A stretch of 64,000 nucleotides of DNA, taken from contig NZ_JTAN02000019.1 of the NCBI RefSeq assembly GCF_000949135.2, positions 62,001 through 126,000 on the forward strand, in the 5' to 3' direction. Numbering within the stretch: the stretch's first letter is position 1; each line of letters starts with the position of its first letter. A program made the translations under genes and the position numbers. Below the pieces are notes generated by a model. The model saw only the letters and a list, made by a program, of their open reading frames with translations, ran no database searches and was not told the origin of the DNA. Positions 1 to 64,000 of the stretch are shown piece by piece. The stretch is from Burkholderia sp. USMB20 (GTDB lineage: Bacteria; Pseudomonadota; Gammaproteobacteria; Burkholderiales; Burkholderiaceae).

Positions 1-864
1 TTCCGCGAGCTGTCGAACGAGGATCTGGTCGTCAAGGCCGATCCGGCCGCACTGCGGCGCTTCGTGTGGGAGCTGTGCCGCGGCGGGATCGACACGAGCG
101 GCGGCGGGCGGGTCGAGGTGCGGACCGCGCGGCACGACCCCGACGCGCGGATCACGATCACGTGCACCGGCGTCGACGCGCCGGAGCTGTCGCTGGCCGA
201 TCTCGAACGGCTGCAGGGCGCGATCGAGGACGCGGGCGGCTACGTCGTTCGCGAGCGCGACGACGTCGGCGTGACGTTGCACCTGTCGCTACCGCTGTGC
301 GCGGTCGCGCCGGCGTCGCTGCAACCGGCCGACGCGGCCGCACCGAATTCCGGGCCGGGCGCCGTTGCGGCCGCGGACGCGAAACCGCTCGACGGCGTGC
401 GCATCGCGTGCGTCGACGATCACGACGAGGCGCGCGAAGCGCTTGCCGCGCTGCTGCAGGTCGCCGGTGCGGAGGTGCGCGTGTTCGCGTCCGGCCACGC
501 GCTGCTCGACGAGATGCGGAACACGCGCCGCGCGGACTGGCCGGCGCTCCTGGTATGCGACATCGACCTCGGCGCCGACGAGGAAGACGGCTACACGGTG
601 ATGCGCCGCGTGCGCCAGCTCGACGCCGAGCGTGCGCGCGACGGCCGGGCGCCGCTCGAAGCGCTCGCGTTGTCGGGCCATGCCCGCGAGCGCGACCGCA
701 CGCGCGCGGTCGAAGCGGGTTTCCACGCCTATCTGACCAAGCCCGCGGCAGCGGCCGACCTGATCGCGACGCTGCGGGCGCTCGCGCTTTCCTCCGGAGA
801 TATCCATGCCGAACCTTTCGAATCCGACGCCCCCCGAAGTCCTGACCGAGCGCCGCGCCGGTAG
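1..864 (+). CDS. Hybrid sensor histidine kinase, C-terminal part (ATPase remnant plus receiver)
   Basis: The gene enters from the left edge in frame 1; 287 residues are visible. The first ~95 residues look like the end of a histidine-kinase ATPase domain (the stretch ending in VGVTLHLSLPL), although no clear G-box is present in the visible part. After an Ala/Pro linker comes a CheY-like receiver with the acidic pair in CVDDHDE, the phospho-acceptor Asp in VCDIDLG, the Ser of LSGHA and the Lys of YLTKPA. It therefore probably relays phosphate internally or to a separate regulator. The end overlaps the next start by 59 bases, which suggests co-expression. The sensor part lies outside the window, so the stimulus is unknown. 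Confidence 0.8.
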   Translation, partial: FRELSNEDLVVKADPAALRRFVWELCRGGIDTSGGGRVEVRTARHDPDARITITCTGVDAPELSLADLERLQGAIEDAGGYVVRERDDVGVTLHLSLPLCAVAPASLQPADAAAPNSGPGAVAAADAKPLDGVRIACVDDHDEAREALAALLQVAGAEVRVFASGHALLDEMRNTRRADWPALLVCDIDLGADEEDGYTVMRRVRQLDAERARDGRAPLEALALSGHARERDRTRAVEAGFHAYLTKPAAAADLIATLRALALSSGDIHAEPFESDAPRSPDRAPRR

Positions 865-1333
865 CGCGTTTGCCGACCGCCAGGCCGCGGTCGCCGCCGT
901 CGAGCTGCTGTTGCCGACGTTGTCGGCCGCGTTGCAGAGCGACTTCGTCGGCGACAGCGGCTGCCTGCACGTCGTGATCATGGATCCGGCGCTCGGGCCG
1001 CGCGACGCGGCGTTCGAGGATGCGATCCTGTACGAGTTCTCGCTGCCCGATCCGAAGGACTGGGATGCCGATTATCGTGCGTACGCGCGCGCGAAGGCGC
1101 GGCTGTCATGGGAAACCGGCCGCGACGGCCACGTCGTGCAGGCGCTCGAGCCGTACCGGCTGCGCGCGGGCGACACGAACCTGTGGGGCGGCGTCGCGCA
1201 GCACGGCATCGTGGTCGGCGTGTCGGGCGCGCAGCCCTGGTTCGACGAGGCGTTCGCGGGCTGCATCGCGCACTGCCTGCGTGCGCTCGCGAAGCACCGC
1301 GCGCAGGCGACGCCGGACGCGCTCGCGATCTGA
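806..1333 (+). CDS. Conserved hypothetical protein, 175 aa, paired with the kinase
   Basis: The start is chosen because GGAG lies 6-10 bases upstream (cctccggagatatcc). The protein is soluble, with no signal peptide or membrane segment. Near the C-terminus the stretch GIVVGVSGAQPWFDEAFAGC resembles the conserved strand-turn-helix of GlcG/HbpS-like proteins, some of which bind haem and modulate a neighbouring sensor kinase. That similarity is weak and is my inference. The 59-base overlap with the preceding hybrid kinase gene supports a partner or sensory-accessory role. The function is otherwise not recognised. Confidence 0.6.
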   Translation: MPNLSNPTPPEVLTERRAGSAFADRQAAVAAVELLLPTLSAALQSDFVGDSGCLHVVIMDPALGPRDAAFEDAILYEFSLPDPKDWDADYRAYARAKARLSWETGRDGHVVQALEPYRLRAGDTNLWGGVAQHGIVVGVSGAQPWFDEAFAGCIAHCLRALAKHRAQATPDALAI

Positions 1334-1423
1334 GCGCAGGCGAGCGGGCCCGTTTTTACAGCCGGTTATAAAAAAGCCAGCGCGCGCGCGGGGCAGCGCG
1401 ATGTGGCGCGGGCGTTCGCGCAA

Positions 1424-1439
1424 TGGCACGGTTTTCGCT
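1424..1439 (+). promoter_or_regulatory. Sigma-54 promoter of the glycan operon
   Basis: TGGCACGGTTTTCGCT. The -24 element TGGCACG is a perfect consensus, GG and GC are 10 bases apart, and -12 is TCGCT (one change from TTGCT). The predicted transcript start is near 1450, giving a ~59-base leader before the SDR start at 1509. Confidence 0.75.
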
Positions 1440-1455
1440 GTACCTCTGTACGACG

Positions 1456-1469
1456 TTTGTCACGACAAA
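1456..1469. promoter_or_regulatory. Inverted repeat TTTGTC-AC-GACAAA in the leader
   Basis: This is a perfect 6+6 inverted repeat just downstream of the sigma-54 promoter. The 10-mer CGTTTGTCAC that contains its left arm (1454-1463) recurs at 10137-10146, in front of the response-regulator EBP. It could be a regulator site shared by the two transcription units. Confidence 0.35.
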
Positions 1470-1508
1470 TGTCATCGCCGCGATCTTTCGGACGCTTGCA
1501 GGAGGTGC

Positions 1509-2261
1509 ATGTTGAACCCGACTCACGATCCAGCCCGACCGTTGTTGGCCGGTCGCACCGCGCTCGTGACGGGCGGCGGTCGCGGCCTGGGCGAGGCCAT
1601 CTGCGAGGAACTGGCGCAACACGGCGCACACGTGATCGTTGCCGATCTCGACGGCGATCGCGCGGCGGCCGTCGCGCAGCGCCTCGAGCGGCATGGCGGC
1701 CGCGCGGTCGGACGGCCGCTCGACGTGCGCGACGAGGCGTCGGTGCTGCAGGTCATGCACGACGCGCGCGAGGCGCTCGGCGACGTCGACGTGATCGTCA
1801 ACAACGCGGCGATCGACGTGACCGCGCCGATCGACGACGTCAGCGTCGCCGCCTGGCAGCAGGTGATGATGACCAACCTGTTCGGCCCGTACCTGATGTG
1901 CCACGCGGCCGTGCCGATGATGAAGGCCCGCGGCAGCGGCCACATCGTCAACATCGCGTCGACCGCATCGAAGCGCGCATGGCCGAATGCGTCCGCGTAT
2001 CACGCGACGAAGTGGGGGCTGCTCGGGTTGTCGCATGCGCTGCATGCGGAGCTTCGGCCGGCCGGCGTGAGCGTGTCGGCGATCGTCGCGGGCGGGATGC
2101 GCACGCCGTTCCTGCTCGATCGCTTCCCCGACATCGACGTGGACACGCTGCAGCCGCCGGAACACGTCGCGGCCGCCGTGCGTTTCGTGCTGACGCAGCC
2201 GCCGGGCACCGTCGTGCCGGAACTGATGGTGCTGCCGATGAAGGAGACGTCATGGCCGTGA
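1509..2261 (+). CDS. Short-chain dehydrogenase/reductase (SDR), 250 aa, first gene of the glycan operon
   Basis: A classical SDR. It has the NAD(P) glycine motif TGGGRGLG near residue 20, NNAA near residue 98, the catalytic Ser in NIAST, and the YHATK active site (Tyr/Lys). The start at 1509 has a strong AGGAGG 6 bases upstream and sits 70 bases after the -12 element of a sigma-54 promoter. The end overlaps the next gene by 10 bases. In this setting (phosphatase, heptosyltransferase-like enzymes, carbamoyltransferase) it may reduce or oxidise a sugar or nucleotide-sugar intermediate, but the sequence alone does not give the substrate. Confidence 0.85.
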   Translation: MLNPTHDPARPLLAGRTALVTGGGRGLGEAICEELAQHGAHVIVADLDGDRAAAVAQRLERHGGRAVGRPLDVRDEASVLQVMHDAREALGDVDVIVNNAAIDVTAPIDDVSVAAWQQVMMTNLFGPYLMCHAAVPMMKARGSGHIVNIASTASKRAWPNASAYHATKWGLLGLSHALHAELRPAGVSVSAIVAGGMRTPFLLDRFPDIDVDTLQPPEHVAAAVRFVLTQPPGTVVPELMVLPMKETSWP

Positions 2262-2863
2262 GTCGCGCGCGACGGTTGCCCGGCGCGGTGCTGCTCGACA
2301 AGGACGGCACGCTGCTGGAGGACCTGCCGTACAACGTCGACCCCGCGCGGATGCAGCTTGCGCCGGGCGCCGCGCGCGCATTGCGCACGCTCGGCGCGAC
2401 GGGCATGCCGATCGCGGTCGTGTCGAACCAGCCGGGCGTCGCGCTCGGCTACTTTGCCGAATCGAAGCTTGGCGCGGTCCGTCAGCGTCTCGCCGAATTG
2501 TTCGAAGCGAACGGCGCGGTGCTGGCGGACTTTTTTTATTGCCCGCATCACCCGGCGGGCAGCGTGCCGCGCTACACCTGCGACTGCATCTGCCGCAAGC
2601 CGCGCCCGGGGATGGTGCGCCGCGCGATCGCCACGCTCGGCGCGGTCGCCGAATGGAGCTGGATGATCGGCGACATTCTCGACGACGTCGAGGCCGGCCG
2701 CGCCGCGCGCTGCGGCACGATACTCGTCGACCGCGGCAACGAGACGCAATGGCGGCTCGATGCCGCGCGCACGCCGCACCATGTGGTCGACCGGCTCGAC
2801 CTCGCCGCCGACCTCGTCGCGCGCGAGGCCGTGCGCCGCCACGGCTCGTGGGTGCGGCGATGA
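2252..2863 (+). CDS. HAD-IIIA phosphatase, GmhB-like (heptose 1,7-bisphosphate 7-phosphatase family)
   Basis: A 203-residue protein of the HAD superfamily, class IIIA. The nucleophile/acid pair lies in LLDKDGTLL near residue 16; the VSNQPG motif II, the CICRKPRPGM motif with its zinc-site-type cysteines (CPHH...CDCIC), and the IGDILDDVEAG acidic motif follow. GmhB removes the 7-phosphate from D-glycero-D-manno-heptose bisphosphate on the way to ADP- or GDP-heptose. The presence of two GT9 heptosyltransferase-type genes downstream fits that role. It lies inside an overlapping operon (10-base overlap before, ATGA overlap after). A housekeeping gmhB would be expected elsewhere, so this copy is probably dedicated to the local glycan. 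Confidence 0.85.
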   Translation: MAVSRARRLPGAVLLDKDGTLLEDLPYNVDPARMQLAPGAARALRTLGATGMPIAVVSNQPGVALGYFAESKLGAVRQRLAELFEANGAVLADFFYCPHHPAGSVPRYTCDCICRKPRPGMVRRAIATLGAVAEWSWMIGDILDDVEAGRAARCGTILVDRGNETQWRLDAARTPHHVVDRLDLAADLVAREAVRRHGSWVRR

Positions 2864-4068
2864 GCGCCGCCTGGGATCGCGCGCGACGCATTCTGTGCGT
2901 GCGCCTCGACAGCCTCGGCGACGTGCTGATGACGACGCCCGCGCTGCGCGCGCTGAAGGAGAGCGGGCGCGGCCGCCGGCTCACGCTGCTGACGTCGCGC
3001 ACCGGCGCCGCGCTGGCGAAACACCTGCCGATGGTCGACGACGTGTGGACGTACGACGCGCCGTGGGTCAAGCATCCGGACGTGCGCGGCGATCCGGTCG
3101 TCGATCTCGACATGATCGACCGGCTGCTGGCCGGCCGTTTCGACGCGGCCGTGATCTTCACCGTATACAGCCAGAGTCCGTTGCCGGCCGCGATGATGTG
3201 CTGGCTCGCGGGCATCCCGCTGCGGCTCGCGCATTGCCGCGAGAACCCGTACGAACTGCTGACCGACCGCGTGCCCGAGACCGAGCCGGATTCGCGCGTG
3301 CGCCACGAAGTCGCGCGCCAGCTTGCGCTGGTCCGCGCGATCGGCGCGAAGACGTGCGACTGGCGCATGGCGTTCGAGCCGGGCGATGCGGCGCGACGCG
3401 CGCTGCACTCGCGCTTGCGCGCGGCGCTGCTGCGGCATCGGCGGCCCGCGCGGCCGGCGCCGGCGCAACGCGCTGGCTGGTCGTGCATCCGGGCGCGGAG
3501 CGCGGCATCGCGGCGCTGCCGGCCGAGCGCTTCGGCGACGTGGCCGCGCGGCTCGCGCCGCTGTTCGACGGCATCGCGGTGACGGGCGGCGCCGACGAGC
3601 GCGCGCTCGTGGATGCCGTGTGCGAACGCGCGGCCGCGCGCCGTGCCGCTCGCCGGCGTGCTGCCGCTCGGCGAGCTCGGCGCGCTGATCGAGACGGCCG
3701 ACCTGCTGCTGACGAACAACAGCGGCCCCGTGCATCTCGCGGCCGCGCTCGGCACGCCGGTCGTCGATCTGTACGCGCTGACCAATCCGCAGCACACGCC
3801 GTGGCGTGTGCCGCACCGCGCATTGAACGTCGACGTGCCGTGCCGCAACTGCTACCGCAGCGTCTGCAACCAGCCCGGCCATCCGTGCCTGCTCGGCGTG
3901 AGCGTCGACGATGTCGTCGAGGCGACGCACGGCTTGTTGCGCCGCAGCGCGCGCCATGCGCAACACGCGGCCGCGCGCGCCACCTTGCACGCTGCCGAGC
4001 CGGTCGCGGCGAACGCGTCGAGCGGGTCGAACGTGATTCCGTTCGCGCAAGTCATCACGAGGACCTGA
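2860..4068 (+). pseudogene. GT9 heptosyltransferase-like glycosyltransferase, broken by two small deletions
   Basis: It starts by ATGA overlap with the phosphatase gene. The N-terminal part (RILCVRLDSLGDVLMTTPALRAL) is typical of GT9 ADP-heptose transferases and reads in frame 1. Near 3425-3450 the homologous reading moves to frame 3 (WLVVHPGAERGIAALPAERFG). Near 3635-3645 it returns to frame 1 (VPLAGVLPLGELGALIETAD, then LLTNNSGPVHLAAALGTPVVD). The jumps fit loss of one base and then loss of a 2-base GC unit in a gcgcgc run. The frame is restored overall, and the remaining C-terminus ends normally 3 bases before the next gene. This is either a sequencing artefact or a recent knock-out; if repaired the protein would be ~403 residues. 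Confidence 0.75.
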
Positions 4069-4071
4069 CGC

Positions 4072-5817
4072 ATGCCTGCTCCGACCTATACGCTCGGCAT
4101 CAATGCCGCCTTTCACGACAGCGCCGCGTGCCTCGTGCGCGACGGCGCGGTGATCGCGGCGGCCGAGGACGAACGCTTCACGCACGTGAAGCACGCGAAG
4201 CGGCCGGTGCCGTTCTCGACTTGGGAGCTGCCGTTTCACGCGATCGACTATTGTCTGGCGGAAGCGGGCATCGCGCTCGCGGACGTCGACCATGTCGCGT
4301 ATTCGTACGATCCGTGGCTCGAACTGGACCGTCACGGCGACGCGCCCGAGCTGACGCTGCCGCTCGCACCGTCCGCGCATGCGCGGCGTGCCGACGGCGC
4401 ATCGCCGTGGCATCCGTTGTTCCTGTCGTCGATCGTGAACGCGCCGCGCCAGCTTGCGGGCGGCGCGCCGCACCACCTGCAGCGGCGCTTTCGCGGCGTC
4501 GCGCACGACGGGCCGTTTCGCTGGCATTTCATCGAGCACCATCTCGCGCACGAGGCGAGCGCGTTTCTCGCGGCGCCGTACGAGCACTGCGCGGTGATGA
4601 CGATGGACGGGCGCGGCGAACGCGCGACGACGAGCTACGGCGTGTTCGACGGCCAGTCGTACCGGCGGCTCGGCCAGGTCAACCTGCCGCATTCGCTCGG
4701 CCTGCTGTACGAGCGCGTGACGCGCTACCTCGGCTTCCTGCATTCGTCGGACGAGTACAAGGTGATGGCGCTCGCGTCGTACGGCAAGCCGGTGTTCGCG
4801 GACGCGATGCGCAAGCTGGTGAGCTACAACGGCGACGGGCGCTACGAGGTTGCCGACGGCGATCTCGTCGCGCTGTTCGGCGCGCCACGCGAGCGCGGCG
4901 GACCGATCGAGCCGCATCACTGCGACATCGCGCATGCGCTGCAGCTGGTGCTCGAGGAAACGACGCTGCAGGCGGTCGACTGGCTCGCGGCCGAGAGCGG
5001 CGAGCAGCAACTGGCGATGGCGGGCGGCGTCGCGCTGAACTGCGTGATGAACGCGAAGATCCGCGATCGCGGCCCGTTCGACGACGTGTGGGTGCAACCG
5101 GCGGCAGGCGACGCGGGCACCGCGCTCGGCGCCGCGCTGTGGACCGATTTCCGCATGCGCGGGATGCGCGGCGACTGGCGGATGGATCACGCGTATCTCG
5201 GGCCGTCGTACGGCGACGAAGCGATCGAGGCGTTCCTGAAGGAAGCGCGGCTGCCGTACCGGCGGCTCGCGGACGTCGCCAGCCAGACGGCCGCGCTGCT
5301 CGCGGCAAACCGCGTGATCGGCTGGTTCCAGGGCCGCATGGAGTTCGGGCCGCGCGCGCTCGGTGCGCGCTCGATCCTCGCGTCGCCGATCGATCCGGAC
5401 ATGCAGCGCAAGCTGAACCGGATCAAGGATCGCGAGGACTTCCGGCCGGTTGCGCCGGTCGTGCTCGAAAGCCACGCACACCACTGGTTCAACGGCGGGC
5501 GGCGCACGCCGCTGCGCGCGCCGTTCATGCTGTTCGTGTACGACATCGCGCCCGGCGCCGAGGCGACGATTCCGGCGGTGCGCCACATCGACGGCACCGC
5601 GCGCGTGCAGACCGTCGACGCACACCAGCATCCGCTGCTGCATGCGCTGCTGTCCGAGTTCGACGCGCTGACCGGCGTGCCGGTGCTCGTCAACACGTCG
5701 TTCAACACGCGCGGCGAACCGATCGTCTGCACGCCGCGCGACGCGCTCGAGTGCTTCTGGACTTCGCCGCTCGACGCGCTCGTGATCGGTTCGTTCCTGC
5801 TGGAGAAGCCGAGATGA
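4072..5817 (+). CDS. NodU/CmcH-family carbamoyltransferase, 581 aa
   Basis: A full-length member of the family that includes NodU (carbamoylates Nod factor sugars) and CmcH/TobZ (antibiotic O-carbamoylation). The N-terminal Kae1-like half begins LGINAAFHDSAACLV and carries the metal-site HHLAHEASA near residue 155 and MTMDGRGE. The C-terminal YrdC-like half has GWFQGRMEFGPRALGARSIL and NTSFNTRGEPIVCTP. These enzymes make carbamoyl-AMP from carbamoyl phosphate and ATP and move the carbamoyl group to a sugar hydroxyl. Sitting between glycosyltransferase genes, it is predicted to decorate the glycan made by this operon. The next start overlaps its stop (ATGA). Confidence 0.9.
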   Translation: MPAPTYTLGINAAFHDSAACLVRDGAVIAAAEDERFTHVKHAKRPVPFSTWELPFHAIDYCLAEAGIALADVDHVAYSYDPWLELDRHGDAPELTLPLAPSAHARRADGASPWHPLFLSSIVNAPRQLAGGAPHHLQRRFRGVAHDGPFRWHFIEHHLAHEASAFLAAPYEHCAVMTMDGRGERATTSYGVFDGQSYRRLGQVNLPHSLGLLYERVTRYLGFLHSSDEYKVMALASYGKPVFADAMRKLVSYNGDGRYEVADGDLVALFGAPRERGGPIEPHHCDIAHALQLVLEETTLQAVDWLAAESGEQQLAMAGGVALNCVMNAKIRDRGPFDDVWVQPAAGDAGTALGAALWTDFRMRGMRGDWRMDHAYLGPSYGDEAIEAFLKEARLPYRRLADVASQTAALLAANRVIGWFQGRMEFGPRALGARSILASPIDPDMQRKLNRIKDREDFRPVAPVVLESHAHHWFNGGRRTPLRAPFMLFVYDIAPGAEATIPAVRHIDGTARVQTVDAHQHPLLHALLSEFDALTGVPVLVNTSFNTRGEPIVCTPRDALECFWTSPLDALVIGSFLLEKPR

Positions 5818-6815
5818 ACATGCGCGACACGCAACTGCCGCCGGTCGTGTCGGTCGTCGTGCCGACGTACCGGCGGCCCCGCCTGCTCGAACGCTGCCTC
5901 GACGCGCTGTGCGCGCAGGTGTTCGATCCGACCACCTACGAGATCGTCGTCGTCGACGACGACCCGGCCGGCAGCGCATGGGAAACCGTCGACGCGTGCC
6001 GTGCGCGCATGACCGACGTGCCGGTGATCCGCTACATGACCGCGCCCGATACGCAGGGGCCGGCGGGCGCGCGCAACATCGGCTGGCGCAGCGCGCGCGG
6101 CGCGCTGATCGCGTTCACCGACGACGACACGATTCCCGATCCGACCTGGCTGCGCCACGGCGCGGCCGCGCTGCTGGCCGAACCGTCGGCGGCGGCCGCG
6201 GCCGGGCGCATCGACGTGCCGTTGCGAGCGCGCCCGACCGACCACGAGCGCGACGCGGCCGGCCTCGCGCATGCGGAATTCGCGACCGCGAACTGCTTCG
6301 TGCGGCGCGCGGCGCTGGAGCGCGTCGGCGGGTTCGACGAGCGCTTCACGCGCGCATGGCGCGAGGACGCCGACCTGATGTTCGCGCTGCGCGAGCACGC
6401 GGGGCCGATCGTCGGCGTCGACGCCGCGCGGATCGTGCATCCGGTGCGTCCCGCGCGCTGGGGCGCGAGCATCGGCCAGCAGTCGAAGGTGTATTTCGAC
6501 GCGCTGCTGTACAAGAAGCATCGCGCGACCTACCGGCGTCATATCCGCGCGATGCCGCCGTGGAATTACTACGCGGCCGTGTTGTTCGCGCTCGGCGCGC
6601 TCGGCTGTTTCGCGGCCGGATGGCGTGTGCCGGGCATCGCGTGCGCGACGGCCTGGGCCGTGATCACGGCCGCATTCTGCGCGAAGCGGCTGCGCGGCAC
6701 GCGGCTCACGCCGTCGCATGTCGCCGAGATGATCGTCACGTCGATCGCGATTCCGCCCGTGTCGCTGTACTGGCGCGTGCGCGGTGCGCTTCACTTCCGG
6801 GTGTTCTTCCTATGA
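5814..6815 (+). CDS. Family 2 glycosyltransferase with C-terminal membrane segments, 333 aa
   Basis: A GT-A fold enzyme. SVVVPTYRRPRLLERCLDAL opens the fold; VVVDDDP and the metal-binding AFTDDDTIPD follow, and GGFDERFTRAWREDADL holds the usual ED acceptor-site pair. The last ~90 residues contain two hydrophobic segments (AAVLFALGALGCFAAGW and ATAWAVITAAF) and a short amphipathic end, so it is likely tethered to the inner membrane facing the cytoplasm. It shares ATGA overlaps with both neighbours, which supports translational coupling. The sugar donor cannot be read from the sequence. Confidence 0.88.
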   Translation: MNMRDTQLPPVVSVVVPTYRRPRLLERCLDALCAQVFDPTTYEIVVVDDDPAGSAWETVDACRARMTDVPVIRYMTAPDTQGPAGARNIGWRSARGALIAFTDDDTIPDPTWLRHGAAALLAEPSAAAAAGRIDVPLRARPTDHERDAAGLAHAEFATANCFVRRAALERVGGFDERFTRAWREDADLMFALREHAGPIVGVDAARIVHPVRPARWGASIGQQSKVYFDALLYKKHRATYRRHIRAMPPWNYYAAVLFALGALGCFAAGWRVPGIACATAWAVITAAFCAKRLRGTRLTPSHVAEMIVTSIAIPPVSLYWRVRGALHFRVFFL

Positions 6816-7888
6816 TGCTCGAATCCGTTTCGTCGTCCGGTCCGATGCGCATCGCGGTGTTCCGCGCGCTGCAGCTCGGCGACATGCTGTGCGTGGTGCC
6901 GGCGCTGCGCGCGCTGCGGCGCGGCGAGCCGGACGCGCGCATCACGCTGATCGGCTTGCCGTGGGCGCGCGAGTTCGCATCGCGCTTCTCGGACTACATC
7001 GACAACTTCATCGCGTTTCCCGGCGCGCCGGGCCTCGGCGAGCAGCCGGACGCCGAGCCGGCCGCGCGCGAGGCGTTCGTCGCGGAATGCCGCGCGCGCG
7101 ACTTCGATCTCGCGATCCAGCTGCACGGCAGCGGCGTGCAGACCAACGCGATCGTCGCGTCGCTCGGTGCGACGCGCACCGCCGGTTTCGTGCCGCCCGA
7201 CGGCGGCACGACCGCGCTCGACTGTGCGCTCGTCTGGCGCGACGGCGAGCCCGAGGTCACGCGCTACCTGGCGCTGACCCGCAAGCTCGGCTATCCGGAC
7301 TGGGGCGACTACCTGGAATTTCCGCTGGGCGGCCTCGACTACGCGCTGTGGCACGTGCTGTGCGACGAGCATGCGCTCGATCCGGGCCGCTACGTGATCG
7401 TTCATCCGGGCGCGCGGATGGCGTCGCGGCGCTGGCCGGTCGAGCGTTTCGCGAGCGCGGCACGCCAGCTCGCGGACGACGGCTGGCAGATCGTATTGAC
7501 CGGCACGCGCGCGGAACTCGCGCTGGCCGGCGCGTTCGTCGAACATCTCGCGCGGCCGTGCGTGAACCTGTGCGGGCGCACGCCGCTCGGCGCGCTGGCC
7601 GCGCTGATCGGCCGCGCGCGGCTCGTGCTGTGCAACGACACGGGCGTGTCGCATGTCGCGGCGGCGTTCGGCACGCCGAGCATCGTCGTCGCGTGCGGCA
7701 GCGACACGGTCCGCTGGGCGCCGCTCGACGCCGAACGCCATCGCGTGCTCGCGCACTATCCGGCCTGCCGGCCGTGCGCGTTCGACACCTGCCCGTACGG
7801 GCACGAGTGCGCGACGGCGATCGGCGTCGACGACGTGATGGAGCGGGCGGGCAAGCTGCTCGCGGAGGAGAGACGTCATGTCACGTAA
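6812..7888 (+). CDS. GT9 heptosyltransferase-like glycosyltransferase, 358 aa
   Basis: An intact second GT9 gene. It begins after a short leader with MRIAVFRALQLGDMLCVVPALRALR, continues with YVIVHPGARMASRRWPVERFA in the C-terminal Rossmann half, and has the donor-site segment LVLCNDTGVSHVAAAFGTPSIVV. This is the ADP-heptose:LPS heptosyltransferase fold. A Cys-rich end (CRPCAFDTCPYGHEC) also appears, in related form, in the broken upstream GT9 copy (CRNCYRSVCNQPGHPC), so the two are related paralogues of a distinctive subgroup. The gene overlaps the previous one by 4 bases and the next by 11. Confidence 0.88.
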   Translation: MMLESVSSSGPMRIAVFRALQLGDMLCVVPALRALRRGEPDARITLIGLPWAREFASRFSDYIDNFIAFPGAPGLGEQPDAEPAAREAFVAECRARDFDLAIQLHGSGVQTNAIVASLGATRTAGFVPPDGGTTALDCALVWRDGEPEVTRYLALTRKLGYPDWGDYLEFPLGGLDYALWHVLCDEHALDPGRYVIVHPGARMASRRWPVERFASAARQLADDGWQIVLTGTRAELALAGAFVEHLARPCVNLCGRTPLGALAALIGRARLVLCNDTGVSHVAAAFGTPSIVVACGSDTVRWAPLDAERHRVLAHYPACRPCAFDTCPYGHECATAIGVDDVMERAGKLLAEERRHVT

Positions 7889-8828
7889 GCGCTTGCGCGT
7901 GCTCACCTGGCACGTGCATGGCAACTATCTGTATTACCTGTCGCAGGCGCCGCACGATTTCTACATCGTGACGAAGCCGCAGCATCCGCCCGGTTACGCG
8001 GGTCGGGTCGGGCACCTGCCGTGGGGCGACAACGTGTACGAGGTGCCCGTCGAGTGCGTGCGCGACACCGAGTTCGACTGCGTGCTGTACCAGCATCACA
8101 ATCACTACGCGCACGACCGGTTGCGGCTCCTGAGCGACGCGCAGCGCGCGCTGCCGGCGCTGTTCGTCGAACACGATCCGCCGCGCGAGCACCCGACCGA
8201 CACGCTGCACCCCGTGCAGGACCCGAACGTGTTGCTGGTGCACGTGACGCCGTTCAACGCGCTGATGTGGGACAGCGGCGTCACGCCGACGCGCGTGATC
8301 GAGCACGGCGTGCTGCTGCCCGACAGTGTCGAGTATCGCGGCACGCTGCCCAAGGGCGTGACGGTCGTGAACCACCTCGCGCGACGCGGGCGGCGTCTCG
8401 GCGCCGACCTGTTCGAGACCGTGCGTCACAGCGTGCCGCTCGATCTGGTCGGGATGGGCTCGGCCGAACTCGGCGGCATCGGCGAGGTGCCGAATCCGGC
8501 GCTGCCGCAGTTCCTGTCGCACTACCGCTTCTTCTTCAATCCGATCCGCTACACGAGCCTCGGGCTCGCGGTGATCGAGGCGATGATGATCGGGCTGCCG
8601 ATCGTTGCGCTCGCAACGACGGAGATGGCGCAGCTCGTGAGGAGCGGCTGCAACGGGGTCGCCGATACGCGGCCTGCCGTGTTGATCGACGCGATGCGCA
8701 TGCTGCTCCGCGATCCGGACCTCGCGCGCGAATGGGGCGCGGCGGCGAAGCGCGACGCGTGCGAGCGGTTCGGGATCGAGCGGTTCGTGCGCGAGTGGGA
8801 CAGCGCGTTGTGCGACGTCGCGGCGTAG
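7878..8828 (+). CDS. GT4/GT-B-like glycosyltransferase, 316 aa, last gene of the operon
   Basis: It begins with the basic start MSRKRLRVLTWHVHGNYLYYL, typical of GT-B proteins handling lipid or nucleotide-sugar substrates. The C-terminal half has the GT4-style donor region: a stretch FFFNPIRYTSLGLAVIEAMM, then GLPIVALATTEM, equivalent to the E-x7-E region. The N-terminal half is unusual, with many His/Tyr residues (LYQHHNHYAHDRL). The start overlaps the upstream gene by 11 bases. It completes a seven-gene unit that has no flippase, polymerase or export gene. Confidence 0.82.
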   Translation: MSRKRLRVLTWHVHGNYLYYLSQAPHDFYIVTKPQHPPGYAGRVGHLPWGDNVYEVPVECVRDTEFDCVLYQHHNHYAHDRLRLLSDAQRALPALFVEHDPPREHPTDTLHPVQDPNVLLVHVTPFNALMWDSGVTPTRVIEHGVLLPDSVEYRGTLPKGVTVVNHLARRGRRLGADLFETVRHSVPLDLVGMGSAELGGIGEVPNPALPQFLSHYRFFFNPIRYTSLGLAVIEAMMIGLPIVALATTEMAQLVRSGCNGVADTRPAVLIDAMRMLLRDPDLAREWGAAAKRDACERFGIERFVREWDSALCDVAA

Positions 8829-8854
8829 ACCGGGCGGCTGCCGTCGCGGCCCGG

Positions 8855-8855
<1 letters not shown>
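8829..8855. terminator. Hairpin between the glycan operon and the EBP gene
   Basis: ACCGGGC pairs with GCCCGGT across a 13-base loop immediately after the glycosyltransferase stop. There is no T run, so termination strength is uncertain. It lies between convergent transcription units. Confidence 0.4.
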
Positions 8856-9932
<1,077 letters not shown>

Positions 9933-10280
9933 GAGTGTATCGAGTTGGAAGTATTGACCGAAACCGTCGAGGAGCAGGCGAAAAAATGACCGCCACGCAT
10001 CATTTTTTCATGTGGAAAGCATACCTTTTATGCCCGTTTCGCCGGATTGAATCTTGCAATGCGGTGGTCGACGACAGATAGATTTATTCGATGATCGGCG
10101 AAGGCACGACGCACTTCTTCTATACTTCTAGGCACGCGTTTGTCACTGCAGGACAGCTAATTTGCTCATTCGTGTGCGGTGCGGATGTGCCGCCGGGTTC
10201 CGGCGTCGTACCCCGCATCGCACGCCCGCCGCGGTTTCGGCCGACGCCTTGCGCCCGGGCCGCACCCACCAGGAGCTTCG
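9933..10280. other. Divergent regulatory region between the two EBP genes
   Basis: This 348-base region has no gene. It is the most AT-rich stretch nearby (catcattttttcatg, ccttttatgc, agatttattcgatg). It holds a weak sigma-54 element at 10043-10058 and the 10-mer CGTTTGTCAC at 10137, shared with the leader of the glycan operon. Promoters for both EBP genes must lie here. Confidence 0.6.
10043..10058 (+). promoter_or_regulatory. Weak sigma-54-like element before the response-regulator EBP
   Basis: CGGATTGAATCTTGCA. The -12 half TTGCA is perfect and GG is correctly spaced, but CAC after GG is missing. The predicted start would leave a leader of more than 200 bases. This is listed as a possibility only. 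Confidence 0.3.
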
Positions 10281-11648
10281 ATGCCTTATGTCCTGATCGT
10301 CGAAGACGACGCCGATACGCGAACGATGCTCGCGACCCTCGCGCAAGCGCAGCAGCTTGCATGCGACACGGCCGCGACGCTCGAAGAAGCGCGCACGCTC
10401 GTCTCGACGCACACTCCCGATCTCGTGTTGTGCGATCTCGTGCTGCCGGACGGCAACGGCATGGATCTGTTCGACGCGTTGCCGAAGCGCGCGCATTGCG
10501 AAATGGTGCTGACCACCGGTCACGCGAGCCTCGAAACCGCGATCGACGCATTGCGGCGCGGCGCGACCGACTATCTGGTGAAGCCGATCAACATGCAGCG
10601 GCTGAACAGCATCTTCGCGCGCGTGCCGCGCACCACCGCACTGCATGAGGAAATCGCCGAACTGCGCTCCGAACTGAAGCGTCTCGGCCGCTTCGGCCGG
10701 ATGCTCGGCAGCTCGCCCGCGATGCAGGCCGTCTACGATGCGATCGGCCGCGTCGCGCGCACCGAGGCGTCGGTGCTGCTCACCGGCGAGTCGGGCACCG
10801 GCAAGGAACTCGCCGCGCAGACGGTGCACGACCTGAGCCTGCGCCGCCGCGGCCCGTTCCTCGCGGTGAACTGCGGCGCGATTGCCGCGAATCTCGTCGA
10901 GAGCGAGATGTTCGGCCACGACCGCGGCAGCTTCACCGGCGCCGAGCGGCAGCACAAGGGCTTCTTCGAACGCGCGGACGGCGGCACGCTGTTCCTCGAC
11001 GAAATCACCGAGATGCCGGTCGAATCGCAGGTCAAGCTGCTGCGCGTGCTGGAAACCGGGCGGCTCACGCGGCTCGGCTCGACGCGCGAGATCGACGTCG
11101 ACGTGCGCATCGTCGCGGCGACCAACCGCGATCCGGAAGCCGCGATGGCCGACGGCAAGCTGCGGCCCGACCTCTATCACCGGATCAACGTGTTCCCGAT
11201 TCCGCTGCCGTCGCTGAGCGAGCGCGGCGACGACATCCCGATGCTCGCCGACGCGTTCCTGCAGCACTACAACGAGGAAAGCGGCCGCAATCTGCGCTTT
11301 GCGCCCGCCGCGCGCGAAGCGCTGAAGTCCTACGCATGGCCCGGCAACGTACGCGAGCTGCGCAACTTCGTGCAGCGCGCGAGCATCTTCGCCGACGCGG
11401 ACGTGATCGACACGCTGCCGCCGCCGATCATGGACGAACTGTCGAACATGGTCGACGCGCACGAGGATCGCGTGACGGTGCCGTTCGGCACGCCGCTCGA
11501 GGAAGTCGACCGCAAGCTGATTCTCGGCACGATCGCGAAATGCGGCGGCGTGAAGGCGCAGGCGGCCGAAGTGCTGGACGTGAGCCTGAAGACGATCTAC
11601 AACCGGCTCGCGCAACTGGAAGACGAAGCGGAAAAACCGGACTCCTGA
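10281..11648 (+). CDS. NtrC-family response regulator (sigma-54 enhancer-binding protein), 455 aa
   Basis: The start has AGGAG at 10271. Residues 1-120 form a receiver: acidic pair VEDD (9-10), phospho-acceptor Asp52 in LCDLVLPDG, TTGHA and Lys101 in YLVKP. The AAA+ domain follows, with Walker A GESGTGKE at 169-176, the sigma-54 loop GSFTGA at 216-221, TLFLDE as Walker B, and a C-terminal Fis-type HTH (AAEVLDVSLKTIYNRLAQ). Phosphorylation should drive oligomer assembly and open-complex formation at sigma-54 promoters. The two hybrid kinases in this window are candidate phosphate sources, and the sigma-54 elements listed here are its candidate targets. It is divergent from the receiver-less EBP. 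Confidence 0.92.
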   Translation: MPYVLIVEDDADTRTMLATLAQAQQLACDTAATLEEARTLVSTHTPDLVLCDLVLPDGNGMDLFDALPKRAHCEMVLTTGHASLETAIDALRRGATDYLVKPINMQRLNSIFARVPRTTALHEEIAELRSELKRLGRFGRMLGSSPAMQAVYDAIGRVARTEASVLLTGESGTGKELAAQTVHDLSLRRRGPFLAVNCGAIAANLVESEMFGHDRGSFTGAERQHKGFFERADGGTLFLDEITEMPVESQVKLLRVLETGRLTRLGSTREIDVDVRIVAATNRDPEAAMADGKLRPDLYHRINVFPIPLPSLSERGDDIPMLADAFLQHYNEESGRNLRFAPAAREALKSYAWPGNVRELRNFVQRASIFADADVIDTLPPPIMDELSNMVDAHEDRVTVPFGTPLEEVDRKLILGTIAKCGGVKAQAAEVLDVSLKTIYNRLAQLEDEAEKPDS

Positions 11649-11665
11649 TGTCGTGCCGGGCGCGC

Positions 11666-12589
11666 TCATGCGCGCCCGCCCGCGCGGCGACGCGCGTCGT
11701 CGTCGAGCCGGCGGCGCATGCGTTCGACGTGCGGCGGCAGCGCGCACCGTTCGCGCAGGATCCACGGCAGGCCCGCGAAGGCGGGCACGATGCCGCGTTC
11801 GCGCCACAGGCGCGGCAGCATGCGGACGGTATGCGCGAGCGCGGCGCGGGCCGGCCATCTGAGCCACGCGGTCCACACCGCGTTGCGGGCGGACACGCTC
11901 GCGCGCGTCTGCACGTCGCGTTGCTTCGAAGGGTAATGATGAACCGTCAGACGCGGTGCATAGACGAGCCACGCGCCCGCGCGATACAGGTCGAGCGCGA
12001 GCAGCGCTTCCTCGCCGCCGAGGAAGTAGCGCGGATGATAGCCGCCCGCGGCCACGAACGCGTCGCGCCGGAATGCGCTCGCGCCGGCCAAGAGCCCGAG
12101 GATCGGGCGGCCCGGCAGCGCGACGGGCGCATCGAGCGGGCTGTCGGCCATCAGCCGGCAGGTCGGGTCTTCGCGCCGGTCGGGGCCGACCAGCACGCGC
12201 GCGGTGACGGCCGCGACATGCGGGTACGCATCGAGCAGGTTCGCGGCTTCGGCGAGCGAGCCGGGTGCCCACCACGTGTCGTCGTCGCAGAACGCGACGT
12301 GGCGCGTGCGGGCGACGGCCGCGCCGAGATTGCGGCCGGCGGCCCCGAGATTGGCCGGCGCATGCACCAGCGTCGCATGAGGAAAGCGGCTGTGCATGAG
12401 CGCCGCGGTCGCGTCGTCCGAGCCGTTGTCGACGACGACGATCGCCGGCCGGTCGGGCAGCGCGGAGAGCCGCGCCAGCGTGCGCGCGAGCTCCAGCGAG
12501 CGCCGGCAGGTCAGCACCACCGCGGTCACGCGTGGTTCGCGCGGCGGCAGCACGACACGCGCGGGCGTCACGCGGACGTGCCGTCGCAT
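11666..12589 (-). CDS. Family 2 glycosyltransferase, 307 aa
   Basis: A GT-A enzyme. VTAVVLTCRRSLELARTLARL opens the fold; VVVDNGSDD and the metal-binding FCDDDTWW follow, and the acceptor region is YFLGGEEALLALDLY. It resembles rhamnosyl/GT2 enzymes of cell-surface glycans. There is no membrane segment apart from weakly hydrophobic C-terminal stretches. Its start lies 22 bases inside the PIG-L gene end, so the two form one transcription unit that is read from a sigma-54 promoter upstream of PIG-L. Confidence 0.87.
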   Translation of the reverse strand: MRRHVRVTPARVVLPPREPRVTAVVLTCRRSLELARTLARLSALPDRPAIVVVDNGSDDATAALMHSRFPHATLVHAPANLGAAGRNLGAAVARTRHVAFCDDDTWWAPGSLAEAANLLDAYPHVAAVTARVLVGPDRREDPTCRLMADSPLDAPVALPGRPILGLLAGASAFRRDAFVAAGGYHPRYFLGGEEALLALDLYRAGAWLVYAPRLTVHHYPSKQRDVQTRASVSARNAVWTAWLRWPARAALAHTVRMLPRLWRERGIVPAFAGLPWILRERCALPPHVERMRRRLDDDARRRAGGRA

Positions 12590-13275
12590 TCGAGCCGCCA
12601 GTATGTTTCGGGTTCACGGAGATCGGCACGCATATGAGGCTCCAACAGCGCAATCTGGCTCGCATACGCGTCGACGGCGGCGGCCTTCGCTGCCGCCGTG
12701 TCCATGCCGTTGCCGCCCGGCGCGCCGACCGGGTGGCCGATCCAGCCGTGCTCGCGCCAGCCGGTCACGCGCCGGGCCATCAACCCGTCGATCCGCCGGT
12801 ACGGCACATCCTCGTAGAAGCGCCACACGCGCGCTGCGTCGCCGGCCCGGCCGTGATCGCGCAGCAGCGCCAGCACGGCCTGCTGAACCTGCAGGTGATC
12901 GCGATGGAACAGGCCGGCCGGCGCCAGCACGCCGAAGCCCGGGTGCGCGTCGATCACGTCGGCCACGCGCGCGGCGATTGCCGCCGACGCGGCCGGCGTG
13001 CCGTACTGGTCGTCGAGGAAGTCGAGCCAGACGGGCCGCGCATCGAGCAGCGCGAGCGCATGACGGTCCTCGTCGCGGCGCCTGCGCATCGCGTCGTCGG
13101 CCGTGCGGAATCCCGCGCGACGGTCCCACGGCGGCGCGGCCGCACCGTGTTCCGGAATGCCCGCGAACACCGTGACGACGACCGAGCCCGGTGCCTGCGC
13201 GAGCAGCTGCCCGCAACTGAATACGGCGTCGTCGAGGTGCGGCGAGACGACGAGCCAGCGTGTCGGAGCGGTCAT
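12568..13275 (-). CDS. PIG-L/LmbE-family deacetylase, 235 aa
   Basis: The zinc-site motif SPHLDDAVFSCG (PHxDD) lies near residue 11 and a later HRDH is near residue 130, as in LmbE-like N-acetylglucosaminyl deacetylases (PIG-L, MshB, BshB). These remove the acetyl group from GlcNAc attached to a lipid or small thiol precursor. Beside a GT2 gene it may deacetylate a sugar acceptor in surface-glycan assembly. A well-matched sigma-54 element lies 25-50 bases upstream. Confidence 0.88.
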   Translation of the reverse strand: MTAPTRWLVVSPHLDDAVFSCGQLLAQAPGSVVVTVFAGIPEHGAAAPPWDRRAGFRTADDAMRRRRDEDRHALALLDARPVWLDFLDDQYGTPAASAAIAARVADVIDAHPGFGVLAPAGLFHRDHLQVQQAVLALLRDHGRAGDAARVWRFYEDVPYRRIDGLMARRVTGWREHGWIGHPVGAPGGNGMDTAAAKAAAVDAYASQIALLEPHMRADLREPETYWRLECDGTSA

Positions 13276-13310
13276 GGTATGAAGGTCTCCCAGGTCAGCA
13301 CAGGCGGCCG

Positions 13311-13326
13311 AGCAGGTGACGTGCCC
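13311..13326 (-). promoter_or_regulatory. Sigma-54 promoter of the PIG-L/GT2 pair
   Basis: On the minus strand: GGGCACGTCACCTGCT. It has GGCACG at -24 and CTGCT at -12, with correct spacing. The predicted start is near 13300, 25 bases before the PIG-L start codon. Confidence 0.7.
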
Positions 13327-13378
13327 GTCCGGCTGCGCGTGGCCGGCTGCCGCCGGTGGGTCGGCAGGAGGGTGTCCG

Positions 13379-15685
13379 ATGTTTGAATTTGCGCGGCCGC
13401 AGGTCGGAAATTACGCAACCGCCGTGATGTTCGTCGCGATCGCCACCGTGCTGCAGGCGCTGGCGATCCGCTTCGGCGGCGTGAACCTGTCGCTGATCCT
13501 GTACTACCCGATGCTGGCCGGCGCGGCCTGGGTGACGTCGTTCCTGTTCGGGATCGTGTCGACCGTGGTCAGCGGGCTGCTGATCTGGACGCTGTTCCTG
13601 TCCGATCCGGCCGCGTACACCGGGCCGCTGTCGGCCCGGCTCGTGCAGCTCTTCGTCTTCCTGCTGGTCGGCATGCTGGTCTGCGCGGGCGCGGCGATGC
13701 TGCACCACGCGCGGCTCACGAACGACGTCGCGCGCCGGCGTGACGCGGCCGCGCGGCGGCAGCTCGAAGCCGTGCTGCAGTCGCTGCCGCACGGTGTGAT
13801 CGCGACCGACGGGAAAGGCCGGGTGACTTACCTGAATGCGGTGGCGGCCGAGCTGGCAGGCTGCGGCGTGGACGAGGCGACGGGCCGGCCCGTGCGCGAC
13901 GTGCTGCGCCTGTTCGATCACGACGGCCGGCGCGTGCAGGCGACGCCGCTCGAGCGGGCGCTCGGCGGCGCGCATGCGTTGTCCGACCGGCACTGGCTGC
14001 ACGGCGCCGCCGGCAGCACGCCGGTGCCGATCGCCGAGGCGGCGGCGCCGATCGCCGATGCGGACGGCAACATCGACGGCGCGGTGCTGCTGTTCTGCGA
14101 TGCCGGCGTGGCGCGCGCGCGCGCCGACAAGTCGCGGCTGCAGCTCGCGGTCGTCGAGGCATCGCCGGACGCGATCGTCGGCGTCGACGGCGAGGGCCGC
14201 ATCGTCAGCTGGAACCCGGCCGCGCAGCGGATCTTCGGGTACGACGAGTCCGAGGCCTACGGGCGCCCGTTCGAATCGCTCGTCGCGATGCGCTGGCTGC
14301 AGCGCAATCCGTTGGCCGAAACGTTCGACGCGATGCGCGAACCGGTCGGCCCGCTCGAACTGCTGTGCGTGCGCCGCGACGGCCGGCGCTTTCGCGCAAC
14401 GGTATCCGCATGCCCGGTGCGCGGCGACCTGCGCGCCAGCGTCGCGCTGTCGCTGACGCTGCGCGAGACCGGCGCGCAGCGCCGCCGCGACCTGCGCGCG
14501 CACCGCTCGCTGCAGGGCGCGCGCGACGCGCGCGACCAGGCCGATACGTCGAACCGCCTGAAGGACGAATTGCTCGCGACCGTGTCGCACGAACTGCGCA
14601 CGCCGCTGAACGTGATCTACGGCTGGGTCGAGGTGCTGCGCAATTCGCGCGAAGACGGATTGCAGCAGCAGGCGATCGACGCGATCGATCGCAGCGCGCG
14701 TTCGCTCACGCGCATGGTCGGCGACATCCTCGACGCATCGTCGCTCGCGACCGGCAAGCTGCGGATCGATTCGATGCCGGTGGACGTGGTGCGGCTGTTC
14801 GCCGATGCGACGGGCACGTTCCAGACGGCCGCGTCGTCGGCCGGCATCGCGCTCGAATTCGACTGCGCCACGTCCGCATGCGTGGTGTCGGGCGACGCGG
14901 AGCGCTTGCGGCAGATGCTGTCGAACCTCGTGTCGAACGCGCTGAAATTCACGCCGGCCGGCGGCGCGGTGACGGTCACGCTGTCGCGCGACGCCGGGCA
15001 CGCGATGCTGACCGTCGCCGATACCGGGCAAGGCATCGCGCCGGATTTCATCCCGTACGTGTTCGACATGTTCCGCCGCGCGGAAGAGTCGCCTGCCTCG
15101 TCGCGGCGCGGGCTCGGGCTCGGCCTGTCGATCGTGCGGCATATCGCCGAGCTGCACGGCGGCACGGTCAGCGTCGCAAGCCCGGGCCGCAATCGCGGCG
15201 CCACGTTCACCGTGACGTTGCCGGCCGGCTGGCAGCCGGCGGGGGCGATGGCGTGGAGCGTCACGCCGGACGACGTCGCGCGCGGTACGCCGATGCTCGA
15301 GTCGCAGCGCATCCTGATCGTCGACGACGACCCGACCACGCGTGCGAGCCTGACCGCCGCGCTGGCAACGCTCGGTGCGGTCGTCGCGGTCGCGTCGTCG
15401 GGCCGTGACGCGCTCGCCATCGTCGCGGAGGTGAAGCCGACCGTCGTGCTGTCCGATCTGGCGATGTCCGACGGCGACGGCTTCTGGCTGCTCGATGCAT
15501 TGCGCCGCGGCGGCGCGAACGGCGGCAGCCCGCCCAACCTGCGCGTGCTCGCGGTCACCGCGCATGCGGGCCTCGGCGACGAACGCCGCGCGCTCGAGGC
15601 GGGCTTCGACGGCTATCTGTGCAAGCCGGTCGACGTGCGCGAGCTGGCCCGCCGGATCGCGCGCGTGACGACGCGCGACGGGTGA
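13379..15685 (+). CDS. Membrane hybrid histidine kinase (DUF4118-type, 2 PAS, HisKA, HATPase, receiver), 768 aa
   Basis: The start has AGGAGGG 8 bases upstream. Residues ~12-110 hold four hydrophobic segments of the KdpD-like DUF4118 type. Two PAS domains follow (~125-240 and ~250-370, the second with IVGVDGEGRIVSWNPAAQRIFGY). Then come HisKA with SHELRTPLN, the ATPase with N-box NLVSNALKF, DTGQGI and GLGLGLSIVRHI, and a C-terminal receiver with VDDDP, LSDLAMSDGDG, TAHA and LCKP. It probably senses an internal or membrane signal and could feed phosphate to the NtrC-type regulator upstream. It is divergent from the PIG-L gene. Confidence 0.92.
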   Translation: MFEFARPQVGNYATAVMFVAIATVLQALAIRFGGVNLSLILYYPMLAGAAWVTSFLFGIVSTVVSGLLIWTLFLSDPAAYTGPLSARLVQLFVFLLVGMLVCAGAAMLHHARLTNDVARRRDAAARRQLEAVLQSLPHGVIATDGKGRVTYLNAVAAELAGCGVDEATGRPVRDVLRLFDHDGRRVQATPLERALGGAHALSDRHWLHGAAGSTPVPIAEAAAPIADADGNIDGAVLLFCDAGVARARADKSRLQLAVVEASPDAIVGVDGEGRIVSWNPAAQRIFGYDESEAYGRPFESLVAMRWLQRNPLAETFDAMREPVGPLELLCVRRDGRRFRATVSACPVRGDLRASVALSLTLRETGAQRRRDLRAHRSLQGARDARDQADTSNRLKDELLATVSHELRTPLNVIYGWVEVLRNSREDGLQQQAIDAIDRSARSLTRMVGDILDASSLATGKLRIDSMPVDVVRLFADATGTFQTAASSAGIALEFDCATSACVVSGDAERLRQMLSNLVSNALKFTPAGGAVTVTLSRDAGHAMLTVADTGQGIAPDFIPYVFDMFRRAEESPASSRRGLGLGLSIVRHIAELHGGTVSVASPGRNRGATFTVTLPAGWQPAGAMAWSVTPDDVARGTPMLESQRILIVDDDPTTRASLTAALATLGAVVAVASSGRDALAIVAEVKPTVVLSDLAMSDGDGFWLLDALRRGGANGGSPPNLRVLAVTAHAGLGDERRALEAGFDGYLCKPVDVRELARRIARVTTRDG

Positions 15686-15755
15686 TACGCGGCGGATACG
15701 CGACGACCGTCGCCCCGGGCACGCGACGACGCGGCGTCGTGTCACGTCGTGCCGT

Positions 15756-16805
15756 TCACGTCGCCGCCCCCGGCCGGTTCCGTGTGCTGATCTGCGCGAG
15801 CATGTGCGACGCGATCCGCGTGCTGCGCACGAGATCGCCCGGCGTGTGATTCGCGACCTGCCGATGGATGAAATACCGCGCGGTATGCGCGAGCCCGCTC
15901 GCGAGCGGCGTCGTCGCGCGCCAGCCGAGGCGCCGGTGCGCGGCGTCGAGATCGGGCCGGCGCTGACGCGGATCGTCGGACGGCAACGGACGGAACTCGA
16001 TCGCGACCGTCGCGCCGACGATCCTCACGACCTCGCGCGCGACGTCGATCATCGCGATCTCGTCGTCGCTGCCGAGGTTCACCGGCTCGCAGGCGTCGCC
16101 GGGTTCGTCCATCAGCCGGATCAGCGCATCGACCATGTCGTCGACATAGCAGAACGAGCGCGTCTGCCTGCCGTCGCCGTAGACGGTCAACGCTTCGCCG
16201 GCCAGCGCCTGCGTGATGAAGTTCGACACGACGCGCCCGTCGGCCGGATGCATGCGCGGCCCGTACGTGTTGAAGATCCGCGCGATCCGCACGTCGACGC
16301 CGTACTGGCGGTGATAGTCCATGAACAGCGTTTCCGCGCAGCGCTTGCCTTCGTCGTAGCACGCGCGGATGCCGATCGGGTTCACGCGGCCGCAGTAGCG
16401 CTCGTCCTGCGGATGCACGTCGGGGTCGCCGTACACTTCGCTCGTCGATGCCTGCAGGATGCGCGCCTTCACGCGCTTCGCGAGGCCGAGCAGGTTGATC
16501 GCGCCATGCACGCTGGTCTTGGTCGTCTGCACCGGGTCGCGCTGATAGTGCACGGGGGACGCCGGGCATGCGAGGTTGTAGATTTCATCGACCTCGACGT
16601 ACAGCGGAAACGTCACGTCGTGCCGCATCAGCTCGAAGTTCGGCGCATCGCGCAGGTGCGCGATGTTGTCCTTCGCGCCCGTGTAGAAATTGTCGACGCA
16701 CAGCACGTCGTGCCCGGCCGTCACGAGGCGTTCGCACAGATGCGAACCGAGAAACCCGGCGCCGCCGGTGACGAGTACCCGTTTGCGATCGTAGCCCTTC
16801 ATCAT
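15756..16805 (-). CDS. UDP-glucuronate decarboxylase (UDP-xylose synthase) type epimerase/dehydratase, 349 aa
   Basis: An extended SDR. The NAD motif [16 protein letters not shown] starts at residue ~11 and [12 protein letters not shown] follows. The segment [23 protein letters not shown] is a hallmark of UDP-xylose synthases. The catalytic triad includes the Thr/Ser in [11 protein letters not shown] and the Tyr/Lys of [11 protein letters not shown]. It converts UDP-glucuronate to UDP-xylose with transient NAD reduction. The start overlaps the stop of the upstream glycosyltransferase (ATGA) with AGGAG in front. UDP-xylose may be the donor for a local glycosyltransferase. Confidence 0.9.
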
Positions 16806-18118
16806 GCATTCTCCTTGCGGTGGGCGAGTACGCCCGGCGTGGTCGCGACGGGCGTGCGGCGGCTGCCGGCCGCCGTGCCGGCACGTTGCGGATGCGCGAC
16901 GTCGCGGTAGATGTCGACGAGGCGGTCGGTCACGCCGCGCCATGTGTAGAAGCGGTGGGCGCGCAGATAACCGGCCCGGCCGAGCGCATCGCACAGCGCC
17001 GGTTGCGCGCGCAGCTGCACGAGCCGACCGGCGAGCGCGGCCGGGTCGCGCGGCGGCACCAGGTAGCCGGTGACGCCGTCGTCCACCGTCGTGCGGATGC
17101 CGCCGACGTCGCTGCCGATCACCGGCGCGGCACATGCCATCGCCTCGACCGGCGTGATGCCGAACGGCTCGTACCACGGCGTCGTCACGAAGACGTCCGC
17201 CGCGCTGTAGTACAGGTGCAGCGCGTCGCGCTCGCGCCGGCCCACGAACGTCACGCGTTCCGCGATGCCGGCGTCGTGCGCGAGCGCGGCGAGGCGTGCG
17301 AGTTCCGGATCGCGCGCCGGGTCGGGCGTCGCGTGGCTGCCGCCGACGATGTAGAGCCGCGTCGGCCGGTTCGGGTCGCGTGGCATCCGCGCGAGCGCGT
17401 CGATCACGGTGTCGATGCCCTTGCGCGGCACGAGCCGCCCGAGCTGCAGCACGACGAACGCATCGTGAGGCCAGCCGAGCCGCGCACGCGCATCGACGCG
17501 CGGCACCGGCCGGAATTCACCCGCATCGAACCCGCAGGGCACGATCTCGATGCGCGCGGCATCGGCGCGATAGTGCGTGGTCAGGTCGAGCGCATCCTGC
17601 GGGCACTCGGCGATCAGCCGGTCCGAGCGGCGCGCGAGCGTGTCCTCGATCGCGAAGCGTTCGTCGGGGAAACCGTCGGCCGCGCCCTGATGCAGCCGGC
17701 GCACGCGGCCGAGCGCATGGAACGTCATGACGAGCGGAATCCCGAGACGCTGCTTCACGCGCAGCGCGGCCTCGCCCGACATGAAGAAGTTCGCGTGCAT
17801 CACGTCGACCGGGTCGGGCTCGCGCCGCATGCGCGCGGTCATGTAGTCCGCGAACGCACCCATGTACGGCAGCAGCCGTTCCTTCGGCACGGCGGCGGGC
17901 GGCCCGGCCGGTACGTGGATCACGCGCATGCGCGGGCCGATCTGCACGACTTCCGGCAGGTGCGGATCGTCGCAGCGGGTGTAGACGTCGACGTCGAGGT
18001 CGCGCTCGGCCAGCTGCTTCGCGACGTTCGCGACGTAGATGTTCTGGCCGCCCGCGTCCACGCCGCCGATCACCCCCAGCGGTGACGCATGTTCACTGAT
18101 CAACGCGATTCTTTGCAT
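16802..18118 (-). CDS. Family 4 glycosyltransferase, 438 aa
   Basis: A GT-B enzyme that opens with [14 protein letters not shown] and the glycine-rich acceptor/donor loop [12 protein letters not shown], as in sucrose-phosphate-synthase-like and MshA-like GT4 proteins. The donor site contains [19 protein letters not shown], the [38 protein letters not shown]-x7-E region (cited in parts: [15 protein letters not shown]), and GSDVGGI. It is co-transcribed with the UDP-xylose-synthase-type gene. The start has a GGGAG 7 bases upstream. A weak sigma-54-like element (GGGCGTGCCGCCCGCA, minus strand, 18196-18211) lies upstream. Confidence 0.88.
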
Positions 18119-18295
18119 GGTATTGCTCCCGAGGTCGGGGCCGCGCCGGCGAGCCCCGTTGCGTCCCTCTTCGGCAATCGCCATGCCCGTCACTTTGCGG
18201 GCGGCACGCCCGGCCCAGGTGCCGAAAAAATTACAACGGGTTGGATGAAAGGGCGTCCGATCGGCGGGCCGCGCGGGGATGCGGGCGGTTGCGCG

Positions 18296-18311
18296 CGGCA
18301 CGCGATTTGCG
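18296..18311 (+). promoter_or_regulatory. Sigma-54 promoter of the BON-domain gene
   Basis: CGGCACGCGATTTGCG. It has GGCACG at -24, TTTGC at -12 and exact spacing. The predicted start near 18322 leaves a 38-base leader to the start codon at 18360. Confidence 0.72.
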
Positions 18312-18359
18312 ACACCCGGACGTCCGCCGGCCACGCCGGCCTCACGATAGGAGGTCACG

Positions 18360-18782
18360 ATGAAGGTATTCCCGCTGCAAGCCCGCGCACCGCGATTCCG
18401 CCGTCATCCCGCCAGCCGTCTCGGCATGGCGGTCGCGATCGCCGCGGCCACCGCCTGTATCGCCGTCGCGCCGAACGTGTTCGCCGCCGGAGACGACGGC
18501 TCGGCATCGTCATCCATGTCGTCATCGTCATCGTCGTCGATGACGCATTCGAGCACCGGCACGAAGATCCGCGACGCGACCATCACGACCAAGGCGAAGG
18601 CCGAGCTGGTCGGCACGAGCGGCCTGTCGGCAGGCGACATTCACGTGAAGACGCGTCACGGCGTCGTGATGCTGACCGGCAGCGTGCCGGACGAGCAGCA
18701 GCGCACGCAGGCCGTCGGTGTCGTCAGGCAGATCGACGGCGTGCAGGACGTGCGCGACCAGCTGACCATCCGCCCGAAATAA
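18360..18782 (+). CDS. Periplasmic BON-domain protein, 140 aa (OsmY-like)
   Basis: A twin-basic N-terminus and hydrophobic stretch (MAVAIAAATACIAVAPNVFA) form a signal peptide with likely cleavage near residue 44. A Ser-rich linker follows. Residues ~70-138 form one BON domain (ITTKAKAELVG, then VKTRHGVVMLTGSVPDE and GVQDVRDQL). BON proteins such as OsmY act in the periplasm in osmotic or envelope stress and probably bind membranes. GATAGGAGG lies just upstream of the start, and a sigma-54 promoter lies 49-64 bases upstream. Confidence 0.9.
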   Translation: MKVFPLQARAPRFRRHPASRLGMAVAIAAATACIAVAPNVFAAGDDGSASSSMSSSSSSSMTHSSTGTKIRDATITTKAKAELVGTSGLSAGDIHVKTRHGVVMLTGSVPDEQQRTQAVGVVRQIDGVQDVRDQLTIRPK

Positions 18783-18807
18783 CCGGCCCCGCAGAAGGAG
18801 TCCAGTG

Positions 18808-19836
18808 ATGAACTGCATGCTCAAACCGGTCGGCGAGCAGACGATCGTGATCACGGGCGCCACCAGCGGCATCGGCCTCGTCACCGCGCGCAAGGCGGCA
18901 CGGCGCGGGGCGAAGCTGGTGCTGTTCGCGCGCAACGCGGACGCGCTGAACACGCTGTGCGACGAAATCCGCCAGCACGGCGGCCTCGCGGTGCCGGTCG
19001 CCGGCGACGTCGGCATTCTCGAGGACCTGCAGCGCGCGGCCGCGACGGCGGCCGATACCTATGGCGGCTTCGACACCTGGGTCAACAACGCGGGCGTGTC
19101 GATCTTCGGCACGGCGGCGGCGGTGCCGCTCGAGGATCAGCGCCGGCTGTTCGACACCAACTACTGGGGTGTCGTGCACGGCTCGCTCGTCGCGTCGGAT
19201 CATTTCCGGCGCAAGAGCGATTTCCACGGCGGCGCGATCATCAACATGGGCAGCGAGGCGTCCGACGCGCCGGTGCCGCTGCAGAGCGCGTATGCGGCAT
19301 CGAAGCACGCGGTGAAGGGTTTCACCGATTCGCTGCGTCTCGAGCTCGAGTCCGATCGCCTGCCGGTGTCCGTCACGCTGATCAAGCCGGCCGCGATCGA
19401 CACGATGTTCGTGATGCACGCGAAGAACTACATGAACGTCGAGGCGCGGCTGCCGCCGCCGATCTACGACCCGGAGCTCGTCGCCGACGCGATCCTGTTC
19501 GCGGCGGCGCACCCGCGCCGCGCGCTGTTCGTCGGCGGTGCCGCGAAGCTCACGTCGGCCGGCGCGTATCACGCGCCGCGCCTGTTCGATCGCATCGCGG
19601 CCACGCTGTTCTCGCGCGGCCAGCGCACGGTGCGCCCCGCGCGGCCGCGCGACGACAACGCGCTGTACGAGTCCCGCCATGCGCTGCACGAGCGCGAAGG
19701 GATGGACGGGCCCGTGCTGCGCGCTTGCGCATACAACGCGGTGGTGCAGCGGCCGAAGGTCGCGGGCGCGGTCGCGCTGGGCGCGGCGGCGCTGATGGTG
19801 GCCGCGTTCGCGCGGTCGCGGCGCAGCCCGACGTAA
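18808..19836 (+). CDS. SDR oxidoreductase with C-terminal membrane anchor, 342 aa
   Basis: A classical SDR core (TGATSGIG near residue 17, NNAGVS near 95, Ser in INMGSEAS, YAASK active site) carries an extension of about 80 residues. The extension ends in one hydrophobic segment (GAVALGAAALMVAAFA) followed by RSRRS, which suggests a C-terminal membrane anchor with the enzyme in the cytoplasm. The start ATG at 18808 has AAGGAG upstream; it lies 25 bases after the BON gene and is probably co-transcribed. The substrate is not known. Confidence 0.87.
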   Translation: MNCMLKPVGEQTIVITGATSGIGLVTARKAARRGAKLVLFARNADALNTLCDEIRQHGGLAVPVAGDVGILEDLQRAAATAADTYGGFDTWVNNAGVSIFGTAAAVPLEDQRRLFDTNYWGVVHGSLVASDHFRRKSDFHGGAIINMGSEASDAPVPLQSAYAASKHAVKGFTDSLRLELESDRLPVSVTLIKPAAIDTMFVMHAKNYMNVEARLPPPIYDPELVADAILFAAAHPRRALFVGGAAKLTSAGAYHAPRLFDRIAATLFSRGQRTVRPARPRDDNALYESRHALHEREGMDGPVLRACAYNAVVQRPKVAGAVALGAAALMVAAFARSRRSPT

Positions 19837-19874
19837 TGGCGTGCCTTTCCGTTTTTCAATCGAAGGAGGTTTCC

Positions 19875-20174
19875 ATGTCATCCCGACAACATACGGGCCA
19901 CGAATACAGCCACGCGCGCGCGCATGAAGGCGAGCGCGAGCAGCAGGATCACGACAAGGGCGGCCACCAGAGCGGGCACGGCAAGGCGCCGAGCCCGGTC
20001 GACGTGCAGAAGGCGCTGAAGGGGATGGACTATCCGGCGAGCAAGGCGGAGGTGGTCGAGTGCGCGGAGCGCTCGCACGCCGATCCGCGCGTACTCGACA
20101 TGCTCAGGCAGATCCCCGATCGCGAATACGGCACGCCGGCATCGGTATCCAAGGAACTCGGGCGCCTGATGTGA
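19875..20174 (+). CDS. DUF2795-like small protein, 99 aa
   Basis: A strong AAGGAGG precedes the start. The N-terminal half is hydrophilic and rich in His, Glu and Gln (disordered, possibly metal-binding). The C-terminal half (VDVQKALKGMDYPASKAEVVECAERSHADPRVLDMLRQIP in part) matches the DUF2795 fold, a short helical domain common in actinobacterial and proteobacterial stress loci. No enzymatic function is known. Context suggests a stress accessory protein. Confidence 0.8.
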   Translation: MSSRQHTGHEYSHARAHEGEREQQDHDKGGHQSGHGKAPSPVDVQKALKGMDYPASKAEVVECAERSHADPRVLDMLRQIPDREYGTPASVSKELGRLM

Positions 20175-20241
20175 GCGCACCCGCGTCGCGTCGCGCCCGC
20201 GCTCGCGTGCGCGGCACCTTATGGCCACGAGGAGCACGACC

Positions 20242-20808
20242 ATGGCGATGATCGTCGCAGGCCGCTTCACGACGTTCGATGAAGCGGAAGGTGGGGCGCG
20301 CCACCTTTACGAGCGCGCGTTCGGCCCGGACGACGTGTCGATCTTCTTCCTGAACCCGGGCGGCCAGCACGCGCGTTTTCCGATCGGCGGCGACGTGTAT
20401 GCCGATACGGCCGCGAAGCCCGGCGGGCGCGGCGCGCTGGTCGGCGCGCTGCGCGGGCTGCTGATCGGCGCGATCGTCGGGCTGATCGTCTATGCGTTCG
20501 GCGTGCGCTACTGGTTCGTGCCGGCCGCCGGTGCGCTCGCCGGTGCCTATCTCGGTGCGTTCGGCGGCGCGCTCGGCCGGATGCGCGGCGAGCAGGCCGA
20601 AGGCAAGGGCATGCTCGCGAAGACCGAAACCGGCGTGATCCTGGCCGCGCGCGTGACGTCGACGACCGCGGCCACCGCGGAAGACGTGCTGCGTGCGACC
20701 GGCGCGCAAGCGATCGAACGTGTCGAAGGCGACTGGCAGGACGGCGAATGGCGCGACTTCGATCCGGTGCGCCGGCCGGACGGCACGACGCAGGGCACGC
20801 CGCGCTGA
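20242..20808 (+). CDS. Membrane protein with central glycine-rich segment, 188 aa
   Basis: Start 20242 is preferred over an ATG at 20221 because AGGAG lies at 20230-20234. The N-terminal ~50 residues form a soluble module (MIVAGRFTTFDEAE...FGPDDVSIFFLNPGG). Two hydrophobic Gly/Ala-rich helices follow (ALRGLLIGAIVGLIVYAFGV and AAGALAGAYLGAFGGALG), then a C-terminal soluble domain. The pattern resembles glycine-zipper inner-membrane stress proteins. A sequence similar to a sigma-54 element (CGGCACCTTATGGCCA, 20212) lies just upstream but lacks the -12 GC. Confidence 0.75.
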   Translation: MAMIVAGRFTTFDEAEGGARHLYERAFGPDDVSIFFLNPGGQHARFPIGGDVYADTAAKPGGRGALVGALRGLLIGAIVGLIVYAFGVRYWFVPAAGALAGAYLGAFGGALGRMRGEQAEGKGMLAKTETGVILAARVTSTTAATAEDVLRATGAQAIERVEGDWQDGEWRDFDPVRRPDGTTQGTPR

Positions 20809-20886
20809 GCATGCCGTTTCTGCACGCGCTTGCAACGCGGCGCGCGGCGCCCGTGCATCGCGCGTGCACCGGGCCGGGCCGCCGCG

Positions 20887-20902
20887 CGGCATGCCGCTTG
20901 CG
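20887..20902 (+). promoter_or_regulatory. Sigma-54 promoter of the stress SDR
   Basis: CGGCATGCCGCTTGCG. GGCA and TTGC are correctly spaced. It is nearly identical to the element in front of the uracil-DNA glycosylase gene (CGGCATGCCGGTTGCT). The predicted leader is about 23 bases. Confidence 0.6.
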
Positions 20903-20935
20903 ACGTCTCGCCGACACCCGTTCAAGGAGGAACCC

Positions 20936-21793
20936 ATGACGACGGCAAAGACCCTGCCACCCCAGGAACAGGCCCGGCAGCCGGGCACCGAGCGGGACAT
21001 GCATCCGAAGCCGCGCGACGAGGCGGCCGACTACGTCGGCAGCGGCAGGCTCGCCGGCAAGGTCGCGCTCGTGACGGGCGGCGACAGCGGGATTGGCCGC
21101 GCGGTCGCGATCGGTTTCGCGAAGGAGGGCGCGGACGTCGCGATCGTCTACCTGAACGAGTCGGACGATGCCGCGCACACGAAGCGCCTGATCGAGCAGG
21201 CGGGCCGGCGCTGCGAGGCCATCGCTTGCGACGTCGGCGACCGCCGGCAGGCGCGCGACGCCGTCGCGCGCACGGTCGAGCGGTTGGGGCGCCTCGACGT
21301 GCTGGTCAACAACGCGGGCGAACAGCATCCGCAGCCGGGCATCGAGGACGTGACCGAGGAACAGCTCGAGCGCACGTTCCGCACGAACGTGTACGGCATG
21401 TTCTTCTGCACGCAGGCCGCGCTGCCGCACATGAAAGCGGGCGGGCGCATCGTCAACACCGCGTCGGTGACCGCGTATCACGGCAGCCCGAAGCTGCCCG
21501 ACTACTCGGCGACCAAGGGCGCGATCGTCGCGTTCACGCGTTCGCTGTCGATCGAGCTGGCCGAGCGCGACATTCGCGTGAACGCCGTCGCGCCGGGGCC
21601 GATCTGGACGCCGCTGATCCCGTCGACCTTCACCGCCGAACAGGTCGCGACGTTCGGCTCGAACGTGCCGCTCAAGCGGCCGGGGCAGCCGGACGAGCTG
21701 ATCGGCTGCTATGTGCTGCTCGCGTCGGACGGCGCGAGCTACATGACGGGACAGACCTTGCATCCGAACGGCGGCTCGATCGTCGGCGGGTGA
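20936..21793 (+). CDS. Stress-type SDR oxidoreductase, 285 aa (YghA/YhxC-like)
   Basis: It has an extra N-terminal arm of ~45 residues (PPQEQARQPGTERDMHPKP) typical of the YghA/YhxC/YdaD group found in general-stress regulons. The core shows TGGDSGIGRAVA, NNAGEQHPQ, the Ser of NTASVTAYHG and the YSATKGA active site, and it ends PNGGSIVGG. It is a predicted NAD(P)-dependent oxidoreductase, possibly acting on aldehydes. AAGGAGG lies 7 bases upstream of the start. Confidence 0.9.
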   Translation: MTTAKTLPPQEQARQPGTERDMHPKPRDEAADYVGSGRLAGKVALVTGGDSGIGRAVAIGFAKEGADVAIVYLNESDDAAHTKRLIEQAGRRCEAIACDVGDRRQARDAVARTVERLGRLDVLVNNAGEQHPQPGIEDVTEEQLERTFRTNVYGMFFCTQAALPHMKAGGRIVNTASVTAYHGSPKLPDYSATKGAIVAFTRSLSIELAERDIRVNAVAPGPIWTPLIPSTFTAEQVATFGSNVPLKRPGQPDELIGCYVLLASDGASYMTGQTLHPNGGSIVGG

Positions 21794-21821
21794 TGATGCC
21801 CGCCACACCAGGAGAAAGCGC

Positions 21822-22436
21822 ATGAAACAACCCAACTGGACGATCGCGGCGCTCGCCGCGGGCGTGCTCGCCATGGCGGGGCTCGCGCAGGCACAGGCGC
21901 CGAGCGAGCCGCCCGCGTCGAATTCGCATGTGCCGGGCGGCGTGATCAACCCGTCGTCGGGCGCCGCCGGCGCGGGCGATCCGGGCATCGCGAAGGCGCC
22001 GCAGCGCGGCGATGCGGAATTCGTCGACAAGGCCGCGCTGGCCGGCAAGGCCGAAGTGCAGGCGAGCCAGCTCGCGTTGAAGCAGGCGCAGTCGCCGGAC
22101 GTGCGCGCGTTCGCGAAACGCATGGTGGCCGACCACGGCAAGGCGAACGCGAAGCTCGACGAGGTCGCCGCGCGCGCGGGCATGAAGCCGCAGGTCGAGC
22201 AGATCCACGACCCGGACGTCGAAGCGCTGCGCGGCAAGAGCGGACACGACTTCGACACGGCGTATGTGGCCGCGGCCGGCCCGGACGCGCACAAGAAGGC
22301 GGTCGCGCTGTTCGAGGACGAGGCGCGCGGCGGCCAGGACGCGCAGCTGCGGGCGTTCGCGACCGCGGCGCTGCCGACGCTCAGGCATCACCTGAGCATG
22401 GCGGAAGCACTCCAGCGCAAGGTGGGCGCGCAGTAA
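21822..22436 (+). CDS. Secreted DUF4142 protein, 204 aa
   Basis: A signal peptide (WTIAALAAGVLAMAGLAQAQA) cleaves near residue 26. A Pro/Gly-rich linker follows, then a helical DUF4142 domain (~65-200): DAEFVDKAALAGKAEVQASQ, VRAFAKRMVADHGKAN and a closing LRHHLSMAEAL. Such domains are ferritin-like four-helix bundles of unknown role in the periplasm and are frequent in stress islands. It is spaced 28 bases after the SDR and is likely in one unit with it. A hairpin terminator follows. Confidence 0.88.
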   Translation: MKQPNWTIAALAAGVLAMAGLAQAQAPSEPPASNSHVPGGVINPSSGAAGAGDPGIAKAPQRGDAEFVDKAALAGKAEVQASQLALKQAQSPDVRAFAKRMVADHGKANAKLDEVAARAGMKPQVEQIHDPDVEALRGKSGHDFDTAYVAAAGPDAHKKAVALFEDEARGGQDAQLRAFATAALPTLRHHLSMAEALQRKVGAQ

Positions 22437-22456
22437 CGCGTGCCCGGTTCAACCCC

Positions 22457-22482
22457 AGGGCCGCGCGGGCGGCCCGTTTTTT
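22457..22482 (+). terminator. Rho-independent terminator after the DUF4142 gene
   Basis: GGGCCGC pairs with GCGGCCC across a short loop, and the stem is followed by GTTTTTT. It separates the SDR/DUF4142 unit from the ferritin-like gene, although readthrough is possible. Confidence 0.75.
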
Positions 22483-22495
22483 CGGAGAAGCAGTC

Positions 22496-23107
22496 ATGGG
22501 CCAACGGCAATCGAAGCACGAAGGCATCCTGGCGTTGCTGTGCCAGGCATACGAAACCGAGCTCGGCGGCGCGAAGATCTACGAGGCCGCGCTCAAGTGT
22601 GCGACCGACGAGGACCTGCACAAGGAATGGGAGAAGTACCACCGCGAAACGATGCATCACCAGGAAGTGCTGCGCAAGGTATTCGACACGCTCGGCCTCG
22701 ATCCGGATACGCAGTCGCCGGGGCGCGCCGCCGTGGCGGCGACCGGCAAGTCGCTCGTCCAGGTGATCGAGCAGGCGAAGAAGCAGGCCGACCCGGCGGT
22801 CGCGCAGATCGTCGCGGCCGAGTGCGTGGTGCTCGCCGAGACGAAGGACCACCTGAACTGGGAGCTGATCGGCTATGCGGCCGACCAGCTGCGCGATCGC
22901 GACGCGGCGAAGGCGCTGAAGGCCGCGCACGACGAGGTGGAGGCGGACGAGGACCATCACCTGTATCACACCCGCGGCTGGGCGCGCGAGATGTGGATCG
23001 ACTCGATGGGCTTCAAGGCGGTGCTGCCGCCGCCGGAAGAAGTGAAGAAGGTCGAGTCGGCGGCCGATGCGGCGCGGGCCGAAAAGTCGCGCGGCAAGAT
23101 GATGTGA
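22496..23107 (+). CDS. Ferritin-like domain protein, 203 aa
   Basis: A four-helix protein with repeated carboxylate/His positions (ETELGGAKIYEAALKC, KYHRETMHHQEVL, ECVVLAETKDHLNWELI, DEVEADEDHHLYH), which fits a di-iron ferritin-like or rubrerythrin-like fold. It may store iron or remove peroxide, but no catalytic residue can be assigned with certainty. The start is preceded by CGGAGAAG and follows a terminator, so it may have its own promoter within a very short gap. Confidence 0.78.
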   Translation: MGQRQSKHEGILALLCQAYETELGGAKIYEAALKCATDEDLHKEWEKYHRETMHHQEVLRKVFDTLGLDPDTQSPGRAAVAATGKSLVQVIEQAKKQADPAVAQIVAAECVVLAETKDHLNWELIGYAADQLRDRDAAKALKAAHDEVEADEDHHLYHTRGWAREMWIDSMGFKAVLPPPEEVKKVESAADAARAEKSRGKMM

Positions 23108-23123
23108 CGCTGCCGGTCGGGCA

Positions 23124-23167
23124 ATCGGGCGACGCCGCTCGCGCGGCGTGCCCGGTTGTCGCCCGAT
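23124..23167. terminator. Long GC hairpin after the ferritin-like gene
   Basis: ATCGGGCGAC pairs perfectly with GTCGCCCGAT, enclosing a nested GCCGC/GCGGC stem. It lies between convergent genes and could end transcription from both sides; there is no T run. A second small hairpin (GGTTGC/GCAACC) is at 23211-23226. Confidence 0.45.
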
Positions 23168-23238
23168 CGTCAGGGTCGTTCGCTTTCCACGCCGTCCGTC
23201 ACGCGTGAACGGTTGCAGGCGCAACCATGCCGTCCAGA

Positions 23239-24561
23239 TCAGCTCAGCATGTCCGCGGCCATCACGACCACCGATGCCGCCATCAGCGCGACCGCCAGCC
23301 ACCCGAACACCTTCGACGCGATGCCGCTGCCCGGCTGGCCGGCCGCATCGCGCCGCTGCGACAGCAGCATCACGAGCACCAGCATCGGCACCGCCGCGAC
23401 GCCGTTGAGCACCGCGCTCCAGTACAACGCCTTGATCGGATCGACCGGGCTGAAGCAGATCGCGATGCCGACGATCACGCAGCCGGCCAGTACCGCATAG
23501 AACGCGGGTGCGCGCCGCACCGGTTCGTTCAGCCCTTCGCGGAACCGCCACGCCTCCGCGCAACCGTATGCGGCGCTGCCCGCGAACGCGGGGATCGCGA
23601 GCAGCCCGCAGCCGACGATGCCGAACGCGAACACGACGAATGCCGCCTCGCCGGCGATCGGGCGCAGCGCCTCGGCAGCCTGCGCGGTGGAGCCGATGTC
23701 GTGCTTGCCGTGCGAGAAGCACACCGCCGCGCCGATCACCATGATGCAGAACGACACCGCGTTGGTGACGATCATCCCGGTCCAGGTGTCGAACGTGATG
23801 CGCCGCCCGGTTTCACGGCGCGCGCCGGGCGTGCACGCGGTGTCGCCGTTGCGGCGCTCGACCTGGGTTTCCTCGACCTCGAGCGCGGCCTGCCATACGA
23901 ACAGGTACGGGCTCAGCGTCGTGCCGAGCACCGCGACCGCCGTGGTCGCATAGTCGTGCGTGAACGCGATGTGCGGCAGGACGATCGCGTGCAGCAGGCC
24001 GCGCCAGTCGATGTGCACGAACCCGAGTTCGAGCACGTAGGCGAGCAGGCCGAACGTCATCCATTTGAGCCAGCGCGCGTAGCGTTCGTAGGACAGCAGC
24101 ACCTGCAGCGCGAGCGACGCGATGCCGTAGACGGGCGCATACCAGTAGCTGCGGCCACCGGCGACGAGCGCGGTCGCATCACCCATCGCGGCGAGGTCGG
24201 CGCCAACGTTCACGACATTGACGATCACCACCATGACGATCAGGGCCTTGGCGAGTCGGGCGGAGAACTGCTCGCGGATGCCGGCCACGAGGCCTTCGCG
24301 GTTGGCGCGTCCGATGAATGCCGCCGCAAGCTGCACGGCCACCATCATCGGCAGCGTGATCACGATCATCCACAGCATGTGGAAGCCGAACTGGCTGCCG
24401 GCCTGCGCATAGACGGCGACGTTGCTCGGATCGGCGTCGGACGCGCCCGCGAGCAGGCCGGGGCCGAGCCGACGGTACCAGGGCTTCGCGGCGGTGGTGG
24501 CGGCCGGGTCGGTTGTGGCGGCCGGGGTGTCGCGCGACGCGCCGCCGCGCAGGTCGCTCAT
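23239..24561 (-). CDS. Nramp-related divalent metal transporter, 440 aa
   Basis: It has about 11 hydrophobic helices. TM1 carries ASDADPSNVAVY where classical Nramp has DPGN. The TM6 region reads GTTLSPYLFVWQ where Mn/Fe Nramps have an MPH motif, so the metal-ligand Met is replaced by Ser and His by Tyr. This is the pattern of Nramp-related Mg-type transporters rather than MntH, so Mg2+ or another ion should be considered. A His/Arg-rich loop lies around residues 205-230. The start overlaps the stop of the uracil-DNA glycosylase gene (ATGA), so both come from one transcript. Confidence 0.85.
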   Translation of the reverse strand: MSDLRGGASRDTPAATTDPAATTAAKPWYRRLGPGLLAGASDADPSNVAVYAQAGSQFGFHMLWMIVITLPMMVAVQLAAAFIGRANREGLVAGIREQFSARLAKALIVMVVIVNVVNVGADLAAMGDATALVAGGRSYWYAPVYGIASLALQVLLSYERYARWLKWMTFGLLAYVLELGFVHIDWRGLLHAIVLPHIAFTHDYATTAVAVLGTTLSPYLFVWQAALEVEETQVERRNGDTACTPGARRETGRRITFDTWTGMIVTNAVSFCIMVIGAAVCFSHGKHDIGSTAQAAEALRPIAGEAAFVVFAFGIVGCGLLAIPAFAGSAAYGCAEAWRFREGLNEPVRRAPAFYAVLAGCVIVGIAICFSPVDPIKALYWSAVLNGVAAVPMLVLVMLLSQRRDAAGQPGSGIASKVFGWLAVALMAASVVVMAADMLS

Positions 24562-25213
24562 TCGGCGTCTCCCGATGCCTCGTGCGCGCCGCCGTTGCCG
24601 CGCGCGAGGCGGGACGCGGTGCGCAGCGCGTCGACGAGCGTCCGGTACGCATGCTCGCGCGAATCGGCGCCGCGTGTGCGCAGCACGTAGGACGGGTGAT
24701 AGGTCGCGACGACGAGACAACCGTCCGGCGAGCGCACCGGCTTGCGCGTGCGCTCCAGCGTCGCGTCGTTGTCCTGCAGCACCGCGCGCAGCGCCGTCGC
24801 CCGAGCGCGACGATCACGCGCGGGCTCCACGCGTCGAGCTCGCGTTCGAGCCAGTAGCGGCAGGCGGCGACCTCGGCTGCGCGGGCGTCTGTGCAGCCGC
24901 CGCTTGCCGCGCGGTTCCCATTTGAAGTGCTGACCGCGTTGGTCAGGTAGACGCTCGTGCGTGCAATGCCGGCCTCGTCGAGCGCGCGATCGAGCATGCG
25001 GCCCGCCGCGCCGACGAACGGGATGCCCGCGCGGTCCTCCTGGTCGCCCGGCTGTTCGCCGACCAGCATGATGCGCGCGTCGACGGGCCCGGCGCCGGGC
25101 ACCGGCTGCGTCGCATGTTCCCACAGCCCGCAGCGGCGGCATGCGTCGAGCGTGGCCGGTGTGTCGGCGGCGGCCGGGACCGCAGCCGGTTTCGTGCTCG
25201 GGTCGCGCTTCAT
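24558..25213 (-). pseudogene. UdgX-like uracil-DNA glycosylase disrupted by three small deletions
   Basis: The start is at 25213. Residues show the family-4/UdgX motifs: CRRCGLWEHATQPVPG, IMLVGEQPGDQEDRAG and FVGAAGRMLD. In the next stretch a neighbouring frame carries HFKWEPRGKRRLH, the R-loop of UdgX, whose His links covalently to DNA. Entering it requires restoring one A at ~24930, and leaving it requires restoring two bases at ~24885. A third one-base loss at ~24801 separates VIVALG from ATALRAVLQDNDATLER and the closing ATYHPSYVLR motif. All losses are in repetitive or GC contexts, so sequence error or decay are both possible. The repaired protein would be ~219 residues. Confidence 0.78.
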
Positions 25214-25538
25214 GCCAATCCTCCGGTGCAGGCCGACGCCGCGCGCGCGAAGCGGCATGCTCGGGCGCGCGCGACAAGCCGATCGAAGGCGTTGCCGGGG
25301 CGGAACATCGGCAGTGTGTGCATCGGCGGCTCCCGTATCGACGATATCGACGAGATGCAGCAACCGGCATGCCGCGTGCGGTCGCGATGGACGCGTCGTG
25401 TGTCGGAGCCGCATCCGGTGATGGCGGGGGACAGGGGGTCCAAGCAGCCCCCGGCGATGCTCCAGCCGCCTTGCACGGTACGACTTGCAAAACGGCATCG
25501 AGCGGCCCGGAGCGGCCTAGAGCGCCGTCGTGCGGTGC
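25214..25538. other. Upstream region of the uracil-DNA glycosylase gene
   Basis: No gene is seen in these 325 bases. It holds one sigma-54 element on the minus strand at 25359-25374. The remainder up to the MFS gene end is featureless GC-rich sequence with a C/G-rich patch (gggggacagggggtcc). Confidence 0.5.
25359..25374 (-). promoter_or_regulatory. Sigma-54 promoter of the UdgX/Nramp unit
   Basis: On the minus strand: CGGCATGCCGGTTGCT, with GGCA at -24, TTGCT at -12 and correct spacing. The predicted leader is about 135 bases, longer than for the other sites. Confidence 0.55.
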
Positions 25539-26744
25539 TCAGCCGCCTGCCGTGCGCGCCGCGGCGGCGCGTCCCGCCGCGAACGCCGCCACGCCGGCGC
25601 AAACGAGCAGCGCCGCACTCATCGCGAAGGTCGCGCGATAGCCGTGCAGGTCGTACAGCAGGCCGCCTGTCGTCGCGCCGAGTGCGATCGCGAGCTGCAC
25701 GACCGCGACCATCAGGCCGCCGCCGGCTTCCGCGTCATGCGGCAGCGTGCGCGCGAGCCAGGTCCACCAGCCGACGGGCGCGGCCGTGCCGGTCAGTCCC
25801 CACAGGGCAAGCAGGCCCGCGGTGGCGGCGGTCGACGCGCCGCACCACACGAGCGCGACGGCGATCGCGGCCATCAGCAGCGGGGTGACGCCGAGCGTGC
25901 GGTACAGCCCGTTCTTCAGGCACGCACCGATCAGGATCGTCCCCGCGACCCCGGCCACGCCGATCGCGAGCAGCATCAGCGACAGCGTGGCATTGCCGAC
26001 GTGCGTCACCGTTTCGAGGAACGGCCGCAGGTACGTGAACAGCGCGAACTGTCCCATGAACAGCAGGCTGACGGCCGCCATGCCGAGCGCGACCGGCACG
26101 CGGCCGAGCAGTGCGAGCGCATTGGCGGGCGCCGCGTGCGATGCGGCCTTCATCGGCGGCAGGCTGACGAGTTTCCAGCCGAACGCGAGCGCCGCGACCG
26201 GCACGACGCAGAAGAATGCCCAGCGCCAGCCGACGATGCCGCCGAGAAAGCTGCCGAGCGGCGCCGCGACGACGGTCGCGAGCGCGTTGCCGCCGTTCAC
26301 GATCGCCAGCGCGCGCGGCACCTGGGCATCGGGCACCAGCCGCATCGCGGTCGCGGCCGACATCGACCAGAACCCGCCGATCGCAACACCGATCAGTGCG
26401 CGCCCCGCGATGAAGGCAACGTAATTCGGTGCGAATGCAACGATCGTGCCGGAGACGATCGTCAGCAGCGTCAGCACGAGCAGCAGCCGCTTGCGATCGC
26501 GCCGTCCGGCCAGCGACGCGATGAACAGGCTCGTCACGAGCGCGAAGGCGCCGGACACGGAAATGGCCTGGCCCGCCTGGCCTTCGCTGACGTGCAGGTC
26601 GGTGGCGATCGGCGTCAGCAGGCTGACCGGCATGAATTCGGACGCGACGAGCGCGAACGCGCCGAGCGCCATCGCGAGGACGGCGCCCCATGCGGCGGTT
26701 TGAACGGGCGCGGGGCGCCGGTCGGAAGTGGCAACGGCTTGCAT
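25539..26744 (-). CDS. MFS efflux transporter (DHA1, NepI/YdhP-like), 401 aa
   Basis: Twelve predicted helices. The N-terminal region FALVASEFMPVSLLTPIATDLHVSEGQAGQ is typical of the NepI/AraJ/YdhP group that exports purine nucleosides, sugars or drugs. A motif-A-like loop (SLAGRRDRKRLLL) lies between TM2 and TM3. The start M at 26744 is chosen because homologous sequence begins there. It is read toward the uracil-DNA glycosylase gene, with the DUF4148 gene upstream. A LysR gene lies divergently beyond that and is a candidate regulator. Confidence 0.85.
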   Translation of the reverse strand: MQAVATSDRRPAPVQTAAWGAVLAMALGAFALVASEFMPVSLLTPIATDLHVSEGQAGQAISVSGAFALVTSLFIASLAGRRDRKRLLLVLTLLTIVSGTIVAFAPNYVAFIAGRALIGVAIGGFWSMSAATAMRLVPDAQVPRALAIVNGGNALATVVAAPLGSFLGGIVGWRWAFFCVVPVAALAFGWKLVSLPPMKAASHAAPANALALLGRVPVALGMAAVSLLFMGQFALFTYLRPFLETVTHVGNATLSLMLLAIGVAGVAGTILIGACLKNGLYRTLGVTPLLMAAIAVALVWCGASTAATAGLLALWGLTGTAAPVGWWTWLARTLPHDAEAGGGLMVAVVQLAIALGATTGGLLYDLHGYRATFAMSAALLVCAGVAAFAAGRAAAARTAGG

Positions 26745-26785
26745 CGTCGAAGCGGTGCGGATCGTGGGCGAAGGGGCGGCGTCGG

Positions 26786-27046
26786 TCAGTCGCAGCGCGC
26801 GGCGGCCGCGCCGCGATCGGCCAGATGCGTGCGGGCGCCGGCATCGTGCGCGGCCATGACGCGTACGGACGCGGCCTGGGCATCGTCCACCCACGTGCGC
26901 GGATTCGCGCGTGCCGGATTGAAGCCGGCGGCTTCGTAGCGAATCATGTCTTCGCGCACCTGCTCGCGCGTCAGGCCCTGCGCATGGGCGAACAACGGGC
27001 CGGACACGACAAGTGCGGCGACGAGAAGGCGAAGAGCGGATTTCAC
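26786..27046 (-). CDS. Small secreted DUF4148-type protein, 86 aa
   Basis: A GTG start at 27046 with GGAG upstream gives a clean signal peptide (ALRLLVAALVVSGPLFAHA). The mature part, GLTREQVREDMIRYEAAGFNPARA, is the hallmark of the DUF4148 family, which is very abundant in Burkholderia. A TTG start upstream would add 13 residues before the signal peptide and is less likely. The function is unknown. Confidence 0.82.
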   Translation of the reverse strand: MKSALRLLVAALVVSGPLFAHAQGLTREQVREDMIRYEAAGFNPARANPRTWVDDAQAASVRVMAAHDAGARTHLADRGAAAARCD

Positions 27047-27169
27047 GAGACGGACTCCGGAAAGGAATGCAGGGGAGATCCCCAAAAGTCGGCTACGGCC
27101 GCACGGGGACCCGAAGGCTTCGCAGTCTATCGACCCACGATCGATCGATTAAGTAGCGCGGCGCGCTTG

Positions 27170-27181
27170 GACTTATAAGTC
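27170..27181. promoter_or_regulatory. Palindrome GACTTATAAGTC upstream of lysR
   Basis: This perfect 12-base palindrome lies in the intergenic region between the DUF4148/MFS genes and the lysR gene, 88 bases before the lysR start. It is a candidate operator for the LysR protein or a neighbour; the sequence does not show which protein binds. Confidence 0.4.
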
Positions 27182-27269
27182 AGTCTAATGAATGGACGGA
27201 AGCCGTACCGGGTGGCGCGCGGCGCGTCGGTGCTAGGATGGGCGTCCGTTTCGACAGGAGCCGCCCGAC

Positions 27270-28163
27270 ATGCCGCGCGAAAACCTCAACGATCTGCTGG
27301 CGTTTCTCGCGGTGGCGCGCGACCGGAGCTTCACGCGCGCGGCGGCGCGCCTCGGTGTGTCGCAATCGGCGCTGAGCCAGACGGTGCGCGATTTCGAAGC
27401 GCGGCTCGGCGTGCGGCTGCTGACGCGCACGACGCGCAGCGTGTCGACGACCGAAGCGGGCGAGGAACTGTTCCGGACCGTCGCGCCGCGCATCGACGAG
27501 ATCGAAACGAAGCTCGCCGCCGTGGCCGATTTCCGCGACAAGCCGGCCGGCGTCGTGCGGATCACGGCCACCGAGCATCCGATCGACACGATCATCTGGC
27601 CGAAGCTCAGGAAGGTGCTGCCCGACTACCCCGACATCCGCGTCGAGTTCTCGGTCGACTACGGGCTGTCGAACATCGTCGAGGAGCGCTACGACATCGG
27701 CGTGCGCTACGGCAACCAGGTCGCGAAGGACATGATCGCGGTGCGCATCAGCCCGGACATCCGGATGGCGATGGTTGCGTCGCCGGCCTATCTCGACGGC
27801 CGCAAGCCGCCGAAGACGCCGCAGGACCTGCTCGATCACGATTGCGTGACGCTGCGGCTCGCGACCGCGAAGGGCATCTATGCATGGGAGCTGAAGAAGG
27901 GCAGGAACGAGATCCAGGCGCGCGTGAACGGGCGGATCACCTGCAATACGCAGCCGCAGATGCTGCAGGCGGCGCTGGACGGATTCGGCATCGCGTTCGT
28001 CACCGAGGACATCGTGCTCGACCACGTGCACGCCGGCAGGCTGCGCATCGTGATGCCGGACTGGTGCCCGGTCTTTCCCGGCTATCACGCGTACTACCCG
28101 AGCCGCCGCCAGGCGTCGCGCGCGTTTTCGATCGTGATCGATGCGTTGCGGCATCGCGCGTAG
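27270..28163 (+). CDS. LysR-family transcriptional regulator, 297 aa
   Basis: The N-terminal winged helix-turn-helix (residues ~1-60) has FLAVARDRSFTRAAARLGVSQSALSQ, followed by the linker helix and a co-inducer domain (DKPAGVVRITATEHPIDT onward). It resembles the large CrgA/DmlR-type group (VRITA, then DGFGIAFVTEDIV). It is divergent from the DUF4148 and MFS genes, so it probably regulates them. A palindrome lies in the shared region. Confidence 0.9.
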   Translation: MPRENLNDLLAFLAVARDRSFTRAAARLGVSQSALSQTVRDFEARLGVRLLTRTTRSVSTTEAGEELFRTVAPRIDEIETKLAAVADFRDKPAGVVRITATEHPIDTIIWPKLRKVLPDYPDIRVEFSVDYGLSNIVEERYDIGVRYGNQVAKDMIAVRISPDIRMAMVASPAYLDGRKPPKTPQDLLDHDCVTLRLATAKGIYAWELKKGRNEIQARVNGRITCNTQPQMLQAALDGFGIAFVTEDIVLDHVHAGRLRIVMPDWCPVFPGYHAYYPSRRQASRAFSIVIDALRHRA

Positions 28164-28252
28164 CGCGGCGGCGGAGCCGGGCATCTCCGGGCTGGGTGTG
28201 GCTGCCCGAATCATGCAAAATACCGGGCATTCGAGATGTGGAGACACGGCCC

Positions 28253-29212
28253 GTGGGAATCAACTTCGATTTGACCGATTTGCAGGCGTTTCGCGCGGTG
28301 GTGGAGCTGGGCAGCTTCCGGAAGGCCGCCGAGGCGATCAGCATTTCACAGCCCGCGTTGAGCCGCCGGATCGACAAACTGGAGGAAGCGCTCGGCGTGC
28401 GTCTGTTCGAGCGCACCACGCGCAGCGTCTCGCTGACCACCGTCGGCCGCGTGTTCGCGCCGAGCGCCGAGCAGTTGCTGGACGATCTCGACGTCGCGCT
28501 GCTCGGCATCCGCGACGTTTCGTCGAGCCGGCTCGGTCACGTGACGATCGCGTGCGTGCCGTCGGTCGCCTACTACTTTCTGCCGAACGTGATCGCAAGC
28601 TATCACCGCCGCTTTCCGCGCATCCGGGTCAAGCTGCTGGACGCGAGCGCGAACGAGGTGCTGAGCGCCGTCATCAGCGGCGAGGCCGATTTCGGCGTGA
28701 GCTTCATGGGCAGCCAGGAGCCCGAGGTCGAGTTCAAGCTGCTGCTGCAGGAGCGGTTCGTCGCCGCGTGCCGGCGCGACCATCCGCTCGCGCGCAAGAA
28801 GCGCGTGACCTGGAACGAGCTTTACGAGTACGAGTACGTGTCGGTGGACAAGACGTCCGGCAACCGCCTGTTGCTCGACCAGGCGCTGACGAGCGTCGCG
28901 CCGCGGGCGCCGAGCGTGTGCGAGACGCGCCACGTGACGACCATGCTCGGGCTGGTCGAGGCAGGGCTCGGCGTCGCCGCGGTACCGTCGATGGCGATGC
29001 CCGGGCACGACCATCCGCTGCTCACGAGCGTGCCGCTCGTCGAGCCGGCGGTCAAGCGCCGCGTGGGCATCGTGAAACGGCGCGGACGCCCGCTCACCCC
29101 GGCCGCGGAAGCGTTTCACCAGGCGGTCGTCGATGCGAAGCGCGGCGATGGATCGAAACAGGTGGCGCATGCGGCGAATACGGCCGGAACATCGGGCAAG
29201 ACCGCATCGTGA
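28253..29212 (+). CDS. LysR-family transcriptional regulator, 319 aa, linked to a carboxylate symporter
   Basis: A GTG start at 28253 with a weak GGAG upstream. The HTH region is LQAFRAVVELGSFRKAAEAISISQPALSRRI. The effector domain is of the group with VTIACVPSVAYYFLPNVI. A basic C-terminal tail of about 20 residues follows. Its stop overlaps the GTG start of the DctA-like gene (GTGA), so regulator and transporter are one unit. It probably responds to a dicarboxylate or related acid. Confidence 0.87.
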   Translation: MGINFDLTDLQAFRAVVELGSFRKAAEAISISQPALSRRIDKLEEALGVRLFERTTRSVSLTTVGRVFAPSAEQLLDDLDVALLGIRDVSSSRLGHVTIACVPSVAYYFLPNVIASYHRRFPRIRVKLLDASANEVLSAVISGEADFGVSFMGSQEPEVEFKLLLQERFVAACRRDHPLARKKRVTWNELYEYEYVSVDKTSGNRLLLDQALTSVAPRAPSVCETRHVTTMLGLVEAGLGVAAVPSMAMPGHDHPLLTSVPLVEPAVKRRVGIVKRRGRPLTPAAEAFHQAVVDAKRGDGSKQVAHAANTAGTSGKTAS

Positions 29213-30531
29213 CGCTGGCAAGACCGCTTCGTTCGCTCTACGTGCAGGTTCTGCTGGCGATGGTGCTCGGCGTGAGCGTCGGCCATTTCTGGCCGTCGGC
29301 GGGCGCGATGCTCAAGCCGCTCGGCGATGCCTTCGTCGGCCTCGTGCGGATGATGATCGCGCCGGTCGTGTTCTGCACGATCGTGTCGGGCATCACGTCG
29401 CTGGCGAACGGGACCGCCATCGGGCGCACGATCGTCCGCGCGCTGGTGCTGTTCTATCTGTTGACCGCCGCCGCGCTCGCCTTCGGGCTCGTCGCCGCGT
29501 TCGTGCTGCAGCCGGGCGCCGGCATGCACGTGGACGTGCGCCATCTCGATGCGAGCGTCCTTGCGCCCTATACGCGGCATGCGCCGCCGCGCGGCTTGGT
29601 GGAGTTCGCGTTGAGCGTGATCCCGGACACGATGCTCGGCGCGTTCCAGCAGGGCGAGGTGCTGCCGGTGCTGCTGCTGGCGCTGCTGTTCGGCTTTTCG
29701 CTCAATGCGGCTCCGCAGGCGGGCCGGCCCGTGCTGGCGCTGATCGACGGCGTCGCGCAGATCGTCTTTCGCGTGCTGGCGATGATCATGCGGCTCGCCC
29801 CGCTCGGCGCATTCGGCGCGATGGCCTTCACGGTGGGCCGCTTCGGCATCGGCTCGGTCGGCTCGCTCGCGCGGCTGATGATGTCGTTCTACATGGCCTG
29901 CGGGCTGTTCGTCGCGCTGGTGCTCGCACCGCTCGCGCGGTTGCACGGATTCGCGTTGTGGCGGCTGCTGCGCTACCTGCGCGAGGAGCTGCTGATCGTC
30001 CTCGCGACCTCGTCGACGGAGCCGGTATTGCCGCGGCTGATCGTCAAGCTGGAGTCGCTCGGTTGCGACAAGGGCGTGGTCGGGCTCGTGCTGCCGGCCG
30101 GCTACTCGTTCAACCTGGACGGCACCGCGATCTATCTGACGCTCGCGGCATTGTTCATTGCGCAGGCGTGCGACGTGCCGCTGTCCGCGCCGCAGATCGC
30201 GGCGATGCTGGCCGTCATGCTGCTGACGTCGAAGGGCGCGGCCGGCGTGTCGGGCAGCGGGCTCGTCGCGCTCGTCGCGACGCTTGCCGTGATGCCCGAC
30301 CTGCCGGTTGCCGGGGTCGCGCTGCTGGTCGGCATCGATCGCTTCATGTCCGAGGCGCGTGCGCTGACGAGCGTGATCAGCAATGCGTGCGCGGTGATCT
30401 TCGTATCGTCGTGGGAAGGGGCGTGCGATCGTGCGCGTCTCGTGCGGGTGCTGAACGCGGCCGGGCCGGAAGGCCCGAATGGCGCCGACGATGCCGGGGC
30501 CGGCGCCGGGCGCGACGGGAAGGCGGTCTGA
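29209..30531 (+). CDS. Dicarboxylate/amino acid:cation symporter (DctA-like, DAACS family), 440 aa
   Basis: It has the typical helix and hairpin pattern of the family: VRMMIAPVVFCTIVSGI near residue 50, the HP1 Ser-rich motif LATSSTEPVLPRLI (DctA has SSSES), the TM7 signature GYSFNLDGTAIYLTLAALFIAQA, and HP2/TM8 SKGAAGVSGSGLVAL. It imports C4-dicarboxylates or similar acids with protons or sodium. The GTG start overlaps the LysR stop. The HP1 change (SES to TEP) suggests a substrate shift relative to DctA. Confidence 0.87.
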   Translation: MTLARPLRSLYVQVLLAMVLGVSVGHFWPSAGAMLKPLGDAFVGLVRMMIAPVVFCTIVSGITSLANGTAIGRTIVRALVLFYLLTAAALAFGLVAAFVLQPGAGMHVDVRHLDASVLAPYTRHAPPRGLVEFALSVIPDTMLGAFQQGEVLPVLLLALLFGFSLNAAPQAGRPVLALIDGVAQIVFRVLAMIMRLAPLGAFGAMAFTVGRFGIGSVGSLARLMMSFYMACGLFVALVLAPLARLHGFALWRLLRYLREELLIVLATSSTEPVLPRLIVKLESLGCDKGVVGLVLPAGYSFNLDGTAIYLTLAALFIAQACDVPLSAPQIAAMLAVMLLTSKGAAGVSGSGLVALVATLAVMPDLPVAGVALLVGIDRFMSEARALTSVISNACAVIFVSSWEGACDRARLVRVLNAAGPEGPNGADDAGAGAGRDGKAV

Positions 30532-30545
30532 CGCGCGCCTTCCCG
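30516..30545. terminator. Hairpin at the symporter stop codon
   Basis: CGGGAAGGC pairs with GCCTTCCCG across the TGA stop, between convergent genes. There is no T run. It may act as a bidirectional terminator. Confidence 0.45.
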
Positions 30546-30555
30546 GGTTGCGGGC

Positions 30556-31338
30556 TCAATGCGCGGAGACGGAATCCAGCCCGGTCGATTTCACTTCCGG
30601 CTGCACGTCGGGCGACGCGAGATAGTCGAGGAGCGCCTTCGCTTCCTCCGGATGCTGCGCGCCGACCGGGATGCCGGCCGCGAAGCGCGTGACGGACTGC
30701 AGCGCTTCGGGAATCTTGCCGACGAAGGTCGCGCCCTTCACGGGCAGCAGTTCGCTCACCTGCTGAAAGCCGATTTCGTAGTCGCCGTTCGCGACCACGG
30801 AGGCGACCGGGATCCGCGGGATCATCTTCGCCTTCGATTTCACCTGGTCTTCGATGCCGAGCTTCTTGAACAATTCCCGCTCGATGTAGACGCCGCTCGC
30901 GCTGTCCGAGTACGCGATCGACTTCGCATGCAGCAGCGCTTCCCTGAGGCCGTCGGCCGAGCTGATGTCGGGTTTCGCCGCGCCGTCGCGCACGACCATG
31001 CCGATCCGCGAATCGGCCAGCTCGACGCGCGATCCGGGGATCACCTTGCCTTGCTTGATCAGGTCGTCGAGCGCGTAGCCGACCATGATCACCGCGTCGG
31101 CCGGCTCGCCGCGCGCCAGCCGGTTCGGAATCGCTTCGGGCGACTTGCCCATCGACGGGCCGAGCGCCGTGTCGAGCGTGTTGCCCGTGCGGGCCGCGAA
31201 CTGCGGGCCGAGCCGCTTGTAGGCGGCGGTGAAGCCGCCCGAGCTCATCACGTGCAGCTCGGCGGCCTGTACGTTCGCGGCGATTGCGGAGGTGGCGACG
31301 AGTGCGGTCGCGCACAGTTTCAGGAGCAGGTTCTTCAT
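30556..31338 (-). CDS. ModA-family periplasmic substrate-binding protein without ABC partner, 260 aa
   Basis: The signal peptide (LLLKLCATALVATSAIAANVQA) precedes a type-II binding-protein fold of the molybdate-binding group: AELHVMSSGGFTAAYKRLGPQFA, NRLARGEPADAVIMVG and a closing GFQQVSELLPV. No membrane or ATPase subunits are nearby, so it is either an orphan receptor or works with a remote ABC system. Because it follows a citrate-type symporter gene it may bind a carboxylate or oxyanion. Confidence 0.82.
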   Translation of the reverse strand: MKNLLLKLCATALVATSAIAANVQAAELHVMSSGGFTAAYKRLGPQFAARTGNTLDTALGPSMGKSPEAIPNRLARGEPADAVIMVGYALDDLIKQGKVIPGSRVELADSRIGMVVRDGAAKPDISSADGLREALLHAKSIAYSDSASGVYIERELFKKLGIEDQVKSKAKMIPRIPVASVVANGDYEIGFQQVSELLPVKGATFVGKIPEALQSVTRFAAGIPVGAQHPEEAKALLDYLASPDVQPEVKSTGLDSVSAH

Positions 31339-31395
31339 GGTCGTGGTCGTGGCCTGGGTCGTGCGAAGTCGGGGCAGGGGGTTCGGCATCAAGCG

Positions 31396-32691
31396 TCAGT
31401 GCGCCGGTGTCAGCGTCGCCGGATGGCGGCGATAGAGTACGAACGTCGCGAGCAGCGCGCACACCGCGGCGAGGCTCATCCAGTAACCGGGTGCGGCCTT
31501 GTCGCCGGTCATGTGAATCAGCGCCGTGGAGATGGCGGGCGTGAAGCCGCCGAACACGGCCGTCGCGAGGCTGTAGGCGAGTGAGAAGCCTGCCACGCGC
31601 ACCTCGACGGGCATCACTTCCGTCAGCGCGACGACCATCGCGCCGTTGTAGATCCCGTACATGAACGACAGCCACAGCAGCACAAGCAGCATGTTGATGA
31701 ACGACGGCGCATGCGCGAGCAGCGACAGCGCGGGGTACGCGGTGGCGATCGCGAGGACCGTCATGCCGACCAGCAGCGGCCGGCGGCCGATGCGATCGGA
31801 CAGCGCGCCGCCGATCGGCAGCCACACGAAGTTCGACACGCCGACGCACAGCGTGACGAGCAGGCTGTCCGCGGTGCTCAGGTGCAGGACCGTCTTGCCG
31901 AACGTGGGCGCGTAGACGGTGATCAGGTAGAAGCTCGTGGTCGTCATCGCGACCAGCATCATGCCGGCGACCACGACACCCCAGTTGTGCGCCAGCGTGC
32001 CGAACACTTCCTTCATGCTCGGGCGGTGCCGGCGCGCCTTGAACTCCTGCGTTTCCTCGAGCTTGCGGCGCAGCATGAAGATGAACGGCACGATCATGCA
32101 GCCGACGAAGAACGGCACGCGCCATCCCCACGCGGCGATCGCCGATGCGCTCAGCCATTGATTGAGCGCGAAGCCGAGGCCGGCCGCGACGACGATCGCG
32201 ACCTGCTGGCTGGCCGACTGCCAGCTCGTGAAGAAGCCCTTGCGGCCGGGCGTGGCCATTTCGGCGAGATAGACCGACACGCCGCCCAGTTCCGCGCCTG
32301 CCGAAAAGCCCTGCAGCAGTCGCCCGATCAGCACGAGCGCGGGCGCGAGCAGGCCGATCGTCGCATAACCGGGGACGAACGCGATCAGGATCGTGCCGCT
32401 CGCCATGATCGCGAGCGTGACGATCAGGCCCTTGCGGCGGCCGACGTCGTCGATGTACGCGCCCAGCACGATCGCGCCCAGCGGCCGCATCAGGAAGCCG
32501 GCGCCGAAGACCGCGAAGGTCATCATCAGCGAGGCGAACTCGTTCGCGGTGGGAAAGAACACGGCGGCGATCTGCGTCGCGTAGAAGCCGAACAGGAAGA
32601 AGTCGAACTGCTCGAGGAAGTTGCCGGCCGTCACGCGGAATACCGCGGCGGCCTTCGAACGTCCGGTCGAAAGGCTGGGCGAGGGGTGCAT
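31396..32691 (-). CDS. MFS citrate/tricarballylate-type proton symporter (MHS family), 431 aa
   Basis: Twelve helices with the MHS-family signatures [21 protein letters not shown] (N-terminal helix), [22 protein letters not shown] and [23 protein letters not shown], and a basic loop ([14 protein letters not shown]) between helices 8 and 9. The best-known relatives are CitA/CitH and TcuC. It brings in tricarboxylates with H+. It lies upstream of the binding-protein gene on the same strand, 57 bases apart. Confidence 0.86.
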
Positions 32692-32917
32692 CAGGGTGTC
32701 TCCAGAGAATGCGGGAATGGCGCGGGGCGCGACCGATTGTCGTTTTGGCAATGTTCGCCCGGAGACGGGGAAACGTTAAGTGCGAATTTTGGAAGGATTG
32801 ATGTTGTCTGGTTATCAATCGGGTGGCGCGCGCCACGACTGTCGCGCGCCCGGCAGGTGGCCGCGACGCCGGCTTCACGGGACCGGGCCGGCCCGGCGAT
32901 CCGTCACGAAGAAAGCC

Positions 32918-32944
32918 CAAAAAAAGCCCCGCTTTCGCGGGGCA
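32918..32944 (-). terminator. Rho-independent terminator of the CBS/PRC unit
   Basis: On the minus strand CCCCGC-GAAA-GCGGGG is followed by CTTTTTTT. It lies 33-59 bases after the PRC-barrel stop codon. The rest of the 285-base gap to the citrate symporter is AT-richer and probably holds that gene's promoter. Confidence 0.85.
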
Positions 32945-32976
32945 CGTCGGCTAATACACCGGCAAATCGAGAGCGA

Positions 32977-33453
32977 TCAATGCTGGTCGCGCGCGCGCGG
33001 ATCGTTCAGGTCCTCGGTCGGATCGGTCAGCCCGAGCTCGTCGCCCGCGCTCCAGTACGGCGTGCTGCCGTAGTACTCGTGCAGCGGCTCGGCCCATTGC
33101 GGGTCGGCCATCGCCGGCCAGTGATCCTTGTCGAAGCCCGGCGCGTTGCGGATTCGCTCGGATGAGACCGACAGCAGGAAACACTTGCGCTCGGTATCGA
33201 GCGTGAGCGCGCTCCACGGAATCGCAAGCAGCTTGTCGCCGATGCCGAGCAGGCCGCCGCTCGACAGCACGGCGTACGCGACGCGGCCCGAGCGCACATC
33301 GAGCATGATGTCCTTGATCTTGCCGACGTCGTCGCCATCGGTCGTATAGACCTTGTCGCCTTCCAGCGTGTCGGCTGCCATCACGTCCGGGCCGGGCCCG
33401 GCCGCGGTTGCGGCCCCCTTGCCGACGATGCGGGTCTGTCCTTGAGTCTGCAT
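32977..33453 (-). CDS. PRC-barrel domain protein, 158 aa
   Basis: After a ~25-residue linker, residues 26-100 form a PRC barrel (LEGDKVYTTDGDDVGKIKDIMLDVRSGRVAYAVLSSGG in part, then LLAIPWSALTLDTE), followed by a C-terminal region with two YY/W-rich motifs (HEYYGSTPYW). These small proteins are typical of Burkholderia stress loci and may bind RNA or membrane partners. A GGAGG lies close upstream of the start. It is likely co-transcribed with the CBS gene. A sigma-54-like sequence at 33475-33490 has the wrong spacing. Confidence 0.87.
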   Translation of the reverse strand: MQTQGQTRIVGKGAATAAGPGPDVMAADTLEGDKVYTTDGDDVGKIKDIMLDVRSGRVAYAVLSSGGLLGIGDKLLAIPWSALTLDTERKCFLLSVSSERIRNAPGFDKDHWPAMADPQWAEPLHEYYGSTPYWSAGDELGLTDPTEDLNDPRARDQH

Positions 33454-33544
33454 GGTTGTCCTCCTGGCTGCGTGGAGCGCGACCGTGCCCGGGATGGGCC
33501 CTGCGGGTCGCGCGGGTAGTCGGGGCGGGGCGCGAATGGCCCCG

Positions 33545-33976
33545 TCACGTCTGCTTCGGTTGCGACACGCCTTCGAGCGTGTTCGCGACGTCGTCGCGTG
33601 CGGGGCCGGCCGTGCGCGTCGCGATGTCCGCGAGCGACAGCATGCCAACGAGCCGCTTGTCGTGATCGACGACGGGCAGGCGGCGCAGTTGCGCGTCGGC
33701 CATGTAGTGCTGGATCTCTTCCAGCGAATCGTCCTCGAAACACCATTCGATCGGACCCGACGCGACTTCGTGGATCCGCGTTTCCGGCGGCTTGCCGGCC
33801 GAGATCGCGCGCACCGCGAGATCGCGGTCCGTGACCATGCCGATCAGCCGGTTGTTGTCACATACGGGCAGCGCGCCGATGTCATAGCGCTCCATCAATT
33901 GCGCCGCATGACGGATCGAGTCGGTCGGCGCGATGCGCACGACGTCCTGCGACATGATTTCGTTGACGCGTTGCAT
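33545..33976 (-). CDS. Tandem CBS-domain protein, 143 aa
   Basis: Two CBS motifs: residues ~6-60 (IMSQDVVRIAPTDSIRHAAQLM, IGALPVCDNNRLIGMVTDRDLAVRAI) and ~72-125 (WCFEDDSLEEIQHYMADAQLRRLPVVD, LVGMLSLADIA). Stand-alone CBS pairs bind adenine nucleotides and regulate partner enzymes. The start has AAGGAGG upstream, and a near-perfect sigma-54 promoter lies 75-90 bases upstream. Confidence 0.9.
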   Translation of the reverse strand: MQRVNEIMSQDVVRIAPTDSIRHAAQLMERYDIGALPVCDNNRLIGMVTDRDLAVRAISAGKPPETRIHEVASGPIEWCFEDDSLEEIQHYMADAQLRRLPVVDHDKRLVGMLSLADIATRTAGPARDDVANTLEGVSQPKQT

Positions 33977-34050
33977 GAAGTCCTCCTTGCGTGTTGAATC
34001 CGGGCCGTGTGAGCCGGCGAGTCCGGGCCGTACGGGGCAACAAGCGGGGC

Positions 34051-34066
34051 AGCAAGCGGCGTGCCG
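34051..34066 (-). promoter_or_regulatory. Sigma-54 promoter of the CBS/PRC unit
   Basis: On the minus strand: CGGCACGCCGCTTGCT, with GGCACG and TTGCT at exact spacing. The predicted start is near 34040, a ~64-base leader. Confidence 0.75.
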
Positions 34067-34097
34067 TTCGGCAGCGGTGTCCGTCGAGTGCCGGCCG

Positions 34098-34349
34098 TCA
34101 TTCGTCGCGGCGTCGGGCGGGGTCCTGCCACGGGCCGTCGTCGTGCGTGCCCGGCGGCGTGTCGGGCTCGATGCGCGTGACGCCGCCGGTCGCGGGCGGA
34201 TCGCTCGCGGGGAACGTGTCCTCGAGCTGCTTGTCGATATGGCGCTCCGAGTGGCGCGTCTTCGTTTGATCCTGGTTCTTCAACGGCGGCGACGGATCGC
34301 GCTGCGGTTGGTGCGGCGCGTCGCGGCCGGTTCGGGTCGATTCCTTCAT
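34098..34349 (-). CDS. Small hydrophilic stress-locus protein, 83 aa
   Basis: No domain with a known function. The segment HIDKQLEDTFPASDPPA is a recurring motif of short disordered proteins in proteobacterial stress loci. The rest is charged and proline-rich, so the chain is probably disordered. The start has CGGAG upstream, and a strong sigma-54 element lies 39-54 bases upstream on the same strand. Confidence 0.75.
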   Translation of the reverse strand: MKESTRTGRDAPHQPQRDPSPPLKNQDQTKTRHSERHIDKQLEDTFPASDPPATGGVTRIEPDTPPGTHDDGPWQDPARRRDE

Positions 34350-34387
34350 GGCTGGGCTCCGAGGCGGTGACGATGACGCGGTGATCG

Positions 34388-34403
34388 CGCAACGGCCGTG
34401 CCT
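34388..34403 (-). promoter_or_regulatory. Sigma-54 promoter (minus) for the 83-aa gene
   Basis: On the minus strand: AGGCACGGCCGTTGCG. GGCACG and TTGC are correctly spaced; the leader is about 28 bases. It faces away from the plus-strand element 13 bases further on. Confidence 0.72.
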
Positions 34404-34415
34404 GTCGCGACCGCG

Positions 34416-34431
34416 CGGCACGGGACTTGCC
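34416..34431 (+). promoter_or_regulatory. Sigma-54 promoter (plus) for the 101-aa gene
   Basis: CGGCACGGGACTTGCC. GGCACG and TTGC are at exact spacing. The predicted start near 34442 gives a ~91-base leader to 34533. Confidence 0.72.
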
Positions 34432-34532
34432 GCTTCTTCGATGGATGACCACGCAGGACGACGACGCAGGATGCCGGCCACAACGCGCGGTGCAATGCTC
34501 CGCACACACACGCAAATCAAGCGGGAGGCACG

Positions 34533-34838
34533 ATGACGATTCCCAAACGGCGGCCAGGGGTGCGCTATGAGATCAACGTATGCGGCGGCGGGTTCGAGTC
34601 GGTGAAGAGCCATTTCAGCGCGTGGAAACAGGAGCCGCTGATCTACCGGCCCGATCGCCGGATGTTCGAAGGCAAGGCCGATGTGCGGCCGCTCGGCGAC
34701 GAGACATTCGGCTCGACCGAGCCGGCGCGGTTCGCGCTGCAGCGCGCGTGCGAGCCGGCCGATCCGTATGCGCTCGCCGCGCGGGTGCGCGACGACGACC
34801 ACGAGCTGTGGCTCGTAATGGCTGCGTATGACGCGTAG
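34533..34838 (+). CDS. Hypothetical protein, 101 aa
   Basis: The ATG has GGGAGG upstream. It is a small mixed alpha/beta protein with two clusters (YEINVCGGGFESVKSHFSAW and DDDHELWLVMAAYDA) and no signal peptide or membrane segment. No family was recognised. It has its own sigma-54 promoter and is divergent from the 83-aa gene, so it is probably part of the same stress response. Confidence 0.75.
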   Translation: MTIPKRRPGVRYEINVCGGGFESVKSHFSAWKQEPLIYRPDRRMFEGKADVRPLGDETFGSTEPARFALQRACEPADPYALAARVRDDDHELWLVMAAYDA

Positions 34839-34848
34839 CGCGCTGCCC

Positions 34849-34863
34849 TTGAAAGAATTGCAG
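34849..34863 (+). promoter_or_regulatory. Motif TTGAAANNNTTGCAG, copy 1
   Basis: TTGAAAGAATTGCAG, with dyad TGnAAnnnTTnCA, lies 105-120 bases upstream of a sigma-54 promoter. Two other copies occur at 45851 and 47063. It is a candidate activator-binding site. Confidence 0.4.
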
Positions 34864-34968
34864 CGCGCGGTGTAGCGAAGGCACGGCGTACGGCGGGGTG
34901 GCGCGCCCGACCGCGCGCCGGCGCGCGGAAAGGCGGCGTGCGAGGCGGCGTGCACGCCGGCACGCAGA

Positions 34969-34984
34969 CGGCACGCAGCTTGCG
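34969..34984 (+). promoter_or_regulatory. Sigma-54 promoter of the Pro-rich/103-aa/lipoprotein genes
   Basis: CGGCACGCAGCTTGCG. GGCACG and TTGC are at exact spacing. The predicted start is near 34995, about 70 bases before the first start codon. Confidence 0.72.
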
Positions 34985-35062
34985 GCCCTGCCTTTCGTGG
35001 ACGATCGGGCGGCGCACGCCGCGCCAATCGATCAGGCCCCGCGAGGACGACGCAACGATCGA

Positions 35063-35428
35063 ATGCCCCCGATGAACCGAGACCCCGCCCAGTCGCTGCA
35101 CCGGCCCGAACCGCCGATACCCGACGTCGAACCGGACCCCGAGCCGCCCGCGCCGGATGACTTGCCGCCCGGCACGCCTGAACCTTATCAGGATCCGGAA
35201 GGCGACCCGCCCGGGCATCCGCCGCCGGAGCGCGAGCCGCCGACGCGGGCGCCGCCGATTCACGCGCGGCCGAACCACGGGCTGCCGATTCCTGTGCGGC
35301 CGATTCACGCGCTTCCGTTTCTTGTGCCGCCGATTCCTGTGCGGCCCGTTCACGCGCCGCCGATCCACGCGCCGCCGACCGGCGTGTCGCCGATTGCGTC
35401 CATCCCACCCACGGAGAGCCCACGATGA
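35063..35428 (+). CDS. Proline-rich repeat protein, 121 aa
   Basis: About one third Pro. The first half is acidic (PDVEPDPEPPAPDD). The second half repeats PIH/PIP-VRP units (for example PIPVRPIHALPF, PIPVRPVHAPPIHAPP) encoded by imperfect DNA repeats at about 35257-35380. No signal peptide. The start is either 35063 or 35072; neither has a strong ribosome site. The reading frame is supported by its end overlapping the next start (ATGA) and by the upstream sigma-54 element, but whether a stable protein is made is uncertain. Confidence 0.5.
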   Translation: MPPMNRDPAQSLHRPEPPIPDVEPDPEPPAPDDLPPGTPEPYQDPEGDPPGHPPPEREPPTRAPPIHARPNHGLPIPVRPIHALPFLVPPIPVRPVHAPPIHAPPTGVSPIASIPPTESPR

Positions 35429-35736
35429 GCATCAGCGTGAAACCCGGCATGCTGCGCGACGTGGCCGAGACGCTCGGCCGCCATTTCGAGGCGCGCGCGA
35501 TGCCGTTCCATGCCGAGGAGCAGCCGGCCGGCGCGCTGCATTTCGGCTTTCGCGTCGACGGTCATCCGGCGTCGCTGACCGTGACCTTCGACGCCGACGC
35601 GTTCGCGGCGCTCGAGCAGGCCGGTATCGAGCGGCAACGCGGCGCACTGATGCGCGTCGCGGCCGAATTCGACACGATGATGGCGCGCCGCGCACCGAAC
35701 GCGTATGCGGGCGATTTCCATTTCAACCGGCTCTGA
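35425..35736 (+). CDS. Conserved small protein, 103 aa (DUF1488-like fold suggested)
   Basis: It has an amphipathic start (GMLRDVAETLGRHFEARAM), a beta-rich centre (LHFGFRVDGHPASLTVTFDADAFAAL) and a helical segment (GIERQRGALMRVAAEFDTMMARR). The pattern TVTFDADAF...IER resembles that of the DUF1488 protein at 46634 (CTITVEALEDHF), but I cannot confirm homology. It overlaps the preceding frame by 4 bases and is probably in the same sigma-54-driven unit. Confidence 0.7.
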   Translation: MSISVKPGMLRDVAETLGRHFEARAMPFHAEEQPAGALHFGFRVDGHPASLTVTFDADAFAALEQAGIERQRGALMRVAAEFDTMMARRAPNAYAGDFHFNRL

Positions 35737-35793
35737 GCCGTGCCGTCACGGCCGGCCCGGTGCCGCGCACCGCACTTCACGGAGGAGGTTCCG

Positions 35794-36105
35794 ATGAAAC
35801 CGATCCAGACGACACGCGTGTGCGCTTGTGCGTTCGCCGCTGCGTGCGCGCTGGGCGCATGCACGCAACCGCAGGGCCCCTACGGCACGCGTGGCGCACC
35901 GCCGGCGCCGCCGGACGGCCACGGCGCGTCGCCGACCACGACGATGCCGGACGCGAATACGCGTTACGACACGCGCCCGTCGCCGTACAACACGCTGCCG
36001 CCGGGCGCGACCGGCGGCGAGCCGGTCGACGTGCCGCCGCCGGGGCCGAACGGCACGCAGGGCGGTCAAACGCTGCCGGGCACGCCGCCGCCGATGCAGT
36101 ACTGA
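35794..36105 (+). CDS. Proline/glycine-rich lipoprotein, 103 aa
   Basis: The start at 35794 has GGAGGAGG upstream. The N-terminus is a lipoprotein signal (CACAFAAACALGAC, lipobox LGAC with the lipidated Cys near residue 23). The mature part is low-complexity: Pro, Gly, Thr and Asn (PSPYNTLPPGATGGEP). It is expected in the outer membrane or periplasm. No function can be assigned. Confidence 0.8.
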   Translation: MKPIQTTRVCACAFAAACALGACTQPQGPYGTRGAPPAPPDGHGASPTTTMPDANTRYDTRPSPYNTLPPGATGGEPVDVPPPGPNGTQGGQTLPGTPPPMQY

Positions 36106-36300
36106 CCGCGGCACCCTGCACGGATGCCGCGCAACGATCCTGCCTGCGAGGACATATTCGCGCGACGGCGACGGCATATCCGCGCGGAGCGAATGCCGTG
36201 CCCCCTAACTTGCTGGCGCTTGTAAAAAAGGGGGCGCCCGGGGCCGCGGCCGACGGGGTACGAACGCGCGAGAGCCCCGCCGGACGGCGCTTCGCCTCCC

Positions 36301-36316
36301 TGGCACGGTAGCTGCA
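36301..36316 (+). promoter_or_regulatory. Sigma-54 promoter of rpoN2
   Basis: TGGCACGGTAGCTGCA. It has a perfect -24 and CTGCA at -12. The predicted start near 36327 leaves a 34-base leader to ATG 36361. The element overlaps an in-frame ATG at 36316, which rules that out as the main start. The region before it (36106-36300) has no gene. Confidence 0.82.
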
Positions 36317-36360
36317 TGGATTCGCATAAACGCATTCCGCACACCGTCAGGAGGGCATCG

Positions 36361-37791
36361 ATGTCCGTCACGCTTGCGCTCCAGATGCGACAGCATCTGG
36401 CACTCACGCCGAGGCTTCAGCAGTCGCTTCGCCTGCTGCAGTTGTCTTCGCTCGAATTCCAGCAGGAATTGCGACAGGCGCTCGACTCGAATCCGTTTCT
36501 CGAAGATGGGCAGGGCGACGAAGAAGCCGCCGACGCGCCCGAACCCGAGGCCGAAGCCGCGCCGCCCGAGCCGCCACCCGAGCACGAGGAAGTGCGCCCG
36601 CCGGACGGCGACGTGTCGTACACGGCCGCGCCGACGACGCGAGGCACCGGGCGACAGGCCGACGACGCGGGCGACCAGTCGCCCGGCGAGTGGATGGCCG
36701 CCGAGCCGTCGCTGCACCAGCAGCTGCACGACGCGTTGCGGCTCTATCCGCTGAACCGGCGCGACCGCGAGGCCGCGCGCATCGTGATCGACGCGCTCGA
36801 CGAAGACGGCTACCTGCGTCAGGAGCTGGGCGAGCTGCTGATCGCGGCCGATCCGGCGCGGCTGCTGTCGGAACAGGATCTCACGGTCGCGCTACGGCTC
36901 GTGCAGATGCTGGACCGGCCGGGCATCGCCGCGCGCTCGCTGTCCGAATGCCTGCTGCTGCAGCTCAACGCGATTCCGGCCGGCACGCCGGCGCTCGCGG
37001 AAGCGAAGGCCATCGCGCGCGACCATCTCGAACGGCTCGCGCGCCGCGAGACGGCGGAGATCCAGCGGCGCCTCGGCTGCAATCAGGCGACGATGCAGGC
37101 CGCCTGCGCGCTGGTGCGCGCGCTCGATCCGCGCCCCGGCAATCACTACGGCAGCACGCGCGGCGACTACGTGATACCCGACGTGATCGTGCGTCAGGTG
37201 CGCGACGAATGGATCGTGACGATCAACCCGGCCGTGCTGCCGCGCGCGCGGCTGCACGAGCGCTACGCGACGCTGTTCGCGCAGTCGAGCGGCGAGCGCG
37301 ATTCGCCGCTGGGCCAGCAGCTGCAGGAAGCGCGCTGGCTGATCCGCAACGTGCAGAAGCGCTTCGACACGATCCAGCGGGTCGGCGAATGCATCGTCGC
37401 CCGGCAGCGCGACTTCTTCCGCTACGGCGAGATCGCGATGAAGCCGCTCGTGCTGCGCGACATCGCCGAGGAGCTCGACCTGCACGAATCGACGGTCTCG
37501 CGCGCGACGGGCAACAAGTACATGGCCACGCCGCACGGCACGTTCGAGTTCAAGCATTTCTTCCCGCGCAAGCTTGAGGCGGCCGGCAAGGGCGTGTGCT
37601 CGGCGTCCGCCGCGAAGGTGCTGATCCGCGACATGATCGCCGCCGAGCGCCATAACGATCCGCTGTCCGACGTCGCGCTCGCGCAGAACCTCGCGGGCCG
37701 CGGCATCCTTCTTGCGCGTCGTACCGTCACGAAGTATCGCCAGGCGATGAAGATTCCGCCGGCCGACCTGCGCCGGCGCGACGCCGCATGA
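36361..37791 (+). CDS. rpoN2: RNA polymerase sigma-54 factor, second copy, 476 aa
   Basis: Region I (residues ~1-50) is Gln/Leu-rich (LALQMRQHLALTPRLQQSLRLLQLSSLEFQQEL), the activator-responsive part. An acidic Pro/Glu linker (~55-120) is region II. The core-binding region follows, and region III ends with the DNA-binding HTH (DIAEELDLHESTVSRATGNKYM) and the RpoN box ARRTVTKYRQ near residue 461, which reads the -24 GG. All parts needed for activity are present, so it is expected to be functional. The start 36361 has CAGGAGGG upstream. A near-perfect sigma-54 promoter lies directly in front, predicting autogenous control. A housekeeping rpoN is assumed elsewhere. Confidence 0.93.
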   Translation: MSVTLALQMRQHLALTPRLQQSLRLLQLSSLEFQQELRQALDSNPFLEDGQGDEEAADAPEPEAEAAPPEPPPEHEEVRPPDGDVSYTAAPTTRGTGRQADDAGDQSPGEWMAAEPSLHQQLHDALRLYPLNRRDREAARIVIDALDEDGYLRQELGELLIAADPARLLSEQDLTVALRLVQMLDRPGIAARSLSECLLLQLNAIPAGTPALAEAKAIARDHLERLARRETAEIQRRLGCNQATMQAACALVRALDPRPGNHYGSTRGDYVIPDVIVRQVRDEWIVTINPAVLPRARLHERYATLFAQSSGERDSPLGQQLQEARWLIRNVQKRFDTIQRVGECIVARQRDFFRYGEIAMKPLVLRDIAEELDLHESTVSRATGNKYMATPHGTFEFKHFFPRKLEAAGKGVCSASAAKVLIRDMIAAERHNDPLSDVALAQNLAGRGILLARRTVTKYRQAMKIPPADLRRRDAA

Positions 37792-37865
37792 CGATACCGT
37801 CCGAACCGCGCGCGGCCCGCCCGTGAGCCACACGGACGTCGCGCGCCACCGAGAGGAGGAAAGCC

Positions 37866-38054
37866 ATGCCAGCCAAGTCCCAGGCACAGCAACGCGCCGC
37901 AGGAGCCGCCCTGTCGGCCAAGCGCGGCGACACGAAAATGAAGGACCTGAAGCCGCCTGCGAAGTCGATGGCCAAGTCGATGAGCGAAAAGGAACTCGAA
38001 AAAATGGCTTCGACGCCGGTCCACGGCAAACCCAGGCACAAGCACGATTCGTGA
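37866..38054 (+). CDS. DUF3008 small basic protein, 62 aa
   Basis: MPAKSQAQQRAAGAALSAKRG and KSMAKSMSEKELEKMAST are the family hallmarks. It is a very basic, helical and probably disordered peptide found in many proteobacteria. AGAGGAGGAAAG lies directly upstream. It may be co-transcribed with rpoN2 (74 bases away). No function is known. Confidence 0.87.
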   Translation: MPAKSQAQQRAAGAALSAKRGDTKMKDLKPPAKSMAKSMSEKELEKMASTPVHGKPRHKHDS

Positions 38055-38108
38055 TCGACGGCGACACGCATCGGCGATCACCGTTCTTCAGGACTCCAGG
38101 AGGCATTC

Positions 38109-38270
38109 ATGCTTCGTTACGCCATCATCTTCCTCATCATCGCGCTCGTCGCCGCCTTGTTCGGCTTCGGCGGCATCGCGGCCGGCGCGGCCGAGATCGC
38201 GAAGATCCTGTTCTACATCTTCGTCGTGATCTTCCTGGTCACGCTGCTGCTGGGGGTTGTCAGGCGATGA
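38109..38270 (+). CDS. DUF1328 (YtjA-type) membrane peptide, 53 aa
   Basis: A very short gene starting [20 protein letters not shown], followed by the family motif [20 protein letters not shown] and ending GVVRR. It has two membrane helices and sits in the inner membrane; related peptides are induced by stress. CCAGGAGG lies 9-11 bases before the start, and the stop overlaps the next gene (ATGA). Confidence 0.88.
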
Positions 38271-38653
38271 CGACCGCCCCCGACCGTTCGCAGCGCATCG
38301 CGGAAATCGAGCATGCGCTCGCGAACGGCTTTCCGTCGCAGTCGACCGTCGTCGTGCATGCGGACGACGCGTCCGGGCGGCTGACGATCCAGGTGTCGTG
38401 GGTGCGCGTGCCGTCCGATGAAGACGCGCGTCAATGGCGCTGCGCGGTCGACCTGCGCTTCGATCCGGACGTGCTCACGCGCTATGCGTCGCTCGGCGCG
38501 GCCGACCGGCTGCGCGTGCGCACGCAGCTGTGCGACCTCGCGCGGCGCGCGGTCGACGAGCACAAGCCGCGCGTCGAGGACGCCGAGATCGAATGCAGCG
38601 TCGCGCTCGACGTGACGCGCGCCGAACTCGACCGCGCGTTGCGCGCGCCCTGA
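38267..38653 (+). CDS. DUF3022-family protein, 128 aa
   Basis: The ATGA overlap with the DUF1328 gene supports coupling. The central part ([41 protein letters not shown]) matches another protein in this window (45379-45744: LNCDTMERYADLDEPARMRV), so the two are paralogues of the Burkholderia-specific DUF3022. A soluble alpha/beta domain with no signal peptide. The function is unknown. Confidence 0.82.
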
Positions 38654-38777
38654 CCGACGCAACCCGCATCGACGCTTTAGCCGCCGTCGCGACACGCGCC
38701 GTGCGGCGCGTCCATGCCCGTGACGGCTTCTGGTGTGTGCCGCCACGCGCTCGCGCACCCGGCAAAGGAGAACACGC

Positions 38778-39830
38778 ATGGCATCGCGGATGATCTGGAA
38801 AGGCGCGATCAGCTTCGGGCTCGTTCACGTGCCCGTGCAGCTGTTTCCCGCGACGCGCACCGTGAAGCCGTCGTTCCGGCTGCTCGACAAGCGCTCGATG
38901 GACCCGGTCGGCTATCGGCAGATCAACAAGCGCACCGGCAAGGAGGTCGCGCGCGAGGACATCGTGCGCGGCTACGAGTACGAGAAGGAACGCTACGTCG
39001 TGCTGACCGACGAGGAGATTCGCGCGGCCAATCCGGAATCGACGCAAACCGTCGACATCCTGACGTTCGTCGACGCGGACGCGGTATCGTTCCTGTATCT
39101 CGACACGCCGTACTACCTCGTGCCGGACCGCAAGGGCGAGAAGGTCTATGCGCTGCTGCGCGACGCGCTGAAGGACAGCGGCAAGATCGGCATCGCGCTC
39201 GTGGTGATGCGCGACCGCCAGCATCTCGGCGCGCTGATTCCGGTCGGGCCGCTGCTCGCGCTCGACACGCTGCGCTGGCAGGAAGAACTGCGGCCGCTCG
39301 ACGAACTGACGGTGCCGGCCGACGACGCGAAACACGCGGGCGTGACCGCGCGCGAGCTCGGGATGGCGAAGAAGCTGATCGACGAGATGGCGGGCAAGTG
39401 GACGCCGGACGAGTATCACGACACGTTTCGCGACGACATTCTCGAGCTGGTCGAGCGCAAGGTGCGCGCGGGCAAGATCGAGGAGATCGAGGAGCGGCCT
39501 GCGCAGACGGGCCGCGCGGCGACCAACGTGGTCGATCTGACCGAGCTGCTGAAACGCAGCCTGAAGGGCGGCGGCGGTGGCGGCGCGCGCGCGGCGGGCC
39601 CGCGCAATGCGGGCGACGACGAGGGCGCGGAGGCGGAAGCGTCGTCTTCCTCCGCGTCGTCTTCTTCTGCGTCGTCGCGCGGCGGCGCGCGCCGCAAGCC
39701 GGCTTCGAAGGCCGTGCCGAAGGGCTCCGCCGAGAAGACGCCGGCGGCGAAGCGGACGGCCGCGAAACGTGCCGCGACCGGCGAGCATGCGGCGAAGAAA
39801 ACCGCCGCGCGCCGCAAGCACGCCGCATGA
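38778..39830 (+). CDS. ku: Non-homologous end-joining protein Ku, 350 aa
   Basis: The ATG at 38778 has AAAGGAG upstream. The Ku core (~1-260) begins MIWKGAISFGLVHVPVQLFPATR and contains KRSMDPVGYRQINKRTGKEV and GYEYEKERYVVLTDEEI. The C-terminal ~80 residues are Gly/Ser/Lys-rich (AKRTAAKRAA, KKTAARRKHAA), a basic tail that in other Ku proteins helps DNA binding. Ku forms a homodimer ring on DNA ends and recruits LigD, whose gene starts 25 bases downstream. I found no sigma-54 element directly in front, so it may be read through from the rpoN2 region. Confidence 0.95.
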   Translation: MASRMIWKGAISFGLVHVPVQLFPATRTVKPSFRLLDKRSMDPVGYRQINKRTGKEVAREDIVRGYEYEKERYVVLTDEEIRAANPESTQTVDILTFVDADAVSFLYLDTPYYLVPDRKGEKVYALLRDALKDSGKIGIALVVMRDRQHLGALIPVGPLLALDTLRWQEELRPLDELTVPADDAKHAGVTARELGMAKKLIDEMAGKWTPDEYHDTFRDDILELVERKVRAGKIEEIEERPAQTGRAATNVVDLTELLKRSLKGGGGGGARAAGPRNAGDDEGAEAEASSSSASSSSASSRGGARRKPASKAVPKGSAEKTPAAKRTAAKRAATGEHAAKKTAARRKHAA

Positions 39831-39854
39831 CGCGCGGCGACGCGAGGTGACACG

Positions 39855-42845
39855 ATGGCCGGCAAGCTCGATCCCTATCGCCGCAAGCGCCGCTTCGACG
39901 CGACGCCGGAACCCGAAGGCGCGCACGGGCGGCGGCGCGCGAAGGCGAGCGCGACACCTTCCGGGCGGGCGACCCGGCGTGCCGGCCACCCGCTGCGCTT
40001 CGTGATCCAGGAGCACCACGCGCGGCGCCTGCATTACGACTTCCGGCTCGAACTCGACGGCACGCTGAAGTCGTGGGCCGTGCCGAAGGGGCCGAGCGTC
40101 GATCCGTCGGTGAAGCGCCTCGCCGTGCAGGTCGAGGATCATCCGCTCGAATACGCGTCGTTCGAAGGCGAGATTCCGGCCGGGCATTACGGCGCGGGGG
40201 CGGTCATCGTATGGGACGAAGGCACCTGGACGCCCGACGGCGGCCTCGCGCAGGCACGCGACGGCTATCGCGCGGGCAAGCTGACGTTCCGGCTCGACGG
40301 CGAAAAGCTGCACGGCGGCTGGGCGCTCGTGCGCAGCGGACGGCAGGAGGGGCGACAGGTGCAGTGGCTGCTGATCAAGGAGCGCGACGACGACGCGCGC
40401 AGCGAGGCCGAATTCGACGTCGTCGGCGAACTGCCGGGGAGTGTGCATGACGGGGCGGCGTCGGCGACGCGTGCGGATGCCGCGGGCCGCTCGACGCGCG
40501 CGCGCGGAGCGCAACGCGGCCGGCGCGACTCGACCGACATGCGTGCCGCAGCGCATGACGATCATAGCCGCGATGGCCGCGATGGCCGCGATGGCCGCGA
40601 CAGCCGCGACAGCCGCGACAGCCGCGACAGCCGCGACAGCCGAGAAAGCCGAGAAAGCCGAGAAAGCCGAGAAAGCCGAGCCCGCCGGCCCGCCGATCCG
40701 TCCGAGATCGACGGTGCGGTACGCGCGCCGCTGCCCGAGCGCGTCGCGCCGCAACTCGCGACGCTGGTCGACGGCCCGCCGACGCAGGGCGACTGGCGCT
40801 ACGAACTGAAATTCGACGGCTACCGGATCCTCGCGCGCATTGCGGGCAAGGGCGCCCGCCGACACGTGAAGCTGATGACGCGCGAAGGCCGCGACTGGAC
40901 CGCGAAGCTGCGCGCGCAGCGCGACGCGCTCGCGGCGCTCGACGTCGACGACGCCTGGCTCGACGGCGAGGCCGTCGTGCTCGGCAGGAACGGTCTCCCC
41001 GACTTCCAGGCGCTGCAGAACGCGATCGGCGCCGGGCATTCAGATGCGATCACGCTGTTCGTGTTCGACCTGCCTTGTCTCGACGGTTACGACTTGCGCG
41101 ACGCACCGCTCACCGCGCGCCGCGCCCTGCTCGAACCGCTGCTCGCCGACAGCGACCCCGCGCGGCTGCGCTTTTCGCCGGATCTCGGCGACGACGTCGC
41201 ATCGCTGATCGCGAGCGCCTGCGATACCGGCCTCGAAGGGCTGATCGGCAAGCGCGCGGAATCGCGCTATCGCGGCGGGCGCTCGCCCGCGTGGATCAAG
41301 CTCAAATGCCGGCGCCGGCAGGAGTTCGTGATCGGCGGTTACACCGAGCCGTCGGGCAGCCGGCACGGCTTCGGCGCGCTGCTGCTCGGCGTGCACGAGC
41401 CGGCAGCGGCCGGCAAGCGGCGGCGCGGGCCTGCGCCGCTGCGCTACGTCGGCCGCGTCGGCACCGGCTTCGACACGCGGATGCTCGACCGGCTCGCACC
41501 GATCCTGCGCAAGCAGCAACGCGATACGACGCCGTTCGATCCGCCGCCGCGCGAACGCTCGCGCACGCGCGTGCACTGGATCGAACCGACGCTCGTCGCC
41601 GAATGCGAATTCGCCGAGTGGACCGGCGACGGCATCGTGCGGCAGGCCGCGTTCATCGCGCTGCGCGAGGACAAGCCGGCGTCGCAGATCGTCCGCGAAG
41701 TGCCGAAGCAACCGGAAACGGAGGGGGCGATGGAGCGACGCCAGACCACGCATCACGAAAAGCGCGAACGCAAGCACGCGGAGCACGTCGATCGCACGTC
41801 GCATACGTCGCATACGTCGCATACATCGCATACGTCGCACGCCGAGCACGCCGAGCATGCCAATCACGCAGATCGCCCCGATCAAGATGCAACGGGCCGC
41901 AAGCACCACGCACGTTCACGCCCGTCCCCCCACGCAGCACGCGACGATACCGATTCCGACGCGCTCGGCCGCGTGCGCATCACCCATCCGGAGCGCGTGC
42001 TCGATCCGCAGAGCGGCACGCGCAAGATCGATCTCGCGCATTACTGGCAATGGGTCGCGCCGTGGCTGCTGCCGGACCTGAAGGGCCGGCCCGTGGCGCT
42101 CGTGCGCGCGCCCGGCGACATCGCGGGCGAGCTGTTCTTCCAGAAGCATGCGGAGCGCCGCGAGATCCCGTTCGTCACGCAGCACGCAGGACTCGATCCG
42201 GGCCACGGTCCGCTGCTGTCGCTCGACAGCGTCGACGCGCTGCTCGGCGCCGCGCAGATGGGCACGATCGAGCTGCATACATGGAACGCGCACGCGTCGA
42301 ACATCGAGCGGCCGGACCGGATCGTGTTCGACCTCGATCCCGATCCGGCGCTGCCGTGGAGCGCGATGACCGACGCCGCGCAGCTCGTGCGCGGGCTGCT
42401 CGACGAACTGGGCCTCGCGTCGTTCTGCAAGACGAGCGGCGGCAAGGGGCTGCACGTCGTCGTGCCGATCGCGCGGCACCTGGGCTGGGACGACGCGAAG
42501 GACTTCTCGCGCGCGCTCGCGCGGCATGTCGCGGGCGCGCTGCCCGACCGTTTCACCGCGACGATGGGCGCGCGTCACCGGCGCGGCAAGATCTTCATCG
42601 ACTACCTGCGCAACGGCCGCGGTGCGAGCACAATCGCCGCGTATTCGGTGCGGGCGCGGCCCGGGCTGGGCGTGTCGGTGCCGCTGCGCTGGGACGAGGT
42701 GCCAACCACCACGGGCGGCGCGCAATGGACGATCGACACGCTGCACGAGCGGCTCGACCGGCTGAAGCGCGACCCTTGGGAAGACTATGCCGGCACGCGG
42801 CAGCGGATCACCGCGCAGATGCGTGCGCGTCTCGGCATGTCGTGA
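39855..42845 (+). CDS. ligD: Multifunctional DNA ligase D (phosphoesterase, ligase, polymerase), 996 aa
   Basis: Domain order PE-Lig-Pol as in Pseudomonas. Residues ~45-185: 3'-phosphoesterase (QEHHARRLHYDFRLELDG, SYFEGE-like EYASFEGEIP). Residues ~300-610: ATP-dependent ligase with nucleotidyl Lys319 in ELKFDGYR and the downstream IKLKCRRRQEF. Residues ~700-995: primase/polymerase with FDLDPDP (metal Asp pair) and TSGGKGLHVVVP. The two linkers hold 9-base tandem repeats that encode RDG/RDS/RES and SHT/AEH runs. With Ku it repairs double-strand breaks in non-growing cells. The Pol domain can add ribonucleotides at ends. Confidence 0.95.
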   Translation: MAGKLDPYRRKRRFDATPEPEGAHGRRRAKASATPSGRATRRAGHPLRFVIQEHHARRLHYDFRLELDGTLKSWAVPKGPSVDPSVKRLAVQVEDHPLEYASFEGEIPAGHYGAGAVIVWDEGTWTPDGGLAQARDGYRAGKLTFRLDGEKLHGGWALVRSGRQEGRQVQWLLIKERDDDARSEAEFDVVGELPGSVHDGAASATRADAAGRSTRARGAQRGRRDSTDMRAAAHDDHSRDGRDGRDGRDSRDSRDSRDSRDSRESRESRESRESRARRPADPSEIDGAVRAPLPERVAPQLATLVDGPPTQGDWRYELKFDGYRILARIAGKGARRHVKLMTREGRDWTAKLRAQRDALAALDVDDAWLDGEAVVLGRNGLPDFQALQNAIGAGHSDAITLFVFDLPCLDGYDLRDAPLTARRALLEPLLADSDPARLRFSPDLGDDVASLIASACDTGLEGLIGKRAESRYRGGRSPAWIKLKCRRRQEFVIGGYTEPSGSRHGFGALLLGVHEPAAAGKRRRGPAPLRYVGRVGTGFDTRMLDRLAPILRKQQRDTTPFDPPPRERSRTRVHWIEPTLVAECEFAEWTGDGIVRQAAFIALREDKPASQIVREVPKQPETEGAMERRQTTHHEKRERKHAEHVDRTSHTSHTSHTSHTSHAEHAEHANHADRPDQDATGRKHHARSRPSPHAARDDTDSDALGRVRITHPERVLDPQSGTRKIDLAHYWQWVAPWLLPDLKGRPVALVRAPGDIAGELFFQKHAERREIPFVTQHAGLDPGHGPLLSLDSVDALLGAAQMGTIELHTWNAHASNIERPDRIVFDLDPDPALPWSAMTDAAQLVRGLLDELGLASFCKTSGGKGLHVVVPIARHLGWDDAKDFSRALARHVAGALPDRFTATMGARHRRGKIFIDYLRNGRGASTIAAYSVRARPGLGVSVPLRWDEVPTTTGGAQWTIDTLHERLDRLKRDPWEDYAGTRQRITAQMRARLGMS
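40566..40680 (+). repeat. 9-base tandem repeat in ligD linker 1
   Basis: Units gccgcgatg (about 3), gccgcgaca (about 5) and gccgagaaa (about 4) encode a run of Arg-Asp-Gly, Arg-Asp-Ser and Arg-Glu-Ser between the PE and ligase domains. The unit length is a multiple of three, so changes in copy number keep the frame. Confidence 0.85.
41793..41860 (+). repeat. 9-base tandem repeat in ligD linker 2
   Basis: About five copies of cgtcgcata-type units followed by gccgagcac/t units encode Thr-Ser-His and Ala-Glu-His runs between the ligase and polymerase domains. One unit has a single-base difference. Confidence 0.8.
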
Positions 42846-42853
42846 CCGCGCCG

Positions 42854-44176
42854 TCAGCGCCGACGCTGCTGCAGGCGGTGATACCAGTCCATCAGCGGCG
42901 TCGCGGACACGCCGTGCGCGATCACCGACGCCGACACGACGGCCAGCACCGGCGCCGCGAGCGGCCGCACCGCGCTGGACGGCCCGTGCTCGAGCGCGAA
43001 CAGCAGGTAGTAGAACGAGCCGATCCCGCGTATCCCGAACCATGCCAGCAGCCGGCGCTGCGCCGGCGTCGCGCGCGAGCCGGCGAGCGCCGGCAGCACC
43101 GCGAGCGGCCGCACGGCGACGAACAGCGCGACGGCGAGCGCGGCCGAGCCCCACGTGAAGAGCGGCGTCGTCAGCGTGGCGAGCACGCCGCCGATCATCG
43201 TCATCACGAGCGCCTCGGCGATCCGCTCGAGCTCGATCGTGAAGTCGAGCACCGATTCGGTCATGAACGCGTGCGCTTTCTCCGGGTGTTTCTCGGTCGC
43301 GACCACGTCTTCCGAATCGACCCGGCCGATCACTTCGCGCGGCCGGCGGTCACCGCTCGCGCGATGCTCGACGCGGCGCATCGCGACGCCCGCGGCGAAC
43401 GTCGCGATGAAGCCGAACGTATGCGCGAGCTGCGCGGCACCGAACGACAGCACGATCAACGCGAGCGCGAAGAAGCCTTCGAACCCGAGTGCCTGCGCAT
43501 GACGGGTGCGCAGCCAGCCGATCGCGGTGGTGGTCGCCGCGCCGAGCATGCCGCCGATCGCGGCCGCGCCCGCGATGCCCCACAGCGCGGCCAGCGCGAA
43601 CGCGCCCGACAGCGGCGGCGGCCCGTGCGGCGCATCGGACGCGCCGCACAGCGCGAGGCCCGCGAGCGCGAACGGCAGCGCGATGCCGTCGTTCAGGCCG
43701 CCTTCGCCGGACAGTGCGAAGCGCACCAGGTCGCGATCGCCGGGATCATGCACCTGCACGTCGTGCGCGAGCACCGGGTCGGTCGGCGCGAGGATCGCCG
43801 CGAGCAGTAGCGCGGGGCCCCAGCCGAGCCCGAGCGTCAGGACCGCGCAGCCGGCGAGCAGCGGCACCGTGACGATCATCGCGAGCAGGCCGAGCCGGCA
43901 CGGCACGCGCCACAGCGGGTCGGACAGCGGCACGCGCAGCCGCAGCCCGATCGCGAACAGCGATACCAGCAGCGCGACCTCGACGATCTCGCGCAGCAGC
44001 GGCGCGTCGCGCTGGATGTCGAGATGCAGGAGCCCGGCGCCGGACGGGCCGAGCGCGACACCGAGAGCAAGATAGATCATCGCGCTGCTGCACGGCAGAT
44101 GGCGCAGCGCCGACGTCACGATGCCCATGCCCATCAGCACCGCGCCGATGATCAGATACCACAACGTTTCATGCAT
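42854..44176 (-). CDS. Cation:proton antiporter (Na+/H+ exchanger family), 440 aa
   Basis: It has about 12 helices, the conserved APTDPVLAHDV segment near residue 130, and the ND pair in GEGGLNDGIALP near residue 160, which marks electroneutral CPA1-type exchangers. A charged cytoplasmic loop (~290-330: RRPREVIGRVDSEDVVATEKHP in part) interrupts the fold. The end has YYLLFALEHG. It probably moves Na+ or K+ against H+ for pH and salt balance. It is convergent with ligD (8 bases apart). The DUF3175 gene lies upstream on the same strand, 42 bases away. Confidence 0.87.
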   Translation of the reverse strand: MHETLWYLIIGAVLMGMGIVTSALRHLPCSSAMIYLALGVALGPSGAGLLHLDIQRDAPLLREIVEVALLVSLFAIGLRLRVPLSDPLWRVPCRLGLLAMIVTVPLLAGCAVLTLGLGWGPALLLAAILAPTDPVLAHDVQVHDPGDRDLVRFALSGEGGLNDGIALPFALAGLALCGASDAPHGPPPLSGAFALAALWGIAGAAAIGGMLGAATTTAIGWLRTRHAQALGFEGFFALALIVLSFGAAQLAHTFGFIATFAAGVAMRRVEHRASGDRRPREVIGRVDSEDVVATEKHPEKAHAFMTESVLDFTIELERIAEALVMTMIGGVLATLTTPLFTWGSAALAVALFVAVRPLAVLPALAGSRATPAQRRLLAWFGIRGIGSFYYLLFALEHGPSSAVRPLAAPVLAVVSASVIAHGVSATPLMDWYHRLQQRRR

Positions 44177-44218
44177 GCGGGCAGGCCGGGCAGGTCGACG
44201 GTGAACCGGCGGGGGCCG

Positions 44219-44575
44219 TCACGGCTTGCGGCCGAACGCCTCGCGCAGTTTGCGCTTCGCACGTTCGAGCGTCGCGCGGCGCGTCTTCGGCAGGTTGCGG
44301 CCCGCGCGGTTCACGTAGAAGTTCAGCATCGACATCGCCGACTGGAACGGTGTTCCCTTGCGTCGGCGGCTGTGTTCGGCCGAGCGCTTGAGCGACGCGG
44401 CGATCTTGCCCGGGTCGTCGGACTTGAAGATCTCGGGCTCGATGTCGAGCGCATCGCTTCGTTGCATGACGTCGGCGGACCAGCGCTTGCGGTGCTGCGG
44501 ATCGTTGCTGCGCGCACGGCCCGGGCGGCGCGTCGCGCGTTTGCCGTGCGGATGGGAAGCTGAAGCTGAAGGCAT
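44219..44575 (-). CDS. DUF3175 protein, 118 aa
   Basis: The core KRWSADVMQRSDALDIEP, IAASLKRSAEHSRRRKGTPF and MSMLNFYVNRAGRNL are the family signature; the N-terminus is a basic tail with HTH-like charge. A small soluble helical protein of unknown role. A strong sigma-54 element lies 60-75 bases upstream on the same strand, and the antiporter gene follows, so both are probably controlled together. Confidence 0.88.
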   Translation of the reverse strand: MPSASASHPHGKRATRRPGRARSNDPQHRKRWSADVMQRSDALDIEPEIFKSDDPGKIAASLKRSAEHSRRRKGTPFQSAMSMLNFYVNRAGRNLPKTRRATLERAKRKLREAFGRKP

Positions 44576-44634
44576 GGCAGGGCTCTCCCTATGGAATCGG
44601 GATGGATCGCGGGTCTTGGGTGTCCGGGTGGTGC

Positions 44635-44650
44635 CGCAATTCGCGTGCCG
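44635..44650 (-). promoter_or_regulatory. Sigma-54 promoter (minus) of DUF3175/antiporter
   Basis: On the minus strand: CGGCACGCGAATTGCG, with GGCACG and TTGC at exact spacing. The leader is about 49 bases. It faces away from the plus-strand element 12 bases on. Confidence 0.75.
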
Positions 44651-44661
44651 CCTGTCGGTGG

Positions 44662-44677
44662 CGGCACGGGCCTTGCT
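44662..44677 (+). promoter_or_regulatory. Sigma-54 promoter (plus) of the Gly-rich protein gene
   Basis: CGGCACGGGCCTTGCT. GGCACG and TTGCT are at exact spacing. The predicted start near 44688 gives a ~45-base leader. Confidence 0.75.
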
Positions 44678-44732
44678 GAATCGAAGGCGCAGGCCATTCC
44701 ACTACGGCGGTTCCATTGAGGGAGAGCGCTCC

Positions 44733-45290
44733 ATGAAGCCAGCATCCGAATCGAAATCTGCCGCGCGCCGGATCCTCGCGTGCGCGGCCGTCGTGCTCGT
44801 CGCGGCCGCACCGGCCGCATGGGCACAGAATTCGCAACGTTCCGACGAGGGCACCGGCGCGCCGATCCTGTCGCCGCCGGACACGTCGGCGCAGGGCAGC
44901 GGCGGCAACCTGTCGAACGGCAACACGGCGGCGCCGCCGCCCGCGACCCGTATGCAGGCGCCGCGCGGCACGGGTCCGCGCGGTCAACCGGACGTGCGCA
45001 GCAAGCCCGGCGGCATGACTGGCGCCGGGGCCGGCAGCATGGGCGGCGGCGCGACGGGCGGCACCGGCAGCACCGGAATGGGCAGTACCGGCAGCGGTAC
45101 CGGCAGCACCGGAATGGGCACCCCCGGTACGGGCAGCACCGGTACGAGCGGTGCCGGCGGCAGCGCGGGCATGGGCGGTGCCGGTGCGGCCCCGGGCGGA
45201 ACTGGCGCGGGCGCCGGCAATAGCCGCTTGCCGGGGACGACCGGCTCGGGCGGTGGCAGCACGGGCAGCGCGGGGTCGAGCGGCTATTGA
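44733..45290 (+). CDS. Secreted Gly/Ser/Thr-rich repeat protein, 185 aa
   Basis: The start has GGGAGAG upstream. A signal peptide (RILACAAVVLVAAAPAAWA) cleaves near residue 32. The mature chain is disordered: a Pro-rich part, then about 80 residues of Gly-Ser-Thr-Gly-Met repeats (GSTGMGSTGSGTGSTGMGTP). Such chains are seen in surface or matrix proteins. It has its own sigma-54 promoter. The repeats could be sites for glycosylation, but that is speculation. Confidence 0.8.
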   Translation: MKPASESKSAARRILACAAVVLVAAAPAAWAQNSQRSDEGTGAPILSPPDTSAQGSGGNLSNGNTAAPPPATRMQAPRGTGPRGQPDVRSKPGGMTGAGAGSMGGGATGGTGSTGMGSTGSGTGSTGMGTPGTGSTGTSGAGGSAGMGGAGAAPGGTGAGAGNSRLPGTTGSGGGSTGSAGSSGY

Positions 45291-45378
45291 CGATCACGGC
45301 GTCGCGCCGGCGCCCGGCGCGGCGCGCTGGCGGCGCTACCCGCGAGGCCGGCCTGCCGCCACTACGCAGGAGGACAAC

Positions 45379-45744
45379 ATGCAATCGAATTCCCGGATCT
45401 CGCTCGACGACGATGCGCTGGACGCCGACGCCGCCGAGACCGAGGGTCTCGATACGACGGTTCATGTCGACGTCGCGACCGGCAGGATCATGTTTCATGC
45501 GGCGTGGGCGCTCGCGCCCGATGCGCCGCGCGATACCGCGCGGCACGCGGTCGTGCTCGCGCTCAACTGCGACACGATGGAGCGCTATGCGGACCTCGAC
45601 GAACCCGCGCGGATGCGCGTGCACGCGATGCTGCACGACAGCGTGCAGGCCACGCTCGACGCGCTGCCTGACGTCACCGAGGACCTGACGCTGACGATCG
45701 AGCTGACCGACGCGATGCTCGACGCCGCGCGGCACCTGCAGTGA
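45379..45744 (+). CDS. DUF3022-family protein, 121 aa
   Basis: CAGGAGGACAAC precedes the start. After an acidic N-terminus (DDDALDADAAETEG) comes a domain (TVHVDVATGRIMFHAAWAL, LALNCDTMERYADLDEPARMRVHAML) that matches the paralogue at 38267-38653. No signal peptide or membrane segment. The function is unknown, but two copies in one stress region is notable. Confidence 0.85.
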   Translation: MQSNSRISLDDDALDADAAETEGLDTTVHVDVATGRIMFHAAWALAPDAPRDTARHAVVLALNCDTMERYADLDEPARMRVHAMLHDSVQATLDALPDVTEDLTLTIELTDAMLDAARHLQ

Positions 45745-45850
45745 GCGCGGGGCCGGCACCGGCCGGCGGCGGGTACGGCCCCGCATGCAGGCCGCCGGGC
45801 GGGTGCCTCCGATAGTCGCGGGTATTGCCGGCGTCACGTTACATCCGTCG

Positions 45851-45865
45851 TTGAAATCTTTGCAG
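45851..45865 (+). promoter_or_regulatory. Motif TTGAAANNNTTGCAG, copy 2
   Basis: TTGAAATCTTTGCAG. It lies about 180 bases before the sigma-54 element at 46044. Confidence 0.4.
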
Positions 45866-46043
45866 GCGCCGCGCGGCGCTGTCCAATAGGCGCACGCATC
45901 ACGCCGCGACGCGCATGCGCGCCGCCAACCGCCAACCGCCGATCGCCGATCGCGGGTCGCGCCCCATCAAGGCGGCGCCGCGCCGGCCGCCATCCCGACG
46001 GGCGCGGCACGCCCATTGCTGCGTCGATGGATACAGCAGGGTA

Positions 46044-46059
46044 CGGCACATCCGGTGCC
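46044..46059 (+). promoter_or_regulatory. Sigma-54 element before the PfpI-type gene
   Basis: CGGCACATCCGGTGCC. GGCACA is at -24 and GTGCC at -12, with correct spacing. The leader would be only about 12 bases. Confidence 0.5.
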
Positions 46060-46081
46060 ACAACACGACAGGGAGCGATTC

Positions 46082-46630
46082 ATGATCGGCAAGCTGGATC
46101 ATTGCAAGGTAGCGATACTCGCGGTCGACGGCTTCGAGGAAGCCGAGCTCGTCGAACCGCAGCGGGCACTGACGGCAGAGGGCGCGCAGGTCGACGTGAT
46201 TTCGCAGAAGCGCGGCGAGATCCAGGGGTTCAGGCACGTCGACAAGGGCGATCGCGTAAAGGTCGACCGCACGTTCGACGATGCGCGCGAAGGCGATTAC
46301 GACGCGGTCGTGCTGCCGGGCGGCGTGGTCAACGGCGACGCGATCCGGATGCTGCCGGCCGCGCGCGAATTCGTGACCGCGGCCGTCGGCGCGGGCAAGC
46401 CGATTGCCGCGATCTGTCACGGCGGCTGGCTGCTGGTGTCGTCCGGGCTGGTGGACGGCCGCACGATGACGAGCTGGCCGAGCCTGCAGGACGACATCCG
46501 CAATGCGGGCGGCAAGTGGGTCGACCAGGAGGTCGTGCGCGACGGCAACCTGATCACGAGCCGCAAGCCCGCCGACCTGCCCGCATTCAACGGCGCGCTG
46601 GTGCAGTGCCTCGCGTCGCGGGGGCCCTGA
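46082..46630 (+). CDS. PfpI/DJ-1-family protein (protease/glyoxalase-like), 182 aa
   Basis: The family core: VAILAVDGFEEAELVEP at the N-terminus, VVLPGGVVNGD near residue 80, and the nucleophilic elbow AAICHGGWLL with catalytic Cys near residue 106 and His next to it. Related proteins (YhbO, PfpI, DJ-1) act in oxidative, acid or glycation stress as protease or glyoxal-handling enzymes. A GGGAG precedes the start. It lies 3 bases before the DUF1488 gene and is likely one unit with it. Confidence 0.92.
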   Translation: MIGKLDHCKVAILAVDGFEEAELVEPQRALTAEGAQVDVISQKRGEIQGFRHVDKGDRVKVDRTFDDAREGDYDAVVLPGGVVNGDAIRMLPAAREFVTAAVGAGKPIAAICHGGWLLVSSGLVDGRTMTSWPSLQDDIRNAGGKWVDQEVVRDGNLITSRKPADLPAFNGALVQCLASRGP

Positions 46631-46633
46631 GCG

Positions 46634-46975
46634 ATGCCGGCCGAACCCGTTCGCCACGTGACGCTGACCGACGCGCCGCCCGAGTTCGACGGTGCGGCGC
46701 TGCTGATGCGTTTCGTCGTCGAGGTCGACGGGAAGCCGCAAACCTGCACGATCACGGTCGAAGCGCTCGAGGATCATTTCGGCGCGCGCTCCGCGCTCGA
46801 AGCCGACTTGCGCGACGCGTTCGAGCGCGGCCGCGCGCGCATCGAGGCGGCGTGCGCGGACGTGCTGGTCGACGGCAAGGGCGGCGTGGAACTCCACAGC
46901 GGCTACTTCCGCGTGCGCGACAAGGCGGCGGGCAAAACCGCCCGCGCCGGGATGTTCCGTTCGCGGAAGTCGTGA
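46634..46975 (+). CDS. DUF1488-family protein, 113 aa
   Basis: The pattern FDGAALLMRFVVEVDGKPQTC, CTITVEALEDHFGARSALEADL and FERGRARIEAACADVLV matches DUF1488. The C-terminus is basic. It is a soluble domain of unknown function, commonly found next to stress genes in Burkholderia. It starts 3 bases after the PfpI-type gene. Confidence 0.82.
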   Translation: MPAEPVRHVTLTDAPPEFDGAALLMRFVVEVDGKPQTCTITVEALEDHFGARSALEADLRDAFERGRARIEAACADVLVDGKGGVELHSGYFRVRDKAAGKTARAGMFRSRKS

Positions 46976-47062
46976 GTCGGTGGGGCATGCGGCGCGTGCC
47001 GCTGCCGTGCCGCAGTGCGCCCGTGCCGTTCCATTCGCACCATTGGGCGCCATTACACGCCG

Positions 47063-47077
47063 TTGAAAACTTTGCAG
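47063..47077 (+). promoter_or_regulatory. Motif TTGAAANNNTTGCAG, copy 3
   Basis: TTGAAAACTTTGCAG. It lies 75-90 bases upstream of the sigma-54 promoter at 47152. The flanks (TTACA before, CATCACGCCGCG after) match copy 2. Confidence 0.4.
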
Positions 47078-47151
47078 CGGCCCCCGAGCGCCTTGAAGTG
47101 ACACATCACGCCGCGCGCCGGCCGGGCGCCGGGCCGCTCCGTCCCAGATAC

Positions 47152-47167
47152 TGGCACATTCCCTGCA
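47152..47167 (+). promoter_or_regulatory. Sigma-54 promoter of the 74-aa gene
   Basis: TGGCACATTCCCTGCA. It has TGGCAC at -24 and CTGCA at -12, with exact spacing. The predicted start is near 47178, a leader of about 80 bases. Confidence 0.75.
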
Positions 47168-47257
47168 TGTCTCCTCAGATCGCGGCGCACGATTCGCGCC
47201 TGCGCCGGCGCGATGCCATCGTCGTATCGCGCCAAGCCGTCAAATGGGGGAGACAAC

Positions 47258-47482
47258 ATGCTGACCGCACATGAATTTGCCGCACTATTCCTGGTCCATC
47301 GCGCGCCGGAACAGATCCAGGCCGACCGCGAAGATATCGTCGCGTTGGTGGAACAACACCTGATCGAGATGCGCGCCGACGCATCGGGCGCGAGCCGGCT
47401 CGCCCTGACGCCGGACGGGCTGTCGATCGTGCAGCGCATGCTGCGGCACGCCGGGCGCGGGTTCGGCAGTGCCGACGCGTGA
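47258..47482 (+). CDS. Small helical protein, 74 aa
   Basis: The start has GGGGGAG upstream. The chain is mostly alpha-helical (EFAALFLVHRAPEQIQADRED, VALVEQHLIEMRA) and ends with a short basic helix (LSIVQRMLRHAGRGFG). The pattern suggests a small HTH-like or adaptor protein, but I recognise no family. It has a strong sigma-54 promoter with the repeated upstream motif, so it is likely induced in the same response. Confidence 0.75.
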   Translation: MLTAHEFAALFLVHRAPEQIQADREDIVALVEQHLIEMRADASGASRLALTPDGLSIVQRMLRHAGRGFGSADA

Positions 47483-47498
47483 TGCCGAACCGCGCGGC

Positions 47499-48749
47499 TC
47501 AGTGCGCGATCGCGACCGGTGCGTTGACCTGCACGGCCGGCGTATCGCCGTCGAACGGCGGCGCGCACTGGAAGCGGTCGATCACGCCCGGTTCGAACAG
47601 CAGGCAGCAGGTCGAGCCGCCGTACTGGAAATAGCCGATCTCGTCGCCCTTGTCGATTCGCTGCCCCGGCACGACCTCGATCACGCACGACGACACGTCG
47701 CCCATCCCGACGAACACCGCGGCTACCGTCCCGATCCCCGGGTCGTCGCAGTCGATCGCGACCACCGCGCGCGCGGCGACGGCCGTCATGTAGCCCTGCG
47801 AGTCGTTGAGCCCGGCCGGGTCCGGGCCTTCCGCTTCCGCGACCGAGTAGTAGGTGCCGTCGACCCGGTACGCGTGCGTGACGGTGCCGCGCACCGGCGC
47901 GTGCCAGCGGTGATAGTTGTACGCGCTCAGATACGCCTGGTAGAGGTCGCCGCCGACGAAGCGCTCGGCAAGCGGCAGCCGCGCGGGCGTGAAGATGTCG
48001 CGCAGCGAATACGGCTGCCCCTTGATCCAGAACCTGTCGCGGATCTTCACGCTGGATTCGGTGTGATACGGCGCGGCCTCGCACGCGCTGACGATCACGT
48101 GCGGATCGTCCGGCGCCGCGACCGGCCGCGCACCCGCGCGAAAGCGCCGCGTGAAGAAGTCGTTCCACGAGTCGAAGCCCCAGTGCGGCTGGTCCTCGCG
48201 ATACTGGAACTGCGACAGGCCGACGCGCGTGCGCGCTGCATCGCAGAACCAGCCGTCGGGCGGCGACGTGTCGAGATGCGCGCGCGAATGCGGGCCGCCG
48301 AGGAAGTCGCACCACACGTTCAGCACCTGCTTCAGGTGCGCGTTGACCGCCGCGTCGCGAAACACCGCGTGGCCCGACGGCATGCACATCGGCCAGTCGA
48401 GAAACGCGTTCAGCGGGCACACGACCAGGCTCGTTTCGCTGAACGGCGGCGTGTAGGTCATCAGGTGGTCGATCACGGTCATCAGTTCGCCGATCGATGC
48501 GTAGCCGAGCATGCGGCCCGCTTCGAGCGCCTCGTCGATCGCGCGGGTGAGGCTCATGCGCAGCACCGCGTTGTCGTCGAACAGCCGCGCGAGCGCCTGC
48601 ACGGCCGGCGTGCGCAGCTGTTCGCCGGCCTGCGCGCGCGCTGCGTTCGCAATGTTCGCGCGGTACCCGGCCATCTGCGATTCCTCACGGGCCATCCATT
48701 CGCCGAGACGGTGACGCGTTGCGGGCGGCGTGCTGCGGTCGATCGGCAT
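47499..48749 (-). CDS. Phosphatidylserine decarboxylase-family enzyme with N-terminal PSDC-like domain, 416 aa
   Basis: The N-terminal half (~1-190) is a helical PSDC-like domain (LGEWMAREESQMAGYRAN, LIDHLMTYTPPF-like). The C-terminal half has the PSD core: SWNDFFTRRFRAGARPVA, NYHRWHAPVRGTV and the self-cleavage region QYGGSTCCLLF, where the Ser of GGST becomes the pyruvoyl group. The PSDC-PSD layout is shared with PsiD-type amino-acid decarboxylases, so the substrate may be an amino acid such as tryptophan rather than phosphatidylserine. No membrane segment is seen. A sigma-54 element lies 38-53 bases upstream. Confidence 0.85.
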   Translation of the reverse strand: MPIDRSTPPATRHRLGEWMAREESQMAGYRANIANAARAQAGEQLRTPAVQALARLFDDNAVLRMSLTRAIDEALEAGRMLGYASIGELMTVIDHLMTYTPPFSETSLVVCPLNAFLDWPMCMPSGHAVFRDAAVNAHLKQVLNVWCDFLGGPHSRAHLDTSPPDGWFCDAARTRVGLSQFQYREDQPHWGFDSWNDFFTRRFRAGARPVAAPDDPHVIVSACEAAPYHTESSVKIRDRFWIKGQPYSLRDIFTPARLPLAERFVGGDLYQAYLSAYNYHRWHAPVRGTVTHAYRVDGTYYSVAEAEGPDPAGLNDSQGYMTAVAARAVVAIDCDDPGIGTVAAVFVGMGDVSSCVIEVVPGQRIDKGDEIGYFQYGGSTCCLLFEPGVIDRFQCAPPFDGDTPAVQVNAPVAIAH

Positions 48750-48786
48750 GGTCGGCTCCGGAAAGGGTTGCGGTACGAAACGGGGG

Positions 48787-48802
48787 AGCAAGGCGCTTGC
48801 CC
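48787..48802 (-). promoter_or_regulatory. Sigma-54 promoter (minus) of the decarboxylase gene
   Basis: On the minus strand: GGGCAAGCGCCTTGCT, with GGCA and TTGCT at exact spacing. The leader is about 27 bases. It faces away from the plus-strand element 6 bases on. Confidence 0.65.
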
Positions 48803-48808
48803 GACAGG

Positions 48809-48824
48809 CGGCACCCGAATTGCT
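48809..48824 (+). promoter_or_regulatory. Sigma-54 promoter (plus) of the 83-aa gene
   Basis: CGGCACCCGAATTGCT. GGCAC and TTGCT are at exact spacing. The predicted start near 48835 gives a ~35-base leader. Confidence 0.7.
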
Positions 48825-48869
48825 GCGCATCTCAACGAAGGTCTCTTTCAATGAGCCGGGAGGGCACAC

Positions 48870-49121
48870 ATGAACGTAGCTTCGAATGCGCGACAGACCC
48901 AGGACGCGACGTCGACCGACGAGCGCCGCGGCAGCGAACAGCGGACCGTCGCACCGACCCGCACGCGGGCGCGCGTGCGCGCGGCGACGTCCCGCGACGG
49001 CACGCGGCGAAACGAACGCAGCAGCGGGAACGGGCCGGTGGCGCCGACCCGCAAGGAAGGGGCGGGCGAGCCGCAGTGGGAGGATGACGGCGGCGCGATG
49101 CCGCCCGAAGAATGGTCGTGA
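48870..49121 (+). CDS. Small disordered Arg-rich protein, 83 aa
   Basis: GGGAGGG precedes the start. The chain is rich in Arg, Thr and Ser (TRTRARVRAATSRDGTRRNE) and ends acidic (EDDGGAMPPEEWS). It is probably disordered, and nucleic-acid binding is conceivable. No family is recognised. The dedicated sigma-54 promoter is the main evidence that it is a real gene. Confidence 0.65.
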   Translation: MNVASNARQTQDATSTDERRGSEQRTVAPTRTRARVRAATSRDGTRRNERSSGNGPVAPTRKEGAGEPQWEDDGGAMPPEEWS

Positions 49122-49191
49122 CGGTGTGACGCGGCCGGGATCGATGCGTTACCGCCGGTTCGGGTAGCGGTTCCGGCCGAGCCCGGCGTCT

Positions 49192-49240
49192 TGGTTGCGA
49201 TGCCTCCTGAGGCCGCGCGAAAACCGCGCCTCCGCAACCA
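49192..49240. terminator. Hairpin upstream of the ars operon
   Basis: TGGTTGCG pairs with CGCAACCA, enclosing a nested GAGGC/GCCTC stem, and AAAAATTTTT follows 11 bases later. It is a likely end of the preceding transcript, although the T run is displaced from the stem. Confidence 0.45.
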
Positions 49241-49283
49241 GGCCAACAGAAAAAATTTTTGGACACCATGCATCTATTCCATA

Positions 49284-49301
49284 TTTCGATTATTATCGAA
49301 A
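49284..49301. promoter_or_regulatory. ArsR operator
   Basis: TTTCGAT-TATT-ATCGAAA is a perfect inverted repeat immediately before the arsR start, typical of ArsR/SmtB repressor sites. It is expected to overlap the promoter and release on arsenite binding. Confidence 0.7.
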
Positions 49302-49302
49302 C

Positions 49303-49638
49303 ATGGAAACGAACGAAACCATTGACGCCCTCGCGGCGCTCGCCCACGAGTCCCGCCTCGCGGTTTTCCGCGCCCTCGTGCAGGCGGGGCCGGAAGGCAT
49401 GCCGGCCGGGCAGATCGCCACGCTGCTGGACGTGCCGCCGTCATCGCTCTCCTTTCATCTGAAGGAACTGGCGCATGCGCAACTCGTCACCAGCCGCCAG
49501 GAAGGCCGTTTCGTCTTCTACTGCGCGAACTTCGCCACGATGAACGGCCTGCTGGCTTACCTCACGGAGAACTGCTGCGGCGGTAATCCCTGCTCGCCTG
49601 CGGGCACATGTTCCCCGGCCAAGGAGCAACAATCATGA
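49303..49638 (+). CDS. arsR: ArsR-family arsenic-responsive repressor, 111 aa
   Basis: A winged HTH (LAHESRLAVFRALV, then VPPSSLSFHLKELAHAQLVTSRQEGRFVFY) followed by a Cys-rich C-terminus (NCCGGNPCSPAGTC), which is a likely arsenite site of the C-terminal type. The start lies two bases after a perfect inverted repeat, so the protein probably represses its own operon until arsenite binds. The stop overlaps the next start (ATGA). Confidence 0.9.
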   Translation: METNETIDALAALAHESRLAVFRALVQAGPEGMPAGQIATLLDVPPSSLSFHLKELAHAQLVTSRQEGRFVFYCANFATMNGLLAYLTENCCGGNPCSPAGTCSPAKEQQS

Positions 49639-50114
49639 AGCGCTTCCACGTGCACATCAGCGTGCCGAACCTCGCTGACAGCATCCGTTTCTATTCGGCG
49701 CTGTTCGCTGCCGAGCCGACCGTCGTCAAGCGCGACTACGCGAAGTGGATGCTCGATGATCCTCGCGTCAACTTCGCGATTTCGCACCGCGGCGCTGCGC
49801 CCGGTCTCGATCACCTTGGTGTACAGGTCGAAAACGAAGCCGAGCTGGCGGAAATGCACACGCGTCTCAACGGCGCGTCGCTGCCGGTCGACGAGCAAAT
49901 CGGTACGGCGTGCTGCTACGCGCGCTCCGACAAATACTGGACGGTCGACCCGCAAGGCATCGCCTGGGAGACGTACCAGACGCTCGGAGACGTGCCGACC
50001 TTCGGTGAATCCCGTAATTCGCAGTCGGCCGAATCGAATGCCGATGCTTCTGCTTGCTGTACCCCTGCGCGCGGCAAGCCGATCGGCGTGCCGGTGAAAT
50101 CATCCTGCTGCTGA
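49635..50114 (+). CDS. arsI: ArsI/CadI-type dioxygenase fold protein (C-As lyase family), 159 aa
   Basis: A VOC-fold protein beginning MKRFHVHISVPNLADSIRFYSALF. It has the GLDHLGVQVE strand and the motif TACCYARSDKYWTVDPQG; the vicinal Cys pair in ACCYARSDKYW matches the arsenic site of ArsI, and the His and Glu positions fit its iron site. ArsI cuts the C-As bond of trivalent organoarsenicals. A Cys-containing tail (SACCTPARGKPIGVPVKSSC) may bind metal. AAGGAG precedes the start. Family members of unknown activity are also annotated CadI. Confidence 0.85.
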   Translation: MKRFHVHISVPNLADSIRFYSALFAAEPTVVKRDYAKWMLDDPRVNFAISHRGAAPGLDHLGVQVENEAELAEMHTRLNGASLPVDEQIGTACCYARSDKYWTVDPQGIAWETYQTLGDVPTFGESRNSQSAESNADASACCTPARGKPIGVPVKSSCC

Positions 50115-50123
50115 GGTCCATCC

Positions 50124-50618
50124 ATGAGCGACAAGCCCTACAACGTGCTGTTCATCTGCACGGGCAATTCCGCCCGATCGATCCTGTCCGAAGGCCTGAT
50201 GAACCAGCTTGGCGATGGGCGCTTCGTCGCCTATTCGGCCGGCAGTCATCCGAAAGGCGAGGTGAATCCGTTCGCGCTGCGCGAACTGGCGCGTTGGCAA
50301 TTGCCGACCGACGGGTATCGAAGCAAGAGCTGGGACGAGTTCGCGGCGCCTGAAGCACCCCCGCTCGATTTTGTCTTCACCGTGTGCGACAAGGCCGCTG
50401 GCGAAGTCTGCCCGATCTGGCCCGGTCAACCGATCACCGCGCACTGGGGCGTCCCCGATCCGGCCGAAGTCGAAGGCTCCGACGAACGGAAGCAGCAGGC
50501 CATGCACGACGCGGCGCTGACGTTGAAGCGTCGGATCGACCTGCTTCTGTCATTGCCGATCACCAAACTCGATAACGTCGCGCTGCAGAAATCGGTGCGT
50601 GAAATCGGCCAACAGTAA
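50124..50618 (+). CDS. arsC: Arsenate reductase, low-molecular-weight phosphatase type, 164 aa
   Basis: The CX5R loop is ICTGNSARSILSEG near residue 12. It has AYSAGSHPKGEVNPFALREL and SWDEFAAPEAPPLDFVFTVCD with the second Cys of the relay, and the family motif CPIWPGQPITAHWG. It reduces arsenate to arsenite with thioredoxin or glutaredoxin. It lies 9 bases after the arsI-type gene. Confidence 0.92.
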   Translation: MSDKPYNVLFICTGNSARSILSEGLMNQLGDGRFVAYSAGSHPKGEVNPFALRELARWQLPTDGYRSKSWDEFAAPEAPPLDFVFTVCDKAAGEVCPIWPGQPITAHWGVPDPAEVEGSDERKQQAMHDAALTLKRRIDLLLSLPITKLDNVALQKSVREIGQQ

Positions 50619-50634
50619 TTTTGGATGTACTGAC

Positions 50635-51129
50635 ATGACCACGAATGTACTGATTCTCTGCACCCACAATTCAGCACGAAGCGTGCTGTCGGAAGGGATG
50701 CTGAATCATTGGGCCGCGAAGCTCGGCAAGGACGTGCGGGCATACAGCGCCGGCAGTGCGCCGAGCGGTCGCCTCAATCCGTTCGCGCTGGAAGCGCTGA
50801 CGAACGCCGGCGTCGACGTGAGCGGCTACCGCAGCAAGAGCTGGGACGAGTTCACTGTTGATGGTGCGCCCGAGATGCGCGTCGTCATCACGGTATGCGA
50901 TAGCGCAGCGGCAGAGACGTGCCCGTACTGGCCCGGCAGTCCCGTCAAAGTCCATTGGGGCTACGCCGATCCGTCGAACGCGACGGGCGGCGATGACGGG
51001 AAGCGTCTCGCCTTCGAACTGACGCGGCAAGCGATCGGCTATCGCATGCTGCAGTTGCTGGCACTGCCGCTCGATCGCATGAGCAATGCCGAACTCCAGG
51101 CGGCGTTGACCGAGATCTCACAAAACTGA
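50635..51129 (+). CDS. arsC: Second arsenate reductase-family protein, 164 aa
   Basis: A paralogue of the preceding gene with the loop LCTHNSARSVLSEG, the SKSWDEFTVDGAPEMRVVITVCDSAAAETCPYWPG region (cited in part: VVITVCDSAAAETCPYWPG) and VHWGYADPS. THNSARS replaces TGNSARS, which is found in many arsenate reductases of the same fold. The start is 16 bases after the first arsC. The two copies may differ in their electron donor or pentavalent substrate. Confidence 0.9.
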   Translation: MTTNVLILCTHNSARSVLSEGMLNHWAAKLGKDVRAYSAGSAPSGRLNPFALEALTNAGVDVSGYRSKSWDEFTVDGAPEMRVVITVCDSAAAETCPYWPGSPVKVHWGYADPSNATGGDDGKRLAFELTRQAIGYRMLQLLALPLDRMSNAELQAALTEISQN

Positions 51130-51193
51130 CCATTCGGATGGCGATCTGCGGAAACGAGCGACCGCCAACGACTTCAAGACTGAACACCTCGCA

Positions 51194-52264
51194 ATGAACA
51201 CTTCCAATGTCGCCCCGCCGGGCAAGGCCGTCGTAAAGCCTTCCATCAATTTCTTCGAGCGCTACCTGACGGTGTGGGTCGCGCTGTGCATCGTCGCCGG
51301 CATTGCGCTCGGCCAGGTGCTGCCCGGCGTGTTCCAGCAAATCGGCCGCATGGAGTACGCGCAGGTCAATCTACCGGTCGGGCTGCTGATCTGGGTGATG
51401 ATCATCCCGATGCTGGTCAAGGTCGACTTCGGGGCGTTGCATGAAGTGCGTCAGCACGTCAAAGGTATCGGCGTCACGCTCGTCGTGAACTGGCTGGTCA
51501 AGCCGTTCTCGATGGCGTTTCTCGGCTGGCTGTTCATCCGGCATCTGTTCGCGCCGATGCTGCCGGCGGACCAGCTCGACAGCTACATCGCCGGTTTGAT
51601 CCTGCTGGCCGCCGCGCCGTGCACGGCGATGGTGTTCGTGTGGAGCCGGCTGACCGGCGGCGATCCGCTGTTCACGCTGTCGCAGGTCGCGCTGAACGAC
51701 AGCATCATGGTGATCGCGTTCGCGCCGCTGGTCGGGCTGCTGCTGGGGATGTCCGCGATTACCGTGCCGTGGGCGACGCTGCTCACGTCGGTCGTGCTCT
51801 ACATCGTGATTCCGGTGATCCTCGCGCAGATCTGGCGCAAGGTGTTGCTCGCGAACGGGCAAGCTGCGTTCGACGCCGCGATGGCGAAGATCGGCCCGTG
51901 GTCGATCGCCGCGCTGCTGGCCACGCTCGTGCTGCTGTTCGCGTTCCAGGGCGAAGCGATCCTGAAGCAGCCGCTGGTGATCGCGCTGCTCGCGGTGCCG
52001 ATCCTGATCCAGGTGTTCTTCAACGCCGCGCTCGCATACTGGCTCAATCGCGCCGTGGGCGAGAAGCACAACATTGCATGCCCGTCGGCGCTGATCGGCG
52101 CGTCCAACTTCTTCGAGCTGGCCGTCGCGGCCGCGATCAGCCTGTTCGGTTTCCATTCCGGCGCGGCGCTCGCGACCGTCGTCGGCGTGCTGATCGAAGT
52201 GCCGGTCATGCTGCTGGTGGTGCGCATCGTGAACCGGTCGAAGGGCTGGTACGAGCGCGCTTGA
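51194..52264 (+). CDS. acr3: ACR3-family arsenite efflux transporter, 356 aa
   Basis: Ten predicted helices. [21 protein letters not shown] in TM4 carries the Cys required for arsenite transport, and [22 protein letters not shown] in TM9 has the conserved acidic residue. It exports arsenite from the cytoplasm using the proton gradient. It lies 64 bases after the second arsC and 20 bases before arsH. Confidence 0.93.
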
Positions 52265-52284
52265 GCAAACCACGGAATCCATCC

Positions 52285-53007
52285 ATGACCGACCGACTGA
52301 CCGACCTGCCGCAACTCGACGCCGATCTCTTTCGCGTACCGGACGCGAGCCGCTTGCGGCCGGCGTCGCCGTCGACGCATCCGCCCCGTCTCCTGCTGCT
52401 TTACGGTTCGCTGCGCGAGCGTTCGTTCAGTCGCCTGCTGGTCGAGGAGGCCGAGCGCCTGCTCACGGCGATGGGCGCCGAGGTGCGCGTGTTCAATCCG
52501 AGCGGCCTGCCGCTGCCCGACGATGCGCCCGAAAGTCACCCGAAGGTGGTCGAATTGCGCGAGCTGGTGATGTGGTCGGAGGGGATGGTCTGGTGCTCGC
52601 CGGAACGACATGGCGCGATGACCGGCATCATGAAGTCGCAGATCGACTGGATTCCGCTGTCGGTCGGCGCGGTGCGGCCGACGCAGGGCAAGACGCTTGC
52701 GGTGATGCAGGTCAGCGGCGGCTCGCAGTCGTTCAATGCGGTAAACCAGATGCGCGTACTCGGACGCTGGATGCGCATGCTGACGATCCCGAACCAGTCG
52801 TCGGTGGCCAAGGCGTTCATGGAATTCGACGAAGCGGGGCGGATGAAGCCGTCGGCCTATTTCGATCGCGTCGTCGACGTGATGGAGGAACTGGTGAAGT
52901 TCACGCTGCTGACGCGCGACATCGGCCCGTATCTGGTCGACCGGTACAGCGAACGGAAGGAAAGCGCGGACGCGTTGTCGAAGCGGGTGAATCAGCGGGG
53001 GATTTGA
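52285..53007 (+). CDS. arsH: ArsH NADPH-dependent FMN reductase, 240 aa
   Basis: The flavodoxin-like core begins after a ~35-residue arm with [21 protein letters not shown] (FMN phosphate loop GSLRERS) and includes [25 protein letters not shown] and [23 protein letters not shown]. ArsH oxidises trivalent methyl- or phenyl-arsenicals to less toxic forms. Full length for the family. Confidence 0.93.
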
Positions 53008-53046
53008 ACCGTACGGGTACCGCTCATCCAATCGGGAATCGATGTC

Positions 53047-53475
53047 ATGCAACTTCGTTCTGCAGCGTTATCCGACCTGGCCGCGATCGAGGCATTGCTT
53101 CGCGCGTCGAACCTGCCGACTGCGGGTGTCGCGGAGCATCTGGAAAACTTCATCGTGCTCGCCGATCCGCCCGCGTTGACCGGATGCGGCGGTATGGAAT
53201 ACCACGGAGACTTCGTGCTGATCCGGTCGATCGCCGTCGCACCGCGCGCGCAAGGGAGCGGCGTCGGCCGCGCGATCGTTGCGCGGCTGATCGCGACGTG
53301 CCGCGCACGCTCGGTCCATGCGATCGGGTTGCTGACGACGACCGCGGAGGACTATTTCGCCGGTTTTGGTTTCGTGCGCGTCGCCCGCGAGGATGTACCG
53401 CGCCCGTTGCTGGCGTCCAGCCAGTTTCAAGGCGTGTGTCCGGACGCTGCCACTGCCATGTTGTTGGCGTGTTGA
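53047..53475 (+). CDS. arsN: ArsN-type GNAT acetyltransferase, 142 aa
   Basis: A GNAT fold with the acetyl-CoA loop VAPRAQGSGVGRAIVARL near residue 75 and a C-terminal FAGFGFVRVAREDVP. Position at the end of an ars operon and small size fit ArsN2 proteins, which acetylate arsinothricin or similar organoarsenicals. The start is 39 bases after arsH. The acceptor is inferred from location. Confidence 0.8.
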   Translation: MQLRSAALSDLAAIEALLRASNLPTAGVAEHLENFIVLADPPALTGCGGMEYHGDFVLIRSIAVAPRAQGSGVGRAIVARLIATCRARSVHAIGLLTTTAEDYFAGFGFVRVAREDVPRPLLASSQFQGVCPDAATAMLLAC

Positions 53476-53547
53476 GCGGAAATGCTGGAACGCGGTGAGA
53501 TGGTTCGCCTGGGGGCGCCGACCGTCTTTGCACAAATCCGATTACCG

Positions 53548-56316
53548 CTACCGGCTCATCGTATCGGCTGCCACCAGCGCCGCGACCGGCAACGCGGCAA
53601 GACAGCGATCGAGCCGCAGCATGCCGTCCGTCGCCTCGACTTCGCGCCCGCCGTTCAGCCAGTCGATCCACCGCTCGCTCGCGCCGCGCGGCAACACGAT
53701 CGCGGTATCGCCCCATTCCCGAGGCGCGATGCGCGGCACCCCCGGCACTTCGCCGAGCAACCGGCACGCGAGCCGCGTCACGACGACCACGACCGTCGCC
53801 GTCGCGTCGCAGCGTGCGAACGCGAGCGCATGCCGCCCGAGCCTGCCGCGCACGCGCAGCGGCACATATGCACCATCCGAGAACGTTGCCGGCCAGCGGG
53901 CGCGCAGCGCGAGCATCCGCTCGACAAGTGCGCGCTTCACGCGTGCGTCGGGCCAGTCCCGCAGGTACGCGGCGACCGGTTCGTCGACCCGCTCTGCCGC
54001 GAGCTGCGCGAACGGCACGTCGCGCCGGTTGTCCGGATCGACCAGCGAGTGATCCCATGACTCGGTACCTTGATACAGATCGGGCACACCCGGCGACGCC
54101 ATCCGCAGCGCCGCCTGCGCGAGGCTGTTGACGACACCGGCCGGCCCGATCCGCGCGACGAACCCATGCAGCCGGTGCACGAAATCGCCCGCGCCATGCG
54201 GCGTCAGGATCGCGCGGACGAACCGTTCGCAGTCGCGCTCGTAGTCCGCGTCGGGTGCGAGCCAGTCCGTATGCTGTTTCGCTTCGCGCAGCGCCTTCGT
54301 CTGCCAGCGCACCACGCGCCCGGCAAGCGTCGCCAGCCCGTCCGCATCGTCGGGCGCGAGCGCCGGCGGCCAGCAGCCGACGAGCGTCTGGTACAGCAGC
54401 GCTTCCGCAGCCGGCCCCGGCGCCCACGCGAGATCGCGATGCGCGCCGCCGCGCCGCGGCTGATTCAGCGCGGACCAGTCGAGCGACACCGCGCGCCACA
54501 GGTCCGGCACTTCACTGAGCACCGCGAGCCGCGCGCGCGCATCTTCGCCGCGCTTGTGATCGTGGGTCGCGGTCGCGACGAGCGTGTGCGGAACGGTGCG
54601 CGCGCGACGGCGGTTGCGTGCATGGAACGCCCCGCGCGACAGACTGAAATCGCCCGCATCGGCACCGACCTCGTTGCGCGACAGCAGCCGGCCGTAGCGA
54701 TAGTTGGCGGTATCCTCGACGCCCTTCGCGGCGAGCGGCGCGGTGAGCTGCGCGAACGCGCCGCGCGCCGCGTGCAGCGCCTCGGCATCCGCGCGCGGCG
54801 CGCGCAGGCCCGGCAGCCCGAGCCAGCCGGCGACGCGATCGAGCGCGTAGCGGTCGGACGGATCGATCGTCGCGCACGCCGCGTCGTACGCGTGCGCCAG
54901 CACGCGACGATCGGCGCCGGTCGGCTCGTTGCCGGGTGTCGGGTACATCCGGTACACGGGAAGGTGCACGGCGAGTTCGCCCAGCACGCGATGAATCGCG
55001 ATCCGGCTGAGGTCGCGCGTCGCGGGTGCCGCGCGCGCAATGCGGTGCAACGCCCGCGCGACGCGTTCGTGCTCGCCGGCGAGCTGACGCTTCAGCACGC
55101 GCCGCTTGCCGTCCACCGCCTCCTGCGCGAACGACCGTGCCGATCCCGACACGGCTGCCCAGTGCGCGGCGAGCGGCGCCGCGCCGGCCGGATCGTGCAG
55201 CAGCGCGGCGACGTCGTTCATGAAGTCGTAGCCGGTCGTGCCGTCGACGCGCCAGTCTTCACGCAGCGTCTCGCCCGGCGCGAGGATCTTCTCGACGACG
55301 AGATAAGGCTGCTCGTCGCGCTGCGCGGCGAGCCGCGCCTGCAGGCGGCGGCAGTACGCGCCCGGGTCGGCGAGGCCGTCGACGTGATCGACGCGCAGGC
55401 CGTCGAGGCAGCCGGCCGCATGAAGCGCCAGCGGCAGCGCGTGCACCGCGTCGAACACCGCTTCGTCCTCGACGCGCACGGCCGCGAGGGTCGCGATGTC
55501 GAAGAACCGCCGCCAGTTCAGCTCGTCGGCGGCCGTGCGCCACCACGCGAGCCGGTAGTGCTGGCGTTCGAGCAATCGATGCAGGCACGCGCGCGAGCGT
55601 GCGCGGCGCGGATCGGCGCCGCGCAGTATCGCGTCGAACGCATGCGGGCCCTGGGCGGCGGCGTAGTCGCGCAGTGCCGTATGCGCATCCGCGAGCCGCG
55701 TGCTGCCGCGCACCGGCGCGGCGGCGAACCGTTCGGCGAGCGCGTTCAGGTCCGCACGGTTGGCGATGCGCAGGATCTCGGCGTAGGTCGCGGCGGCGAC
55801 CGGCAGCGTCCTGCCCGGGCATGCGATGAAGAAGCGCCCGCTCGACGGCTCGGCGCCGAGCGCGACGTCGCCGGCGGCGAGCGCGTCGCCGTAGGGCGCG
55901 CCGAGGCAGGGCAGCAGCACCTTGCCGTGGAGCGTCGCGTCAGGCGGATGCCAGTCGATGTCGAAGTAGCGCGCGTACGGGCTCGCCGGCCCCCATTCGA
56001 GCACGTCGTTCCACCAGCCGTTCGATGCGCCGCCGACGCCCATGTGGTTCGGCACGATGTCGGCGATCACGCCGAGGCCGCGCGCGTGCAACGCGTCGAC
56101 GAGGCGGCGGAAGCCGGCCGGGCCGCCGAGTTCCGCGCTGATCGTGTGATGGTCGACGGTGTCGTAGCCATGCAGCGAACCGGGCTCGGCCGTCGTGATC
56201 GGCGACAGGTACAGGTGGCTCACGCCGAGCCGCGCGAAATAGTCGGCGTGCGCGGCCGCGTCGTCGAACGTGAAGCCGGCGTGCAGTTGCAGTCGCAGGG
56301 TCGCGCGCGGAATCAT
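53548..56316 (-). CDS. treY: Maltooligosyltrehalose synthase TreY, 922 aa
   Basis: A GH13 enzyme beginning IPRATLRLQLHAGFTFDDAAAHADYFARLG and carrying the TreY hallmarks IVPNHMGVGGASNGWWNDVLEWG (cited in part), the nucleophile Asp in LRVDHVDGLADP, the acid Glu in YLVVEKILAPGE and DGTTGYDF. It rearranges the reducing-end alpha-1,4 bond of maltodextrins to alpha-1,1. The start overlaps the stop of malQ (ATGA). Last gene of the minus-strand trehalose/glycogen operon. Confidence 0.95.
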   Translation of the reverse strand: MIPRATLRLQLHAGFTFDDAAAHADYFARLGVSHLYLSPITTAEPGSLHGYDTVDHHTISAELGGPAGFRRLVDALHARGLGVIADIVPNHMGVGGASNGWWNDVLEWGPASPYARYFDIDWHPPDATLHGKVLLPCLGAPYGDALAAGDVALGAEPSSGRFFIACPGRTLPVAAATYAEILRIANRADLNALAERFAAAPVRGSTRLADAHTALRDYAAAQGPHAFDAILRGADPRRARSRACLHRLLERQHYRLAWWRTAADELNWRRFFDIATLAAVRVEDEAVFDAVHALPLALHAAGCLDGLRVDHVDGLADPGAYCRRLQARLAAQRDEQPYLVVEKILAPGETLREDWRVDGTTGYDFMNDVAALLHDPAGAAPLAAHWAAVSGSARSFAQEAVDGKRRVLKRQLAGEHERVARALHRIARAAPATRDLSRIAIHRVLGELAVHLPVYRMYPTPGNEPTGADRRVLAHAYDAACATIDPSDRYALDRVAGWLGLPGLRAPRADAEALHAARGAFAQLTAPLAAKGVEDTANYRYGRLLSRNEVGADAGDFSLSRGAFHARNRRRARTVPHTLVATATHDHKRGEDARARLAVLSEVPDLWRAVSLDWSALNQPRRGGAHRDLAWAPGPAAEALLYQTLVGCWPPALAPDDADGLATLAGRVVRWQTKALREAKQHTDWLAPDADYERDCERFVRAILTPHGAGDFVHRLHGFVARIGPAGVVNSLAQAALRMASPGVPDLYQGTESWDHSLVDPDNRRDVPFAQLAAERVDEPVAAYLRDWPDARVKRALVERMLALRARWPATFSDGAYVPLRVRGRLGRHALAFARCDATATVVVVVTRLACRLLGEVPGVPRIAPREWGDTAIVLPRGASERWIDWLNGGREVEATDGMLRLDRCLAALPVAALVAADTMSR

Positions 56317-58619
56317 ACGTCCTGCTCCCGGGCGCGGCGTGCGCGCTCGAGCGCCGCGATGCGTCTGCGTACGTCGGCGTCGAACAGCGCGTCGACCGCG
56401 CGCGGCAGCCGGCGCAGCCAGTTCGGATGGCCGCGCGGCGGGCCGGGGAGATTCGGTTGGGCGTCCAGTGCGAGCAGATCCTCGAGCGGCACGATCGCGA
56501 GCGGCGACGGGCTGCGCGCGACATACGCGAGGACTGCATCGACGGGTGGCGTGTCGGCAGGCGGTACCGGATCACCGGGCGGCGCGCAGCCCGCTTGCTG
56601 CAACGCGCGCCATAGTGCCGCGCGCTCGGTCGCGCGTTCGGCCTGGGCCGCAGTGAGGGCGAGGTCGGGGGCGGGCGGCGGCGTGTCGCGTGTTTGGGGC
56701 ACGCCGTGACCGACATCCTTGGCGGGGTGCTCGTCACGCAAAGCAGGTTTGTTTCGTTCGTAACGTCCCGCTCCGTGTGCGGCCGCGGCGCGACCGATGT
56801 CGTCACCGACATTACGCGCGCTCGCGGTGCGTTGCGTTTGGCCACTCCCGTCGTCGGTGCGTGCATCCTCGGAGGCATCTGCATCTGCATCTGCATCACC
56901 TAACCCCCGCCGCCACTCGAGATCGACACCACGCCACCAACCCGCCACGGTCGGCAGATCGTGCGTCGACGTCATCGCGACCGTGTCGCGATCCCACGCC
57001 GACGGCGGCCGAAACGCGCCATCCGCCTCACGCTCGAACCACAGCACGCGCATTCCCGCGATCCCCCGCGCGCCGAGCCGCTCGCGAAACCCGGCCGGCA
57101 CCGTGCCGAGATCCTCGCCGATCGCGACCGCGCGATGCCGTGCCGCCTCCAGCGCGACCAGCCGCACGAGATCGTCGAGCGGATAGTGCAAGTACGCGCC
57201 GTCGCGCGGCGAGCCGCCATCCGGCACGATCCACATCCGCGCGAAGCCGAGCACGTGGTCGATACGGACCCCGCCCGCCTGCGCGAAGGCGGCGCGCAAC
57301 AGGTCGACGAACGGCGCGAAGCCGGTCACGCGCAGCGCGGCGGGCGTCCACGTCGTCACGCCCCAGGCCTGGCCGTCCGCATTGAACAGGTCGGGCGGCG
57401 CGCCGACCGACACGCCGCGCAGCAGCGTCGTGCCGTGCGCCCACGCGTCGCTGCCCGCGCGATCGGCGCCGACCGCGAGATCGGCGATCAACCCGATCGC
57501 CATCCCGGCCTCGCGCGCCGCATGCTGTGCGTTGCCGAGCGCGTCCGACGCACACCATTGCAGGAACGCATGGAACGCGATCGTCTCGGCATGCGCGTGT
57601 GCGAACGCGTCGACCTCGGCCGAGTCCGGCATGCGCCACGGCGCGGGCCATTGCCGCCAGTCCGCACCGATCCCGTGTTCGATGCAGAACGCCTGCAGCG
57701 CATCGAAGCGCGCGTGTGCGTCGAGCGCCGCGCCGCCTGCCGTACGGAATTGCTCGAACGCGTCGCGCAACGGCCCGCCGTTCGCGCGCCACGCATCGAA
57801 GCACGCGCGCAAGCGGCGCAGCTTCAGCGGCAGCACGTGCGGCCAGTCGATCAGCGGCGTATCGGGCGCGGGAGCGCCATGTGCCGCCGCGCCGTGCATC
57901 CGCTGCACGATATCGGCCCCCGGCACCGCGTCGCAGTCGAGATACGCGACGTTGTGCCAGCGCCGCGACGACGGCGAATACGGGCTGTCGTGCTCGGGCA
58001 GTGCCGGATAGCCGGCATGCGTCGGGCTGATCGCGACCGCGTGCGCGCCGTGCCGCGCCGCATGCCCGGCGAGGCCGGCGAGCGCGGTGTAGTCGCCCGC
58101 GCCGTCGTCGCCCGTGCGGCGCAGGCTGTACAACTGGGCCGCGATGCCCCAGCGGCGCTGCGCACCTGCCACGCCGTCGTCGGCAGTGAACGGCCGCATA
58201 CGCGGCGGCGCGATGGCGAGCCCGATGCGTTGCTCGCCGATCTCGAGCGCGTGATAGCCGGGCACCGCGAGCGGCGGCAGTGCGCCGGATTCGCCCGCGT
58301 CGGCCACGCGAGCGTCGACGTGCTCGCCCGTTTCGAGCGCGATCCGCAAGCGCGCGCCCGGCGGCGCGACGCTGCGCGGGAGCGTCAGCGGCACGCCGGC
58401 GTCGCCGGTGACGACCTGCGGCGTTGCGTCCCGGTCATCGGTCAGCGCGGCCGCGCTGTCGACCCGCTCGATCGGCGTGCCGCATGGCCAGCCGAGTGCA
58501 TCGACGAGCGCGACGAGCGCGTCGTCGCCCACCCGCCGCGCGATGCCGCCCGAGTCGATCCAGTCGGGCGCCAGCCCGGCCGCACGCGCGAGATCTGCGA
58601 TCGGCACGTCGGTCGTCAT
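56313..58619 (-). CDS. malQ: 4-alpha-glucanotransferase (amylomaltase) MalQ with insert, 768 aa
   Basis: A GH77 enzyme: catalytic Asp in GVRIDHVLGFARMW, acid Glu in VAIGEDLGTVP, and the third Asp in TSTHDLPTVAGWWRG. The start at 58619 overlaps the TreZ stop (ATGA). It transfers maltodextrin chains and supplies substrate for TreY/TreZ. Between residues ~595 and ~665 there is an insert (DADADADASEDARTDDGSG, then a His/Arg/Lys-rich run) encoded by locally lower-GC DNA with gcatct repeats. It is probably a disordered loop. Confidence 0.93.
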   Translation of the reverse strand: MTTDVPIADLARAAGLAPDWIDSGGIARRVGDDALVALVDALGWPCGTPIERVDSAAALTDDRDATPQVVTGDAGVPLTLPRSVAPPGARLRIALETGEHVDARVADAGESGALPPLAVPGYHALEIGEQRIGLAIAPPRMRPFTADDGVAGAQRRWGIAAQLYSLRRTGDDGAGDYTALAGLAGHAARHGAHAVAISPTHAGYPALPEHDSPYSPSSRRWHNVAYLDCDAVPGADIVQRMHGAAAHGAPAPDTPLIDWPHVLPLKLRRLRACFDAWRANGGPLRDAFEQFRTAGGAALDAHARFDALQAFCIEHGIGADWRQWPAPWRMPDSAEVDAFAHAHAETIAFHAFLQWCASDALGNAQHAAREAGMAIGLIADLAVGADRAGSDAWAHGTTLLRGVSVGAPPDLFNADGQAWGVTTWTPAALRVTGFAPFVDLLRAAFAQAGGVRIDHVLGFARMWIVPDGGSPRDGAYLHYPLDDLVRLVALEAARHRAVAIGEDLGTVPAGFRERLGARGIAGMRVLWFEREADGAFRPPSAWDRDTVAMTSTHDLPTVAGWWRGVDLEWRRGLGDADADADASEDARTDDGSGQTQRTASARNVGDDIGRAAAAHGAGRYERNKPALRDEHPAKDVGHGVPQTRDTPPPAPDLALTAAQAERATERAALWRALQQAGCAPPGDPVPPADTPPVDAVLAYVARSPSPLAIVPLEDLLALDAQPNLPGPPRGHPNWLRRLPRAVDALFDADVRRRIAALERARRAREQDV

Positions 58620-60507
58620 TGTCGTGTGTGCCCGTTCGTGCGGTGATGGAGCGCATCGCGGTTGACCGCACCGTCGCGCCATGCGATGCAGGTGCGCGCG
58701 GGCAGCCGCCGCTCGGCCAGACGGTCGCGCGCGCGCGGCGGCGTCTCGAACACGATCTTGCCGACCGGCAGCATCGGCAGCAGCGCGTCGCGCGAGGCGG
58801 GGTTGAATGCGAGCGTGAGCGTGCTGCCGTCGCCGAGCCGCCAGCGCGCGACGAGCGCCTCCGCGCTGCCGTCACCGTCGCGGTTGCCGCTGCCGCTGCC
58901 GGCGGCGGACAGCAGCTCGACGCCGAGCGCCCGGGCGCCGGGCAGGTGCGGCGTCACGAGCGCCGCGCGCACGGCCAGCGCGCTGCGGTAGAAGCGCCGC
59001 CACGCGTCGGCGTCGGGCCACGTGTCCGCACCGGCATGACCGGGCGACGAGCGAATGAACGTGCCGATGTCATTCGGATCGGGAATCGCGTCGCGATGCG
59101 CGGGATCGGCGAACGCGGAAAACGCGGCGAACTCGCGGCGCCGGCCTTCGCGCACCGCGTCGGCGAGCGCGCCGCGATAGTCGGTGAAGAACCGGAACGG
59201 CTGCGTGCTGCCGATTTCCTCGCCCATGAACAGCAGCGGCACCTGCGGCGCGAGCAGCATCAGGGCAGTTGCCGCACGCACCGCGTCGTCGTTCGCGAGC
59301 GCGCGCAGCCGCTCGCCGAAGGCGCGGTTGCCGATCTGGTCGTGGTTCTGCAGGAACGTGACGAACGCGGTCGGCGGCAGGTGCGCGCTCGGCTCGCCGC
59401 GCGGCGCGCCGTCGTGCAGCGGCGACGGTTCGCCCTGGTACGCGAACCCTTCGCCGAGCGTGCGCGCGAGATGGCGCAGCGGCGCATCGGCGTACGCGCG
59501 GTAGTAGCCTTCGCGCTCGCCGGTGAGCAGCACGTGCGCGCTGTTGTGGAAGTCGTCGTTCCACTGCGCGTCGAAACCGCCGGGGCCGAGCAGGCTCGCC
59601 CGATTGCGCTCGTCCTCGAGCACCAGATGCACGTGGCGCGCGTCGCCCGCATACGCGCGCACGCGGCGGGCGAGCTCGCGCAGCCATGCATCGTCGTCGA
59701 TCGCATGCGCGGCGTCGATGCGCAGGCCGTCGAAGCGGAATTCGTCGAGCCAGTACAGTGCGTTGTCGATGAAGAACACGCTCGTCTGCGCATGCGAGAA
59801 GTCGATCGCGGGCCCCCAGGCGGTCTGCCGGTCCGCGCGGAAAAATCCCGGTGCATAGCGCGGCAGCAGGTTGCCTTCGGGGCCGAAGTGGTTGTAGACG
59901 ACGTCGAGCAACACCTGCAGCCCGAGCCCGTGCGCGGCGTCGACGAGTGCCTTCAGTTCCTCGGGCCGTCCGTACGACGCCGCGGGCGCGAACGGCAGCA
60001 CGCCGTCGTAGCCCCAGTTGCGCGCGCCCGGGAACGCGTTGACGGGCATCAGCTCGATCGCGGTCACGCCGAGCGCGGCAAGCTCGGCCAGGCGCCGCTC
60101 GACGTTCGCATAGCCGCCGCATGCGCCGACGTGCAGTTCGTACAGCACCGTCTCGTGCCACGGCCGCCCGCGCCACGCGTCGTTGCGCCAGCGGTACGCG
60201 GTCGGGTCGACGACCTGGCTCGGGCCGTGCACGTCATGCGGCTGGAAGCGCGATGCGGGATCGGGTGCCACGAGACCGTCGTCGAGCAGGAAGCGGTACA
60301 GCGTGCCGGGACCGCACGGCGCGACGACCTCGAACCAGCCGTCCCCGGCCGGCAGCATCGCGACGCGCCGTTCGCCGTGCAGTTCGACCGCGGCGGTGCG
60401 GCTCGCGGGCGCCCACAACCGGAAGCGCGTGTGTTCCGTGTCGAGGCAGGTCGCGCCGAACGACGACACGAATGCGTGCGTGCCGGGCGGATGGGCGGTG
60501 CGTGACG

Positions 60508-60511
<4 letters not shown>
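58616..60511 (-). CDS. treZ: Malto-oligosyltrehalose trehalohydrolase TreZ, 631 aa
   Basis: A GH13 enzyme with an N-terminal CBM48-like domain (TRFRLWAPASRTAAVELHG), the GH13 core beginning WHETVLYELHVGACG, nucleophile Asp in FDGLRIDAAHAI, acid Glu in LVLEDERN, and the third Asp in FLQNHDQIGNR. It releases trehalose from the TreY product. The start overlaps the glgX stop (ATGA). Confidence 0.95.
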
Positions 60512-62634
<2,123 letters not shown>

Positions 62635-62666
62635 GGGGATCGTCTCCGTGTCGAGGGCGCCGGGTG

Positions 62667-64000
<1,334 letters not shown>

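Follow-up and report, generated by a model that had tools for sequence, protein, structure and literature searches.

The window analysed here, a stretch of 64,000 nucleotides from Burkholderia sp. USMB20 (contig NZ_JTAN02000019.1, positions 62,001 to 126,000), is likely to carry a local sigma-54 regulon arranged around a second sigma-54 factor, RpoN2, and two divergently oriented activators. Its predicted targets are mostly stress-type or small unknown genes together with some surface-glycan genes, and control would run from RpoN1 to RpoN2 and from there to the stress genes. The promoter sites are present and conserved, rpoN2 has one of its own, and rpoN2, activators and stress-type genes are found repeatedly in each other's company in distant relatives. 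Matches to the region lie on the third replicon of Burkholderia cepacia complex strains, and the window is probably part of such a replicon, a kind that is dispensable and associated with tolerance of stress. A literature search, which covered few subscription papers, found no description of such a regulon.

Exact matches to GGCA-N6-TTGC were counted in the window and gave 21 against an expectation of 2.41 ± 1.75, a number reached in 0 of 100 dinucleotide shuffles. Using the gene calls made in this analysis, 14 matches fall in 5,914 bp of intergenic DNA (300 shuffles of which had a mean of 0.27 and a maximum of 4) and seven in approximately 58 kb of coding DNA (0.12 per kb). The intergenic enrichment that the first-pass annotation had offered as an impression therefore amounts to approximately 20-fold over the coding density, and the density is likewise unequal to that of shuffled DNA; the 11 positions that it had described as exact matches are indeed so. 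In a relative with a complete replicon, the 7.4 kb of noncoding DNA in the island has 17 intergenic sites, against 29 in 225 kb elsewhere on that replicon, an 18-fold lower density. A strong sigma-54 site was kept in 243 of 259 ortholog upstream regions of 17 target families but in only 12 of 362 from 21 other gene families of the island (ortholog counts here and below include the window itself). Chance in DNA of 70% GC, aided by the reader's selection of intergenic DNA, is favored by the seven coding matches and by a looser scan allowing three mismatches, which gave no excess (89 matches vs 116 expected), but shuffles and reversed-pattern controls oppose it, this conservation already refutes it, and its probability is practically nil. 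Exact matches at 20944, 26436, 37701, 46393 (both strands), 52686 and 63123 were set aside, all being within coding DNA, and the intergenic exact match at 36130 (-) was conserved in 0 of 7 and is not supported.

On spacing and consensus, the conserved sites fit the definition of sigma-54 (-24/-12) promoters, T at -26 excepted, and they are predicted to depend on RpoN together with an AAA+ activator. GG and GC lie 10 bases apart, invariably since the score demands both, and when compared to TGGCACRN4TTGCW the C, A, G and TT positions agree at 0.85–0.99, partly owing to the score threshold of 5. At -26 the consensus T is not the rule, the bases across the 17 families being C (0.58), G (0.20) and T (0.18). 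Predicted leaders are of 29–107 nt in all families except UdgX (104–211 nt). The local regulon proposed in the first-pass annotation is thus upheld by sites that are conserved while their spacers vary and that are correctly placed and oriented, and so are its stress-type and glycan targets.

Among the glycan-related and neighboring genes, sites precede the glycan operon (1424..1439, +, TGGCACGGTTTTCGCT; SDR gene 1509–2261; 6/7 orthologs), a PIG-L deacetylase (13311..13326, -; gene 12568–13275; 10/12) and a glycosyltransferase (18173..18188, -, GGGCATGGCGATTGCC; gene 16802–18118; 10/12), the last of these absent from the earlier list. Further sites lie before a BON-domain gene (18296..18311, +; gene 18360–18782; 13/13), a second SDR gene (20887..20902, +; gene 20936–21793; 9/11), a CBS-domain gene (34051..34066, -; gene 33545–33976; 17/20), small genes at 35063–35736 (34969..34984, +; 10/10) and a small gene at 47258–47482 (47152..47167, +; 17/18). 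The UdgX site (25359..25374, -) is kept in 9 of 9 orthologs, and its leader, given earlier as 135 nt, is instead 145 nt to an ATG with a Shine-Dalgarno sequence (start 25213). UdgX upholds the DNA-repair part of the earlier proposal, which fails for Ku (0/18) and LigD (0/17), neither having a site of its own. The DJ-1/PfpI gene (46082–46630) is preceded by a strong site missed previously (46005..46020, +, CGGCACGCCCATTGCT; some strong site in 15/15) as well as by the element at 46044..46059 (+), listed before as a weak site. Because the latter is conserved beside the stronger one (score of at least 4.8 in 13/15), the two are probably tandem sigma-54 elements. The earlier text spoke of fifteen elements and listed 16 positions, of which 15 are supported by orthologs as strong sites and 46044 as a weaker second element. 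No conserved site was found in the Burkholderia ortholog set before EBP1, EBP2, the histidine kinase, Ku, LigD, PRC or DUF4142 genes. A weaker extra site at 10043, also proposed, was rejected, as EBP1 upstream regions have no site (0/32) and none of 10 aligned relatives has GG-N10-GC there.

The remaining sites form three back-to-back pairs. The first (34388..34403, -, 20/21, and 34416..34431, +, 21/21, both also seen in alignment) serves small genes at 34098–34349 and 34533–34838, the second (44635..44650, -, 15/15, and 44662..44677, +, 14/14) a DUF3175 gene (44219–44575) with a Na/H antiporter and a hypothetical gene (44733–45290), and the third (48787..48802, -, 12/14, and 48809..48824, +, 8/10) a PSD-like decarboxylase (47499–48749) and a small gene (48870–49121). 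These pairs resemble imperfect inverted repeats, as would be expected if the sites were an operator, or the site of some other regulator, resembling a sigma-54 promoter. The spacing differs among the pairs, however, and the DNA between paired sites is unconserved, while the GG-N10-GC form with its variable spacer, the fixed orientation to the start codon and the leader lengths also argue against such an operator, which we regard as very improbable.

The two EBPs and the rpoN gene that had been read in the window were recovered. The product of rpoN2 (36361..37791, +) possesses the Pfam Sigma54_AID, CBD and DBD domains, that is, activator-interacting (AID), core-binding and DNA-binding domains, matches a solved sigma-54 with a phmmer value of 4e-100, and is a widespread sigma-54 paralogue. 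Its RpoN box reads ARRTVTKYRQ when compared to ARRTVAKYRE, the final E being replaced by Q in the window and by Q, H, N, R or G in relatives; residue 10 is other than E in 28 of 28 RpoN2 proteins and is E in 8 of 8 RpoN1 proteins. The Ku and LigD genes follow rpoN2 on its strand and, judging from this arrangement, could be read from its promoter.

The sigma-54 promoter of rpoN2 (36301..36316, +, TGGCACGGTAGCTGCA) is found in 37 of 37 orthologs and has T at -26. This base occurs in 37/37 and 13/13 counted rpoN2 promoters, against 26/205 and 12/77 other promoters, and a majority of T was seen only in rpoN2 and in the family of the gene at 47258. The argument from -26 uses these counts of rpoN2 versus other promoters, with genes picked by eye excluded. 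One further rpoN2 copy, L029, is outside the T counts and has C at this position; the copy counted for Bp8963 differs from it. In sigma-54 promoters generally, T at -26 is a preference and no absolute requirement. Exact matches across two genomes were also examined for a promoter dialect, a line that was abandoned because the counts were few and mixed with coding matches.

EBP1 (10281..11648, +) is an NtrC-type response-regulator activator (Pfam Response_reg, Sigma54_activat, HTH_8) that is matched at 62% identity or more in 32 of 33 genomes, and EBP2 (8967..9932, -) is a sigma-54 activator without a receiver domain (Sigma54_activat, 1.4e-65; HTH_8). Both have the AAA+ domain and Fis-type HTH of enhancer-binding proteins, with a loop reading GSFTGA, not GAFTGA. 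GSFTGA was found in 30 of 30 EBP1 loci read, and GAFTGA in two other EBPs of chromosome 3. A hybrid PAS histidine kinase (13379..15685, +; DUF4118, PAS, HisKA, HATPase_c, Response_reg) is, from its neighborhood, a candidate partner and sensor for EBP1.

In 20 distant rpoN2 loci, 136 sites were found against 36 for the reversed pattern, and a T-type site read by eye precedes rpoN2 in all 20. In 13 of the 20 loci an EBP1 homolog (56–62%) lies within approximately 10 kb of rpoN2, and 11 have a second, short activator that is oppositely oriented; five of these distant EBP2-like genes (L203–L209) score nearly equally to EBP2 and EBP1, and so are only possible EBP2 orthologs. In the 10 loci whose genes were viewed, those behind the sites encode BON, PfpI, PRC, DUF4142, DUF1328, DUF2383, DUF883, PEBP and GT20 (OtsA-type) Pfam domains. 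A Paraburkholderia genome (G003) has only two sites in the 35 kb around rpoN2, equal to the control count, and four sites against one control at a separate EBP pair. Nor is the linkage universal: EBP1 and rpoN2 are on separate contigs in the genomes G023 and G024, and the third-replicon region of B. stagnalis has no annotated rpoN2.

From these arrangements the following sequence of events may be proposed. The PAS kinase adjoining EBP1 would sense a signal and phosphorylate EBP1, RNA polymerase with RpoN1 would transcribe rpoN2 from its T-type promoter, and polymerase with RpoN2, opened by EBP1 and/or EBP2, would then fire the remaining promoters, namely those of the BON, CBS, DUF3175/antiporter, PfpI, PSD, UdgX, small-protein and glycan genes.

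It is also conceivable, if unlikely, that these are genuine sigma-54 promoters read by RpoN1, with RpoN2 a redundant or seldom-used bystander. All 8 genomes tested have RpoN1, the sites match the general sigma-54 consensus except at -26, and exact genome-wide matches do not differ clearly in C versus T at -26 between the island and elsewhere. In the parts of the reports covered here, the tests of metabolism and virulence that were run revealed no phenotype in Ralstonia rpoN2 mutants (PMC4676750), and RpoN2 of both Ralstonia and B. pseudomallei restores an E. coli rpoN mutant (PMC4676750, PMC4745423), so that RpoN2 would also read ordinary promoters and RpoN1 could read those of the window. Against such a reading, T at -26 separates the counted rpoN2 promoters from the others (the L029 copy having C), EBP1 homologs stay near rpoN2 in the distant loci, Ralstonia RpoN2 was unable to replace RpoN1 for most functions (PMC4676750), and katE expression was lost in a B. 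pseudomallei rpoN2 mutant (PMC4745423).

The preferred reading, with RpoN2 acting at the window promoters, has partial parallels in the covered parts of earlier reports. In Ralstonia solanacearum a second sigma-54 factor is likewise encoded on a second replicon, with a sigma-54 promoter before rpoN2, but these reports give it no phenotype and no proven targets (PMC4371752, PMC4676750). Expression of rpoN2 was lost in an rpoN1 mutant there, and the role of the second rpoN was termed enigmatic (PMC4371752). The Ralstonia promoter scan, as described, allowed one mismatch to TGGCACRN4TTGCW and so skips sites with two departures, such as a non-T at -26 together with G at -11. The B. pseudomallei rpoN2 gene is on a second chromosome and its product controls a stationary-phase stress catalase, whereas the passages of that study covered here deal with one closely tested gene and a partial proteome, with no dedicated EBP or promoter class (PMC4745423). 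Of 10 genomes searched, three have a long catalase gene approximately 1.1 kb downstream of rpoN2, and one Paraburkholderia katE has, by eye, a sigma-54-type site approximately 30 nt upstream; the other catalase genes checked, namely those adjoining rpoN2 and the one in G011, have no sigma-54 site of their own.

Several of the gene families concerned (OsmY-like BON, OtsA, ElaB-like DUF883, DUF1328 and KatE) are RpoS targets in enterics. Unlike those of an RpoS or EcfG general stress response, the window promoters are of the sigma-54 type, which need an ATP-driven activator. Rhodobacter sphaeroides has multiple RpoN factors, specialised by promoter and activator; these serve flagellar and nif genes, unlike the stress-type genes here. 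The RpoNp of the Bradyrhizobium DOA9 megaplasmid (PMC13207237) is a possible parallel from another class of bacteria.

A wider model may be put forward tentatively, in which Burkholderiaceae have a second response, resembling a general stress response, that runs on sigma-54. RpoN1 would need T at -26 and would transcribe rpoN2, and RpoN2, without the RpoN-box glutamate, would also take non-T promoters with its own GSFTGA activators. The -26 base and the activator loop would then insulate the stress regulon from nitrogen and metabolic sigma-54 functions in a sigma-54 to sigma-54 cascade. If true, tasks that are normally the province of RpoS or EcfG would be placed under ATP-gated promoters on a third replicon. 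In the Burkholderia set, 17 genes or operons can be named as conserved candidate targets of the second rpoN, along with two activators and a sensor that are likewise candidates, and the -26 base is a promoter feature that may separate RpoN2 from RpoN1; its role is thereby directly testable.

The search for an enhancer shared by all promoters gave none, and none is seen in the three back-to-back pairs. Expectation maximization (EM) on 20 upstream regions returned an AT-rich motif with a log-likelihood of 88, against 60–68 in six shuffled sets, a contrast biased toward the real set, as 250 start words were used for it and 120 for the shuffled sets. With orthologs the motif is strong at some promoters only and is therefore not proposed as a general enhancer; it may conceivably be an IHF site. 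Regular expressions for AT-rich elements match mainly the upstream regions of rpoN2, the glycan genes and the 47258 gene. Upstream of rpoN2 there is also a TTGTAAAAA element (36220..36228, +), with TGTAAAAA occurring in 35 of 37 rpoN2 upstream regions.

The strong form of the sigma-54 promoter-like element (GGCA-N6-TTGC) occurs 21 times in the window against an expectation of 2.4. Fourteen of these exact matches lie in the 5.9 kb of intergenic DNA, where shuffled sequence gave 0.27, and seven in coding DNA, which bears out the intergenic enrichment suspected in the first-pass annotation. A loose scan of the window with three mismatches allowed gave no excess, and the signal therefore resides in the strong sites. 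Chromosome 3 of Burkholderia sp. MS389, used as a stand-in replicon, carries the counterpart of the region in reverse orientation at approximately 871–926 kb and has 87 exact matches in total. In the island carrying the site cluster (856–938 kb), the 7.4 kb of noncoding DNA contain 17 intergenic matches, 14 of them preceding a gene, and four further matches are coding. Outside it, 225 kb of noncoding DNA contain 29 intergenic matches, of which 14 precede a gene, and 37 matches are coding. This contrast may be inflated because our home-made gene caller undercalls coding DNA (only 80% of the chromosome), making the noncoding figure outside the island too large. The reversed pattern gave 43 matches on this chromosome without a comparable cluster.

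Conservation of the sites was assessed independently of this noncoding figure, using orthologs identified in 37 genome sets by tblastn with the first 100 residues (alignment start within the first 8, identity of at least 45%). The 260 bp upstream were given one fixed score, with GG and GC obligatory and a threshold of 5. For the 17 target families, 243 of 259 upstream regions passed (226/242 without the window itself), compared to 0–8% of their dinucleotide shuffles and 12 of 362 regions from 21 non-target gene families within the island, the highest being DUF3022b (5/19) and DUF1488 (3/17). The gene rpoN2 (36361–37791, plus strand) was present in 36 of the 37 genome sets and its upstream site passed in all 36 and in the window; the promoter is conspicuous among the aligned rows listed, Paraburkholderia included. 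Both elements upstream of the PfpI gene (46005 and 46044) are conserved, and in alignments of up to 16 sequences the three back-to-back site pairs keep both sites and their Shine-Dalgarno sequences while the DNA between them is not kept. In the same test, no conserved site was found before the genes of the activators EBP1 (0/32) and EBP2 (0/23), the PAS hybrid kinase (0/19), Ku (0/18) or LigD (0/17). The elements conserved before the target families are almost certainly sigma-54 promoters, as good a case as sequence alone can make.

The arrangement was also sought around 20 distant rpoN2 loci (RpoN2 identity 47–63%, approximately 10 kb on each side), which gave 136 sites against 36 for the reversed control. 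Little or no excess was seen at L208 (3 vs. 1), L211 (2 vs. 1) and L217 (3 vs. 2), and around rpoN2 of P. bannensis there were two sites and two control matches, the two sites preceding BON and rpoN2. In the ten of these 20 loci displayed, the genes behind the sites include those for DJ-1/PfpI, BON, DUF2383, GT20 (OtsA-type), PEBP, DUF883, PRC, DUF4142 and DUF1328 proteins, and nine of ten chosen proteins matched when checked against Pfam. Homologs of window genes near rpoN2 were BON (14 of the 20 loci), hyp20242 (13), DUF1488 (12), PfpI (10), DUF4142 (9), DUF3175 (5) and PRC (4). The window is therefore not peculiar in having stress-type genes with sigma-54 promoters around rpoN2. Elsewhere, these families belong among the typical targets of RpoS.

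RpoN2 has the complete set of three sigma-54 domains, and its paralogue RpoN1 (43–46% identical) accompanies it in all eight genomes checked. Of 150 family genomes, 103 gave a match at an E-value cut-off of 1e-100, a figure that is not an RpoN2 count since the matches of about 45% are RpoN1-like. EBP1 (10281–11648; receiver, AAA+ and HTH) is divergent from EBP2 (8967–9932; AAA+ and HTH), and the PAS hybrid kinase (13379–15685) follows them. A match to EBP1 of at least 62% identity was found in 32 of 33 genomes searched, on a separate contig from rpoN2 in two (G023, G024). Thirteen of the 20 distant loci have an EBP1 homolog (56–62% identity) and 11 a short second activator oriented the other way, which in five of the 11 (within L203–L209) scores nearly equally against EBP2 and EBP1. 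A GSFTGA loop is present in both window activators, EBP1 of 30/30 loci, 21 further EBP2 matches in those loci, and the distant loci too; two other chromosome 3 activators have GAFTGA instead. On MS389 chromosome 2 (~488–496 kb; L259, L260), a GSFTGA activator lies near three sites of the same kind, and the place also has a divergent pair of sigma-54-like sites and a proline-rich small protein resembling those near rpoN2 elsewhere; the 40-kb stretch around it has four sites against four in the control.

The base at −26 is T in all 37 rpoN2 promoters of the window set and all 13 distant ones passing the filter, against 26/205 and 12/77 of other promoters, although these counts come from related sequences and are not independent. 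Half of the 26 belong to the 47258 gene family, and the glycan promoter has T in the window and C in 4/6. One exception is the L029 rpoN2 copy of strain Bp8963, with C at −26; the counted copy has T. L029 is the full copy, and in this strain (L029, L043) another contig apparently carries a further, partial rpoN2-like sequence with a T-type promoter. The −24 element is bound by the RpoN box (PMC7057263). Residue 10 of this box is E in 8/8 RpoN1 and Q, H, N, R or G in 28/28 RpoN2 proteins, and the adjoining HTH is of the RATGNKYMATP type in nearly all RpoN2 vs. RVTTGKYMLTP in RpoN1; we infer that residue 10 reads the −26 base.

Work on Ralstonia solanacearum describes a sigma-54 promoter before rpoN2 and loss of rpoN2 expression in an rpoN1 mutant, and terms the role of rpoN2 enigmatic (PMC4371752). 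For B. pseudomallei, katE expression is reported at 48–72 h in the wild type and not in an rpoN2 mutant, with activity restored by a plasmid copy (PMC4745423). It is possible that all of the sites depend on RpoN1. Promoters of E. coli can be used by RpoN2 from either Ralstonia or B. pseudomallei (PMC4676750, PMC4745423), so any RpoN2 specificity would have to be relaxed rather than switched. Use of the window promoters by RpoN2 and the EBP pair is likely, while an insulated cascade running from RpoN1 to RpoN2 is a bold reading, though a testable one, that we hold tentatively.

No enhancer common to all promoters was found in the upstream regions examined, the three back-to-back pairs included; this is a difficulty for a regulon driven by EBPs, and above all for such pairs. 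Approximately 80 bp upstream of the rpoN2 promoter lies TGTAAAAA (36220–36228), kept in 35/37 relatives, also present before glycan operon orthologs (6/6) and in 15/90 distant promoter upstreams vs. 0.2 in shuffles. Between it and the upstream gene is GGGCACGGCATTCGCT (36188–36203, minus strand), in which GG-N10-GC is kept in 11 of 14 aligned relatives and TTGC in none; it may belong to the control region upstream of rpoN2 instead of being a promoter.

The window has a GC content of 70%. Relatives of its RpoN (79–95% identical) are found in Burkholderia cepacia complex-type genomes, the complete ones placing it on chromosome 3, and for 33000–50000 there are matches in records of third replicons or plasmids from B. 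cenocepacia, B. multivorans, B. stagnalis and B. pyrrocinia (annotations examined for three of these records). The stress island is interrupted at ~25539–32634 by MFS, LysR, dicarboxylate transporter and binding-protein genes, and part of this block (28.2–32.8 kb) maps elsewhere on MS389 chromosome 3 (741–746 kb). At 49303–53007 is an arsenic-type run (ArsR-like HTH, two LMW-phosphatase-type proteins, SBF-family transporter, FMN reductase), with matches to plasmid records (92%) at its left end. Beside the island lies a trehalose/glycogen cluster (53548–63989; treY, malQ, treZ, glgX and glgB, named by position in relatives), with no conserved sigma-54 site before treY (1/13) or glgX (0/10) in the ortholog upstream test. 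A long katE-type catalase gene follows rpoN2, on its strand and at a distance of ~1.1 kb, in three of ten genomes searched (G001, G002, G020; loci L285, L284, L276); the window has none at that spot, its DUF3022–Ku gap of only 136 bp leaving no room. UdgX (24179–25213 and 24558–24782, minus strand) looks frameshifted, by sequencing error or a real break: the UDG domain match ends at residue 148 in one frame, and the end shared by relatives is apparently in the frame ending at 24558. UdgX of B. multivorans is 219 aa long with a fuller domain match.
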